Assembly: GCA_002118135.1 (NCBI GenBank)
Contig: BDIU01000068.1
Coordinates: 1 to 64,000, forward strand
Direction: 5' to 3'
Source of the DNA: Trebouxia sp. TZW2008
Lineage: Eukaryota; Chlorophyta; Trebouxiophyceae; Trebouxiales; Trebouxiaceae
Length of the DNA stretch: 64,000 bases
In this document: positions 1 to 64,000 of the stretch, in pieces
Layout of the letters: every line of letters starts with the position of its first letter
How positions within the stretch are numbered: position 1 is the stretch's first letter
Translations under genes and position numbers: made by a program
Notes under the pieces: model-generated
Databases searched by the model: none
Told to the model about the DNA's origin: nothing
Seen by the model: the letters and a program-made list of their open reading frames with translations, nothing else

Positions 1-486
1 ATGTGCAGTACCACTGAGTGATGATCTGTGCAATACACCTCTGCATCGTCATTCACCTCCAAATCTCACTTGAGCATGTGATCTGAGTTGAGACACACAC
101 TCACTAGGACAGAGCCTAGTCTGTTACACTGAGCTTGTTCTCCACTTGCTGTCTGTAATTATCAGCGCTTGGTGCGCCAGCCTCTTGACAACACACCCAA
201 TTTGCATGCAGAGATGCTCTTGCTTGGGCCCAGATTCACCAAGGAGCAATGAGGAGCACTTATACGTGGGGAGCAGCTGAGGTAGCACTTTTGCATTTTA
301 ATAGCAGACTGTGGATTGATTTGTAACGTGTGACTTCAGCAGCAAGGCAAGTGGCGGACCTGGCTGGTGTTGTGAAGTCATAAACTTGCAGTGAAGTCAG
401 TAAGGAATATGATGCACAGATGATGACAAACATCAGACACACGTCACAAACTATTGACAGCATGAAGTTTGCAAATGTGGATAAAC

Positions 487-1093
487 TCAAAACAAGTCAA
501 GTGCGACATCTGCAATTATAACATCTTGCAGCCTCAATGCATACCTGCTGCCTTCACGTGGACCTGTATTGCTTCAGCATGGGCTACATTGCTGACCCCG
601 CCCGCTACCAAACTTGTGACAGAGACATTGGCCAGCTCTGTGCGAGATCTGATTTCGTTCTTCCAAAGTAGCTCTGCATACTTGCCGTATCTTGCATTGG
701 CTGTGACCAAAAAAATTTCCAGCTCTTCGGAACTCCGGAAATTTCCCATCCCTCCTGCAACAGCAAAACGTCTGCAGCTTTGACTTGTGCAACGCTGTTG
801 GCTTTAGGGAGCAAAGCACGAACATCACACAGCAAGCAGCAAAGAAAATGCAGTACGGCCAAGGCACTGTGAGACGTGGTGCGAGATTGTCAGCTCGGCG
901 CTTTATGCTGGTACATACAAGCAGTGCAAAATAGCAGACAAACACACGAGTAAGCAAACCTAGAAGGCGCTCGAGGCTTGAAGAGCCTGACGAGAAAAAG
1001 CTGTTTGCAGCATGAAGCGTCCAGTCTGAAAACGTCGACGGTGTCAATGTCCTCCACGGTTAATGGCCGGCGTGGGACGAGGGCCACGCACAA
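487..1093 (-). CDS. Fragmentary gene with a SAM-like exon
   Basis: The best-supported piece is a minus-strand exon at 754..545, bounded by a ttgctgttgcag acceptor and a gtatgc donor. It encodes about 70 residues including ANARYGKYAELLWKNEIRS and LVAGGVSNVAHAEAI, which has the helix spacing of a SAM (sterile alpha motif) domain. A terminal exon at 509..487 joins in phase and adds a short tail ending LDLF before TGA. A GC-rich open stretch at about 1090..960, ending at a gtttgc donor, may be an upstream exon. I could not join it in phase and found no ATG for it. SAM domains mediate protein-protein contacts; the role here is unknown. Splice signals and residue composition are seen; the domain name is a resemblance judged by eye. 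Confidence 0.3.
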
Positions 1094-1391
1094 GTATACT
1101 CGGTCGTGCCTGCCTTCTTAGGCTCTCTTATACGTCTGCGCAGCGGAAGGCCGTCACGGCGAACAAAGGACGGTGGGATCTCAACAGTGGTCTCCGCGAG
1201 CAGAGGTGAAAGCACCCGCTGCGTGTGCAGTAGAACTACGCTGCCGGGCTAAGCCAACCAAGAATGTTGAAGAAGTTGAAGAAGTTTGAAGACCAATTAA
1301 GCCATACGGCAGCCAATCTTCAAATGTACATAAGTCTGAATGTTTTTGTTAACTTTCTCAGATGTTTAAAAGCTCTCCTGAGGGAGGATGT
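755..1391. other. GC-richer region, possibly 5' part of the SAM-like gene
   Basis: Apart from the possible minus-strand exon near 960..1090, I see no supported gene. From about 1260 the sequence turns AT-richer and non-coding up to the LTR. A promoter for the minus-strand gene could lie around 1100..1250, but no TATA or other motif is convincing. Confidence 0.3.
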
Positions 1392-1400
1392 GAGCGTCAC

Positions 1401-1906
1401 AGCTGTGACGAAGCATTAGATAAGCACGCAAGTCCGTATTAGTCCAAGCTTGCCAGTGAATTAGGTACGCCGTAAGTTAGTAAATGTGAACTTAAAGCCA
1501 ATTTGGGATGACAAACATTGACCAATTCCTGTGTAGCAACTTAAAGTATTGCAGTCTGTCTAGCAAACATCAATCTGGCCTTTGTTTGTACAGTCGGTCA
1601 TGCAATCATTCTGACCAACAGTTTTGTGACCCTTTTTGTTAGAGACCAGACAGCATTTCTGTCTGTCTTTGGAAGCTTCTATAGCTTGATAAATAGCAAG
1701 CTCTTTGTTGGCAAAAGAGAGTAGAGTTGAGAGTTAGTTAGACCTTTGAGACTTGCGCTTCATACTGACACTTAGTTATTCCATCCAGCAGGAGCTGACG
1801 CCCTGCTGTTGTCCTTGTAAGTAACACACTCCGCCAACCCACATTGCGATCTGTGCATACATGCTTGCATTCACGTCTGCATACATACTTGCATAGCTAC
1901 GCCTCC
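1401..1906 (+). mobile_element. Solo LTR of a retrotransposon
   Basis: Positions 1414..1906 match the reverse complement of 36461..36953 almost base for base, and that copy sits at the 5' end of the gag-bearing element. At 1906 the similarity stops and the 9-base word gagcgtcac follows at 1907..1915. The same word lies at 1392..1400, just left of the repeat, so it looks like a target-site duplication. No primer-binding site or element interior follows 1906, so this is a solo LTR left by LTR-LTR recombination. The first 13 or so bases (1401..1413) are not shared with the other copy, so the left edge is less certain. Confidence 0.7.
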
Positions 1907-1915
1907 GAGCGTCAC

Positions 1916-3042
1916 AAGACAATCATGTGCAGAACGATTTGCAGTGACAGGCTGCTAGCAATCATTTCAGATTCCCTTGCAGCTGGGGTTTGTGAATGTA
2001 TAGCAGTTGTTTTAGTCTGATGTAAACTTCATTGGCTGTAAGTTACTGATACGTGAGTGAGAGCTAGCACTTTCTCTGCTTGGCTGGCGCCAGGCGCATG
2101 TAGGCATGATCCTGCAAGTAATCTTCGGCTCCCAACTTGTGGGGTACTGTGTTGACTGTGTAAACTGATGTGAGTCGTTCATGTGATGTGTGAATACAAT
2201 GTTCGAACATTTGCACAGCCCCGCACTGGTGATATCATAGGCTTGTTGCATCTACAGCCATACCATTGTAGAGGGCAAGTCAAGACCGTCTGTCAGTCGG
2301 ACTGACAGCATCCCTGCACACATGAAACTCATTTGACGCAACAGAACTGCTGCAGTGCACTTCCTGTATATACTTTGGAGTGTTTGGGTCGTGCTAGCAT
2401 GACTTTCTCCTGGTGGGGCCTGAATCAGCAAATTTCATCCCGGTGTAATTGTTGTCAGGCCAAGTGTGTCTGTCTGTGTGAAGCGTGAACACTCGATGTT
2501 GACATGACTGCTCGACGACTTTTGGCGGGCACAGCTTCGTGGTCAGCTCGAAAAAACATTTGCACAGCAGGTCGACTAGCCAATACTGCTGTCATCAACA
2601 GCTAGTCGCTGTGCCTGCTACCGCATCGAATAGCATTGACGAGCAGACTCGCGCATTTGAAACCGCACCGTAAGCAGAGAAGTCGAAGCCGGTGATTCAC
2701 GAGCTCGAAGCCGGTTAAACGCAAGCTGTACAAGACATGCCACAGGCCTTGCTTTGGTATGCAAAATGCAACGTTCTGACTGCTTCCCATAGTGCAAACG
2801 CCAGAATTGATCTATCGGCATCGCTGACACCTTGCCGCGTGGAGTTGCGATCCTGTGCGGCCTGTGCAGGACAAACAGCCCTGCTCTGCTCCTGACGATT
2901 CGTCCGAGCGCAAGTTGACATGTTAGGTAGACACCCCTGACTTGTGCAGCATCTAGGCAGCAGGCTTCATGGCATACGCCTGGACTGGCTGCCACAGCTT
3001 GATCCAGTCAGGACACCTAGTGCTGGGGTGACTTGTATGCAG
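1916..3042. other. Intergenic / probable upstream region of the CCCH gene
   Basis: No reading frame here is convincing. The stretch from about 2600 to 2930 is GC-richer and may hold the promoter, 5' UTR or an unrecognised first exon of the gene whose first supported exon starts at 3043. Short open frames on both strands look like chance openings. Confidence 0.3.
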
Positions 3043-6000
3043 GATCTTATAGCGTCCAGTCTCCACTACAGCAAGCCTGCTGGCCATACGGAGCATCCCA
3101 GGTAATATGCTGGCCTATGAAGCCATTGCTTCAGCTTTGGCAGTACAGCTTTGCTGTCCAGTGCAAGTCTCCTCATTATGAGTTGCAGTCTGTCTCTGCT
3201 GATGAGCCAGGCTGTACATATTGTGACGAGGTATCAACGTTGAGAGGAGGCAACCTGTAGGCTGCAAGTTCTGCTGCTACTCACAGCTGCATGGCTTGGC
3301 ACGCAGGTTCCACCTGCACCTCAGATGCCATATACTCCCTTTCCAAAAGTCCCAGCCTACTATTCTGGTCGCACTTCAGGCCCCAAGCAGCCTCACCTGG
3401 CTTTCCAGCATGGTGCATCAGAACCTGCAGCACATCATACACCCATGCAGACTTGCTTGCGCCACCAGGCACTAGCAAAGAATTGGGACCCTTGGCCTCG
3501 AGCAGACCCCTTACACTCCAAGCCCCCACACCTACACTCACAGCCACACCCACCAGCGGCTGTGCAGCCAACAGCTACTGCTTCTGTTCTGCACTCACAG
3601 TTCAGCACAAGCGTGCAGTTTGCTGCTCAGACGTTGGCTCAGCGCAAGCCTTGTCAGGTACTCACAGGGCCTTCTGTGCCTCCATCACAGGCTGCAACTG
3701 GCTCTCCTGCAGAGCATTTCAGCTTCAAGCTGTCAGCACCCAGGAGCTCAGCAGGCCAGCAGAAGCAGCTCAAGGATAAGGGCAGCAGCTCACAGCGCGT
3801 AGCTGGCACAACACTGATTCAAGAGCCAGCTCAGACAGCGTCTCAAGCAGCTGTGGCTTGCAAGCAACCATCAGCTGGACAACAGCGGGCAGCAGATGAA
3901 CCTAAGATGTGTCAGGAACGCAAGAAAGACAACTGCAAGCCTGTTGAAGATGGCAAGCAAGTCAGGGCAGCGTTGCAACCTCAGTCATGTGCTCCATTTT
4001 CTGAAGCGAGTTTGCAGACTGCCTTGCCGCAGACGCCGCCAGCAGCAGCTCCAGAGAGATTACCTCAGCATCAATTGGCTGCAGCAGCGCCACCTTTATT
4101 GCAGACCTCAGCAGACCAGTTGCTGCAGACTCCGTCTAAGCTATCATGGAACACAACTTCACAGAGGCTGAAGCAGCTGTTATCCCAGAAGAAGTTGGAG
4201 CTGACTGAGAAGCAATCTTGCAAGCTGTCACAGCAGCAGCAGCTCATGTCTGGCACAGAGCCTGATGCACAAGCCACAAGTTCCGTACGAGCAGGAGCAG
4301 CAGTGCATGGCGGCATGCAGCAACAAAGTCAGCTCAACAGCAATACCTCAGATCCTGCCCAGCTTGCCACACAGCTTTTGCATTCAGGTGCAGTAGGCAA
4401 CCACCAGGCTGATTGTCACAGGGTTCACACGACACAGCCGCCGAAAAGCTTGGTTGAGCAGCTTGATGAGCCAGCACTAGCAGAGTCCAAGCAGCCTGAT
4501 GATCAGCTTAACCGCACCTTCTGCTCTCGACACTCTGAAGTGTCTTTGGGTCCCCAGCCTCATTTAGAGCAGGCAGCAGAAAGGCAAATGCAATCACCTT
4601 CTCAGTTGCAGATGCAGCATGCCCATCAGTCCAAACTGCTGACTCCTGGACAAATGCCTGCTACAGAGCCTTTCAGTGGCAGGCCTGTGTGCGTGAACAG
4701 CAAATTCAAGACCACGCACAGTGCAGTTGGCAGGAAGCTTTTGGGCTTGCAAACCTCTTATGATGCAAATACGGCGCCGGATGGTACTGCAGATGGCAAA
4801 ATAGCCTTGACTGGCAAGGCTGGGGACAGTGCACCAGCATGTGGCAAGCTAGCTGACGGTGAAATGGCAGTTGAGCCTGCTCCCAAGAAACGGCGCTTTA
4901 CAGGTGACTTCTGTCTTGTGGCCAAAGTCATAGTGTGGGCTTTGTATCTGAAGCAAGCTCATTTATCTTTGGCATGTACTCATGAGTTCCTGCCATGCCT
5001 TGAGCGCTCCTATTACTCCACTGTCATACCAATGCGTGCTAAGCCCCATCGCATGCCGCCCTGTTGCTATGCTTGTTCACAGGACACTGCATACTTTTCC
5101 TCAAGTCATCTTAAATCATGTCGTGTCAACTGTCATGGAAGCTCATAATGGCGATGAGTCTGCACTCTCAGAACAATAGTGAGGGAGCTTTCCAATGGCA
5201 TGCAGTTGAAGACCCTGCGCTGGAGGTCAAGGACAACAGCCTGAGTCACAAGGCAAGCAATGACAGCAGGACAGATCACAGCCTCAAAAGCTACAGCAGC
5301 AGAAGCTCTAGCAGGAGGAGTTGCAGTAGCAGCATTGAAAGCCAACAGCACCATGACAGCAGCGACAACCGCAAGAGGCATTCTAGGAGCAGAAGCTACA
5401 GCAGAAGCAGATGCGACAGGCACTCAAGCAAAGATAGGACCAGAGGCAGGCTCAGCAGATGCTCTAGCAGAAGCAGCAGCGCAGGCAGGCACAGAAAGCG
5501 CTGCAGAAGATCAAGCAGAGGCAGGCGCAAGCACTGCAATGGCAGCAGCAGCAGGCAGGGCACGCACAGGACTTGGTGCAGCACAGAAATCTATGCAGAT
5601 GAGCACAACAAGCACCAGCAACACCACCACGATGAAGTCAATCTGAACACCAGGAGGAGCAGCAGCCACAGCAGTAAATGTCATGTCACTCACACTGACC
5701 ATAAAGATGCTGCACAGCGTTGTCAGCTACCACAACCTCTGCAGAGTGCAAGCCAAACGCACAGGCATGCAGAGACAGGCAATGCCTTGGGTGTGCAGCA
5801 TCAGGAGATGCGCATTGCTTACTCTTGGGGCTCAGACAGTGCTGTATCAGGACAGTTGCACGTCAGAGCCTGGATCCTCGCCACTGGGAATGCTGGCAAG
5901 CAGTGGCGCTCTTCAGGTGGATTCTTGATTTGTCAGCCCCCTTCAGCCCCCTGCGCCCCCTCCCGTTTGCCCTCTATGAGGAGGCCTGAATCGTCACTTG

Positions 6001-9000
6001 ACTTCTCTTTCATTGATGCCACAAGACATAAACCTTCCATGATGTGATGAGTTATACAGAATCTGGGCTGCAGCTGCAACAAAGCTCACTCACGTGTTCT
6101 TGCTGTTTTGCCTATAGCTGAGTCGCACTGACGTTTTCATTATGTAACTGGTGATAGTGAAGAAGATGTCATACAGAACTAGTCTTCTTCTTTGTCTGTG
6201 ACATAAGCCAACGACAATGCTCCCAAATTACATTGGACTGTCCTGACTCAGATGTTGCCAGAATGCAGTGATTAATGCCCATTTGCATTGTTTGTTGTCA
6301 TGAATGTCCTGTCATGGCAGTGCTTATTGCAGGGCTCGCACAGCATTCCAAGGATGTTCTGCCGCCAAAAACAGCGGTGCAAAATTGCCATGGCATAGAC
6401 AGCCTGAGCTCTGCCGTGTGGCAGTCAGATCTGAAGCCCTGCTGGAATGGAGACCTGTTGCTTCTTGTGCCTGCATTGTCCATCATCACGAATGTCCTGT
6501 GATAGCAGTGCTTATTGCAGGGCTCCCACAGCCTTCCAAGGATGTTCTGCCGCCAATAGTAGCAGTGCAAAACTGCCATGGCATAGACAGCCTGAGCTCT
6601 TCTGTGTGGCAGTCAGATCTGAAGCCCTGCTGGAATGGAGACCTGTTGGTTCTTGTGCCTTCCTTGTCAGCGGCTGGGGGAGACAAGGACGCTGACTTGG
6701 CCTCGGAGCTGGACTTTGCACGTCTCGCAAGCTTGCTATGGTACATCTCGACTGTTGCATTGTGCGTCATGAAAGCTTGCTGTGGTACAAGTCAAGCTCA
6801 CATGAATGTTGCTTAGTGGCATACATCCCCACATGCATTGCCCACCAAGGCTAACTAAGCAACCCATGATTGCAGCCATTTGCAGCTGTGCAAGCTTGAT
6901 ATCTGAAGGCACACTTAGACACAACTCCTCTCTTGCTTGACACATACTGTAGTTGCACATTGCTGCAATCTGGGCTGCTATTCTAAATCTGGCAGCATAC
7001 CGCAAGAGACATTTGCTCAGCAGGACTGCAGCATGAAACATTCTTGATCAGTGCGTCAATGTGTCATAATCATCAAGAAATATGTGTGTGATATAACAAA
7101 ACAGAGCATACGGAAGTGTTCCAAAGTGTGCATCACCAAGACGCAGTGTACGTTGTGGTACGCCAGATGGACACGCCAATGCATCAGTCATGGTATACAA
7201 ATGTGTCAGCGTATCCATCATTCAAGTGGAGAGTATGCTGATGTACTGTTCTTGATGAAATTGACGCTTGGTTGCTCGGCTTGTTTGCTGAGGTGTAGAT
7301 CATTCGCGATTTACGTCACAGTACATCATCAAACTGATGCTCTGTAGGGCATCAGGGCAGCCTATGACGGCAGCCGTCTCCTGTCTTGGGAGTGCACCAG
7401 GGCAGAAGGGCTCAGACCTCAGGACAAGGTGTTGGCTGACAAAGTGCAGAGGCAGCACTGATGACATTGTTGACATGCTCCCACAGGTAATGCTGTTCTG
7501 TACACTCTCATCAATCATGCTGACAGTGTGCTGAGTCATCCGGCAACCCTGTATGTTGCAGCAAAATACCTGCAGCTTGCTCTCAGCTTGCCCATGACCT
7601 TTCAACACGTTGTCATGCGTTCAACATTTACGTGGTAGGAGACAGTGCACTGCACTGTGCATGCTTTCGGACGTCCACATTCCACATTGCGTGCTGAGCA
7701 GATGTGTTGCAAAGGTGGTATTGACAGATAGCAGAAGGCCTGCTGGCAGTGTCAAACTGATTCAAACAGAGCAGCCAGCTAAGCTGCTGACCATTTGCAC
7801 TCTGAAGCGCAAGTGAGAGTCTGCAGGGGTCTCTCTGATGCTATCTGCATGCAAGTTGTTCACACCTGTGTACTGTGATGGCCTCTGTTGCACTGCATGC
7901 AAATTGACAACTTTGGAATGTACTGGCCTCTATTGAGCTGTCTGCATGCAAATGAACAGCTGCGAAAGGCACTGACCTCTGTCTGTATGCCCCAGGAATC
8001 TCGTGACAAGCTCAAGGCAATGGTGCCAGCTATGTTTCAAGGAGGCAGCAGCGCAGGCCACAGTTATATACTGGCTTTTGTCACTCTTGATCCTCAGTCT
8101 GGTAAACACCATGCCTCCCTGTTCTGGACTTGCTGTTAGTCATTGAAAGTTCCAATTTGAGACCATGCTTTGGTTGCAGTCAAGTGGCATGGCATGTTTT
8201 GGGTGCATCAAGTTACAGGCGTGCTTTAGGCTGCACAAATCAGGGACATGACAATCTGACTGATTGCTTGGTCATTGGATAAGCTGTGCATGACCTTGCT
8301 CACTGGCATGAACGTGTTTCATTAGACCAAGATTATGTCAGCCATGCCATTTCTGTTCACATACATTCCCTTGTGCTGTCATCACATTCATTGCAGTCAG
8401 CAGACTGTTGCATCGCTGTACAATGGCAGTGACAGGGTTACAATGGCAGTTCTTGTTGATGCTCTGTTACGCAGGTTGTGGTGACAATGCAGCTGAGTCC
8501 GAGTCAACAGTGTCAAGCAGCTCCAGTGATGGCTCATCCATAGATACATGTGCAGACAGACAGCATGCGAGGCACAGCCTGAATGATCCAAGCAGGTAAG
8601 CAGCAATGGCACAACGCAGTATTGGTACCAATGTCTGCTTGCAAGCAATTTTGACAGTCTCTTGTCTGTTGATGCAATAATGAGTATAGCAGACTCTGCA
8701 AACACAGTCATGCCTTGTGCTTGCTTGCAACAAGGACAGGGTTCAGTGCAATGCCTTCCGTGCCATTCTATGTATCTCTGTGCTGCGCTGCTACAGTTTT
8801 GTGCACCTGGCAGGTTTATTTTGCCAATTGCTGCGTGCTTATTACAGCAAGGACGATGTTACACATGGTGTTGTTTCAATTGAAATGATGCACATCAACA
8901 CTTTGTCGACAGTCTGCAGGAACGGGATGAACCCTGTTCCACGCCTGCCCAAAACTTTCAAGTCAGGGTTGTGCTACTCCTGGATACGGGGGGAAATCTG

Positions 9001-9052
9001 CCGTTTTGGTTTGCATTGTCACTTTGCACATGGACAAGCAGAGCTACGCTGA
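3043..9052 (+). CDS. Gln-rich, RS-rich CCCH zinc-finger protein (5' end not found)
   Basis: Likely a nuclear RNA-binding protein. Exons that join in phase: 3043..3101, 3135..3230, 3307..4903, 5206..about 5921, 6521..6740, 7348..7486, 7576..7634, 7750..7812, about 7938..8101, 8475..8595 and 8920..9052 (stop TGA). The 532-codon exon is Gln/Ser-rich and ends with a basic APKKRRFT nuclear-localisation-like motif. The next exon has a long Arg-Ser region, as in splicing factors. The last exon encodes one finger with spacing C-x8-C-x5-C-x3-H (CYSWIRGEICRFGLHCHFAH), typical of mRNA-binding CCCH proteins. The middle exons match no family I recognise. The start of the 7938 exon and the end of the RS exon are uncertain. 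The initiating ATG should lie upstream of 3043. Exon 6521 has a duplicated copy just upstream. Confidence 0.6.
6286..6663 (+). repeat. 188-bp tandem duplication spanning an exon start
   Basis: Two copies with a 188-base period: for example gaatgtcctgt at 6302 and 6490, and the acceptor cttattgcagggctc in both. Each holds intron sequence, the acceptor and the first two thirds of the exon (SKDVLPP...NCHGIDSLSS...WQSDLKPCWNGDL). Only the second copy runs on to a usable donor at 6741, so the first is an intron-resident relic. The relic is still open in the same frame. Confidence 0.85.
7846..7990 (+). repeat. Three degenerate 48-bp tandem units
   Basis: Units begin with tgcatgcaa at 7846, 7894 and 7943 and share a downstream gcctct or gacctct block. 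They lie just upstream of the exon ending at 8101, and the third unit may include its start. The pattern fits repeated duplication across that acceptor. Confidence 0.6.
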
Positions 9053-10323
9053 TCTATTAGTACCATTTTGCAATTGGTGTTCCCTCTGGGGCGCAGGGGA
9101 ACACCTCGTACCCAGTGCTCATACCGTGAAAAGATGTTCCCTTTGGAGTCCGAATGTGGGACCGGCCAACCAGAATGTCTCAAGACTCACATTGTGTGAT
9201 CCTGCTGCATTAGAGCTGCAGTCAAGACCTGAGCCGCTTTGTGCTAGCTAGCGCTCTTGGATTTTAATGAATGAGCCAATGCATGCATTACATACTCAGT
9301 ACAGCAGGATGAAAATATCGCTTGACAATGTGCCGCCGTTCAAAAAAATGAACCATTCACAAATGGATGTCAAACCATCTTTCAACATTGATGCTGACAA
9401 ATGGATTTCCTTATCTTACTATCGGCTGCCAAGTTCTGCTTTCTTTTGCTTCCGAATTGCTGTCCTTCTTGTTTTCCTGCTTACAAGCCTAGTAGCCTAA
9501 AAGATGCCATGATGACACCTGATACAATATCAAATAACTTGCAATGGCCAGACAAGACACCAAGGCCCGCTTAACTTTGTCTGGCATGTGCAATCGGTCT
9601 ACCCGCTGCTAAAGTCGCTGCTATTCACATCCTTTGGCAAGCTTCGTTGACTTCGGCACTGGTCATGTCTGCACACACCACGATCCCAGGGATATTTCCG
9701 TCCCTGGGATGGTCCCTGGGTTACAGCTAGACAAGCTGGCAGTGCTGAGGTGGCGGCAGCTACATTTACGTTCTTGTTTTGGCAGCGGAAAAGATGAATA
9801 AAGAAGACGAGCTCTCGAGTTTGCACAACGTTACGTGCGGAGTCTTTGCAGCAGCATCGCGCAGAAGTCGAGACATAGTCACTTGCAGACGGTCAGCAGC
9901 GTCGACGCAGCAGGCAGGCGCAGCCGCATTCGGCGTGAACCCCTCGCCCAAACAGGCAGCTGACGCTGCTTCGGATCTCGGCGCAAAGCTTGTCATCGAC
10001 CCGTGCTAACAGCCCTCGCGAAACCTTTGAAAAGGTGCTTCCTTACATTGTCACTTGTTTTTGGCCGATTTGATGTCTAGTTCTGGCTGAGCTAGTCCTT
10101 AGTGGTAAATTCGTGGGATGTCCTCGGGGTGCCTTGAGCGAGTCTGTTGATTCGTGGCTAAGCAGCTCTCTTCTCGTCTTCATCATGCATTGTGACATCT
10201 GAGTCACCTAGCTGCTACTCTCGTCGCATGTGTGGGCACACGCACGCGCAAATTACTTCGGATCTGCGAGTCTCGTTAACTGTCTGTTCGCGCAGCGTGC
10301 TAGCTCTGCAGTTTTGCGTCGTC
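9053..10323. other. Intergenic region between the CCCH and HARE-HTH genes
   Basis: No supported gene. The 9053..9500 part is probably 3' UTR of the upstream gene. The stretch 9770..10010 is GC-rich and open on both strands (for example 9779..10009 on plus), which may mark a promoter or first-exon region for the gene downstream rather than a separate gene. A short inverted pair (ccagacaa ... ttgtctgg) lies near 9548..9584. Confidence 0.3.
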
Positions 10324-10579
10324 ATGCCCGAGACGAATCGCACTCAAGGAAGTACATAATTTACCTTGTTTCAGCATGCATGCATGATGGCCCCCCATCA
10401 AAATCAGCCTGTACCCCTGCTGTGCTAACCCTAATTCAGCTACCACTTCCAGGTCTCAGGCACCAAAGACTTTGACTCTGCATAGTTTCCACTGCAGGCT
10501 GCATGACCCGCGAGTCTGACTTCACATGTGCATCTACTCAACGTCAAGACTGCATCAGTGTTAACACTGTGCCTTATGC

Positions 10580-10703
10580 ATTGCAGGCTGCATATCCCAC
10601 AACTGATTCCATTGCAGGCTGCATATCCCACAACTGATTCCATTGAAGGCTGCATATCCCACAACTGATTCCATTGCAGGCTGCATATCCCACAACTTAT
10701 TCC
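10580..10703 (+). repeat. 31-bp unit repeated four times
   Basis: Copies start at 10580, 10611, 10642 and 10673 and read attgcaggctgcatatccc and on. The unit matches the real acceptor plus first bases of the exon at 10855 (cattgcag followed by gctgcatg). It looks like an echo of that intron-exon junction lying upstream of it. Confidence 0.85.
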
Positions 10704-10859
10704 ATGCACCTGCCAATTTGATGCAAGGACCACTGCAGTGCTAACGTTGTACTTCTATTTTGCAGGCTGCTCCTGCAGGCAGCAACACTTCCACTTGCTC
10801 ACTGCCTCAATGCCCAGCTGCACAATTGCTGACGATGTGCCTTCTGCATTGCAGGCTGC

Positions 10860-13800
10860 ATGTCGCGCAATCCAGCCACAGGCGCTATGACAACAGCAGG
10901 GGCAGCCCAATTGAACCCAGCTAGCCCAGACACTCCTGGCCTAACAAGCAGCAGAGGCCGTCTGGTAAAACCCAAGGTGTGGGATGACGGCACTGAAGCT
11001 GTGCCAGCTGTAGGTCAGTCCCTGTACACGGCTTCTGCATCAATGCTGTGCAGACACATGACCGTGGCATCATGTTGCAACTTGCATGCACCCTCAGCCT
11101 GGCTGGCTGGCTGACAACATTTAGCTAGTCTGACCCATGTGCCTGACTCTGTACGTTATTCACAACCCCTGATCAAGCCCAACATGTGGGAGGATGGCAC
11201 AAAATCTGTGCGAGCTATAGGTCAGTCCCTGTACGCGGCTTCTGCATCAATGCTATCCAGACACGTCACAGTTGCATGCACCCTCAGCCTGGCTGGCTGA
11301 CAGACGACATGTAGCTAGTCAAACCCATTCACCTGACTCTGCATGTTATTCACACCCCCTGATCAAACCCAAGGTGTGGAATGATGGCACAGAAGCTGTA
11401 GGTCAGTCCCTGTACACGGCTTCTGCATCAAAGCTGTGCAAACATGTCACAGTTGCATGCACTCTCAGCCTGGCTGGCTGGCAACATCTGACTAGTCTAA
11501 TTCATGTACCTGACTCTACATGCTACTCACAATCCCTGGTCAAGCCCAAGTTGTGGAACAGAAGCTGTGCCAGCTGTAGGTCAGTACTTCTCAATGCTGA
11601 TGCTTTCTAAACAAATTCTATCACCCAGCTAGGTGCAACAGAAGCCACAGACTTTCTCAACCTCTCAGCGGATATTCCTGTGCATTGATGCACTGTCATA
11701 CCCCTAGCAGGATGAGTAAATCTCATCAGCAGTTGTGTGCTGATTAGGATGATGGCAATGATGACTGCCTTTCATGACTTCACTCAGGCTACCTTTGCTT
11801 GAAACGGAAATTAGGGGTTGCCACAATGTGCTTGCTGCAGCATGGCAGTTGCTGCACGCAAGGCTGTGCTGATTTCTGCAGGACATGACACGATTGCATG
11901 TACCCACAGCCAACCTGTTTGGGTGCTGACTGATTACTCACGACTTGAATGCAGCATGAGTCAGCTATAGTGACTTCTTGTTGTAACGACTGCTTTGTTC
12001 ACCATCAAAATTGTCCTTGACCTTTTCGAGAGCTTTTTGATCAATTTGCCTGCTGCAGCTAGGCATTTCCATTAAATTTCTTTGGTTTTGAAGGGTTCAG
12101 AGGGCAACTGAAGCCTGCAGCAAAGGAGGAGGAAAAGGAAAGGGAGATTGAGTCAGACAAGCATCATTGCATGTACACATGCTGAATTCATAGTCTTGCA
12201 TAATATGGGCAGCAAAGTCGTCAGTGGGATTTGCTGTGTTTTGAAGGGTTCAGAGGGCAACCAAAGCCTGCAGCAAAAGAGAAAGAGAGGGAAAGAGAGA
12301 AAGAGCGGGAAAAGGATAAGGAAAAGGAGCCTGCTCAAAGCGAGTCAAGCCATGAGCTTTCTCAGCAGCCAAAGACAGAGCGAGCCAAATGGTGAGACAC
12401 TGTAAGCTTCGCTGCAGTCAGCAGTAATGCGTGTGTAGTGCTGTGTGGAAACATTTGATGTGTGCAGGACAACCTGCCCAGGCACTGAGGGTTGTGCTGT
12501 TGCATTTGTGTTGTATGATGATATGTTTTGTATCTCATGTGCATACCAAAGCTGCATGCAGCAAATTGCTGACAGGCATCACTTCATTAGAGGACATACA
12601 GACATGACATACTCAGAATGCTGAACTGCTGCCATGCAGTGTGTTTGGGAAGTACATGTCACAAAGCCAAACAGGCAGCATCTGCATGCAATTCTTGTCA
12701 AGTTCAAATTCAGCCACTGAGTCATTGCTTGATCGCTGTCGTAGGCGGCCAGCCTATGCGAACAGCCTAGCCAAGCGCGGCAGTGTGCCTATCCGCGACG
12801 AGACCGGCCGCTTCATCGGCGTCCGTCCCAAGACGGCAGCCGAGCGGCTGCAGCGGCAAACCATGGGCAGCGGCGGAATCTTCAAGAGCGCGGCCGTGCA
12901 GGTGCTTAGACTGGAACGCCGGCTTATGTCCACAGGTGAGCCACACCCTTCCTGCTGGCCTGACTGGGTGATGCAGATGAGGTTTGGAAGCCAGATCATG
13001 CTGTGGCAGTACTTCCAATACCTGCTTCTTGGGGTGAGTTCTGCTGGCCAGCTCACTTGTCACTCATCTCGCTTGTTGTCTGGTCTTTGCACTGTCTATT
13101 TGCATGCACAGGCTCACTAGGTTCTCCACCTTTGCTAACTTTTGCTTGTTGACAAGTGAGCCACCTTTGGAAGTGCAACCTGCTCACAGAGCCAGTAACA
13201 CTGGAGCCTGGAGCTCTCATCACTTGCCTGTCTGACAGCGTGATCATGTCTTGCAGGCGATATTGCAAAGGTTGCATTGCAGCGTGGCCTGATCAAGTGT
13301 CAAGGCAAAACACCCGAGGCCACCATGGCTTCAGCCTTGTACACAGATGTCAAGCGCAAGGAGGGCCATTCCATCTTCATTAGGCCCCATGAGGGGCTGT
13401 TTGGGCTCAGAGAATGGGCTGACAAGGGACTGGTGTTCAAGGTGATAACAGCATCAAGTCCGCATGTTCAGCCTTTTGGACAGCTTTCTGACAGCTTGCC
13501 AGTAGCTTTACATCAGCCATTCAGTTTTGCCCATTGTGGTCATGACAGCAGCATTGTGCAGTTGATCCTCATGAGCTGAGAATTGCAGCTCATGAGGAGT
13601 GCAGCTCAATCTCAGCTCAAGCAGAAGGCCATTCCCACAAAGGTGCAAGGGCTTTGAATGGTTGACTTATGCAAATTGCAACTATTTGCTGCATTTGTTC
13701 AGCTTGCCTTGCAGTGTTTGACAGTACCAACCATCAGCATGAATCTTGACATAGGGCAAAGCTGTAACATGGTCTGTACCCTCATGCTCTGTGTTTGAAC

Positions 13801-16800
13801 GTTCAGGACCAATCGGATTTTGCCAAGATTTGGCAAGACACCATGTACAATTGCTGGACCTGTGCTAGCAGTGAGCATCATTGTTGCTGTTGCTGTTGCT
13901 GCAGGTGATGGAAGATGATGAACACTATGTGGATGACCCCAAGAACCCTCAGTTCCAGCATCATGGGGGCGAGTATGCCTATCAGGGGGGCAACAGTGGG
14001 GGCGACTTTGCGGGAGAGGGCTTCCAGGGAGACCATGAAGGCTATGAAGCTTCAGGTGATTGTCATGTACAGTATTTTCTTGACAAGACAACTGCACTTG
14101 TTCCCAAAATCACAGGTCAATACTGAGAAGCATCAGTGCAGACGGAATGCAGTGAGTTGCTCCCAGCTGTGCCTCTGGCAATGGCAATATCCTACCATTG
14201 CACGTGCCTAGATCGACAGGTTGTTGTACAATACACCATGCCTTCCGCTGACAATCTTCTTGTTCAAGCCTGTGCATTTGTTTTGGAAGATTCTCATGGT
14301 TAATTTGTGTGTGTAGCTGGTGACATATATTAGTCTGAAAGCCAGCGTTGTTTTTGTGAAAAAGGCGTTTGGGACAATGATGTGGACATGCACAAGCAGT
14401 ACCAAGATTGCTTAGCCTTATTTGGAATTTCTCACGTGTATGTTGTACTTTGGTGTCTGTGCAGATGGTGACATATATGGGTCTGAGGGTCAGTACCACC
14501 GCTACGAGGAAGGTGACTGGGACGATGATATGGAATTGGATGAGCAATACCAAGATGTCTCCTCAGGCCAAGTCTACCCCAGAGGTAGATCTGGCCGCAG
14601 CTTTGGCGCAGACAGATATAGCGGTGACAACATGGGCGGTCATGATGATGACGCTTACGTCACCCCTGAAACCACTGCACCGCTTCAAGCTGCAGACCAG
14701 GTGACACTTCTTCATCAGCTACTGGTGTTGTTTGGTCACATAGAGATCCCCTCTGTACGTTGTCAACAGCTGCAGCATGATCCTACTGTATAGCATTGTG
14801 AATATAATGAAGCATTTGCGCGGATAAATACGACAGTGACAACATGGGCGGTTTTGATGATGCTTATGTCACCCCTGAAATTACTGCATTGCTACAAGCC
14901 ACAGAACAGGTGATGCTTCTTCCTGACCTTGTTGGGTCTGTGCAGCCATAGCTATCTTTCTTGTGAAATGGCGATCATCCCCAGCACACTTCTTGTTCAG
15001 GCCAACAGCAGTACATCACACTCAATCTTCGACGCTTTGCCTGAAGTCTTGCAAAATCAATTGCTTGTCTGCTTAGCGGTTGTCAAGTGAATGCTGTAGA
15101 CAAGCACATTGCGTGCAAGAAGATCTTCGCGTGGCAAAACTCATCAAAGATGGTACTTGACTCATTGCGGCTGGCCAAAGCGCGTAATATCTCTCTTTCT
15201 CTTACGTAGCATTGGCGCCGTTCCGCAAGCATTCATGTCTGCTTTGCTTCCCTGATTTTGTTGTCTGTTTCTTCAAAGTGTAGACTTTCTGAGCCAATGC
15301 AGGAGACACCACAGGATGCAGTGAGTGGGGCCAGACCAGGGTCAGCAGCCCGCTCAGGAGGGCGGTCAGGGGGGCGGTCGGGGGGTCAGGCCAGATCAGC
15401 GGGGGGTGCCCACCAGGCTGACAGCCGCATGTCACCTGCCACTGATGAAGAGAACAGCAACATCATGCTGCTGCTAGATGCTGCTGAAGAGTTGCATAAG
15501 ACTGCGTCACATGATGGGCCAGAGCCCTCGACTGCTGCCACTCATGGTATGACTCTTCTTTAGCTGTCTGCATTGTCCTGGCCTCTTCTGCAGCCTTCTG
15601 CCCATGTTGACGTTACCTCTTCTTCAGCTATGTGTTTTGTCCTTGCTTCTTCATCTGTGTCTTGCTGCTACTGGATGCTGCTGAAGAGTTGCATAAGACT
15701 GCCTCACATGACGACCCTGAGCCTTCCACTGCTGCCACTCATGGCATGCCTCTTCTTGAGCTGCATCCTTGCCCCTTCCTCAGCTGTCTGTACCATTTTG
15801 GACTCTTTTCCAGTGCTTTGCTGCTGCTAGATGCTGCTGAAGAGTTGCATAAGACTGCCTCACATGATGGCCCTGAGCCTTCCACTGCTGCTACTCATGG
15901 TATGCCTCTTCTTCAGCTGCACTGTATGCATCAAATAGTACATCCAGGACTTTGCTCAAGTCACCCAACAGCCTTGTTCAAGCAGCACCTAGGCACTGTC
16001 AGAGATGAAGACTGTCTCATCAACACTCCACATCCAGCAGATAACATGTCCATGTTATGTTTCCCACAACCAGACAACAGCACTGTCCTACAGCTTTGTC
16101 AAACATCAGATGCACGCAGTATTGCAAACACTGAGCCTTTGGCTCTGTTAGGCGTCATGTGCAGGTTGTGTCACAAGCGCTACAGATGTGACGCTGGCTG
16201 ACAAAAAGTCAGCACTGGTATCATGTGCAGGCGGCATCACAAGCGCTGAGCCTCATGAAAGGCAAAGGGACAATCCTGCCTACCCATCCAAGCAGCGCAG
16301 GCTGACTAAGGAGCACTTGACCCCCAAGGCGGGGCCTAGGGGCAACCTCAGGGGGGGTCCAGGCAGGGGCGGCACCAGGGGTCCTGGCACCCGTGGCAAA
16401 GCCAAGATGCTGGCAGATGAAAGTAGATTCTCCCGGCCTCACCCTCTTCAGGTACTTGGTTTTGCTTCACAGTCTCAGGGCAATACTGCATGCCCAAGTC
16501 ACATCAAACGTGCCAGATCAAAATATGCCATTGTTCTGCATACGGCACTGATTCTGACATGCAAGGGCCGGGCCCGTTATGGAGCAGCCCCCACCTGCCC
16601 TGCACCACCATGCCTCTTTCCCAGAGACTGTTACTCAATTGCAGATCGATGTTCAGCTCACTGAGACTATGAGGATCGCTGCATGCAGGCACCAGACAGT
16701 AACAAGTTCAGGGCAGGCACAGACGCTGCAGCAAGGGCAGGGCCGATCATGGAACAGCCTCCGCCTGCCCTGCCCCACCACGCCTCCTTCCCAGAGACTG

Positions 16801-19315
16801 CTGCTGAGCTGGTACTGGACCTCACTGTGGAAGGTCACAATGCAGGTATGGTACCACAAATTGCTTGTTCTCTTTGGGACGGTGCTCATGCTGGGCAAAG
16901 ACACATCAATTTACCATTACCACAAGCAGCATCAATCCTTGCCATGACTGCTGCTGAACTAGTGTTGGACCTCACTGTGGACGGCCACGATGCCAGTGAT
17001 ACAGTGTTGCAGTGTGTGGCTAGTCCAATGCATGAGGTCAGCTGAACTGTGGCCCATGCACGCAGCTGTTTCACTGTGACGTTCCAACAAAGGTCATTGT
17101 GACAGCTGTCTGCCTGTACAAGCAATGTAAAGCACGTGCTCTGTTGCATGCAGGCAGCTCATCTACGGCACACACAGGTTTTGGGGACAGGGCATCTACA
17201 GGCGGCCCTGACCAAGTCAACATTCTCAACCTGCCCCTGCCAGACTTTGAGTCCATGTCAGGTGAGGCACCCATGCAGCCATGTGGCATCTACATCATTG
17301 AGGTTTGTTTGATGAGTCAGTCACTCCCACGATCATTGATGCTGAACAAGCACAGCAGCAGCCTTTGACTGCATGTGCCTTTGATGTTTGCAACTTGACT
17401 TCCCATCATCTGCTTGTGCCCATGAGTGTGTCATCAGGCGTCACACTTGTAATGCTTTGCTGTGCTTGTGCACGTCTTCACAATGCAGCACGGTCTCTTT
17501 TGATCATGCAGTTCTTGGCATGATGCGTATGCAAAGGATGTGTGTCCTTTGGTGGGAAGCAAGGTCAATAAGCAGACGGACATCTCGAGAAGCTGCATCT
17601 GCTCTGTTTCCTGACTTAAGTGACTCAATTCTGAAGTTGTTCATTGATGCATGAGCTGACTGATGAAATGACTTGTGCATTGACTTACCATCCACTCTTT
17701 GTGAAGCTCATCTGCTGACATAGTCCCCCATGTGCACAGGCACCAGCGCAAACTACCCTGAGGAGCGTCCAGAGGACATGGATCCTTCAGAGCCTGATGG
17801 GATTACCTCGCCCCCCACCGCCCGCCCCAGCCTACCCCCCCACATGGCCCCCCCAGGCTCTGTCACCAAAGGCCGCCTGCAGAGCCTTGAGCAAAACCTG
17901 CTCATCTTGGAACGCAACTATGGAGCCACTCACCCACAGGTATGGCTTCTAAGCATGTTAGCTCTGACCGCAATTTCAGCTTGTATATGCGTTGTGACTG
18001 GATGCTGCAATTCATGTTCAAGCTTCGGCCATCAACACATGAAGCGTAGCCAGTAGCTGTCTATGCATAGCTCGAGTGTTGGTTTTGTTCATCAAGGAAT
18101 GTATAGCTGGAGTCAACTCCCACAAGTCTGTGTGCCTGCAAGCAATAGTAGGCACACAGCCTTGTGGGAGTCTATTCAAATGGTCGGCAAGCTGCATCGA
18201 CTGTAATGCAAGCCCTGGCTGTTGACGCTGTGCAGATTGGCAAAGCGTGGGTGCTGCTGAGCAAGATCTACCAAAGCTACCACGTACTGGCTATCAAAAG
18301 CTTTGCATGCATTGGACCCTTGTTGCATCAGATGCCTTGAAAGGCTTGCTCGCGGCCCAACTCTGAATGCGATCTTCACGCTGACTCACCCCCTGACTGT
18401 TGTTGCTGTATAGGTTGGCAAAGCATGGCTGCTGCTGAGCAAGATATACCAGAGCAGCCCCGCCCCAGCCAGCCAGCTCATGGCAGAAGCAGCCCTAGTC
18501 AGGTCCTGGGAGGTTTACGCCTTATGCCAGGGTGCGGCACAACCTGAGGACCTGACCCCTGCAACCGTCCAGAGCTTCAGTCACCTGCTGGAGAAGATTC
18601 AGCGCAACCCAGACAAGATGGTGGGGGTTCACATGGTGAGCACGCACCAAACGCTGCAGCAGCAGCATCAGGCTGTGCAACATCAGCGTCTGCTGCAGCA
18701 GCAGCAGCAACTGCAGATGCAGCAGCTGCAGCAGCTGCGGCAGCAGCAGCAGCAGATGCAACTGCAGCAGCAGTTGCAGCGGCTGCAACCCCAGCCGCCG
18801 CCGGTAGGGTCTGCAGCAGCAGCAGCTGCTGCTGCTGCTTACAGCCCATCTGCTGCAACTCCCTTACAGCAGCAGCAAGCACAAGCTGCACAGACACAAC
18901 TGCATCAGGCTCAGTTGCACGCTCATGCTCAAGCGCAGCTGCATCAGCAGGCGCAGCCACAGGGGCAGGGCCAGGGGCAAGGGCAAGGGCAGGTGCAGGG
19001 CACTTCTGGGATGTATGGGGCAAGGCAGTGGCCGGCTGCCTATGCACCCGGGGCAGGGCAGTCCAGTACGGCCTTCAGCCCTCAGCCCAGCCTTCATCAG
19101 CAACTGTCTGCTCAGCTGCATCAGCAGCAGCGGCAGCAGCAGCAGCAGCAGCAGTATGTGCCAATGCAACAGCAGCAACAGCAGGCGTTGGCACAGTATC
19201 AACAGTCACAACCTCAGCAACAGCAACAGCAACAGCAGCAGCAGCAGCAGTCAAATTTGGCAACTAGTGTCCCAGTCAGTAATTGTAGTAACACTGACGT
19301 TCAAGGTGCGTTAGG

Positions 19316-19322
<7 letters not shown>
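10860..19322 (+). CDS. HARE-HTH (HB1/ASXL-type) domain nuclear protein with Gln-rich C terminus
   Basis: Exons: 10855..11013, 12256..12391, 12745..12935, 13257..13441, 13905..14055, 14465..14700, 15303..15546, 16231..16451, about 16707..16845, 17154..17261, 17740..17939 and 18414..19322, giving about 957 residues from ATG 10860. An upstream mini-exon (ATG 10324..10351) would also join in phase. A Lys/Glu/Arg-rich stretch is followed by a HARE-HTH domain across exons 12745 and 13257, with GKTPEATMASALYTDVKR and IRPHEGLFGLREW. This winged-helix-like fold occurs in ASXL/HB1 proteins and bacterial RNA polymerase delta, and is proposed to bind DNA. Acidic and Gly-rich segments, a TPR-like helical pair (ILERNYGATHPQ, VGKAWLLLSKIYQ) and a long poly-Gln tail follow. 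It is probably a chromatin or transcription factor. The 16707 exon boundary is the weakest. The stop is TAG, and the same frame continues beyond it. Confidence 0.75.
11140..11600 (+). repeat. Three tandem copies of the 10855 exon end plus donor
   Basis: Copies of the exon end (aaacccaaggtgtggaatga and on) with the tag/gtcagtcc donor and about 130 bases of following intron recur near 11172, 11363 and 11540, after the real one near 10965. Spacings are roughly 208, 192 and 177 bases. Each copy keeps a donor-like gtcag, so decoy splicing is possible. They lie downstream, as expected for donor-side duplications. Confidence 0.8.
12087..12150 (+). repeat. Upstream copy of the Lys/Glu-rich exon start
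   Basis: ttttgaagggttcagagggc occurs at about 12087 and again near 12239, just before the real exon at 12256. The upstream copy has the same cagag acceptor and stays open as GQLKPAAKEEEKEREIE, so it could still serve as an alternative exon if a donor exists downstream. Confidence 0.7.
14826..14909 (+). repeat. Downstream relic of the 14465..14700 exon end
   Basis: Reads YDSDNMGGFDDAYVTPEI against the real YSGDNMGGHDDDAYVTPET, then a gtgatg donor-like site. It is an intron-resident copy of exon end plus donor. Confidence 0.8.
15672..15905 (+). repeat. Two downstream relics of the 15303..15546 exon end
   Basis: LLDAAEELHKTASHD and PEPSTAATHG are encoded by the real exon and again at about 15672..15746 and 15828..15902, each followed by gtatgc-type donors (catggcatgcc in one, catggtatgcc in the other). 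Period is about 155 bases. Confidence 0.85.
16155..17010 (+). repeat. Relics flanking the 16231 and 16707 exons
   Basis: A partial copy of the 16231 acceptor and exon start (tcatgtgcaggttgtgtcac) lies at about 16155..16190. Partial copies of the 16707..16845 exon lie upstream near 16560..16650 (ggagcagcccccacctgccc and on) and downstream near 16945..16996 (TAAELVLDLTVDGHDA). They make the boundaries of this exon hard to fix. Confidence 0.6.
18116..18171. repeat. 22-bp inverted repeat with 12-nt loop
   Basis: Arms actcccacaagtctgtgtgc (18116 on) and the matching arm at 18150..18171 pair over 22 bases with one mismatch around a 12-base loop. It sits in an intron of the HARE-HTH gene. It could be a small hairpin RNA precursor, a MITE remnant or chance structure. 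Confidence 0.6.
18225..18290 (+). repeat. Upstream relic of the 18414 exon start
   Basis: IGKAWVLLSKIYQS is encoded just after a gtgcag acceptor-like site and mirrors VGKAWLLLSKIYQS of the real exon at 18414. It is an echo of the acceptor side. Confidence 0.8.
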
Positions 19323-19368
<46 letters not shown>

Positions 19369-19511
19369 CATTGCAACAGCAACGGCCAGTGTCTAGTGTG
19401 TCTGCATGTCAGTCTGCGGCCACTGGCATGACTTTCCCACAACAGCAGCCGCAGCAGCAATCAGCAAACGCCCAAGGGGCGCAAGCTCAGCCATCATCCA
19501 GTGTAGTGTAG
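19323..19511 (+). other. Open Gln-rich extension beyond the TAG stop
   Basis: The codon TAG at 19320..19322 is followed, in the same frame, by 15 CAG codons (19323..19367) and then by 47 more Gln/Ser/Ala-rich codons up to TAG at 19509..19511. Composition matches the preceding poly-Gln tail, so the coding region once ran, or still runs, about 62 residues further. Confidence 0.7.
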
Positions 19512-20318
19512 CCAGTAGGCCAACGGCTAGTGTGTCTAGTACCTGTCTTGCATGTCGAAGGTGTACATGTATAGCTAGGAGTGAACAGCTAATGTCAAGT
19601 GCGTCAAGTCATGCACGCTTCAGTGAGTGTGCCAAGCATAAAATTCATGCAGAGTCCTAGTCAAAGTCATCCACTTGCAGTTGGGTGGTTTACAATATGT
19701 TGTGTGAACGATTTGTTTGACAAGGTTCATCTGCCCACTGCAACGGCCCGTAGTACAAAGAAAGGTGCTGAACGACCCTGGACATGCTGCTGCGAAATGT
19801 GCGATTTCTTTGCAAACAAGTCGCTTGACAGGAAGCATCTTGATACAGCGCTAGAGACAAAGCGTACCGCAGCACAGCACTGCTGTGGGTTGTTCTTTGC
19901 GAGCGTCTGCTTCCTGAGCTGCAATTTGCAGCCTGCAAATCAGACATAGGCATCTTAATCATTGCATCCAGAATCCTTGCATGCAACAAGCCTGTGCAGC
20001 ACTGTGCGTGTCAAACCCATTCAACGGCTCCTAGTTGGATATATCTGCACCGCTCTGAAAAGCGCCAACATCTTCGGATTGCACGTCGAGCGCTCGCATC
20101 AACGAATGACCTTAGTTAACGTCTTTCCTGCGCGACTGTCTGGGCTGCATGCATAACATGCCGTGCTGACCTGTTAGCCCGTTGTCTTGCTTTGTCGTTC
20201 CTACGATCTCTTTCCTACCCTTTGTCGTGCAATCGAACCGCATCAGCGCCAAGGAGCAGAAAGTGGCGACAAAGTTGCCAAACGGTCCTTGGAACCGTTG
20301 ACTTGAGTGATCTTGAAG
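19512..20318. other. Intergenic region
   Basis: No supported gene. The left part is probably 3' UTR of the HARE-HTH gene. The right part (20090..20318) should hold the promoter and 5' UTR of the orphan gene starting at 20319. No distinct motif was recognised. Confidence 0.4.
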
Positions 20319-23300
20319 ATGTCAACCCGGGCGCAATTGCTGGCAGGCATCATGCTGTTGATGCATAGTCCGCTGCGTGTTCTCGGAGCGACGACGCCTA
20401 TCAGCCTCTCGATGCAGCAGTATATGCCCAGGTATGGCTCAAGATTTGAATGAGTGGCAAGCAAGGCCATCGCACTTGCGCCGACTGTCATGCAAAGCAA
20501 GACAGCTGAATTAGTGCGCTGTTGTTCAACAGGCCGTCGACCACCACCCAAGCGCAACAACAGAAACCAACATCAGCATTTGAAACCTCTCACCCATTAA
20601 ACCCATCACTCTCGACTACCATCACCTCCGCCCTGCCTACAAATCCTGCATCCCTGTCATCATCTCCTGCTATGGCCAACACCATTCAAGCCAAATCTGC
20701 TGTCTTTGCTGAAGCAGACTTGACACAATCTGACGCACTCAAACTCCAAGACCTGGGGTGGCAACTCGGCAGGAGAGGGTCGCCCGTCACATCGGTGGCT
20801 GAAGCCCTGCAGAGCTCAGATGACCACCTGTCCCAGCTGTCTTCTTCACGGCAAGCCTTACAGAGCTTCTGGGCACGCGTGGCAGATATGTCATGGGTGC
20901 TGGGCTGGCACCCTTGGGCAGTCCTGTACAAGCAGCAACCAACTCCTCAGCAACAGCTCACACACTATAAGCTGTACAAGCCAGCTGCTAAGTCAAACCT
21001 GACTCAAGACTTGCAGCAGGTCTCAGGTACGTGATGACAGCTGTTCATGCCTTTCAGATCGATATCAAAAACGCATACTAGACAGGCTCAACAGCTTCAA
21101 CTAGGTACAGACTTTGGAGCAATCAAGTGTCTGCAGCCATTTTGGTCCTGTGCTAAACGGGCTTAGTGCTGTGCGTTTGACGCAAGTCTGGATACATCAA
21201 TGCTCATCAAATCTACTGCAACAAGCTGTTGTGCTGCAAGCATCTCTCAATTGTAGTGCTCCACCCTCCATATTCAGTAGAAATGGTTCAGGTTAGCACA
21301 GGACCAAACTGGTTGGAGACAGCCAATTACTCCAGTATGTACCTAGCTGAGCCTGCTGAGCCCATCTAACATACGTTATGAATGAATAAATCATTCATGA
21401 CGCTGCTTGCACCTGCATCAGATTTCCGCAGCACAACTGAGTTGTCTGTCGTGCCGTTGCATTGCAGCAGCTCTTGTCATTCATCAAGTTGTCCGACCTG
21501 CAGGCAATGTTATGCAAGAGTCAGATTGACTGTCGTGTTATCATACAGCAGCCGTTCTTGTCATTCATAATTTGTCTGACCTGCAGGCAATGTTGTGTAA
21601 GAGTCAGATTGACTGTCGTGTCATCATATAGCAGCTGTTCTTGCCATTCATAAATTTGTCTGGCCTGCAGGCAATGTTGTGCAAGAGCCAGATTGACTGT
21701 AGGGCCATTTGTTTGCTCTGATTACTCATGTTTTGGTGTATAGGTGATATGCAGCAGCCGGAAAAAGTGGACACCATCAAATTCTCGGACTCTGACCAAA
21801 GTGCTTCCAGCAAACAGAGCATGACTGAAGATGATGACAACTCATTTGCTAGTCAGCTGGTCAGGGGCACCATCAGTGATATCAATGAGCCAGCTGTTGG
21901 CAGTGCAAGCACAAGCTCCACTGCTCAAGACAAGTTAGGTGAGAAACGTGACTGTCGTGTTATGCGCTGGTCAGCTTGTGAGGGGTAGCACCAGTGGTGT
22001 GAGCACGCCAACCACAAGCCTGACTGCTCAAGATGTCTTGGGTGAGACCCTTGCCATCGTAGTTGCAGCAATGTGCCCATGGTCCGGGGCATCAGTGCTG
22101 GTAATGAGCCAGCTGTTGGCAAATCCCAACGAGAATGTCCTCATGTTGAGTGTCCTTATATCAAGAGATTTCTGTACCTGCACCATCTTTGAGCAGTGGA
22201 GCTTGTGCTTGCACATTGCTGCAACTGGGCACCAAGCACTGCATTCTGACTATGGCGGTACTTGTGAGTAAGGACAATTCGATGTAAGGACATTTTCTTA
22301 GTACCCAACGCAATTGTTATATCAAGAGTTTACTGCAATAGTTTCGCTGTCAAGGCAGTGTGTCATCGGCAGGCAGCCTTTCATGGATTTGGTTTTTTTG
22401 GGAAGATTTTCAATTAAAAACGACCCTCTGGGTACTGGATTTGTTCTAAACTGTTTTAAACTAATTTTGGGTCTGTTGCATGTGTGAGTGGTCTACTTTG
22501 GATAGTCATGTATGTGTGCCCCATGCCTGACCAGCGCGAATGTCATCATTTGTAAAGTCGTGACCTCAAGTGTCAAATTTGACCAATGTTTGTGTGTCGG
22601 AGCTTGCACAGTGACTGGCAGCTTGACCGCTACTCAGTTGCCTAAAGTGCTGCCCAGTGTAAGTGAAGGTGCGCTGCATGCACATCATTCTGCGTCTGGC
22701 TTTTTGCATCAAGCCTATTGCAAACACCTGGGTCTCTGTACCCAACGCAGGGTTGACAGAGCAGACTATCTTTTTCACCTGCTAGTTACCGTTGCGCAGT
22801 GGTCCATTGACTCTTTGTGCAAGGCAACAGGACAGGCTTGAGATGTTTCATTGCTGATGCAGGGCTGCGCTACAGTCACACGGAGGTACAGAAGGAGCAG
22901 CCAAGGGGTGAGCAGATGCCCTTCCAGATGGCAATGGGTAAGCGCCATTTGTGTAATTTGCACATGTTTCAGGGCTCCTAGACGTGCCCACTTTCATCGT
23001 TCTTGCATGAATTTCGTCCTTATTGACAACTATTGGCATGCAAGGAGCACTCTCACTTCTCAGCATGCTGACAAGACCATGTCAACTAGCAGAAAATATG
23101 CATGCATCTCAATGTGCACCTGTCAACATGCATTTCAAGTATGCGCCTGTCAACGTGCAATGGAAAACAGCGCCTGCTGTCTGCATGCCCATCTTGAAAG
23201 TCTGCTGATGCTTGTTAAATTCCAAAGTTTTGCGTGATGCTTTGGCATGTGTAGGTCTTGCATGCTGTCGAAGCCAGTGTACCAATCTTTCTTGCACCAC

Positions 23301-24287
23301 AGCATCTGTTGCATGTTTGCATTTGCAGCATGGATGACTGTAACATCAACAGAATCTGCTGAAGCATGATTGCAAAGACCACTTTTTGCGCCAACTTCAC
23401 CCTGCTTTGCTGACACGCTGAAAGAGGCAAGATATGCTGACGGATCTGGCCGCATCGCGCAGGAACGTATTGTGTGCATCTGGCAGGCCATTTTCTGCCA
23501 TCAAGCTTGTATCAAACAATTGCTGCGCAATGCTAGCTTGCCTATGCCCCTTGTTTGATCCCTCACTGGTGATGCCATGCATACCAGTGTATCCAATTTA
23601 TTGAATCTGGCTCTGCCATGGCACCTGACTAGAACGCATGTAAGTAGTGATGACGCTGATCCACTGTACTGTATCTGTGTTGATGCAGATGATGACATGC
23701 CAGAAGTTGGCAGTTCTGAAGCTGCTCAGCAGGCCCAGCACGCTCAGCAATCACACAGCAGGCACAGCATGCTAAACCCTTCCCACATCCCACAGAAGCC
23801 TTTACAGTCCTGGCCAAAGCACGGCCTGCCAAAGCCCTTGGCACAACCTCGGCAGGGTCTGCCAGAGACCCTGGCACAACTTGGGCAGAACCTGCCAGAG
23901 ACCCTGGCACAACCTTGGCAGGATGGTGAACCCCAGCAAGTAGGAATTGTAGTCAATAAGGCCAAGCAGGACTTTGCCAAGTGGATGACAAATGCACACC
24001 CACAGCATGCAGAGCATGCACAAGAGCAGCAGACTTCCTTTTCTTCTTCATCCTCTTCTTCTTCATCAGATGCCCAGCAGGTGTTTGTAAGTCACATGCA
24101 ACGGCAGCAAGGTGCAGCCTCAGGCAAACAAGCTGAAGAGAGCTACTCTCACTTCATGCAACAGCAAGTTGCAGCAGCAAGGATTGCAGAGCAGATGTAC
24201 AGGAGCCGTCAAGACAAGAATGGCTTTCCTTACTTGGCCAGTGATGCATCCAAGGACCACTTGCTTCATGCTAGCTTGGGTGACTGA
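20319..24287 (+). CDS. Orphan protein, 466 residues
   Basis: Four exons join in phase: 20319..20431, 20533..21026, 21744..21938 and 23689..24287, giving 467 codons with stop TGA. I do not recognise the family. The N terminus MSTRAQLLAGIMLLMH is mildly hydrophobic and basic and could be a weak organelle-targeting or membrane signal. Residues 40 to 90 are Ser/Thr/Gln-rich. Residues about 105 to 200 look folded (DALKLQDLGWQLGRRG, SFWARVADMSWVLGW). An acidic Ser-rich part follows. The last exon has a short repeated motif (LAQPRQGLPETLAQLGQNLPE), a Ser run of nine and a helical Gln/Ala-rich tail ending HLLHASLGD. The third intron is 1750 bases. The intron before exon 3 carries tandem repeats and LINE tails. 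Exon 3 has a downstream relic at about 21960. Confidence 0.65.
21101..21395. mobile_element. Inverted pair of LINE 3' tails
   Basis: The right copy (about 21277..21395, plus) reads ctccagtatgtacctagctg and ends in a gaatgaataaat tail. It matches the reverse complement of the LINE fragment near 39410. The left copy (about 21101..21157, minus) is its inverse (ctaggtacagactttggagc and on). The two could fold into a hairpin of about 55 base pairs inside the intron. Confidence 0.6.
21465..21712 (+). repeat. Three 83-84 bp tandem units
   Basis: The word ctgcaggcaatgtt occurs in each unit, with gcaatg at 21504, 21587 and 21671. Each unit contains cagattgactg and a cttgtcattcat or cttgccattcat block. 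They lie in the second intron of the orphan gene. They may be echoes of a lost exon: the first unit is open as LLSFIKLSDLQAMLCKSQID. Confidence 0.85.
21960..22050 (+). repeat. Downstream relic of the 21744..21938 exon end
   Basis: Encodes QLVRGSTSG and TTSLTAQDVLG against the real QLVRGTISD and STSSTAQDKLG, followed by gtgagacc, a donor-like site as at the real boundary. It is a donor-side echo. Confidence 0.75.
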
Positions 24288-25030
24288 CCTCCAAGGTTGT
24301 TGGCATGTTCTGACACAACATTGTCGTACCTAGCTGATGACAATGTCTGGTTATGTGTAGCTTTGCAGTCGTGTCGGCTTTTGTGCTTGTACACTAGTGT
24401 TGACACAGCTGCAGCGCTGCTTTTGCTTGAATATCCTGATTTCAAGTTCGAACAGTTGAAGAGGGTGTCACCTGTGTCTGATTGTGCAATATTGAACAAT
24501 CACAGATCTTGTGTCTGCTTGGATACTGTCCAGCACTGCCCAAGTCGCTGTATGGCTCATTGTGGGTGATAACAAACCACAGAGGGGGCTGCTGGTCAAT
24601 GCGATCACAATTGGAGTTTGTGCATGCATGCAGGGCTTTGCAATAGTGCGTGTACAGTGCAGGTAGTACGATCGTGTTAGTCATGATCATCTTTCAACGA
24701 TAAGGCTGTGCCTGGTCCAAGGTTTCTGACAAGCTTGCAAAATCAAGCAGTGCCTAGAAACGTTTTTTTGCATTTCAAAAGCTTTTGCACAAGCCCGCTG
24801 GGAGACTGCGAATTAGCAGCGTCAGCAGTACTTAAAAGCCTTGAGGGTTCTCATAAGACCCGAACCCTAAGATCCGAAATTGCTGGAAGTGAAAACAAAC
24901 AAGGCCGTCGGTGCATCTATCCCGTTCGCTACCTTCTTGCTGTCGCTGCACCTCTCGCTCTCAGCTCTTTCTCCCTTTCCCGTCGCAGACAACAGGGTTT
25001 CCTGTGATCAAAGGTCGCCCCTTACAGCTT
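24288..25030. other. Intergenic region upstream of eIF1
   Basis: No gene seen. The stretch 24700..25030 should contain the eIF1 promoter and 5' UTR. It turns pyrimidine-rich (gctctcagctctttctccct) close to the start codon. The left part is probably the 3' UTR of the orphan gene. Confidence 0.4.
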
Positions 25031-25755
25031 ATGACTGACGTCGAACCAGCAAGCGTTCCCAGTTTTGGCGGGTTTGGTAAGCATACACTTTCTTTGGCGA
25101 TGTGCAGCTAGCTGTTCTGAGATTTGCCTGTGGAGCCTTTCCTCGATGAACTTGTCATTTGTGCTGCTGTTGACGTGCGACATGAGTTTGATGCACTGGG
25201 CAATTTGTCTTACTGGCTTCCTCAACGCTGCAGATGCTTTTGCTGACGCCGAGACTGACGACAACAATAGCAAAGATTATGTGCACATTCGCATTCAGCA
25301 GCGCAACGGCAAGAAGAGCTTGACCACCGTGCAGGTGATCTATGTGCTTCTTGACACACAGAGCCTTCTCTAGAGTTATTACTTTCAGTGGCGTTTGCTT
25401 GCAACTCTTTCTCACATTCTGTCTCTTGACAGGGTTTGGAGAAAGGCATTGACTACAAAAAGGTTCTCAAGGCATTCAAGAAAGATTTCTGCTGCAACGG
25501 CACTGTAGTAGAGGATACTGAGCTGGGACAGGTGTGCACGCTTACAACATTCTGTTGATACAGCATGCAAGTCATGGTTGTGTGCGTTTTCTGTTCAAGC
25601 ATGACACTTGAGGGGAATCAGTTTGCTCACTGAGGAGCTGATTGGTGGCTGTACAGGTCATCCAGTTGCAAGGCGATCAGCGCAAAAACGTGTCTACCTT
25701 CTTAGTTGGAAACAAGATTTGCAAGAAGGACCAGGTCAAGATCCACGGATTCTGA
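25031..25755 (+). CDS. SUI1: Translation initiation factor eIF1 (SUI1)
   Basis: eIF1 binds the 40S ribosomal subunit near the P site and enforces start-codon choice in the 43S pre-initiation complex. Four exons join exactly in phase: 25031..25076, 25234..25334, 25433..25531 and 25657..25755, giving 114 residues, the usual eIF1 length. Family motifs are all present: YVHIRIQQRNGKKSLTTVQG (the basic strand of the SUI1 fold), FCCNGTVVED, QLQGDQRKNVSTFL and the C-terminal KKDQVKIHGF followed by TGA. The N-terminal tail of about 25 residues (ATG then TDVEPASVPSFGGFDAF) is the flexible part typical of eukaryotic eIF1. Introns are short (98-157 bases). This is one of the few genes here without obvious exon echoes. 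Confidence 0.97.
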
Positions 25756-27004
25756 TTTTGCATACTCTCGCAGTCAGTCAAAGCGCCAGGCAGCTGGGGT
25801 CCAGCCTCTGTATTCTCTACAGCTTTAACTACAGCCTTTCATCTGTATTGTGTAGCTTGCATGAGAGCAGCAGTGCCCTGCGCACGCTGTCCAAACAGCA
25901 CTTGTATTGGCATGCTAGATCATGCACACTAGATTTGTTGCCCTTCAAACTTGCCTGAGTAGTCTCAATGAAAGGCATTCCTTTTATCAGTATAGCGACA
26001 ACAGTTTGCTTGTAACCCTTTCAAGTGGCAAGCTGCATGCAGCCACTCATTGTAGTTGGCATGTCCAGGCAGATCTTGTAAACAGGCATAATGCTTTGGG
26101 TGTAAAATGTAGTTGCCCTGCTGCCTGTTCCAGGGGCAAGGTCTCATATGATTCAAAGACATGCATGCCTTGCCTTGGGCATGAATTGTGCTAGGCTAGA
26201 CAAGCTTAATCAAGACTCACTGACAACAGGCAAATTCCTGGGCAGCAATGTTGCAGGCACTCTGGTGCAAGATGTATGTATATGCACGTATGTATGCATG
26301 CACGATGAGAATCTGAGATAATGCTGCTGTTGCAGTACACCAGTCCAGATCCGGTGCAAGACTGTCGATTGCATTATGCTTCACACGCACCACCTAACCA
26401 AAGCCTTACAAAGGGAAGCTATAGGATCAAAATGGTTGGCACCAATTAGGGTGGCTACAAATTTGGGCCAGAACACTGCAGATGTGCAACAAGCTACCAA
26501 ACGCTCACCAAGGCTGCGTACACACAAACACCTACTGAACAGATTCTGCTATTGTACATTAATGCTTGTGAGGACTACGCCAAAGAATAAGGGCTGCATG
26601 GAATGGCCACAATGACATAAGCACTGCTTTGCAGCAAAACCAGCATGGGCAAGAAAAACAAAGGCCATGTCAAGGACTCCAGCATTGTAATGCTCTGGTG
26701 TGGTCATGAACCATCAACAGCTGGACTGCTGCCAAGTGCTGCTGTGAGTGCACTGGGATTGGAGTGAAGACCTTCGACCCCAACTGCACTTTCAAATTGA
26801 CTCTCTTTGATGGGGTCCATAACCTCTGCATTCAACAGCAGCAATGACATTCCAAGTGGAGCTACAGTAATCTATTCGCAATCAAAGACTCGACATCAAG
26901 TGCATGCTTGCAAAGGGCTATGATGGCTGACGATGCTGACTAGAACCCTCCATGCTCAATGAGGAATTAGCTGATGTGAAGACAACTGCCCAATTATGCG
27001 CTGA

Positions 27005-27297
27005 CTGTGAGCTCACTCAGCATGTATACAATCTGTACAATGTACATGCAGCCTTAGCTTGAGCCTACTCAGCACTGTATATAACACATGCAATTTGACC
27101 TTGAGCTTACTCAGCAGGCATGCACCCTTGACAATGCACGCGCTGATTGGCTTTGGGCGTACTCAGCATGCTCCAACCTGTACAATGCACATGCAATCCA
27201 ATTTCAAGCTTACTCAGCATGTTTCCAACCTGTGCAACGCACATGCAATTTGAGTTCAAGCTTGCTCAGTATGCATACAATCTGTATAACGCGCACG
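27005..27297 (+). repeat. Degenerate tandem array, about 50-60 bp units
   Basis: At least five or six units share (g)cttactcagcatg, then a spacer, then caatctgtacaatgcacatg or a variant. The array runs towards the 3' end of the S40-like gene. No coding meaning is seen. Confidence 0.75.
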
Positions 27298-27324
27298 TAA
27301 GGAATCAATAAATATCCTCTCATG

Positions 27325-27372
27325 GAACCCAAGCAAATCCAAGATAACCTCCTACTCTGCTGTCTCTGGGAG
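27325..27372 (-). repeat. Relic of the S40-like last-exon end
   Basis: On the minus strand it reads ctgaaggccctcccagagac and on, matching the stretch encoding LEGPPRVSG at about 27448..27482. It lies downstream of the real exon, as other donor-side echoes do. Confidence 0.6.
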
Positions 27373-27429
27373 GGCCTTCAGAGCCAAGTCTTGGCATGCA
27401 TACGATTTGTACATTGCACCTGGAAGGCT

Positions 27430-27620
27430 TCAATGAGACAACATACCTCCTACTCCGCTGACTCTGGGGGGGCCTTCAAGAAAGCCAGTGCGGCGCAGGA
27501 TTGCATTGCGCTGCTGTAGCTTCTCCCTCTTCACTGACGCTCCTGGCGAGAGGCCAGTCAAGATCGATACGTGCTGCTGCACTGAAGTATCCTTGCTCTG
27601 CAGAACAGTACTGATAATGA

Positions 27621-27652
<32 letters not shown>

Positions 27653-29932
27653 ATGATGACAATGATGATGATGATAATGATGAGCTTTGCACTTTTTAGC
27701 TCACGTGCTAAGTGAGTGTGTGCGTGTGTGTGACATCGGTCTGTTGTCTTGCCAGTCAAATCTTAATGGCATCATGTACGCTGCAGGCGGATTAGGTAGA
27801 CTTTCTGCAAGCTAGTGCAATCAGGTCTCAACAAATTTTACGGCCGGTCAGAATACACAGCTGCTGCTGGACTGATGTAGCCTTGTTCTGCACATTCCGT
27901 TTGCACATAAGCTGGATGGGTTTGCCCGCATGATGCAGCTTTGTTCTCAGCACATCTTGCCAGACTAGCAAAGGTCTAATCTGAGGCTGTCTTGCCAAAA
28001 TAGTGCAAGTTTGATGTGAGGACTTTTTCCTTGTCACAGCTGAACAAGAATGCTGTGCCCTCACTCCTATCCATATGCATCGACTTGAACAATGGCTAAT
28101 GTCTTTGAGCACTCTTTTGCCCAGTATATTCAAGAACAGTGGATGCCGCCATGTATTGTGGGGACTGATGTATGCCTTTGCATCAAGAATGTTGACAAGC
28201 AGACATAAACATATGCCTGGGCATCCCCTCAACAACATGCTTTGATGAGCACAATTGTGTGATTGTTGTTCAGACACCGTCCTTGCTAGCTCGTCCTTGC
28301 TAGCTCAGCATGTTGCAGGTGTCTACAGGATCAAAGCCAAAGGCTGCCAGTCAAACAAGTATTAAAGGAGCAAAGACTGTACCGACTGGTGAAACAGGTG
28401 AGGAGGCACAAAGGGAGTTTTCTTGTCATCAGCGTCGTCATCTCTGAATGGCAGCCGAGACATGTTGGGGATGTTGATTGGAGCTGAAGAGCCCTGCAAA
28501 GGCGTTAAAAGTCAACTTCAGTGACCATACAAGCTGTTGCTCAATGCACACCCATGCATGCAATATGCTCTATCATCAAGTATGCATGACGGGCCATGCA
28601 TGGGTCAACAGCCCTGGACTTGGCTCTGCATGCACAGCCCTCAGTAGCGCCATCAAGGCATGGGTAGGCAGCAGCAAAGTTACCAATATGACTGCAGAGC
28701 AACGTGAGCAAGTGCTTGAATGGCATATACATGTGCTGTCAAATACACTGCCTACGCAGCGAATTTGTACAACATGCCATGGAGCGGACTTAGCAAGTGC
28801 TTGAATGGCATATGCATGTTCTATTGTCCTATGCTAGAAGCGAAGGTCAGGAGTGAACAAATACACTAGAACTGAGCAAGCTTCTGCCTGTGCATACACA
28901 TAGTGTACTACGTTCACACTTACCATCTTGATAGAGGCCCTGCGCTGAATGCCGTCTCTGTTTGCAAATGTGTTGTTTGCTCTCAAGGGAGGTCTACGAC
29001 TCCGTCTTGCCACAGAACCAGCAATAGGCATTGCACAGGAACTGTCCATACTGCTTCTCCCAGATTCCGTGCTCCTTCTTGAGGGGAAGCCAGGAAATGC
29101 GTCAGGAGCATCATCATTTTTGTTGTCATGGTCTGCTGCCTGGGTCTGCGCTTTTGCCTCTTGCGCTTCCCCATGAAAGGCCTTGATGTCTGGTGAGGGG
29201 GGTTCCAGGTCCTGTTCTGACTCACTGCTATGATCTAGACCCAAAGTGGGCGCTGATGTGGATGCTAGGACTGCCTCAGTTTCTGAAGTGTCTGCATGCC
29301 AAAGCAGGAAACAGATGAGACAGGGTGCTCAGGTAGGGAACGCTTTGTAAGCTAATGCACAAGCAATACAGGTTGAAACACCGGTGTCTCAATGGTCCGC
29401 AGAGGGTGCACCATGCCACACAGTGTGCGCCGAGGCAGTGTGAAGAGATCTCGGTGATTCAGAGCTAGCTTGTCATGGCCTTTGGTGCCTGATGCATGCG
29501 CAAGCTGGAAATGTTATGGGACAATGATGCACACAGGGTGCAACATGCCATGACCTGTACATTGAGGGATTTGTAGACAAATCTCAGCAAAAAGCAGCTG
29601 GTTTGCTAGAGATTTCAACATCAGCATGACGATGAGACACAGAATATATGGTGCACTACGTAACAGTGGCTGTAGACAAGGCTATGGAGAAACATGAAAC
29701 TTGTAATGCACTCATTCTTTGCAAAGAGGAATTTTGCAGCATTGCTTGGCTGGCATACCACGTATTGCAATCTAAGTGTAAGTCAGCACAACATGCAAAA
29801 CAGAGCAAAAGAAATGAATCAGCAGAGTAAAATGCAGACAATACCTGCATCATCTTCCCAAAAGTCGCGCTCATTGAGCTCGAGCTGGTTGTTTGCTAGA
29901 GAAGCAAACTTTTTAGCTGACTGTGACGGCAT
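27430..29932 (-). CDS. S40 / DUF584-like (senescence regulator family) protein
   Basis: Four minus-strand exons join in phase: 29932..29845, 29282..28924, 28493..28383 and 27597..27430, encoding 241 residues with stop TGA. Three separated motifs match the order seen in plant S40/DUF584 proteins. The first is an acidic-aromatic N-terminal motif (NERDFWEDD). The second is APINIPNMSRLPF followed by an acidic run and FVPPHL. The third is a C-terminal RNAILRRTGFLE. S40 proteins are small, mostly nuclear plant proteins linked to leaf senescence and stress; their biochemical role is not settled. The central 110 residues (exon 2) are Ser/Asp/Glu-rich and unlike the family. Exon 4 has an upstream relic in the intron. 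The family call rests on motif order by eye, and the typical LKGRDL stretch is not obvious. Confidence 0.6.
27610..27672. repeat. CTG/ATG microsatellite
   Basis: A run of about seven ctg triplets changes into atg/gat triplets (27617..27668). It lies in the last intron of the S40-like gene, just before its last exon. Confidence 0.9.
27840..27897 (-). repeat. Upstream relic of the S40-like last exon start
   Basis: On the minus strand it encodes NKATSVQQQLCILTG after a gtgcag acceptor-like site, matching SKDTSVQQHVSILTG of the real exon at 27597. It is an acceptor-side echo inside the intron. Confidence 0.75.
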
Positions 29933-30913
29933 ACTGGTGCTGGCCAGTGAATGCTGAAGTGCTGCAGAGCTTGTCATTTCGGCACGGCAGTTGCCTGCTC
30001 CACACAGGCTTGACTATGCGCTGGTTTGCTGCTGATTTGGCTTGGTTTTGGCTGACAACCTCTGCTGAATACTGCAGTAACAAAATAGTAAGCAGCTGAC
30101 AATCAGTGCAGGTGAGTGAAATTCTTTGAATTGCTTGGAGACAGTGGCTGTCGACAGTGCTACTCGCTACGCAATAGGCAGATGCAACCATCTGACAAAT
30201 GCAAGCAGGATACAGGACCACCAAGGTGGCCGCAGGTTGCAAATCTGGAACGAAATGCGTACCTCCCTGAGCGCCTGTGTGATTACAGCGCAAGGCACAG
30301 ACAGATCTCGATCAGATTGCTGCCACTAGCAGTTCCTCCATGCCATCGTTGGCTATACAAGCGGATCGGTGCTAGGTATGCAAGCAGCCCCAGGCAGCTT
30401 GGCTACTGGCGAAGATCTGTTATCGGTTTGTCTCCGCTGTGCTGATGGATCTGCGCTGCTGATGCTGGCAAAAGTGCCTGCGTTATTTCGTGCAAGCTGC
30501 ACCGGCAAAAGATACCTTGCTGATCGCCGAAGATCGCAGCAAGGTTTTGACACTGAGCCTGCCGTATGGGTCCCTTCATGCATTAGTGGCCTCCGTGTGC
30601 AAAAAAAACTAACACACGCACTGCGTGAACAGTGAAGTTGAAGTACTCAACATCCTTAGATTTGCTGCCACACTACCAGTCAGCTCGCCAAGTGTGCAGC
30701 ACTGTGCTGAAGCTCGCGCAAATAGTCTTCAAGCAAGCTTGTGATAAAAGGTAACTTTGAAGTCCATCACGGTGACCCCAAACACAGGTTGCAAGGTATG
30801 GTTCAGAGCAGTAACAATCAAGCTAAGTTTAAAATGTTAGCGTTGTGAGTCACTGAGTTTTTTGAAGTTGGCCAAGCATGTATATATACATGCACACATA
30901 TATATATATTTAC

Positions 30914-30945
<32 letters not shown>

Positions 30946-31057
30946 TTGCTTCACTGCCACTGACCATAGGCTTTGACACAGTGTTTGATAGGGTTTTGTC
31001 ATGTTTTGTCATCAAGCATGTGAGTCAGAGAGTGTGTGATACCCTTACATAAGCCCG
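29933..31057. other. Region upstream of the S40-like gene
   Basis: Should contain the S40-like promoter and 5' UTR. An open plus-strand stretch at 30369..30635 (88 codons) is GC-richer but matches nothing I know, so I do not call it. 30881..30946 is a TA-rich simple repeat. Confidence 0.35.
30881..30946. repeat. TA-rich microsatellite
   Basis: Nearly continuous (ta)n with short interruptions from tatatataca to tatatttg. It lies just past the 3' side of the retroelement remnant and could be a breakpoint or tail. Confidence 0.9.
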
Positions 31058-31556
31058 TCATTTCAAACCCATGGTTTTATGATCTTGAAAACAAGCAGCT
31101 GTCTGTCTGTGCTTGACAGCCTGTATCGAAAGCTTGACAGGCCATTTTCCTTTTTTTAAAATGAAAACATGCTCCCATTTGCTCAATTCTGCAACTCTCC
31201 TGGTCCAGGTGAGACCATTGGCATCTGCTAGAATTGCCATTTGCTTTGTGTCATCTGTGAAACCTTGTACTAAATATGGTCCTTCAGCCTTGGGCACTAG
31301 TTTGCCTTTACGATCACTGTCTTTGCGGGCCATTTTGTGCATTTTCATGACCACAAAATCATCAATTTCAATAACAGGTGGATCAAAACGCTTACGCAGA
31401 GTGGTTGGAACTGCACTTTCTTGCTTGATGATGACAATTGGTGTGCCAGATTCAGGTAAAGTGGGCTGTTTTTCAGGCATGGTAGTAGGTATAACAACCT
31501 TGTTATTGGAAGGGCTTGCTGTGACATCGGCTTTTGCAGTCAGAGAGGAGGGAGTG
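31058..31556 (-). pseudogene. Pol C-terminal tail (post-integrase region)
   Basis: The frame is open from about 31556, overlapping the end of gag in another frame, to TGA at 31058. The first ATG is at 31480. It contains IDDFVVMKMHKMARKDSDRK and KLVPKAEGPYLVQGF, the strand-rich module (flow-V-lx-hx...K-l-x-p-k-x-eGPy) that follows the integrase core in Ty3/gypsy elements. No catalytic domain remains. The overlapping arrangement resembles a gag-pol frameshift but here may simply mark the deletion joint. Confidence 0.65.
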
Positions 31557-31557
31557 A

Positions 31558-33972
31558 TTACAGGAGATGGAATACTGGGTCTGTATCAACAATGTTGTAA
31601 GCAGGCAAGCCAATTGATTCAGGTGCAAGCGTGATGCTGGTATAAGTAACAGGGGTGTCATGTGGTGAAGTGTCGCTGCTTATGGTTGCCTCTGAACCAA
31701 CTTCTGACTGTGAGTCTGAGTCCGGGTCTGAATTACTAGGTAAATGTTGTTGGCTGAGATTTGCTTGCGTAATAAGCGAGCTGCATTGGTTCAACAAAGC
31801 AGTGATACGCATGGCCTTTTCTTCAAGCAAGTGATCATGTTGCTGCTGCAGTAAGGGCTGTGTGAGATCACCAACATCTCCACGGGGTGAGGATTCATTG
31901 TCTGAGTTGGGATTCCTATCTGAATCTGAGTCACTGTCAATGATGCTGCATTCATCACTGCTGGAATCATCATCTGAGAATATTGTATCATTGCGAGCAA
32001 ACAAGGTAGCATGACATGAATGGTGCATAGCGGGAGTCCCAGAGTCTTCAGAATCCGAGTCAACAGTCTGTTGATATTGAGATTGCTCACCAAAAGATGA
32101 AGTGTGTAAGATAGGTTGCCGTTGCTCCATGCTGTGTACTGTGGTACGCTTTCCGCTTCTGCCATGGTATTTTGTCATGTGGGCCCTGGCAATGTCGCCT
32201 TTAGTAGTAATCTGAACCTCTTCATAATGATCTGGACCTATTCTGTTTCGCAGCACACCTTGACTCAACAGCAGGTCAGATTCTGCCATTCTGAGCCAGT
32301 CATTGCCAACAAGTACACTGTAGTTATTTGCCTTTGTAATCATGCAGTCAATATGCAAACAGAGACTGCCAATAGTGATGGGTAAATCAGGCAACATGCC
32401 CATTGGTCTTTCTGTTTTGCTAGCTGCTGTCAGGAAATTGATGCGACTAGGCACAAGCTGATCCATGAGACCAAGACGACGTACGACTGAGTGTGACAGA
32501 ACTGTATCGGATGCCCCAGTGTCAATAATACATTCAAACCGTTTGCCAAGGATGTCAACCTCTGACTTCACTACAGCATTCACAGTGTGGCTCTGATCTG
32601 CATGGTAGAAGGCTTCAGTCTCCAATGCCGTCTCCATTGGCACTGGTCCATCATCTACTGGTGCGGGTCTGTGTGGCACAAACGGCCGAACAGTAGGTTG
32701 TTGATCAGCAGCAGGTTCTGCTGGACGCTTGGTAGCTGGTCTTCTGGGCTCTGCAGTGCTAGGTGTGACTTTGCTAAAAGTCTGTAGATACTTTATCAGA
32801 TCTGCACGGCAATCAGGTGCTTCTTTCACAAAAGTACCAAGCGAAATCTTCATTGGCGTGCTGTCAAGATGTGCCATAATGTCAACTGCTCTGTTGTCCC
32901 TGCGGTATGATGTGCCTGGCTGTGGTGCATGCTGTCTATGACCAGGTTGAAGTCCTGTGGGGGCAGGTGGGCCTGTCCTAGGTGCAGGTGCTGGCGTGGG
33001 TCCATCGCCACTGCCACTGGCAGCTGTGTTGCCACGGTTGGCACGTGCGTCTCTGGCAGCCTTGATGCCCTCAGGAGTAAATGCTGTTCTGTTTTTGGGT
33101 TCCCTCTGAGCAGGCCCAGTATGCCCACCAGCAGGATACAATTCAGCTTCTGGAGTTGCTGGAACACAGTCATCACAATTGTTATAACTGTAGTTATCCA
33201 TTAAATTGCAAGCATGTGATTCCAGTAAAGTTGCATGTGCATAATTAGTTGCTGCAGGCGAATGCTTGCAATCTACAGCGCGATGTCCAAATTCTTTGCA
33301 TTTCCAACACTGCATAGAGCTGGGATTAGGCCTTGGGAGAGGAGGCCTGTTTGGGGGACGCATATCATGCATAGGACCTTGCCTATTGAAGTTGTTGTTG
33401 AGCGCCAGGGTCATCTTCTCCATGGATTTGGTGATGCGCTCTACTGGGTCAGAGCTGCTGCGGTGCTGCTGTTGGTCCCACCTCTTTAGTCGGTCAGCGA
33501 CTGCGCCTGTGGCTCGCTCCTCAAGGTAGGTGGCATTGTCAATGACCTGCTCAAGTGTTCTAGGAATGGTTGCAACCACTTGTGCACGCAAACTGGGCTT
33601 TAGGTTGTCACTTTTCATTGCAGCAGGAATGTTAGTCTGTGAAAACAGCATGTTCATTTCATCAACGTATGCCTGCACATTCTCATCTTCACGCTGCTTT
33701 CTGTGTGTAGTGCGAGCTAGAATTGTTTGTTCATTATCACCAAAACGCGTTTTCATACCAGTAACAAACTCAGCCCATGTAGTGTTTGCATTGCAATTGT
33801 TCAACATCCAAGTCAAAGGCACATCACCTACCAATAGACTAGCTTGTGCAACAGCCTCTGGATCTTGCCATTGTCGTAGTGTTCGTTCAGTGTTAAGGCG
33901 ATGCAGCCACAGCGAAACATTGTGGCCAGGTTCAAACTTGTCAATGCTGGGCTTGCCTGAGCGGGCTGCCAT
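31558..33972 (-). CDS. Retroelement Gag with zinc knuckle and aspartic protease
   Basis: One long open frame from ATG 33972 (804 residues, stop TAA). The N-terminal third has a retrotransposon gag capsid-like helical region (LWLHRLNTERTLRQWQD, TWAEFVTGMKTRFGD, VQAYVDEMNMLFSQ). A CCHC zinc knuckle follows (CWKCKEFGHRAVDCK). After a Pro-rich linker comes a retropepsin-like protease with the active-site triad IDTGASDTVLS and a second strand ending VLVGNDWLRM. The C-terminal 250 residues are Ser/Asp-rich and unmatched. The frame has no stop or frameshift, so it is either young or still selected. It would package RNA and process polyprotein if expressed, but it depends on another element for reverse transcription. 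Confidence 0.85.
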   Translation of the reverse strand: MAARSGKPSIDKFEPGHNVSLWLHRLNTERTLRQWQDPEAVAQASLLVGDVPLTWMLNNCNANTTWAEFVTGMKTRFGDNEQTILARTTHRKQREDENVQAYVDEMNMLFSQTNIPAAMKSDNLKPSLRAQVVATIPRTLEQVIDNATYLEERATGAVADRLKRWDQQQHRSSSDPVERITKSMEKMTLALNNNFNRQGPMHDMRPPNRPPLPRPNPSSMQCWKCKEFGHRAVDCKHSPAATNYAHATLLESHACNLMDNYSYNNCDDCVPATPEAELYPAGGHTGPAQREPKNRTAFTPEGIKAARDARANRGNTAASGSGDGPTPAPAPRTGPPAPTGLQPGHRQHAPQPGTSYRRDNRAVDIMAHLDSTPMKISLGTFVKEAPDCRADLIKYLQTFSKVTPSTAEPRRPATKRPAEPAADQQPTVRPFVPHRPAPVDDGPVPMETALETEAFYHADQSHTVNAVVKSEVDILGKRFECIIDTGASDTVLSHSVVRRLGLMDQLVPSRINFLTAASKTERPMGMLPDLPITIGSLCLHIDCMITKANNYSVLVGNDWLRMAESDLLLSQGVLRNRIGPDHYEEVQITTKGDIARAHMTKYHGRSGKRTTVHSMEQRQPILHTSSFGEQSQYQQTVDSDSEDSGTPAMHHSCHATLFARNDTIFSDDDSSSDECSIIDSDSDSDRNPNSDNESSPRGDVGDLTQPLLQQQHDHLLEEKAMRITALLNQCSSLITQANLSQQHLPSNSDPDSDSQSEVGSEATISSDTSPHDTPVTYTSITLAPESIGLPAYNIVDTDPVFHLL

Positions 33973-34002
33973 ACTGTTATTAATGTGATGCAAGACGATA
34001 AG

Positions 34003-34576
34003 ACTAGTGCTTTGCTGTGCACAGGCTCAAGTATGAAGCAGTGCAATCGCACAAGCGGCCAAGGGTGTATTTACTGTTCTCTTTTTTTCTTACAATCCCT
34101 TTTTCTTTCAAGTACTGGCCAAGACACAAGTGCTACTACAATGTTCAACACAGTTACTAGAGTGCTCACAAGTCTCAATACAAGACGCTTAAGGTCTTAG
34201 GAAAAACACAGATCAAGCAGATTGTCAAGTGCAAACCAAAATACACTAACAGCTCAAAAATAGTACCAAAGGTTACTTGTAATAGTGTATAGCAAAGAGC
34301 TGTTGTAAACAGGTACAGCAAGTGCTGTCAAATAGCGAGTAACACTACTACTGTGGCCAAGGAAAATGACTTGTAATAACGGTGCTAATGCTCAGAAATA
34401 CAGCAATGTGCGGCTGAAGATTTCAAAGGGTACAACAATGTGCAGCTGTAACGAAGTGCAACTGGTATACAAAGAAAAGTAAAGTAAAGTAACTTGCAAT
34501 CGCAGCTAAGCAGCGAAGTACACAATTTGAGTGTTGGTAATGTATATGATACAAGGTAGAGCCAGTACACCAAGGT
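34003..34576. other. Retroelement spacer between gag and leader ORF
   Basis: AT-richer, with no open frame of interest. Probably untranslated element sequence. Confidence 0.5.
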
Positions 34577-35056
34577 TCAGTTGCTTGTGACTGTTGGTTC
34601 CCCGGCATCAAGGTCGCCAAAAAGGTCAGCTGAGGTGATGGAGTCCAGAGCCTCATGCAAAGGCAAGGCGTCTAGAGCAGGCAAGTCAAGTGCTGGCAGG
34701 TCGCTGGCCAGAAAATCCTCTAAAGCTACCTTTTTGGAGTCCGTGGAGGTTGCAGAAGTAGCTGGTCTCACAACCAAATTCTGAGTGATAGCCGCTGCAG
34801 GTGTTGATGGAGCCAAGGGGTCGGACCCAAAGCTATCTGAAAAGGTCCTCTTTCGCGAAGAGGGGGTCAGGACCAAAGGTTTTGCAACAATACGGTCTGC
34901 AGATTCAGCAAGTTGTTTGCTAAATTTGTATAAGTGAGACTGAATGGCTTTGAAAAGGGCAGACTTGATCTTGTGTGTCTGCCTTCTTGATGCAACTTGC
35001 ACTGACTCAAAACAGTATTCTATTTGAGTGACGTCTGGAGTCCTGTCCGAGGAGAC
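34577..35056 (-). CDS. Small retroelement leader ORF
   Basis: Open on the minus strand from about 35056, starting inside the end of the inverted duplication, to 34577. No ATG is present near its start (35002 would be a GTG), so it is probably the 3' part of a larger original frame cut by the duplication. It encodes a basic segment (RRQTHKIKSALFKAIQSHL) and an acidic repeat-like tail (SDLPALDLPALDALPL). The family is not recognised. It lies between LTR and gag, where some elements carry an extra gene. Confidence 0.4.
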   Translation of the reverse strand, partial: VSSDRTPDVTQIEYCFESVQVASRRQTHKIKSALFKAIQSHLYKFSKQLAESADRIVAKPLVLTPSSRKRTFSDSFGSDPLAPSTPAAAITQNLVVRPATSATSTDSKKVALEDFLASDLPALDLPALDALPLHEALDSITSADLFGDLDAGEPTVTSN

Positions 35057-36003
35057 AGCTCAGCGTCATTGTCGTATTTACTGCCGGGTAAGCCTCAGTC
35101 GCCTGAGTTAGGGGTCCTAGACATTGGTTGCTATTCGCTTACAAAGTCGTGTGTGTAGAGTCGTCAGCTGCAACAAGCATACCCAATGCGTCGAGCCTTA
35201 GGCCGGTTACGTTCGCATTTTCTATAGTTCGCAGCACCGGCACCATCCACCGTCTGCAACCACTTGCCCCCCAACTTGAGTGACAATAACTGGGTCTTTG
35301 AGTCTCCCAGTGCCAACTACTCTGCTCCTATCACTGCAACAGTACCTGCTATTGCACCAGCTGCTGTTGCACCTATTCCAACGGACCCCCGCCTGAAAGT
35401 CCGTGCTGCAAAACGTGTGGTCACATCAGCCACACGCAAAACAAAGAAAAGCTCACTTGTCTCTGCACGCAATGTGCCAGATATTGTCCCTGATTCCAGT
35501 TCTTTGCCAAGATTGGCCAGCAACACAGAATCAGGGACAATATCTGGCACAGTGCGTGTAGAGACAGGTGAGCTTTTCTTTGTTTTGCGTGTGGCTGATG
35601 TGACCACACGTTTTGCAGCACGGACTTTCAGGCGGGGGTCCGTTGGAATAGGTGCAACAGCAGCTGGTGCAATAGCAGGTACTGCTGCAGTGATAGGAGC
35701 AGAGCAGTTGGCACTGGGAGACTCAAAGACCCAGTTGTTGTCAATCAAGTTGGAGGGCAAGTGGCTGCAGACGGTGGATGGTGCCGGTGCTGCACACGGT
35801 GCTGTAGAAAATGCGAACGTAACCGGCCTAAGGCTCGACGCACTGGGTATGCTTGTTGCAGCTGACGACTCTACACACACAACTTTGTAAGCGAATAGCA
35901 ACCAGTGTCTAGGACACCTAACACAGGCGACTGAGGCTTACCCGGCAGTAAATACGACAATGACGCTGAGCTGTCTCCTCGGACAGGACTCCAGACGTCA
36001 CTC
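35026..36003. repeat. Long inverted repeat (arms about 471 and 476 bp, 31-bp spacer)
   Basis: Left arm 35026..35496 and right arm 35528..36003 are reverse complements with scattered mismatches. Outer ends are gagtgacgtctgg and ccagacgtcactc; inner ends are gtgccagatattgtccctga and its complement. Both arms therefore encode nearly the same protein segment on opposite strands (PSANCSAPITA, IPTDPRLKVRAAKRVVTSAT, RKTKKSS). The single-copy ancestor was probably a basic retroelement protein starting near 35901 on minus. A transcript across it would fold into a hairpin of about 470 base pairs. Confidence 0.95.
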
Positions 36004-36442
36004 GACAACCCCGCGGTGCCACGCAGACCCTGCAATGAGTCACTCAGCACTATGTTCAACTATTCCAAACACAAGTCGCAGTTCGTAGTCTCACTCGCAA
36101 CACAACACACACTTGTGACTCATCACAACAAAAAGGCCAAATATCCTCACAAGCACTCAGGCAACACCTCACAAGCACTTCGACACACAGATCTTACAGA
36201 CAGCCACGCACGAGTCAGGCGCTCACGTCGAAGATTGGAGTAATAGTCGGGTAGAACATGTCGTCGGGGGTAGTCGTTGTCGGTAGACGGAGGTAGTCGT
36301 GGTCGTCACAGACCTGCGCGAGATTGCCCCTGGTCGAGATATTCACAAAACACTCACGATTAAAACAACTCGCAACAAAGTCGTGCACAACGCAACAAAC
36401 CTCACAACAAGTATCCTGCCACGGAGTTACCTATCGGATAAG
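36004..36442 (-). other. Retroelement 5' leader
   Basis: Lies between the primer-binding site and the inverted repeat. Repetitive short words such as cctcacaa, aactcgcaac and gtagtcg occur. No long open frame. Probably the untranslated leader, possibly with packaging signals. Confidence 0.5.
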
Positions 36443-36460
36443 TTCCCGGGCAACGCACCA
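36443..36460 (-). other. Putative tRNA primer-binding site
   Basis: The plus strand reads ttcccgggcaacgcacca, which ends in CCA like a mature tRNA 3' end. On the element strand this is tggtgcgttgcccgggaa, starting exactly at the LTR edge (36461). This is where reverse transcription would be primed. I could not name the tRNA. Confidence 0.6.
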
Positions 36461-36953
36461 GGAGGCGTAGCTCTGCAAGTATGTATGCAGACGTGAATGC
36501 AAGCATGTATGCACAGATCGCAAGGTGGGTTGGCGGAGTGTGTTATTTACAAGGACAACAGCAGGGCGTCAGCTCCTGCTGGATGGAATAACTAAGTGTC
36601 AGTATGAAGCGCAAGTCTCAAAGGTCTAACTAACTCTCAACTATACTCTCTTTTGCCAACAAAGAGCTTGCTATTTATCAAGCTATAGAAGCTTCCAAAG
36701 ACAGACAGAAATGCTGTCTGGTCTCTGACAAAAAGGGTCACAAAACTGTTGGTCAGAATGATTGCATGACCGACTGTACAAACAAAGGTCAGACTGATGT
36801 TTGCTAGACAGACTGCAATACTTTAAGTTGCTACACAGGAATTGGTCAATGTTTGTCATCCCAAATTGGCTTTAAGTTCACATTTACTAACTTACGGCGT
36901 ACCTAATTCACTGGCAAGCTTTGACTAATACGGACTTGCGTGCTTATCTAATG
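36461..36953 (-). mobile_element. LTR of the retroelement
   Basis: Reverse-complement match to 1414..1906. On the element strand it ends acgcctcc and is followed at once by the primer-binding-site match. This copy and the solo LTR define the LTR as about 493 bases. Canonical TG...CA ends are not seen. Confidence 0.75.
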
Positions 36954-37105
36954 TCTGCTGAAAATCTCTAGTTTCAGTTGAACCTTACAGGTGCAGCGCT
37001 GCACAGTCCCAGCAGGCAGCGCTGTCACCTCAGGGCGGCGACTCACGTCAACAACTCAAATTTCTTGATGTCTCTGACTGTAAGCCTGCCCCCCATGCGC
37101 TGCTG

Positions 37106-37387
37106 TTACGATTTGACCTGAACACCTTTCCAGAAGGCCACATAGCCAGCGATCTGCTTAGCTGCTTCCTTGGGCTCAGGATAGTACCAGGCGGCATCTT
37201 TATTGGTTTGACCATCAACGACAACGTCGTAGTACTGAGCTTTGCCTTTCCAGCCACAGATCGTAGTGTAGTCGCTGGGACGGAAGTATGACTGGTTGAT
37301 TGCTTTGGATGGGAAGTAGTGGTTGCCGTCGATGATTTGTGTCTCGTTGCTTTCTGCTATCACAGTGTCTTTCCAAGATGCCTTCAT
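37106..37387 (-). CDS. DUF427 domain protein
   Basis: Single exon, 93 residues, ATG at 37387, stop TAA. It covers almost exactly one DUF427 domain. Family-type signatures are GNHYFPSKAINQ, SDYTTICGWKGKAQYYDVV, KDAAWYYPEPKEAA and a C-terminal YVAFWKGVQV. Small DUF427 proteins are common in bacteria and fungi and also occur in some algae. They form a compact beta fold; the function is not established. There is no targeting signal, so probably cytosolic. It is intronless in a locus where nearly all other genes have many introns. It lies on the same strand as the intronless monooxygenase about 730 bases upstream, and next to the retroelement LTR. Confidence 0.9.
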   Translation of the reverse strand: MKASWKDTVIAESNETQIIDGNHYFPSKAINQSYFRPSDYTTICGWKGKAQYYDVVVDGQTNKDAAWYYPEPKEAAKQIAGYVAFWKGVQVKS

Positions 37388-37597
37388 TGTTACCAGGACT
37401 TGTGAACTTTTGCTTTTACGACAACGCTAGTCAGGCACTGAGCTAGCCTAGCTCAGCGAGGCAACAAGTCAAAGCTTACCTCACGAGGAAGAAGAACAAC
37501 TTGCGCCCCCCCTGAAGACCTTCAGGACTTCCTAACACTGACACACATTGAGACAAGTTTTGGCACATATGTAAATGTTGCCACCAGCCATCATTGC

Positions 37598-37606
37598 TAT
37601 ATAAAG
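37598..37606 (+). promoter_or_regulatory. TATA-like box
   Basis: tatataaag on plus, about 60 bases before the ATG at 37667. Spacing is sensible for a TATA promoter with a start site near 37630. It suggests a plus-strand transcript here, but none is otherwise proven. Confidence 0.35.
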
Positions 37607-37666
37607 GTTGAGCTACCGGTATAGGAGTGATATTGGTTTAGCAACTTACAGCTTTGTCCTAACAAC

Positions 37667-37786
37667 ATGCGCTGTCTGGTCGACTGGCAATGTGGACAAT
37701 TAAAAAAGTCTGAATGCATTGCACCTGGCAGTTGCTTCAAGTATGCAACAGCACAAGAGCACAATGCTCACAGGCATGAACGCTAA
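37667..37786 (+). CDS. Possible small Cys-containing ORF (39 residues)
   Basis: ATG 37667 to TAA 37786. Reads MRCLVDWQCGQLKKSECIA and on, with four Cys and a basic His/Arg-rich end. The only support is the TATA-like box 60 bases upstream. It may be a chance frame in a non-coding transcript or the first exon of something longer. Confidence 0.2.
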   Translation: MRCLVDWQCGQLKKSECIAPGSCFKYATAQEHNAHRHER

Positions 37787-38120
37787 CACTAGCTGCTTGG
37801 CAAGATGTGCAATCAAATTTGCACTTGTGCTATGTGTCAATGCTGTGCCACCAAATGAGGTCTTGCTTCACAATCCTGGCATCATGGTGAGCAGCATTTG
37901 CAGTCATTCCACAACATGACAACTGGCAGCTGCAGATGCCACACCAATGTCAGAGTGAGGGCAGGTGTCAGTCTCTAAACCATAGGCACTACAAACAAAT
38001 TATAGTAGCACCGCCAAATTCTCACTTTACACACGCTGGAAAGCCTTGTGAGTACCTCAGGCAATATTTATACACAAAAAAAACATTGCAGAAAGACAAG
38101 CATGCAGGCAGCATGGAATA

Positions 38121-39290
38121 TCATCCTTCCATCTGCGAGTAAGAGTGCATCAACCGAGCCATTTCCTCCGCCCCTTTTTCTGATATGCATAAGTCAAGAT
38201 TGAAGGCGGATTCTGCTGCTGCCGGTTCTGAACGCTCAAACATTGCCGCATCATAAGCTGCAATTGCTTCAGCATGAGATTGCTTCTTGAGCAGCTCAAG
38301 TGCCAGGCTTGCACCGTCAACCAGTGCCAGATTAGCGCCTTCACCAGCGAATGGAGACATCACGTGAGCAGCATCGCCCAGCAATGTTGCATTGGGTTGG
38401 CTGGGCCATGTGATCCCCACTGGCATGGCAAACACAGGCCGAGGCCTCATCTTCATGTTCTGTTCACAACTATGAATCAGCTGAATGATTTCAGGTGCCC
38501 AACCTTTAAAGATTGCAGCTACTGTCTCACGTGACGCTTCAGGGCTTTCCCAAGCTTGTGCTTGCTCCGATAAACTGCCCTCTGGCATGCGGACCGTCGC
38601 ATAAGCCAGGATATTGCCGTTGCCACTGCGCTGTGCGATAATGGCTTTGTTGTCATCAAGAGCTAAGAAGCTGCCCCGGCCAACTGTAGCAGCTACATCT
38701 GGACAAGTCTTGGCAGCGTCATTGATGAATATATCAAACCAACTGATCCCACAGTACTTGGGCTTTGCATCAGTGACCAACGACCGAACACGTGACTGAG
38801 CGCCGTCTGCTCCCACTACAACGTCTGCACTGATGGTGGACCCATCAGCGAAGCACAGCTTGTGCTTCTCAGCTGCATTTGACTGCACTGATACCAAATG
38901 GTGCCCCCATTGGACGGTCCCAGCTTGCAAAGAGTCTAGCAGCATCTTGCGCAGCGCTGGGCGGTCAACTTCAGGTCGGCCAGTGCTTTCATCTTCCCAC
39001 CACACTTTTGCGGTCCTGTCCACAACACGCATGTCTGACGCTCCTTCAATAATTAGCTCCTGCCATTTCTGGAACAAGCCAGCCTGCTTCAGAGCCCATT
39101 GGCCTTTATCTGGGGCCAGATCTAGGATGCCGCCTTGCGTTCTGGCAGTTGGCGATGCATCCCTTTCAAAGACTGTTGCCTCCTGGCCATGATCTTGCAG
39201 CACTTTGGTCAGGATCAATCCGCTGATGCCACCACCCACAACAGCAACTCTGACATGGGGACTGCCACTCGCTGCTGTCTGGGCCTGCAT
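38121..39290 (-). CDS. TetX-like FAD-dependent monooxygenase
   Basis: Flavoprotein hydroxylase of the PHBH/UbiH superfamily, predicted to use NAD(P)H and O2 to hydroxylate an aromatic or polyketide-like substrate. Single exon, 389 residues from ATG 39290; an in-frame TAA lies upstream. Motifs in order: the Rossmann GGGISGL near the N terminus, TQGGILDLAPDKGQWAL (as in TetX-type enzymes), the FAD/NADPH-binding DG motif VVGADGAQSRVRSL near residue 160, and the second FAD motif LLGDAAHVMSPFAGEGANLA near residue 310. No signal peptide, so a cytosolic enzyme. Members are widespread in bacteria and fungi, so substrate and pathway cannot be set from sequence. Lack of introns in this intron-rich region hints at acquisition by transfer or retroposition. 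Confidence 0.9.
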   Translation of the reverse strand: MQAQTAASGSPHVRVAVVGGGISGLILTKVLQDHGQEATVFERDASPTARTQGGILDLAPDKGQWALKQAGLFQKWQELIIEGASDMRVVDRTAKVWWEDESTGRPEVDRPALRKMLLDSLQAGTVQWGHHLVSVQSNAAEKHKLCFADGSTISADVVVGADGAQSRVRSLVTDAKPKYCGISWFDIFINDAAKTCPDVAATVGRGSFLALDDNKAIIAQRSGNGNILAYATVRMPEGSLSEQAQAWESPEASRETVAAIFKGWAPEIIQLIHSCEQNMKMRPRPVFAMPVGITWPSQPNATLLGDAAHVMSPFAGEGANLALVDGASLALELLKKQSHAEAIAAYDAAMFERSEPAAAESAFNLDLCISEKGAEEMARLMHSYSQMEG

Positions 39291-39324
39291 CGCAAGTGTC
39301 TGGTCAGAGCATGGCACAGTCACT

Positions 39325-39600
39325 CGTTCATTTCTTTATTCATTCATTCATTCCTTCACTCATTCATTCATTCTTAATGTGTGCTACACATGCCCAGAAG
39401 GCCCAGCTAGGTACATACTGGAGCAATCAACTGTCTCCAGCCAGTTCAGCTCTGTGCTATAATAAAACATTTGCATTGAGCATGCAAGGGACGTGAGGTC
39501 CTTGTAAATGGTTGTCTGCCAAGTAGCTCTGGGTTTGCCCCTAGCCTTTGTGCATGGTAACTGCCCAAGCTGTGGAATTCTCACAGTCCTCACAACGCAA
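39325..39600 (-). mobile_element. LINE 3'-end fragment with (attc)n tail
   Basis: On minus, a frame from about 39593 to 39384 reads GKPRATWQTTIYKDLTSLAC and then STELNWLETVDCSS, resembling the C terminus of a LINE ORF2 protein (Gly-x-Pro-Arg...Trp, then DL). It ends about 10 bases before a gaatgaatga tail (39330..39375 on plus reads attcattc). Similar 3' ends occur at 21277, 21101 and 55360. A 5'-truncated copy. Confidence 0.6.
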
Positions 39601-40007
39601 AACCAGCTGTGGCCCTCAAAGTAGTGACCAGATGAAAAGACAGAGCCTTATGTGAACATTTCACTCCTGTGTGCTGCAATGCAGCTGACTGTGGCATCAG
39701 CAAGTTGGCAAAGATGCAATTGCAAAGGAAACAAGCATAGTGGTCTGTTCACAAGAATGTCTGATACAAATAGTGTCAAGATGCTATGCAGCTTGAATGC
39801 TAGGACTAGACATGCCTGCTACAATGCCATCAAGCAGAAGCAAGGTTTCAAAGGTCACAGTCACTCTTGACGTCGTTGCAAACACATATGGAAGGCAGTG
39901 AAGTGCAACTGGGGATCATGCTTGCTGCTGCTGTCAAACCTTTGCTGTACAGATCTGTGACTTGTTGCCGGGACAGTTGAGTGTGGGTTTAGTAACTCAC
40001 CAATGCT

Positions 40008-40097
40008 CTATATTGACGGGATTGAGGCCGGTGACGAGCTGGGAATTGCTGCAATCTGGTAAATGGTGCATTGTGACACCAGCTTGATGTCAACGCC
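40008..40097 (-). CDS. Possible terminal exon of an unresolved minus-strand gene
   Basis: After a gcctgtgcag acceptor (minus), 29 codons read GVDIKLVSQCTIYQIAAIPS and on to TAG, with coding-like composition. Upstream exons should lie between 40150 and 41000 on minus but I could not join any in phase. Family unknown. Confidence 0.3.
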   Translation of the reverse strand, partial: GVDIKLVSQCTIYQIAAIPSSSPASIPSI

Positions 40098-40754
40098 CTG
40101 CACAGGCACAGCAGTGATGTCCAACTATCAGAACATCAAAACATGTGCAAAAAAGAGCCACAAGTGTAGCAGTATAGCAGTACGTATGCGCTTTGCATTG
40201 TTGTGAGACTGATCATTGAGCAGAGCAGCAAAGCATTGCTTAAGTTTGCATTGTTGGGTGCTGCTGCAGAGAATCATATAATATCCTGCTGGCCAAGTGC
40301 AAGGATACAGAAACTAGGGCAAAGCGCACAAACTGCTTGAGACAAAGCCTGGGAATCAGGATGAGATTGGCTGCCACTTTTGCTTTGCCGGACATATAGC
40401 AATCACCTGATCATTTGCAGTTGTGGCTAATCAAGGCAGCAGTTGCTGCGGTTGTAAGAATTGTGCTTAGCACCTGCATGGCATGCCACCATGTATATAC
40501 AGCATGGAAGGCGTTTCAACGATCAAGCGGGGCAACTGCAGCATTTGTGCAGAAATGGAAAAATTGACTTAGGCTGGGCTGCACTGAGGATTTGTCACCT
40601 AACGTGGCACCACTGTAGCTTGTACTCCAGTTGCATGGCCAATATAAACAGCAACTGCATTGCTGCCAGGAAGAGCTCAACGCTGGCAGCTTGTGCCTGA
40701 CTGGCCTGAAGTGTTCAGCAGCGGACTCAGCGTGAATGCTGCAGTACTGGCGTG

Positions 40755-40880
40755 ATGCCCGACTTGCAGCACCACAAATTGAATGTGGGTTGGCTCGAGC
40801 TCAAATCCTCCGGTGACTGGCTGGTTGCACCGAGTGATCGCACTTCCTACGCTCACCGTAAGCTACTTGTGATGGCCTAA
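40755..40880 (+). CDS. Short open frame upstream of coatomer gene
   Basis: ATG 40755 to TAA 40880, 41 residues (MPDLQHHKLNVGWLELKSSG and on). It has coding-like composition and an internal gtaagc donor at about 40850, so it may be a first exon. No downstream exon was identified. Confidence 0.2.
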   Translation: MPDLQHHKLNVGWLELKSSGDWLVAPSDRTSYAHRKLLVMA

Positions 40881-41343
40881 GCCAAGACGGTGTCGCCGCA
40901 GCGCGCAATCTGACTGTGTTAGGCTAGGATGACGAGTGCAGCTAGCGTCGTCCAATTTGCCGTGCCTATTGTCACGCTTGAGCTTGATCACTACAGCGTC
41001 ACGACGAGCTCAGACAAAACCAATTCAGAATAGCATGACACGCACGGTCAGAGAAGCTGTGAAATCGCGCCCTCGGCAACTGGCGAGCGCACCTCAGCGC
41101 TTCGCTGATCGTAGCAGATTCGCAGTTGCAGTGAACTTGTTGAACGTAGCCTGATTTGGCTTCTCCCGACGAGCGAGAGGGGTTGCCTTCGTTGAACCGG
41201 GCTGCAGCGCAGTGCAGGGGAAGAAAGTTGCACCACAACTCCACAGCAACACAGCTTGTAAGCTATAGCTTGTGTTGTACCCATCGACTCCCCATGCGGG
41301 CGGTTTGAAGACTCAGTCGCCACTGATCGGCGCTTGAGGAAGC

Positions 41344-44300
41344 ATGGTAAGCTCGACTGCCGCAGTTGACTGTAGAAATTGTGACGAGCGATCGAATTTC
41401 TAATTCTTGTTGTGTATGCTGCAGCCCCTGCAGCTGGACATCAAGGTGAAGCCAGCTACACCGCCACCATCAGCATTGTTTCGCAGCAGCGACACCATCG
41501 CACTCTAGTTGTTTGCGAACTTATCGCCAGATTTGAGCAGCTCTCCAATTGTTAACACTATGGCACTGCATTGCAGAGATTGTTTTTCCAGAGGTCGGAC
41601 CGAGTCAAGGGTGTTGATCTGCACCCAACAGAGCCTTGGTAGGTTTAGGATGTCGCTCTTTTGCAGTGCAGTGACGAACGGCAGGGGTGAAGCTGAGAAC
41701 ATGCTGCAGGTTGCTTGCTAACCTCTACAATGGCCATCTTTACATCTGGAACACCAATGACCAGTCTCTTGTCAAGTCCTTTGAGGTTACAGAGCTGCCA
41801 GGTATGTTCAGCGCTTGGCTCCTGTAAATAGTTATCCAGCCATGCAAACAAATTGCTGTTTGTTCAGCAGGGACCTGCGTCCTCAACTCAAGTGACAGCT
41901 TGCCCACTCCATTCTGCAAACGGTATCTGTTCATGCAGTGCGAACTGCCAAGTTTGTGGCACGCAAGCAGTGGATCGTCTGTGGGGCAGACGACATGTTT
42001 GTTAGGGTCTACAACTACAACACAATGGACAAAGTCAAGTCCTTTGAGGCTCACACAGACTACATCCGCAGCATAGCAGTTCACCCTACTCAGCCATACA
42101 TGCTGACATGCTCAGATGACATGCTGATCAAGCTTTGGGACTGGGACAAGGTAATTGCTCATCATTCAAGCAGTGCGTTTTGACATCAAGCAAGACAACA
42201 GAAAGTCTCAACCATGAGGCGTTGTAATGGGAGCCGGTGGCAGCAGAGGCAGCCAGGCATTGCACTTGCATGCTATGTAGCCTCACACTTCACAAACCAC
42301 ACTTGTCAGCAGATCAAGCTGCAATCGCTGTGCACAACCACGACTACACGCTTTTTGCGCTGCAATGGTGTTGCTGATGCTGAGCTTGCTTGCTGCGCTA
42401 CCAAGTTTGTTGTAGGGCAGGAAGCTTCACACAGAACGGCTTTTGCTGTTGCAGGGATGGACATGCACACAGGTCTTTGAGGGCCATTCTCACTATGTCA
42501 TGCAAGTGGTGTTCAACCCAAAGGACACCAACACATTTGCTAGTGCATCCTTGGACAGGACTGTGAAGGTGAGAAATCTATGTAGATTGGATCCTGTTAA
42601 TCATCAAGGGGTTCTGCGCTCAATCGACTCTGTACATGCCTCCAACAAACACAAAGCTGGTCAGTGCCACATGCTTGCAAGGCGCTGTCCATGCTGCTTG
42701 CAATGTCAAGGCTAGGATATGCTGGGTGTCAAGCATGCTTGCATGCAGCAGACACTGTCAAATGCTGCTTCACGTTGCACAAGTAGCAAATGAAGCACAG
42801 TAATGGATGCAGTAACGCCATGATGCAGTATGATTGACATAGATAGAGCATCATGTCCAGTTCGCAGTCTGTCAGGCTGCCTTGCACTGGGTTAATGCTT
42901 TCAGTCCTGTTGTGTACTTGCCTGACGCATATTGAGCTGTACTGTAGGTATGGACACTGTCACAGCCCACGCCAGCATTCACACTGGATGGTCATGACAA
43001 AGGTGTGAACAGCGTGGACTACTTCTCAGGAGGTGAGACTCTCAAGCTATGCTCCATGGAACTGCCTGTAATCAGATTGCTGCCAAATGCTTGCGTGGCT
43101 TCATTACAGCCAATGGAGCACCTGTCCTGTCATGATTGCTGCTTGTGCTGAACACAAAGCAATTTGCACTGGGCAAAAGTCAAGGAGATTGAGCTGTACA
43201 GAAGCAAGCCTTTCAAGTGAAATGCTGGAAAACTCTTGTAAGCTGGCTGTGTCAAGTGTAAGGGTGCCCTACGACTGCATGAGCCATCAACAACAACAAC
43301 ACCATCTTCTTGCTATTATTAGAGAGGGTGCTATTTGGCTACAGGTGACCGGCCATATTTGGTCAGTGGGGCTGATGACAAGATGGCTAAGGTTTGGGAC
43401 TATCAAACCAAGGCCTGTGTGCAAACCCTAGAGGGCCACAGCCACAATGTATCAGCAGTTTGTTTCCACCCAGAGCTGCCTGTCATCCTCACAGGTGTGA
43501 TATGCCCCTTTATCATGCCATAATTTGTGCCCACTTACCATGTACAAGGTCATTGTGTGCAAGCTGCACCAAGGTAAGTCATCACGCCTAACAGCCACAA
43601 TGTGTTGGCAGTCTGTTCACACCCAAAGCTGCCTATCGTTTTCACAGGTATGACGTCAATTCTTCATCTTTCAAATTCTGGCTGTATGTTGCCTACTTAC
43701 TGTCTAAAAGGTGGGTGGCCACAGTCACAATGTGTCAGCAGTTTACTTCCACCCAAAGCTGCCTGTCATCCTCACAGGTGCAATACAATCCCTGCATTTC
43801 CCAAAAGCCGGCTTGATTGTCGCCTACTTATGAGTAGCCACAGCTGCAATTTTTCCAGCAGATTGTTTCCACCCCAACATGCCCATCACAGGTAAGATAT
43901 TGTGCCTACGGTCTTTGGCAATACTATCTTGATTGATGCCCAACCATTATGTAATAGGTGTAGGTATCAGACTGCTGTGTGGTTGTGTACCCCTTGTCTA
44001 TCTGCAAGGGATAACCTGGTATGCTTGCCAGAGCAGACTCAGTCAGATTGAGGAGTATTGCCATGCTCAGTCAGCAGCACTGCAAAGTGTGCTTGGCTGA
44101 CTTAAGCTGACTGCCAGCCTGCCAAAGCTAGACCCAGAGTGTCTGTCTTGTCACCATATTAGATTGTTCTAGTACACAAAGCATATATGTGAAGCCTGTT
44201 CATGTGGAGTCAATCCTGCACAGCGGAGCTGCAATGCATCAAGAAACACAACCTCCCGCCAGGCGACTTCACAGCAGGTCCGGCGTTCTGCTGGAGCCGT

Positions 44301-47300
44301 TGCAAACGGCTGGAATCACCAGAACTGCTAGCTATGTCTGTGCGTGTGTGCAGGCTCAGAAAACAGCATAGCTTTGGTTTGGCACAGCACCACACATTGC
44401 CTGGAGGACAACCTTGACTGCAGACCTTTTGAGCCAGCTTCTGCAACAAACTGTACAAGACAAATCTTCTCAATCTGTCTGTGCGTCTGTGCAGGGTCAG
44501 AAGATGGCACAGTCAGGGTCTGGCACAGCACCACATACCGCCTAGAGAACAACCTCAACTATGGGCTTGAGCGTGTGTGGGCCTTGGCGTACCTCAAAGG
44601 GTCCAACAAGTAAGCCCAGAATGCTCAACATGCTTGCACTATGGGCTAATCACAGAAGGGCAAAATACTCGTACCACATGTTTTGACAGCAAATAGGCAT
44701 GCAGCTGACATGCATCACTGCGTTCAACATAAGTCAGCTTCAAGCGTGCTGTTCTGCTTGGCTGGCTTTGTGCTGGACAATTTGCAGACATAAGCTTCCC
44801 GATTTGTGATATGCAGTCTTGCTCTGATTATGACGAGGGGATCAAGACACTGCAACTGCATGTACTGACAAAGCCTGCAATTCTGCTTGGCTGGCTTTCC
44901 ACTTGACAGCAGCCCGCTTTTAGCTCACAAGCATGTCATGTGCAGTGTGGCCTTGAGCTTTGATGAGGGTACAGCCTCGATCAATAACTTTGAAGCCCAT
45001 GCTCTTGCATGATACAGGCTTGAAAGTGAGCAGGACCACAGCATATCAGCTGAAGACATGCTGTTCTTCTGCATGTCATACTGACGTTCTACTTGACAGC
45101 TTCTAGCAGTCAGCTTGCATCTGTGATTTTGTGATGTGCAGTGTTGCTCTGGGTTATGATGAGGGTACGGCCTTGATCAAGATTGGGCGGGAAGAGCCAG
45201 TTGCCTCCATGGACAGCAGCGGGAAAATCATCTGGGCCCGCCACAACGAGATCCAAACTGTTAATGTCAAATCCTTGGGTGCTGACACTGAGGACGTGAG
45301 TGCTGTCGCAATGTCTTGCAACATTTGTCTTTGGACCATCAAAGTAGAACTCATTCTTTCAAGTGGCATAGCTGCTGGCTACATGTGGCCTAAGTCCTGG
45401 CCGGCCTCTCTTTGCTTTGCAGCAATGGTCAACATGCCTTGTGCTGCTGAGAGACTGGTCGATACATGAACTTGGCTACTGCTGAAAATGTCAGGGCCCC
45501 TTCACAGGGTCCATCATTTTGGGAGCCTTCTTCTCCATTTGAGAGCAAACCAAAGCAAGATTTGCCTGACCAGTCATCTATGCCTCGTGCCGGGGAGCAT
45601 CTGCGTAGATGTTCTTGACTGGTCAGCATGTCTTTGCCACTTGCTGTGTCAGCTTCAGAAGCTGGGAATCAGCCTGTCCTTCCAATTCGTAGTCTTCTTG
45701 TGGGTCTGCGTACCAACAACAGGGCTATAGTCTGGAAGGACAAGCTGCCAACAGGCTTTTGCAGCTCTTATAAGTGGCCTGCGCTGATGCTGGCACTACT
45801 GCCGGCAGTGCACTGCATTGCACTGCACTGTGTACTGCTCAGCACTACTGCACTGCACCAGCACTGCACCAGTGCACTGCAGCAGTAGAATGTATCAAAA
45901 GCTGTCAAGGGCTCTTGCAGCTCTCATGCATGGCCTGCACTGAGCATTGGTGATTGCCATGACCCTCGCGACACACGTTTCTTTTGCATCATTGCTCCGT
46001 TTCTTCCTGCCAACAAACTTGGCTCTCAGGCTTCTGCCTGTAAATCAACCACACAGGTCATGTTCAGTCAATAAAGCCAATGCCTATTGGTGTGCAGTCT
46101 GATGGGGAAAGGTTGCCTTTGGCAGTCAAGGACCTAGGCAGCTGTGACCTGTACCCCCAGTCCCTTCAACACAACCCCAATGGGCGCTTTGTCACTGTGT
46201 GTGGTGACGGCGAGTACATCATCTACACAGCTCTAGCGTGGCGTAACAAGAGTTTTGGAAGCGCTCTTGAGTTTGTATGGGGTAATGAGTCCAATGACTT
46301 TGCCATCAGGTGAGCCAACCGACTTGACAGGCAGGGTTTCATGTTGTTTGCCCATGCTGTACCTTGTTTTGCAGGAATGCAAACGGGCCTGTCAGCACTG
46401 CAATCAGCACTGTCTGTATCTTCTCTTATGTGGCCTATCACCTTTCATGTGGTGGGTGGTGCTGATGTTGCGAGTGTTTGCCCTTGATTCTGAGCAAAGA
46501 TTGACCAGTTTACACTTTGCACTATAGTTTGACAGCTACCTTCACAGCACAGGCCCGCAATGGGATGACAATCTCTTCTTGCTGCAGGCTATACTCATGG
46601 GTCGTTGCAAAACTCTTGGACTTGCTGAGTATTTCTGTGATTGATGACAGCAAGTTTGCTGAGCTCAACCTTTCTGACTTTTTGGTGCTGCGCAGGGAGA
46701 GCAGCAGCAGCGTCAAGCTGTTCAAGAACTTCAAGGAGAGCAACGCCATCAAGACCAACTTTGCAGCAGAAGCGCTGTCTGGTGGCAGCCTGCTGGGCAT
46801 CAGGGGTTCAGACTTTGTCTGCTTCTATGACTGGGCCTCGGGCAAGGTAAGCATACCCACATCACCCCTGATGCATTCCACATGCTGCAGTGCGACAACA
46901 GTGCCACTGTATTCAGTGCAATTTGTCATGTTGATCTGGCATCATCGTGAAAGCCAGTTATGCAGCTGAGGCTCTTCCCGGGGGCAGCCTGCTGGGCATC
47001 AGGGGGGTCAGGCTTTGTCTGCTTCTATTACTGGGCCTCTGGCAAGGTTAGCATGACTGTTCAAGTCCGCTTGTGCGTGGTGTTCCTCTCCCTTTCAGCA
47101 TCTGCTGTTACGCCCAAGCGCTGTCTGCCTTTATCATTGGGCCTCCGGCGAGGCAAGCATACATGTAAAAGTCAGTTCACATTTGCTGTGCTGCATGGAG
47201 GCTCAGAGTGTATCTGCCTCTGGCAACGTGTGCATACATACTCAAGCCGCAAAATCTTGTCTGCTTTTACGAGTGTGCCTCTGGCCTCACAGCCAAATGC

Positions 47301-50300
47301 CTGTTTCTTTATGCAGCTCATAAGGCGCATTGATGTGCCAGTGAGGGACATCAAGTGGAGTGACAGTGGCGAGCTGGTAGCCATCATGAGTGAGACCTCC
47401 TTCTACATCCTGAGGCTAGACAGCGAGGCAGTCAACTCTTTCCTTGCCTCAGGAGAGGAGGCTGAAGACGACGGCCTTGAAGATGCCTTCGAGCTGTTGA
47501 ATGAGGTCTCAGAGCGTGTCAGAACAGGTAGGCTGCGAATTTCACCTTTGGAGAAGACTTACTACAAGGACATGTGCACTGTGAAGTCAATGGATCTGGG
47601 TATCTTGAAAAGTATCCTGAGTGTCAACGCGCATCCAAACAAGCCAGCTGCATGTAGGTCTCTGTGAGCTTTTGAATGAGGAGTTAGAGCATGTCAAAAC
47701 AGGTAGGTCCTGCATTTGCTGCCAAACAGTTGTAGGTAGCACAAGCCATGCTAGATGACAATGACCCCTGACGCCTGACGCTCGTCCTGACGTTCAAGAA
47801 CTTCCAAGTCTGCTGCTGCAATCTACATCACAGTGTATTTTTTCTGTGACAGCTGTTTTAGTCACACAGATAAGTGTCCTTGTGTTGAGTCGTTTCTACT
47901 TAGAGGTACCACTGCAGCGCAAGCACAGTGGGCGGGTTCAAATTGCATCGTCCTCACATTGGGAATATGCTGAAACAGAAAGTCTCTATACACAGAAGTC
48001 ACTGCATAGAGGACGAACATGTTTTTGAAGCCGAAAGTCCAATACTAGGACAGATATTTGAGGTAAAGAGCCTTTGAACTGCTGAAAGAGGTCTCAGAGC
48101 GCATCAGAACAGAAAGATTGCATGTCGATGCCGTTGAGCTGCTGCATTGCGTGTAAGAGTGCATCAAGATAGGCAGGCTGCATGTATATGGCTTACAGCT
48201 ACATACTGAGGCGTCACAATTCAGCAGAACAAATAGCCTGCAGCTGCTGTCATGCAGCATGCTGAGGTATACAGGCTACAGAAGTGTGTCATGCAGCATG
48301 CTCATGTAGTTGCTGAAGAGGTGTCATAGCGTGCTAGAACAGGCAGGCTGCATGTCAGAAGTTTCAAACACTGGCTGAGGTGTCAGAATGCAGCAGCACA
48401 AATAGCCTGCAGATGCTGTCATGCAGCATGCTGAGGTACACAGGCTTCACAACTGTATTGTGCAGCATGCTCTTGTAGTCATGAATGAGGTGTCACAGCG
48501 TGTCAGAACAGGCAGGCTGCATGTTGGAAGTTTCAATTACTGGCTGAGGTGTCAGGATGCAGCAGAACAAATAGCATGCAGGTGCTGTCATGCAGCATGC
48601 TGAGGTACACAGGCTACACAAGTGTGTCTTGCAGCATGCTTGTGGAGCCTGCGCACCTCAGCATGTATGACTGCTGCAGGCATTGCTGCTGTTGTTACTG
48701 ATCCTCTTGTGGCTGCTTGCAAGCTTATGGAAACGTCAGAAAGGCAACACGCATACATACAGACATACATACATACATACATAATAACGCATTCTAGTTG
48801 GGCTCAAAGGCCTTGCTAGGTATGTATAGTCACCAAGCGACAGCAAGGCAAGACAGCAGCAGACAAAGTGTGTCATCTGCGAGACGCTCAGCACCTGCTG
48901 CATCTGCATGGTGCAGATCTTATTTGCGCTACGTGGCTGTTGATGCGCCCCACGCAGGGTTGTGGGTCGGGGGCTGCTCCATCTACCACAACAGTGCGTG
49001 CTTGCTGAAGTATTGCGTGGGCGGGCAGGTGACCACCGTGTTCCACCCAATTTGCTTGTTGCATTGTGACGACACCCGTGTTAATGCAGGGTTGTGGGTT
49101 GGGGACTGCTTCATCTACAACAACAGTGCATGGCGGCTGAACTACTTTGTAGCTGAGGCTGTGCCACCATGTTCCACTTGCAACAACCAACAAGTCAAAA
49201 ACTCATCTGTGGCAATGCAGGGTTGTGGGTCGGGGATTGCTTCATCTACAACAACAGTGCGTGGCGGCTGAACTACTGCGTTGGCGGCGAGGTGACCACC
49301 ATGTTCCACCTGGACCGGCCCATGTACCTGCTGGGCTACCTTGCCTCCCAGTCCAAGGTCTACCTCATAGACAAGGTATGCTGACAAAAACATATGCAAA
49401 TATACTCAGACTGTGAACATCACAGCAATATGCATGTATACTCAGACTGTGAACATCACATTTGGTTTGGCTTTCTTGCCTCTGGGTCTTTGGATTGTGC
49501 TGGTCAAGCTGCTCTATGTCTTTCAATGCTGCATGGTTTACAGCAAAACATAATTGCTGCAAACACAGAGCACTTTCTCAAGCATGTGTCAGACTTCTGT
49601 TCAGCTCATGTCTTAACAGCAGTAGTTTGGCATTGTCAACTAGATACTGCTGTTGTCCGGGCTTGGGCACTGGACGCAACGCTGCATGCTTCGTAGAAAA
49701 TTTGTGACTGACAGCACAATGACAAAACTGCAGCAGGCTTCCAACCAACCAGGTCTTGTGTTCAGGAGTTTGGCGTTGTGAGCTATACCCTGCTGCTGTC
49801 GCTGATAGAGTACAAGACCCTAGTGCTGCGTGAGGACATGGAAGCTGCCCAGCAGCTGCTGCCCTCCATTCCCAAGGACCAGATGAACAGCGTGGCCCGC
49901 TTCCTAGATGCTCGCGGCAGAACTGCAGGTTTGACACCTTCTCAGCAAGATCATGCATCTTTGCAGTTAGTTACGGTTGGTTGCGTGATGAGTCAACAAC
50001 TGCAATTTTTGCTCAAAATCGCATGCAACATGTTTGACTGCCAGCTTGACCTGACAATTTTGCACAAACAATGAGAGAGTGAGCGAGCGCGCGAGCAAGC
50101 GAGCAAGCCAGCGAACAAATTACTGATTGATTGGCTGAATTAGCGAGCATGCAGCTGGATGGTGAATGAATGCAGATGCCCTGGAGGTGGCCACTGATCC
50201 TGACTACAGATTTGAGCTGGCAGTGCAGCTGGGCAAGCTGGAAACTGCCCTTCAAATTGCTGAAACTGCTGACTCAGAGGGCAAATGGCGTCAGCTCAGC

Positions 50301-53300
50301 GAACTGGCCATGTCTTCAGGCAAATTGCAGGTGAGTCGTGGCCAGCATGCAGCTCCAGCACAGCCTTCTGCCTTGTTGCAAGTGCAACATAGCATGTTAG
50401 CAACATAGTTGTACCCCTGCTCTAGGCCTGAGGCTGCTGAGTCAGATGGCAAATTGCGCCAGCTCAGTGAACTGGCCATGTCTTCAGGCAAATTGCAGGT
50501 GAAATGTGGCCAAACTGCGGCTCCAGCACAGTCTCTTGCCTTGCTGCAAGAATGCAACATAGCTTGTTAGCAAAATAGTTATACCCCTGTCCTAGGCCTG
50601 AGACTGCTGAGTCAGAAGGCAAACTGCGCCAGCTCGATGAACTGGCTATGTCATCAGGCAGATTGCATGTAAGTGCTGGCCAACATGCAGAAACGCATGC
50701 ACAAGGCTGGTGAAGCCTTTCCTTCAGCACATTGCGTGCAACAGAGCCACCGATGTGAACAGCAAAACAGTAGTCTGCTTCTGACCATATCAAAGTAAGG
50801 TTGTTGATAGCAGGCTGCATTCAAATCCAACAGCAACCGCCGCTGCTGCTGCTGCTGCTGTATCAGTCAGGGGCAGTGCCCACAGCACGATGCTGATGCA
50901 ACTCCCTGCGCATGGCATGCAAGTGGAATGGCAATATGACAGCGCATCTGTGGCACTGTCAGACACAGTAAAACTTCTGCCACAGGTTGCAGAGCGGTGT
51001 ATCAGCAGGGCTGATGGCTGAAAACTGGCTACTGCCACTGTACTCACCCAAGGGCTGTGCATTGCAATTGAGCATCAATGGCACTGTCGCTGTATTGCTG
51101 TGCATTGCAACTGAGCAACAATGGCACTGTCGCTGTATTGCTGTGCATTGCAACTGAGCAACAATGGCACTGTCGCTGTATTGCTGCGCATTTGCATGAT
51201 GCATTGACCCATGTTACCTTTTGCCACAGAGTAAGGTGGCAACTAAACACAGAGTTGCCACAGTGTTGCAGAGCAGCATGTGTGGAAAGCAAAGCATCTA
51301 TCTGGGTTGCTGTTGCTATACTCAGCCAAGGGCAGTGCATTGCGACTGAGCGTCAATAGCGTATTTGCTGTGTTGCTGTGCATATGTATCATTGACCCAT
51401 GTCACCTCTTGCCACAAGTTGCAGAGCGGCGTGTGTGGAAAGCAAAGGACCTATCTGGGTTGCTGTTGCTATACTCAGCCAAGGGCAGTGCATTGCAACT
51501 GAGCGTCAATAGCGTATTTGCTGTGTTGCTGTGCATATGTATCATTGACCCATCTGAGTCTATCACAGGTTGCAGAGCGGTGTATGTGGAGAGCTAAGGA
51601 CCTATCTGGGTTGCTGCTGCTATACTCAGCCAAGGGCAGCGCAGACGGCATGAAGAAGCTGGTAGACCTCAGTAAGGAGCAGGGCAAGCAGAACGTGGCC
51701 TTCCTGGGGCTGTTCCTGCTAGGGCAGTTGGATGAGTGTGTGGATCTGCTGGTGTCTTCTGGCCGCACGTCTGAAGCTGCATTCTTTGCTCGCACCTATG
51801 TGCCTAGCAGAGTCAGTGAGGTGAGCAACTTGCCCCTGCTGTGCGTCGCACAGTTGGTGAAGTAAGCCACTTTGCTTTGCTTCCTTCTAAAGTTGGACAA
51901 GTGTATGGACGGCCTGGTGTCTTCTGCCCTTTTCCCTTGAAGCTGCATTTTCTGCCTACAATTACACGCCTAGCAGAGTCTGTGAGGCAAGCAACCTGGC
52001 CCTGCTGCCTTCTCTACAGCAACCTTTCCTCACTGCAAGTGGTGTAGTTGCAAGTGGTGTAGTTGCTCAACAACAAAGTCTCTGACATCAAATTCACGCC
52101 CTGCAATGAAACCAGCTCTTCAAGCCATTGAAGGACTCGATGTCGATGTCTGACACTGTGTTGTGCAGCAACCACAACACTCAGCATCCTGGTCACAGCT
52201 GGTGCAGTTGTGGCAAATGGAGCTTTCAAAAGTTGGTACCAACCTTTGGTTGATAGTGCACGTCAGGCTTTGACTTGATCTTTGCAGGCCTTAACTTGCC
52301 TTTCAGGGCAGTGGGGTTCTGCAAAGTCCTGTCCAGTCAGGTGGTGCAGCTATGACATGAGGAGTTGTCCAAGTTCAATGCTGAGGCTGCTGAGTTCCTG
52401 CAGAGTCCTTACACCTTGTCACAGGACATGAGCAAAACGCAAAGTTTGACTGGCAAGGCGTTTCTTCATTGCAGGAGGTGCAGCTGTGGCGTAAGGAGGT
52501 GTTCAAGATCAACGCCAAGGCTGCTGAGTCTCTGACCAACCCTGCACAATATGTCAATCTATCTCCAGATCTAGATCTGTTTTCATTGCAGATATTGACC
52601 CCACTCACTGTATACCTGACTGACTGACTGACTGGTTGACTGACTACCTGACTCTGCTCACCTCAGGTAGTGCAGCTGTGGCAGAAGGAGCTGTCCAAGA
52701 TCAAGACCAAGGCTGCTGAGTCTCTGGCCGATTCCACACAGTACACGAACTAGTTCCTACACTTACTATGTATTTGTCATGCATTTCAGCCATTGACTGA
52801 CCAAAGGACCTTGTGCTCATTTCAGGTAGTGCAGCTGTGGCATATGGAGCTGTCAAAGATCAATGCCAAGGCGACTGAGGCCCTAGCTGACCCCGCACAG
52901 TATGCCAACCTGTTCCCTGACCTAGACCGGCTCTCACTTGCAGATTGTCACCCAACTGACTACCTGCCTAATTGACTGACTGACAGACAGACTGACTGGC
53001 CCTTTGTTCACCACGGGTGGTGCAGCTGTGGCGCTAGGAGCTGTCCAAGGTCAATGCCAAGGAAGCTGAGTCTTTGGCGATCCTGCACAGTGTGCCAACC
53101 TGTGTTGAAGAGCTGGACTTGAGCTGCTGTGTCGCCATTGACTGACTGACTGACCAACAGACTGCTGCCTGCCCACAGGTGGTCTAGCAGTGGTGCAAGA
53201 GCTTGCTGATTTTAGCCTTTGAGGTTGCGTGTGGCTACAACAGCTGTCTTTCACTGCAGGTGGTGCAGCTGTGTCGTAAGGAGCTATCAACGCTCAATGC

Positions 53301-55555
53301 CAGGGCAGCTGAGTCTCTAGCCAATCTGCACATTACCCCAGCCTGTTCCCTAAGCGTATGGTGATATTCAGTGCAGCAAGTAACAGAAACGTGTCCTGTT
53401 ACAGGTGGTGCAGCTGTGGCGCAAGGAGCTATCCAAGATCAATGCCAAGGCGGCTGAGTCCCTAGCGGACCCTGCACAGTACGCCAATTTGTTCCCTGAC
53501 CTAGACCTGGCCCTGAAGGCTGAGCAATATCAGAGACAACAGCGCAAGCACACCATCCCTGCTCGGGAGTTCTCAGACTATGAGAACAGCACCTACGCCA
53601 ACCTCATCGAGGAGATCCAAGGTAAGCACAATGAATTCAACAGAAATTGCGACAATCCAACAACTGCCTGAACGCTGCAAAGACGGCACAATGCTGTTTC
53701 TTTTTAGCAAACTGCCAATGTGTGACGCTGTTGCCAGCTACATGAAATATGTATTCTTTGTGTTTGCAGGCATGACAATGGATGCTCACAGTGGAGCTGA
53801 GCCGCTAGCCAATGGCAATGCTGAAGTGGGACCCCACAGCGCTGAGGGGCACGCACTGCCACCCACCCCCTGCCATTCTTGCTATCCCTTGTCAGCAAAG
53901 TGCTGTATTGGCATCTTGTTGCCAGCTGTGTCAAATTTGTGTCAATAGAATTTGGTGTTTGCAGGCATGACAATGGATGAAAGCAATGGAGCTGGGCAGC
54001 CAGATGCCAATGGCAATGCAGAGTCGGGACCCCACAGCACAGAAGGGGACTCCCCTGACACCCATCTGCATGCCCAAGCCCCCCAAGAGACCCCAAATCT
54101 GCTGGACCAACCCAGGTAAGTGCTGCATCACTGTGTGTTTCTATGTACTGGCTTTCCTTACTGAACACCATCGTCACCTTTGCATGCAAGCCATCTGGTT
54201 TGCAGGACAGGATAGGTCGAAACGCTGTCATGTGCATCAAGGCCCATCTCAGCTGCATGATAACAAGCCCTTTCGCGATGGCTTGTGCCAATCCATAGCA
54301 AAAGGCCTTGGTATCATGCAGGCCGAGATTTGGCACTTCAGCCACAAAACAGGTGAACAGCATCAATTCTCATTGCTGGAGTCATATTCTGTCGCTTAGG
54401 CCCGAAATTAATTTTTACGCCTCACCCCAAACTTTGCGTTGCAGGCAAGCTGACATAGGGCAGTTGACTCTGCCCTCTGGCGCCATGAGCCCTCAGCAGC
54501 GTACCGAGCCCTATAACAAGGGCTATGCTCTGTTGCCGCAGCTACCCTGCCCCAATTGACATTTGTTGCCTCACGCCGTACTTTGCACTGCAGACAAGCT
54601 GACATCGGGCAGTTGAATCTGCCCTCTGGCGGCAATGGCCCTCAGCAGCATAATCAGCCCTATGGCCTGGGGCTAGGCTCTGCTGACGCTATCTCTTCAG
54701 CAGCTGGGCAGTCTCCAGCTGAGCCTGCAGAGTTGTTTCCTGAAGCCCAGCCACAATCTGATGAAGCTGAAGAGTTGTTTGGTAAGTCGTGCAACATGGG
54801 AGAAAACCTGACAAAAGTGAACGCCGTCAGGCGCCATGAGAGGTGCCGCTGTGAGTGGAAGCACTCTGGGGTCCATATACCTGCTTGTTGTCTTCATTCA
54901 TGTGCCCATTTCTGTGTTTGACACTGCTCAGCTTGAGCCTGCAGAGCTAGTTACTTCAGCCCACAATTTGATAGTTATTTGGGACACCGTGCACAAGGCT
55001 GCATGAAATCTCATCATGCGCCCTCAGACAGGAAAGATCTGAAATGTCTATGCGATTATGCCACAATGGAGCCTCCGTGAGCAGCAACAGCTGTCTGTCT
55101 TTCTTGCTGCTGTGGCTGTGCTGGCAGATGCCGGCTTGTATCCTTGTGGCAAAGCACATCTGACACATGCCTGAGATCTACAGTGCTCCAGCGCAGATTG
55201 ATGGCAAGTCGCTGTCATGTTGTAGCGTTGATCTTGTTGGTTGCCATGCAAAACTGCCATCAAAGCAGGGGTTGAAATGACGAGCCACCCAGAGGGCGTC
55301 CAACAGGACTTAAAAGCTGCTGCATCATGCGCCTGCATGCTTGAGCAATTATAGCTTCAATTGATGGTATGTACCTAGCTGGACCTGCCGAGCCTGTGTA
55401 GCATGACTGGTGCATGAGTGAGTGAATCAACGAATGAATAGCTTCAATTGAATTGGCTTGCAGGCGATGAAGACCTAGGAGAGGGCGAAGGAGCTGAGGT
55501 TGATGATGCTGACCTTGAAGATGACTGGGGTTTAGACAACGAGGACATGGCTTGA
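41344..55555 (+). CDS. COPB2: Coatomer subunit beta' (beta-COP', COPB2)
   Basis: Core subunit of the COPI coat, which drives Golgi-to-ER retrograde vesicles; its N-terminal WD40 propeller binds dilysine cargo signals. All 21 exons join in phase into 984 residues: 41344..41346, 41425..41445, 41577..41638, 41710..41801, 41939..42150, 42455..42568, 42948..43032, 43345..43494, 44495..44609, 45142..45295, 46098..46309, 46696..46846, 47317..47527, 49221..49375, 49766..49928, 50176..50330, 51569..51820, 53405..53621, 53965..54115, 54594..54781, 55464..55555. Exon 1 is only the ATG. Two WD40 propellers fill about residues 1-600 ([49 protein letters not shown]). A helical solenoid follows ([52 protein letters not shown]). 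The tail is acidic ([17 protein letters not shown]). It is a little longer than usual (about 910) because of the C-terminal linker. Nearly every intron carries relics of neighbouring exon edges. Confidence 0.97.
43592..43891 (+). repeat. Three relics of coatomer exon 8 end
   Basis: Copies of the [20 protein letters not shown] segment plus donor at about 43592..43648 ([19 protein letters not shown]), 43713..43777 ([20 protein letters not shown]) and 43834..43891 (decayed). Each ends cacag/gta or gtg. Period 120-160 bases. The real one ends at 43494. Confidence 0.9.
44354..44430 (+). repeat. Relic of coatomer exon 9 start
   Basis: After a gtgtgtgcag acceptor it reads [20 protein letters not shown] against the real [20 protein letters not shown] at 44495. 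An in-frame stop is present (tag at about 44370). Confidence 0.85.
44755..45141 (+). repeat. Relics of coatomer exon 10 start
   Basis: Two decayed copies (exon-like starts at about 44817 and 44946) precede the real exon at 45142. Each repeats the intron's 3' part (cttggctggcttt..., gatatgcag or gtcatgtgcag) and the first 40-60 exon bases ([13 protein letters not shown] against [12 protein letters not shown]). Confidence 0.8.
45800..45890. repeat. cactg-rich low-complexity stretch
   Basis: gcactgcattgcactgcact and on: a degenerate five-base repeat with internal palindromes (tgcagtgca) inside a coatomer intron. No coding value. Confidence 0.8.
46955..47165 (+). repeat. Relics of coatomer exon 12 end
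   Basis: First copy (about 46960..47047) reads [15 protein letters not shown], then shifts frame by one inserted base, and ends ggcaaggttagc like the real ggcaaggtaagc. A second, more decayed copy (ttatcattgggcctccggcg) is near 47130..47160. Confidence 0.85.
47655..48640 (+). repeat. Five or more relics of coatomer exon 13 end
   Basis: The segment encoding [13 protein letters not shown] plus its acag/gtagg donor recurs in decayed form near 47665, 48075, 48135, 48310 and 48485. Units also share tgcagcatgctgaggtacac and similar intron blocks. All lie after the real exon end at 47527. Confidence 0.8.
48740..48830 (-). mobile_element. Short LINE-like 3' tail with (catg/cata)n run
   Basis: On minus it reads tatacatacctagcaaggcc and then ends in a (gtat)n run (48755..48785 on plus reads catacata). 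It resembles the tacctagct...gagcc 3' ends of the LINE family at 21340, 39400 and 55375, but only about 45 bases are shared. Confidence 0.4.
48958..49220 (+). repeat. Two relics of coatomer exon 14 start, 131-132 bp period
   Basis: gcag acceptors at 48957, 49089 and 49220 are each followed by ggttgtgggt. Relic 1 reads [20 protein letters not shown] and relic 2 [20 protein letters not shown]. The real exon at 49221 reads [20 protein letters not shown]. Relics keep frame for 30 codons or more. Confidence 0.92.
50425..50668 (+). repeat. Two relics of coatomer exon 16 end
   Basis: Real end: [19 protein letters not shown] at 50330. Copies at 50425..50498 ([19 protein letters not shown], followed by gtgaaatg) and 50595..50668 ([19 protein letters not shown], followed by gtaagt). 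Period about 170 bases. The second keeps a strong donor. Confidence 0.92.
50986..51568 (+). repeat. Three relics of coatomer exon 17 start
   Basis: Copies begin at about 50986, 51264 and 51419; the real exon begins at 51569. The third reads [20 protein letters not shown] against [20 protein letters not shown]. Units include the following gtgcattg..gagcgtcaa block, so exon pieces and intron pieces alternate. Confidence 0.9.
51059..51190 (+). repeat. 43-bp unit, three copies
   Basis: gcattgcaactgagcaacaa (first copy gcattgcaattgagcatcaa) with cactgtcgctgtattgctgt recurs at 51059, 51102 and 51145 with an exact 43-base step. It is a secondary tandem expansion nested within the exon 17 relic array. 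Confidence 0.9.
51888..51989 (+). repeat. Relic of coatomer exon 17 end
   Basis: ttggacaagtgtatggacgg and on mirrors the exon part encoding [20 protein letters not shown], with small deletions that break the frame; gtgaggcaag stands where the real gtgaggtgag is. Confidence 0.8.
52196..53404 (+). repeat. Array of about eight relics of coatomer exon 18 start
   Basis: The real exon starts at 53405 with caggtggtgcagctgtggcg. Recognisable copies start near 52200, 52341, 52475, 52667, 52826, 53016, 53179 and 53260, each with (usually) a cag acceptor and up to 110 bases of exon encoding versions of [20 protein letters not shown] and [13 protein letters not shown]. Spacings run from about 80 to 190 bases. 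Several have in-frame stops, one lost its acceptor (cacgg at 53015) and the copy at 52826 is intact for 36 codons. (gact)n simple repeats lie between units. Confidence 0.95.
53770..53880 (+). repeat. Relic of coatomer exon 19 start
   Basis: [20 protein letters not shown] against the real [20 protein letters not shown] at 53965, with the same gtgtttgcag acceptor, period about 195 bases. No donor follows at the matching place. Confidence 0.88.
54445..54555 (+). repeat. Relic of coatomer exon 20 start
   Basis: gcagGCAAGCTGACATAGGG and on mirrors the real gcagACAAGCTGACATCGGG at 54594, then shares ctctgccctctggcg and ccctcagcagc. An in-frame TAG marks decay. Confidence 0.88.
55360..55440 (+). 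mobile_element. LINE 3' tail in the last coatomer intron
   Basis: ggtatgtacctagctggacc, a short spacer, then a gagtgagtgaatcaacgaatg tail. Same 3' end type as at 21340 and 39400 (minus). A very short 5'-truncated copy. Confidence 0.5.
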
Positions 55556-56230
55556 AATCACCTTTTACCAGTTACCTGTGGTTTTGTTACAGCCTGTGTG
55601 CAAAGAAATTTGCACGCAATAGCAGGTGTCAGAGTTTTGGGTTTTGTAAACCAGCACACATCTCGATTATTGCAGTCATGCCTGCATGCTGCATCATCAA
55701 TGCAAAAGTGTATGCACAAAGCTGGCAATGCGATGCCAAAGAGACTTGATTCAAGCTTGAAGCAGGACTTGTGCTCAGGGTCGCATGCGGCTACACTACA
55801 GGAGTGCCACAGGATTTTAGGCACGCCAAGGCGAAAAAGCAATCGCTAAGAGCATTAATCTTCGATTACATTGAGATCTGACCCTGAAAATGGTTCCTGC
55901 CACGTCGAAGTTGCTGCATGGACTCGACAACGTTGACAATATGTCATGCAAATGCTTGGTGGTGTTTCTGTCATTCGATGATGTTGACTAGTAGTACTTC
56001 AAGACTTGATTCAATGAATGATAAATCGTCTAGGGACGGATCCAAATGCAGACAGCACTGCATACAGTCTGACTCAGTGCACTGCTTGTGTACACGCGCT
56101 CAAAATATCTAGACAGTAGGACACACATCCAGAAACACACAGGCTGCGCAGCAAATTGCAAAGGATCCAAATAACACTATGGCATTACTGAGTACAGTAC
56201 AGGCCAGTCATCAAAGATAGCACTTGCTTT
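55556..56230. other. Intergenic region between convergent genes
   Basis: 3' flank of the coatomer gene (plus) and of the membrane-protein gene (minus). No gene, repeat or clear polyadenylation signal stands out. Confidence 0.4.
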
Positions 56231-57568
56231 TCAGAGAGAGCCTGCACAGAATACCAGGACAAAAAAGATGCCAATGCTTGACCAAGTCATTAGATTCAGT
56301 TTTCGCTTGGCTTCACCAAAGGTCGCAAACACATTGTTCTGATCTAGCATCCTCAGCAACTCATTGGCTTTGACAGTCTGTGGAGTAATCAATGTAATCA
56401 CTGCAAGTCCTGCAAATATGACCCATGTATGCGTCTGATTGGCGGTCTTCACAAAACTCACACAAGTGTTGAGTGCCACCCAAAGTACATAGAGACAAAT
56501 TGGAGGCACAACCAGGACCACCAACCATTGCCATGACCCAATGAAACCACTTTTGAGCCAGCCAAATACTTTCGTCCACACTACAGCTAGCTTTTGCTTG
56601 AGTGACAGCTGTGCTGAATTAGCTTGTGATGCAGGCGACTGGGCTGAACTTTTGCAACGCTGCTGTTGGCTTTGCTGATTGGCTTGTGAGCCTGCATGCA
56701 CTGCATGCTCAGGGCCTTCAAAGTAATCATCGTCGTCATCATCTTGCATGCGGTCTCGAGCCAGCATGTCATCAACACCTAGGCTTCTGCGGATTTCTGG
56801 CTTAGCCATTTCGCTGTCCAAGATTTCTTGCGTGTGTCTTGCACGCTTGAGAGCTTCAGCTGCAGCCTGTGATGCACTAATTGGACTAGATCTGCCTGCT
56901 AAGAAGTTGTCCGCCAGTGATGCAGCAACCCCATTGTAGCCTTGATTATGAGACGGATCTTGCTGTACAGCGCTGGCTGTCGGCTGTCCAGGCAGCGCTT
57001 GACCTGAGCTTTGAGGAGGAGCAGGTGTTGATAGGAAGGAATGTCCAGGGTCTTGCTGCGCTTCTGAATCAGGTCTTGAGTTGCTGAACTCGGCCTGAAG
57101 CATGTTGTTTGAGCTTGAGTGGCCAGGTGGACCTCCTCCTATCGATGTTGAAGATGTCCAACCATTCGAGTATGCAGCTTGTCCGTCTTCTGGTCCAGAT
57201 TGGCTGCTTCTGTACGCATGGTCAGCCGAGTCAGTCTTGTCTCTATGATGCTGAGATTGGCTGGCTCCTCCATGACCGTCACGGCTGCATTGCATCGGCG
57301 CGCAAATTGACAACGAGCGCTGATGCTGTGAGCTTAGCTGCAGCCTTGCGGTTGCTGCCGAGTCACGATGCGGTTGTGGCGTCCGTCTGACTTGTCCAAG
57401 CTGATCTGAGTGAAAACGAGCTCTACAGTGTCTGCTGTGTTTGGCATGCTTGGCGCGACCTGTTGTCAGCGCTTGCAGACGTGATGGCTGCTGAGCAGCC
57501 GCTATTTGAGCGCCACCTGCGACGACGCCACCTGCGCAGGCGTACTGAACATGTTTGACCAGAAACAA
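56231..57568 (-). CDS. Membrane protein of unknown function with three C-terminal TM segments
   Basis: One long open frame, 445 codons, stop TGA at 56231. No ATG lies near the left end of the frame; the first internal ATG is about codon 92. An upstream exon (perhaps from ATG 57713 or 57551) is therefore likely, and the start is uncertain. The N-terminal 100 residues are Ala/Arg/Ser/Gln-rich and could be an organelle transit peptide. A long Ser/Gln/Gly-rich linker follows, then a helix (EALKRARHTQEILDSEMAKP), an acidic run of six Asp, and three hydrophobic segments (WLVVLVVPPICLYVLWVAL, THTWVIFAGLAVITLIT, SSIGIFFVLVFCAGSL). The protein would sit in a membrane with a large N-terminal domain. 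I recognise no family. The coding part has no exon echoes. Confidence 0.65.
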   Translation of the reverse strand: MFLVKHVQYACAGGVVAGGAQIAAAQQPSRLQALTTGRAKHAKHSRHCRARFHSDQLGQVRRTPQPHRDSAATARLQLSSQHQRSLSICAPMQCSRDGHGGASQSQHHRDKTDSADHAYRSSQSGPEDGQAAYSNGWTSSTSIGGGPPGHSSSNNMLQAEFSNSRPDSEAQQDPGHSFLSTPAPPQSSGQALPGQPTASAVQQDPSHNQGYNGVAASLADNFLAGRSSPISASQAAAEALKRARHTQEILDSEMAKPEIRRSLGVDDMLARDRMQDDDDDDYFEGPEHAVHAGSQANQQSQQQRCKSSAQSPASQANSAQLSLKQKLAVVWTKVFGWLKSGFIGSWQWLVVLVVPPICLYVLWVALNTCVSFVKTANQTHTWVIFAGLAVITLITPQTVKANELLRMLDQNNVFATFGEAKRKLNLMTWSSIGIFFVLVFCAGSL

Positions 57569-58084
57569 CTACCATGTAGCTTTCGAGACCATACGGTGCA
57601 AGCGACAATGTTCTGTCGTACCTGTGCCGAGCATTGCTGCTGCCGCCATTTTCAGACCCGACTCTATCTGCAAGCGCAGTTCCTGCGCACGCTGTTGCCT
57701 GCACTGCATGCATGTGAAGCTGAAGAAGGTTTACACTGACTGCTGCATAGAATGCATATCATGACTGCAAGGTGAGCTTGAATTGCAGGTCACAAACAAG
57801 TCCCAGGACGCAGCTTTCCAGGAAAAGCAGGGATTGCAAAATGCAATAAAGAGGCTGCAGTGTCGTGCTGCATTGCTGCTCAAGCCCCAATCAAACAGAG
57901 TGCATTCATGAAAGCAATATTGCATCTGGCATTCAATGACATTTGGCATGTTTCACTTGTCGAAAACGCTTTTCCTGAAGACTGACATGTCACTAAAGCC
58001 TACAAAAGCTAGTTAGTAACTGTAGCGTTGAACTTTGTACATTTGTCTGCCTATGTTGGCTAAAGGCAGACAATTCTTGACCAG
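57569..58084. other. Upstream region of the membrane-protein gene / 3' flank of GT32
   Basis: A possible first exon of the membrane-protein gene lies here (ATG 57713 on minus, open to about 57620 and a gtacga donor) but does not join cleanly. No other gene seen. Confidence 0.3.
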
Positions 58085-59507
58085 TCACGGACAGCATCGT
58101 TGACATTGTAGGTTCATTTTTGATCTTGCTGATTGTATTTTTGATCTGCAGCAAATGCATGCTGCTACGCACATTACAGTAGCTGCTAAAAGCCAAGCCT
58201 CCACCAACTTTCTGTTGTGTTTTCTGAGGTCTTTCAGCCAGGCTCCTGCATTGACGTGGTGTCCAACAAGGTTGACTGGCAAGTCTTCTGCATCTTGAAT
58301 TTGTGTGTGGCATTTGTAGTCATCCCATTTGCAAGGCTCAAACCATTGGCCCATGGGGTATATTTGGAAACTGCTGTTTTGGATAGTCCATTGGCCAGCA
58401 TACCCTTGTTGCAATTCACCAGTCTCTTGTGAAAAGTCCTTGAAGGCATCTCGGATTGCATAGGGGCCTGTATACACAGGCTTGTGGTGTAGGCACTGTT
58501 CAAGGTGCACAATTGTGCATGACTACCACAACTGGCGATTGCTGATAAGCCGAGCATCCGCTTGCTGTCTGCATCCACTTGCTGAGCAGCTGGAAGCACG
58601 ATTTTCCAACCATGGTAAAAGGTTTACTTACCGGTAGTTTTGAGGATGGTTCCCAGACTTTTCAAGCCAAAAATATTGCGTGAGTTTGCAGTATTGCTGC
58701 GGTCAAGCATCAAATTGATGACTCTGACCCAAAAGGGGTGACCTGGTACACTGGCCATAACAGCATTGTTGAGAGATTTGGGGTTTGAGTCTTCTAGTTG
58801 CAGAACGACGTCATGCCCATTTAGAAGGTGATCAGTAGGGGAGAAGCATTCTATGTCTATGTCAAGGTACATGCCACCGATTGCATGCATGAGAATCGGT
58901 CGAAGAGCGTCGCCTGCAATGCAATCAGTTTGAGATATTAAGCGATGAGGAGACTAAGGCTTGTTGCAGCTTTGCTGTTATGCTGGCACATCAATGCTGT
59001 AAGGCAGTATATGTTATTTGTAGCAACAGGTGAGATCATGAGCAGATGCAAATCTTCTTGCATTCACCCTTCTGCACGTTGTGACTGAAACGTAGCAAGA
59101 AACTGGGGATACTTGGTTCTGATCAGGCTTTCTGCTTGACTGTTGTTCCAAAACATGTATTGCCAGCCAGGGTGGACAATGGTACATGACTGCCGCCATG
59201 TGCTGTTATACCCAGGAAACTTTTCCCCAGGCCTGGCGCTCTGAAGACTTTCTGCTTGCTGTAAGTTCTTCAGGCCATCCAGGTACACGTGATGCAACAC
59301 TTTCGGAATCCCCCCGATAGGCAACTTTGTCGCAGTAAATTCTGCTTTTGATGAGATCATGCTAAGCTGTGTGCCAGCGGCCATTGCTCGAAAGGTCACA
59401 CGCACGACCTTCCCAGACTTCGGAAAAGCGTTCGTGCTGAGCAGCAGGAGCCCGAGGATGCAGCTAGTCGCAACGCACAGCACCACACGCGTACAGATGT
59501 CAGCCAT
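58085..59507 (-). CDS. GT32 glycosyltransferase, OCH1-like (type II membrane protein)
   Basis: Predicted to transfer a sugar (mannose or related) from a nucleotide sugar in the Golgi lumen, as in the OCH1/MIPC-synthase group. Three exons join in phase: 59507..59078, 58913..58632 and 58467..58085, 364 residues, stop TGA. After a short cytosolic end there is a signal anchor (VVLCVATSCILGLLLLS). Domain motifs in order: IPKVLHHVYLDG, HPGWQYMFWNN, RDALRPILMHAIGGMYLDID with the DxD metal-binding motif, ECFSPTDHLL, VMASVPGHPFW, and TTGPYAIRDAF spanning the last junction (the TGP motif). A second hydrophobic segment (LVEAWLLAATVMCVAACICC) lies near the C terminus. The donor of exon 1 (c/gtgcag) is weak but is the only one that keeps phase. 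Both introns come out at 164 bases. Confidence 0.85.
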
Positions 59508-59727
59508 GGTTGGCTTGTCCCGCTCCACCAGCGCCGCATCATCAACGAGCTTGTTATCTGTTGCCTGCTGCGCCCTTCAAAAATCGCATGCGCAACTTCA
59601 GTTTGTGTCGGAAGTTCTATTCTTCTTCTGCCATTGTCTTTGCGCCGGTTGCTCTCCTGTGAACACTTTTCGGTTGCAGCCGTGCTCCTGTGTGCAAGGC
59701 CGTGCGCAAGACCTACAGGCAGCAAGC
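59508..59727. promoter_or_regulatory. Compact bidirectional promoter region
   Basis: Only about 220 bases separate the GT32 start codon (minus) from the ATG of the next gene (plus, 59728), so both promoters and 5' UTRs must share it. No TATA box was recognised. The GT32-proximal half is GC-richer. Confidence 0.5.
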
Positions 59728-62700
59728 ATGTCAAAGCAGTTGCAAGCTCGTTTTGCAGATGGCATGTCGCAACCCTTAGGAAAGCCCAGTTGCTCGTTTT
59801 TCACAAGACCTGACATTTGCCTCCCAGCTGAGGCTTGCTCTCGGCCTACATCAACGCCTGAAGGCCCAACTTTGCTGAGGTCGACTGTTTCACATGATGC
59901 AAATTCAAGGCACAAGCAGTTTTGGCAGTTGCAGAGCCGTAGCGTTTCCAGCCGGTAAGCAACTCAGGAATTGACGCTGCGGTCAGACACAGTATCAGAC
60001 CTGAAGGCACGTATGCCCGACGTGTTGATTTGCAGAAGCCTGAGCATCAGTTCAGTATCCCTGCCGCAAGCCTTTCTTGTCACATCAGCACAGCAGCTGC
60101 ACTCAGACACAGACACTGGCTCATCAACTGACAGCGGAGGTCCCTTGAAATTTCCAGCCTTGGACCCGCTCGTAGTGAAGGACCTACTGCTACATGAGTT
60201 CTCAATGCCACCCGATGATGACAGTGTCTCACATGATCCTAATGTGGTGGGCTTTGTCCCAGCCTTCCTTTTCGGCAGCGTCCACTTGTGTAAACTGCCA
60301 CGCAGGTATGTTGCCTAATCACACCACCACTGTTACACTCTGTGCAGCAATCCGTGCCCATTGTTCAACCCTGAGATGCATGCTGCAAACTCTCAGCATT
60401 TGCCCAGTCACTTGACAGCCTACACGCACACGCCATTGCAGAGCAGATGCACTCTCAGTCCGTCAGTGAGTCTCACATGGTGCGCTTTGTGCCTGATGTA
60501 CCTTTTGGGCAACACTCATTTGTATCAGTTGCCGTTCAGTCATATAGTCAGATGACACTGTGAGTGCTGCGTTCTGTCTCCATGCACCACATGCAAGGCG
60601 CATGTTACATGCTTTGTCACCGCTGCACTCTGCTCCCATCACCAGCCACTGAGCATATGCTACATGTTCCATAACTGCTGCATCTATCCTTGATCATCTA
60701 CTATCAAGCGCATGCTGCATGCTCCTTGACATCTCTCCTTGTCCTAAATGGCTCTCAATTCTGTGGAACGTGTTGCAATCATGCATTGCTGTTTGTGCCT
60801 GCAGCTACAATGGCAGTCAAGGAGAAGCTAAAGGAGGGCCAAATGCACATGCAAGAGGCATTTCTTATGTTACCAATGGCTCAAGGCAATTTCACATTGC
60901 TTTTTGTGCCTGCAGCTACAACGCTAATCAGCCTGAGGGATTGCAGAAAGACCAAGCAAGACGCCTGCTCCAACCCAGGGCATTCACCTCATGGTCAAGA
61001 ATGCTCACAGTGGCCCTGGGTGATGCAGCAAACGGTACGAATGCCATTCAGTCGCCTCTATCACCTTTGTCTGCATTGTTATGTTCCCCCTTCGCCTTCA
61101 TCTTCACCTTCAGTAATGCAGCAAATAGTATGCATGCCATTCAGTCTTCTCTGTCACCTTTGACTGCATTGTCATGTTTGCCTTCGCTTTCGCCTTCGCC
61201 TTCGCCTTCATCTTCATCTTCACCTTGAGTATTGCAGCAAGTGGTATGTGTGCCATGCAGTCTTCGCTATCACTTTCATCTGCATTGTCATGTTTGCCAT
61301 CGCCTTGTCCTTTGCCTCGGCCTTCGGCCTTGGCCTTGGCCTTGGCCTTCATCTTCACCCTCACCTTCAGTAATGCGGGGAGCAGTGGGCATGCCATTTA
61401 GTCTTCTCTATCACCTTCATCTGCATTGTCATGTTTGCTTTCGCCTTTGCATGGCCTTGGTCTTCATTGTCATCTTGATCTTTCAGGGATGCAGTGAGCA
61501 GTATGCATGCCATTCAGTTGCCTCTACGACCTTTGTCTGCATTGTCATGTTTGCCTTCGCCTTCGTCTTCAGGGATGCAGTGAGCGGTATGCGTGCCATT
61601 TAGTCTTCTCCATCACCTTCATCTGCATTGTCATCGTCATCTTTGTCTTCCTCTTGCTCTTCTCTCTTTTTGTCTACTTCTACTTCTTCATCTTCAACTT
61701 CAACGCCATCTTGCTCTGCCTCTTCATCTTCAACTTTGTCTGAATCTGAGTTTCTGTGTTCATTGTCACCCTCATCTTCTTCTGCATCTTGATCTATATC
61801 GTTCACCTTCACCTTCACCTTCTCCTTTTCCTTTTGTTTGTCGCTGGCCTTGTCTTCATTCGTTTTCAAGCAAAAGAAGGATCACATGTACCTTCACCTT
61901 CACCTTCACCTTTTGTTTGTCTTTGGCATTGTCTTCATTTGTATCTCAGGCAAGACAATGAGCACATGTACACAAACAGCAGGAGCTTCATGTGTCAGCA
62001 CATGCGAATCGTGCGTTCCCCTTGTACAAACTATGTGCACAGGTTGATAGGTTGTATCCAGAAGTAAGCACTCTTCACATGTTGTGTTTTGCTGATGTAG
62101 GTCTTGTGTGCATTATATACTTGTCCTGCATGCCAATTGATCCTACTTGTGATGACAGATCTCACAGCTGATCATGACACAATGCAGATGACTTAGTCAT
62201 GCTGCCTTAATCTCAGGCCATCATATTGTCTTCATCCATTCCAACTTTTGCACCAAACAGTGTGCAGGTACCTTGGTTGCTTTCCTTTTATGTCACTTCA
62301 GGCGCCCTTAGGTTGTCTTCTGTTTCTTTCCACTGCTGCATCTCACAATGTGCAGATGCCCTTGGTATTTTACTAGCAAATCAGCAGCTCAAGAAGTGGC
62401 AAGATGAAAGCAGGAGTCAACCCTTCTAACATTTGCAGCTGACAGTGCGCAGGTACCTTTGGGTCGTCTACCAGGACATCAGCAGCTGAAGGGGTTGCAC
62501 AAAAAGAATTTGAGGAATCCACAACACTGCACTTGTGCAGATGACAATGTCTTGCTCTGTGTGCTTTTCGTTTGTGTCCCTTCACATGCCATTACATTGT
62601 CTTCTCTTCTCTGTTCTTTAAACAGCTTTACGTTATATTCTGTTAGTTTCCACTTTTGCGGCTGTCAATGTGCAGGGACGATTGGTTTGTTTGCCAACCA

Positions 62701-62918
62701 TAAAGAAGCTGAAAAGGCAAAAAGAAAGGGGATGAAGGAAATCAAGAAAGCAAGACTTGCTAGGATCGCAGGTATCTGAACCTTCTACACTTGCTCACAT
62801 TGTCAAGCAGTCCCTTGGTGTGTTTACTGATGGCACCACTAGCAGCAGTGTTAGGTGCGTGTGGCCCAAGTCCTGCCTTAATGTGATATTCAATCATCAT
62901 AATAATAATAATAATAAC

Positions 62919-62988
<70 letters not shown>

Positions 62989-63684
62989 GTTACATGTTCC
63001 AGCATATACTGCTAGGTATGTGTGGCACAAGTCCTAAACTCGCCAGGCAGGCTTGTCTTGAGCGTCGTGATATGGACGCCTGATGTTCAACTACTGAAAG
63101 TCAGACAAAACAATGTCATTCCAGATCTTCCTTGGGCGACCTGGAGGATTTGATCCCATGACTTGACCAAACAACATGATCTTAGGCAACCTAGAGTCTA
63201 GCAACCTGCAGACATGTCCATACCACCTATATGATATTTGATGACACTTTGCAAAGGTGCTAGGTGGTTTGGCACAAGTCATGTCTTGCCAGGCTTCTTG
63301 TTGACTTGCAGGCAACAAACGCCAGAGGGGGGACCCTAACATCATCCAACAAATGGGCATGACCATGGCCAGGGCCATTGCTGGCACTGCACATCGTCTC
63401 ATACAGACGCTTTGTCAGACAGGTAACCAGAACATCATCATGCTATCATTGTCACAGGTTGACACTGCAATAGACTTGTGTGTGTGTGTGACATGTGGAC
63501 GCCGATGTCTTGCTCGCTTCATAATTTGCACTGTATCTCTGTGATATCTACTCTGAAATCCTGTGTATTGCATGCTACGTGTTGCATATTGAGTATTGCA
63601 TATGGTGCAGATAGTGATGATGATTGGGAGGAGAGCAACACGATGGGGAAGTTAAATCTGGCCAGCGAAGAGCTGATGCTAAAG
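59728..63684 (+). CDS. Unrecognised multi-exon gene, cut by the right edge
   Basis: Six exons join in phase: 59728..59954, 60036..60305, 60916..61034, 62676..62771, 63312..63422 and 63611..63684; the gene continues past the window. It encodes at least 299 residues. The start is Ser/Thr-rich (MSKQLQARFADGMSQPLGK). Exon 2 ends with a folded-looking, hydrophobic part (LKFPALDPLVVKDLLLHEFS, VVGFVPAFLFGSVHLCKLP). Exon 4 is very basic (EAEKAKRKGMKEIKKARLAR), possibly a nuclear or nucleic-acid-binding helix. Exon 5 is amphipathic (IIQQMGMTMARAIAGTAHRL) and exon 6 acidic (DSDDDWEE). I recognise no family. Introns carry echoes of exons 2, 3, 4 and 6, and an antisense LINE fragment lies in the intron before exon 5. 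Confidence 0.6.
60430..60550 (+). repeat. Relic of exon 2 end of the right-edge gene
   Basis: SVSESHMVRFVPDVPFGQHS against the real SVSHDPNVVGFVPAFLFGSV (exon 60036..60305). It lies downstream of the real exon, as donor-side echoes do. Confidence 0.7.
60800..60900 (+). repeat. Relic of exon 3 start of the right-edge gene
   Basis: tgtgcctgcagctacaatgg at 60794 and tgtgcctgcagctacaacgc at 60905 share acceptor and first codons; both are preceded by cattgctgttt or cattgctttt blocks. The first is a relic, the second leads the real exon at 60916. Confidence 0.8.
61010..61640 (+). repeat. Array of six units echoing exon 3 end and donor
   Basis: The exon 3 end gatgcagcaaacg with its gtacgaatgccattcagtcg intron start is repeated in varied form near 61021, 61114, 61227, 61368, 61489 and 61573. 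Each unit has a cttcatctgcattgtcatgt block and most then a cttcgc-rich stretch. Steps are about 85-140 bases. Only the first has coding continuity. Confidence 0.88.
61640..61960. repeat. Pyrimidine (ctt/cttcac) low-complexity tract
   Basis: Long run of cttc, cttcac and cttcatc words, on the same strand as the array before it. The opposite strand is open as a Glu/Asp/Lys-rich frame purely because of composition. Probably intronic simple repeat. Confidence 0.8.
62260..62675 (+). repeat. Three relics of exon 4 start of the right-edge gene
   Basis: gtgcag acceptors followed by exon-like text near 62264, 62352 (DALGILLANQQLKKWQDES) and 62455 precede the real exon at 62676 (GTIGLFANHKEAEKAKRKG). 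Each is also preceded by a tttc..ttt block as in the real intron end. Confidence 0.75.
62890..63300 (-). mobile_element. LINE 3'-end fragment with (att)n tail
   Basis: On minus, the frame ending at 63091 contains RWYGHVCRLLDSRLPKIMLF and GSNPPGRPRKIWND. This is the well-known C-terminal block of many LINE ORF2 proteins (W-x-GH-V-x-R...LPK...GRP-x-K-x-W). It is followed by about 100 bases and then a long (att)n run (62902..62988 on plus reads aat), the 3' tail. Inserted antisense into an intron of the right-edge gene and 5'-truncated. Confidence 0.75.
62896..62990. repeat. (AAT)n microsatellite
   Basis: About 30 aat triplets with a single interruption (aataacaat). Best explained as the tail of the antisense LINE fragment next to it. 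Confidence 0.95.
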
Positions 63685-63744
63685 GTGTGCTTCTCTGAGT
63701 GCTCTCGTTCAAGCATCACTGCGATTCTTCATGCGCAATGCAAA

Positions 63745-63820
63745 AGAGGCAATGTGTGAGACTGCAAGGGTCTTGCAGCAATTAGATCTTGCCAGTGAAG
63801 AGCTGATGATAAAGGTACAT
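63745..63820 (+). repeat. Relic of exon 6 end of the right-edge gene
   Basis: LDLASEELMIK followed by gtacat mirrors LNLASEELMLK followed by gtgtgc at 63684. It lies downstream of the real exon. Confidence 0.8.
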
Positions 63821-64000
63821 TGCAAAAGCTACTTTTTTACAAGTCTCTTTACAACAGCATCCAGTCAAGCCAGGGCTGCCTCTTTAGACACAGGCTCCCG
63901 TTATACTGCCTAACGGCGTATGTTTCTCTTTTTCTCTTGTCGCCCTGTCAACAAAAGAAATCCTGTTCAAGCTAAACAATCTTGAGCAAACCGCAAATCA

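Follow-up and report, generated by a model that had tools for sequence, protein, structure and literature searches.

Many introns of Trebouxia sp. TZW2008, a lichen-forming green alga, carry partial copies (echoes) of their own exon edges, with copies of exon starts lying upstream of the exon and copies of exon ends lying downstream. These introns have probably grown through random short tandem duplication, combined with purging of copies from exons and tolerance of copies in introns and across junctions. The placement rule had been proposed in an earlier note on a single 64,000-nucleotide stretch of the genome (the window); we found it to be real and to hold beyond the window, with controls close to zero.

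Self-alignment of the window yielded 34 direct-repeat arrays in 64 kb, and among the 66 repeat pairs found at E 1e-5 a few were inverted or widely separated. Self-alignment gave no direct-repeat array at 30001-40000, where retroelement sequence is located. Arrays were assigned to junctions only via homology-based spliced models, which covered two window genes, COPB2 and a HARE-HTH gene. An initial COPB2 model was built from human COPB2, and the junctions were defined by two spliced alignments, one to P0121 (close relative) and one to P0123 (Trebouxia sp. C0010), which gave an identical set of 20 exons. COPB2 of the window is 95% identical to COPB2 of Trebouxia sp. C0006. HARE-HTH junctions were obtained by spliced alignment to P0241 (Trebouxia C0009) and P0242 (Trebouxia C0005); the two models agree on the internal exons from 12745-17939 and differ at the gene ends. 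The earlier note had put the number of arrays at 25 or more, spread over six genes. Twenty arrays do lie at modelled junctions of two genes, and the larger count over six genes is not confirmed in that form. COPB2 holds 12 junction arrays (5 donor and 7 acceptor) and one more that is intron-internal, and the HARE-HTH gene holds 8 (4 donor and 4 acceptor), or 3 of each after filtering for exon length and splice sites. The features are as follows.

6284..6668, no strand assigned: 188-bp tandem duplication, without a homology-based gene model
10896..18635, + strand: HARE-HTH (PF05066) gene, models from P0241 and P0242
10962..11585, + strand: HARE-HTH donor array, unit 207, exon end 11013
12085..12300, + strand: HARE-HTH acceptor array, exon start 12247 or 12267, depending on the model
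14306..14556, + strand: HARE-HTH acceptor array, exon start 14465
14599..14922, + strand: HARE-HTH donor array, exon end 14700
15463..15921, + strand: HARE-HTH donor array, two copies, exon end 15546
16544..16800, + strand: HARE-HTH copy upstream of exon 16689-16845, matching the exon interior only, 27 nt inside the exon
16785..16993, + strand: HARE-HTH donor array, exon end 16845
18213..18455, + strand: HARE-HTH acceptor array, exon start 18414
41425..55543, + strand: COPB2 (beta'-COP) gene, 20 exons and 19 introns, first codon outside the model
43434..43874, + strand: COPB2 intron 7 donor array, exon 7 end 43494 in the spliced models
43591-43653, 43717-43780 and 43837-43874, + strand: the three downstream donor copies in COPB2 intron 7
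44335..44555, + strand: COPB2 intron 7 acceptor array, copy 44335-44414 upstream of exon 8 (start 44495)
44803..45180, + strand: COPB2 intron 8 acceptor array, copies 44803-44839 and 44934-44984 upstream of exon 9 (start 45142)
46762..47162, + strand: COPB2 intron 11 donor array, exon 11 end 46846, copies 46961-47054 and 47122-47162
47480..48640, + strand: COPB2 intron 12 donor array, exon 12 end 47527, copies at 47666, 48066, 48308 and 48482
48954..49312, + strand: COPB2 intron 12 acceptor array, two copies upstream of exon 13 (start 49221)
50260..50690, + strand: COPB2 intron 15 donor array, exon 15 end 50330, unit 168
50981..51643, + strand: COPB2 intron 15 acceptor array, copies upstream of exon 16 (start 51569)
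51726..52007, + strand: COPB2 intron 16 donor array, copy 51891-52007 of the exon 16 end (51820)
52196..53509, + strand: COPB2 intron 16 acceptor array, six decaying copies of the exon 17 start (53405)
53757..54064, + strand: COPB2 intron 17 acceptor array, copy upstream of exon 18 (start 53965)
54419..54689, + strand: COPB2 intron 18 acceptor array, copy upstream of exon 19 (start 54594)

The arrays at 21.4-22.1, 27.0-28.8 and 60.8-63.8 kb also lie without a homology-based gene model, and 61.0-62.0 kb resembles a CCTTCA-rich minisatellite. In COPB2 intron 12, the donor copies are found inside and ahead of a 170-bp tandem array. In intron 16, some acceptor copies contain stops, and a seventh piece (52196-52230) resembles only another copy.

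Genes outside the window were analysed as a subset of genome matches, picked for clear multi-exon matches. Six of eight AAA regions (five scoring <500, and VCP_C31, which was weak), one of 13 HSP/MCM regions (MCM6_C48), the last intron of DNAK_C150, and introns with flanking exons shorter than 20-30 nt or with odd acceptors were left out. C150, in which repeated matches were already visible when it was picked, contributes 3 of 55 echo introns. The count of introns holding copies of flanking exons, which the earlier note had proposed as a genome-wide check, was made in 25 genes and gave 47 of 221 filtered introns, with echoes in 18 of the genes; the arrays numbered 26 at acceptors, 27 at donors and 14 inside introns. 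Two other 10-kb stretches held 6 and 11 arrays. Dinucleotide-shuffled introns gave no echoes in three runs, and introns swapped between genes gave 1, 1 and 0. In a test set of 12 genes (11 chaperonin genes and COPB2; 122 introns, score at least 40), exon starts were echoed in the upstream intron in 10/122 cases and exon ends in the downstream intron in 15/122. For starts and ends alike, the reverse complement and shuffled introns each gave 0/122, introns of other genes 0/366 and the wrong-side intron 0/110, where the top score was 39.

Duplicated segments have a median length of 140 bp (5-95% range 71-207), and of the repeat pairs no more than 1.5 kb apart, counted over 26 gene regions, 197 are direct and 24 inverted. 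The expectation of longer introns was borne out, as the median intron measures 569 bp with an echo (n = 47) versus 307.5 bp without (n = 194), and recognisable repeat copies make up 14,611 of 97,405 intron bases (15%), COPB2 being left out of both figures.

Many introns in many genes are affected, as would be the case if introners or another dispersed element had inserted into them. Each array, however, copies its own exon. Three stretches searched across 68.5 Mb, with very common words skipped, matched only their own locus, save for short simple-repeat matches in one: COPB2 48171-48640 matched itself and the exon 12 end only, and the intron 16 acceptor array matched exon 17 itself and, over short lengths only, a CTGA-type stretch at another place. 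The duplicated sequence in these three queries is thus local and belongs to no dispersed family. None of 39 spacers had a match in the other analysed loci, and we give the insertion of a dispersed element almost no credence.

Under the explanation that we favour, short segments would be duplicated head to tail frequently in the Trebouxia genome, at near-random positions. Copies wholly inside coding exons would be purged by selection, and those falling in an intron or across an exon-intron junction would be tolerated. The copy still attached to the rest of the exon would go on serving as splice site, and its partner would become intron, drift unconstrained and fade; repeated rounds would lengthen the intron, with echoes of exon starts accumulating upstream and those of exon ends downstream. 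The placement of copies, the lack of wholly exonic ones, the neutrality of relics, their restriction to one locus in the searched cases and the greater intron length are observed; we infer that the segments were duplicated, by replication slippage or break repair, at near-random places and repeatedly over time. At the rate seen for junctions, 11.6 wholly exonic arrays would be expected, and none was found (Poisson p 9e-6). The flanks of the gene models, 43.7 kb of unannotated sequence, held only 3 arrays, fewer than uniform duplication would suggest.

We then compared array placement with simulations of random duplication followed by exon purging. The observed share of junction-crossing arrays was about 81% (64-65 of 80), versus 57-61% in simulations at present intron lengths, and three such runs were incompatible with the observation (p 3e-5 to 1.4e-4). 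With introns of at most 200 bp, duplication of ~140-bp segments gave 82% crossing. The exon share of the unit fitted random placement at present lengths (KS p 0.37) and at 200 bp (p 0.40), and misfitted it at 110 bp (p 0.03). The gap at present lengths implies that ancestral introns were shorter or that junctions were mildly favoured, and these data are compatible with such a mild preference. A special link to junctions is largely unneeded, since random duplication with purging gives 57-61% at present intron lengths and reaches 82% at short ones.

Duplication across the junction with one copy left to the intron, as the earlier note had supposed, was supported for most arrays. A head-to-tail fit over the whole unit was obtained for 33 of 54; in 21 the intron parts were too dissimilar at the best estimate, and in 5 at the upper bound. 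Homology of the intron part reached z of at least 4 in 31 of 64 arrays, 2-4 in 15 and <2 in 18. Aligned length relative to spacing was 0.60 versus 0.83-0.94 predicted by the tandem model, and full-unit alignment was seen in 10 of 81 two-copy arrays, a count in which edges are eroded and overlapping window slices may double-count a few. Intron-derived parts of copies decay faster than exon-derived parts: identity between relics was 0.60 in the intron part versus 0.78 in the exon part, which was higher in 21 of 23 arrays, and simulation produced a difference of only about 0.02.

These observations bear on whether duplication was aimed at junctions, or whether exon sequence was copied or renewed as far as the splice site. 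Such splice-directed copying would accommodate the 64 of 80 arrays at junctions, above the 57-60% simulated at present lengths, and the four arrays in which homology ends 2-8 nt beyond the splice site with an exon part 83-93% identical, among them the COPB2 intron 11 donor array, whose intron parts have no recognisable homology. It would also suit the five of 54 arrays that reject the tandem model at the upper bound, in four of which the intron part matches no better than shuffles. Against this, the junction excess disappears once introns are assumed to have measured 200 bp or less, the unit's exon share agrees with random placement, and 31 of 64 arrays retain clear intron-part homology. Copies also stop short of the neighbouring exon, unlike those from a spliced-transcript template: among 100 copies, median identity to that exon was 0.37 vs 0.35 shuffled, and identity of at least 0.7 occurred in 2/100 vs 1/100 shuffled. 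Transcript-templated copying is thus unsupported. We therefore regard a splice-directed origin as unlikely. That some echoes arose by exon copying or refreshing to the splice site and little beyond, for example through exon-guided conversion or repair, is a little more doubtful still; if true, splicing boundaries would be imprinted on the DNA mutation process.

Random duplication with purging would leave the intronic copy free to drift, and the relics look dead and without constraint. Changes private to one relic were distributed 100:95:125 over codon positions versus 8:5:30 for changes common to all relics, and 109 of 320 private changes were synonymous versus 30 of 43 common ones (p 1.6e-5). 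At sites present in at least three relics (7 arrays), private changes numbered 37:46:39, with 28.7% synonymous versus 29.3% expected; when two-relic arrays were included, the share was slightly too high for the favoured explanation, 34.1% versus 27.7% expected with transition bias (p 0.015). Sites at which several, not all, relics change alike had a third-position bias (18:6:39), which likewise counts against it. In 21 of 22 arrays, relics differed from one another more often at the third codon position; coding constraint was rejected as the source, since private changes are even after polarising against the real exon, and the excess is therefore read as passed down from the real exon before later copying. 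A stop or indel was present in 42 of 94 relics, including 40 of 78 with at least 10 codons.

The third-position excess, together with the better preservation of exon-derived than adjacent intron parts, might suggest that relics are alternative or mutually exclusive exons under selection. Mismatches at the AG were likewise fewer than nearby (6/82 vs 36/207, p 0.03), in a comparison where alignment ends favour matches. The even private changes, the breakage of longer relics and an unconserved GT (14/83) argue otherwise, and the listed relics cover only part of an exon. Of seven aligned COPB2 homologues, six, two of which carry the name Trebouxia, show no insertion against residues 1-828 of the model; in the other, Coccomyxa P0216, 13 extra residues lie at the exon 11/12 boundary, and there are some gaps. 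The proposed supply of decoy or alternative exons is thus unsupported, as relic changes look unconstrained and roughly every second longer relic is broken. We consider selected exons very improbable.

Divergence of copies against distance, a check proposed in the earlier note, showed no rise away from the exon, the farthest copy being more diverged in 9 of 22 arrays. No junction pair reached 95% identity; the best pair per array was 70-93% identical (maximum 92.9%, 65 arrays), and the highest single pair was 93.9% over 33 bp. The process called ongoing is read as recurrent, and recent high activity is not supported. Near-identical copies could have been collapsed in the assembly, but mis-joining would not create best pairs of 70-93% identity with neutral private changes, and we place practically no weight on an assembly artefact.

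A protective effect at the 5' end was considered and rejected: echoes numbered 0/49 in the first 500 coding bases vs 28/83 in the first gene set, and 3/18 vs 13/62 in the second. A post hoc restriction to cytosolic full-length genes gave 0/51 vs 25/107 for the rest. Introns were shorter near the gene start in both sets (rho 0.45 and 0.43).

The kind of event is already known, and its density here is unusual. In a potato RdRp gene, a tandem duplication across an intron-exon boundary likewise placed an extra exon part into an intron (PMC4974935), but that intron was new, whereas in Trebouxia existing introns grow, in many genes and repeatedly per junction. In the AGGT model of intron gain, an exonic AGGT is tandemly duplicated to give new splice sites (PMC3443670); head-to-tail duplication with splicing hiding the extra copy is common to both, but wholly exonic duplications in Trebouxia number 0 versus 11.6 expected. 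Tandem duplicated exons with mutually exclusive splicing are functional and make isoforms (PMC9741552), and unlike these tandem exon copies, those in Trebouxia are partial and unconstrained, with the frame often lost (42/94 broken). Introners, in which copies of one element spread across many genes (PMC9860276), similarly alter intron content in many genes of one genome, whereas each Trebouxia array copies its own neighbourhood, with no common sequence in the stretches tested.

For annotation, the relics carry a warning, since they are taken as exons by a simple gene finder. As the earlier note had anticipated, such a finder ended COPB2 at 52753 in a relic exon and began anew at 52844, within a second relic. 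Where a living exon edge stands next to its dead copies, the two form a natural pair on which neutral mutation can be measured, and near-identical site pairs offer a ready test of splice-site choice. Discussion of intron length has mostly concerned transposons; in Trebouxia, about one in five introns of conserved genes (47/221) holds a visible record of growth via small tandem duplication.

The genome of the lichen green alga Trebouxia analysed here comprises 68.5 Mb in 527 contigs, with the window lying in contig C67. Its β'-COP protein shares 95% identity with that of Trebouxia sp. C0006 and 92% with that of C0010 (96–99% of the query covered), which places the genome in Trebouxia. Published Trebouxia genomes are close to it in size and GC content (PMC11523091, PMC12712428), and the main text of these articles contains the word 'tandem' nowhere and the word 'intron' zero times and once, respectively.

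We set splice junctions independently of the repeats, using a purpose-written spliced protein-to-genome aligner. Human COPB2 yielded a model of the β'-COP gene (COPB2) with GT–AG introns, and identical sets of 20 exons were obtained with proteins from a close relative (P0121) and Trebouxia sp. C0010 (P0123). Six of seven homologues aligned to this model showed no insertion over residues 1–828; the seventh, Coccomyxa P0216, carried a 13-residue insert and some gaps. Internal exons of the HARE-HTH domain gene (HARE) were fixed by two Trebouxia orthologues. The Trebouxia C0005 model (P0242) has a PF04248 domain N-terminal to the HARE domain, and C0009 is without it; a PF04248-like piece lies near window 37118–37353 (minus strand), within a false gene-finder model.

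The window contained 34 direct-repeat arrays. Copies of exon starts upstream of the real exon, and of exon ends downstream, as claimed in the earlier note, were found in 12 arrays at COPB2 junctions and 8 at HARE junctions. The longest array and two open frames were located as follows:

Upstream of COPB2 exon 17: longest array, with the exon start present in six decaying copies
Window 31558–34026, minus strand: retroelement gag/aspartic-protease frame, open, 822 aa
Window 38121–39335, minus strand: FAD monooxygenase, single open frame

The monooxygenase showed 93% identity to one protein and 55% to Apatococcus fuscideae, with many bacterial relatives among the matches listed. In window 35228–35937, the two strands carry closely similar reading frames, suggesting an imperfect palindrome of ~0.6 kb. 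An inverted pair of 493 bp (98.4% identical, 35 kb apart) occupies window 1414–1906 and 36461–36953, and positions 30001–40000 are without tandem arrays. The youngest-looking arrays were near-identical short-unit repeats (31, 43 and 3 bp) at 10579–10705, 51054–51192 and 62899–62988.

Beyond the window, chaperonin genes were picked by family, without looking at repeats, and COPB2 was added, giving 122 introns. Of these, 10 contained a copy of the start of the exon that follows and 15 a copy of the end of the exon that precedes. The threshold was not reached in any of the eight control sets. A second set (HSP70, HSP90 and MCM genes), which includes one locus whose repeated matches were visible before it was included, had echoes, or intronic copies of the adjoining exon edge, in 26/108 filtered introns. 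When both sets were pooled with two AAA genes and COPB2 was left out, 47 of 221 introns carried echoes, and 18 of 25 genes had at least one; shuffled introns gave 0 echoes and swapped introns 1, 1 and 0. Two 10-kb stretches picked regardless of genes held 6 and 11 arrays, and 43.7 kb of gene-model flanks held 3, a sample that does not speak for intergenic DNA generally.

A wholly exonic duplication would alter the protein, and one straddling a junction may leave it unaltered if splicing uses the copy still attached to the remainder of the exon. We observed no wholly exonic arrays where 11.6 were expected, so a purging filter on exonic duplications is visible in the data. We then simulated random duplication, exon purging and decay, with the same detection as for the real data. 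Junction-crossing arrays made up 57–61% at present intron lengths and 82% when introns were limited to ≤200 bp, rising to 96% for 110 bp; the observed figure was 65/80. The exon share of the duplicated unit fitted the simulation at present lengths (KS p 0.37) and 200 bp (0.40), but not at 110 bp (KS p 0.03). Taken together, these simulations indicate that the placement of arrays calls for no dedicated machinery if introns were shorter at the time of duplication. A mild junction preference of duplication could also exist.

Mismatch rates between copy and real exon were 0.139, 0.109 and 0.245 at codon positions 1, 2 and 3, and 0.208 in aligned intron parts; this pattern is what would be expected if only one partner is constrained. 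Changes were polarised in the 23 arrays that hold at least two relics. By codon position, changes private to one relic numbered 100:95:125 and those common to every relic 8:5:30; sites of mixed type gave 18:6:39. Private changes showed a slight synonymous excess (34.1% versus 27.7% expected, p 0.015). Polarity is cleaner at sites present in at least three relics (7 arrays); there, private changes were 37:46:39 and 28.7% synonymous, against 29.3% expected. The relic copies are unconstrained and the real exon is constrained. Relic splice dinucleotides, mismatched at 6/82 AG and 14/83 GT, were not clearly kept or purged. Copy flanks showed no continuation into the neighbouring exon.

Given their exon-derived parts, intron-derived parts were too dissimilar in 21 of 54 arrays at the best estimate and in 5 of 54 at the upper bound. 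Between relics, the intron part was again less similar in 21/23 arrays, where simulation predicted almost no difference. Quicker indel turnover in introns, which the simulations covered through their indel settings, may cause most misfits. In a few arrays, such as that of COPB2 intron 11, homology reaches up to ~8 nt beyond the donor and breaks off there.

A potato gene offers a described case of a tandem duplication crossing an intron–exon boundary (PMC4974935), and tandem duplication counts among the accepted ways in which new introns arise (PMC3443670). Among the papers listed by open-library searches, no title or displayed abstract described boundary-crossing tandem duplication as lengthening introns across a genome. 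Best-pair identities ranged from 70 to 93%. With steady input from age zero, the simulation put 36 of its 326 detected junction arrays at ≥95%. This leaves two explanations, a slowdown of activity or the loss or collapse of near-identical copies. Divergence did not rise with distance from the exon, a comparison proposed in the earlier note. Introns are short near the gene start (~70–150 bp) and longer downstream in 26 gene models (e.g., window 41425–42150), and length correlated with position along the gene (rho 0.45 in one gene set and 0.43 in another). In agreement with the proposal that the process lengthens introns, those with an echo were longer (median 569 bp versus 307.5 bp without, p 1e-12), and recognisable copies make up 15% of intron bases.
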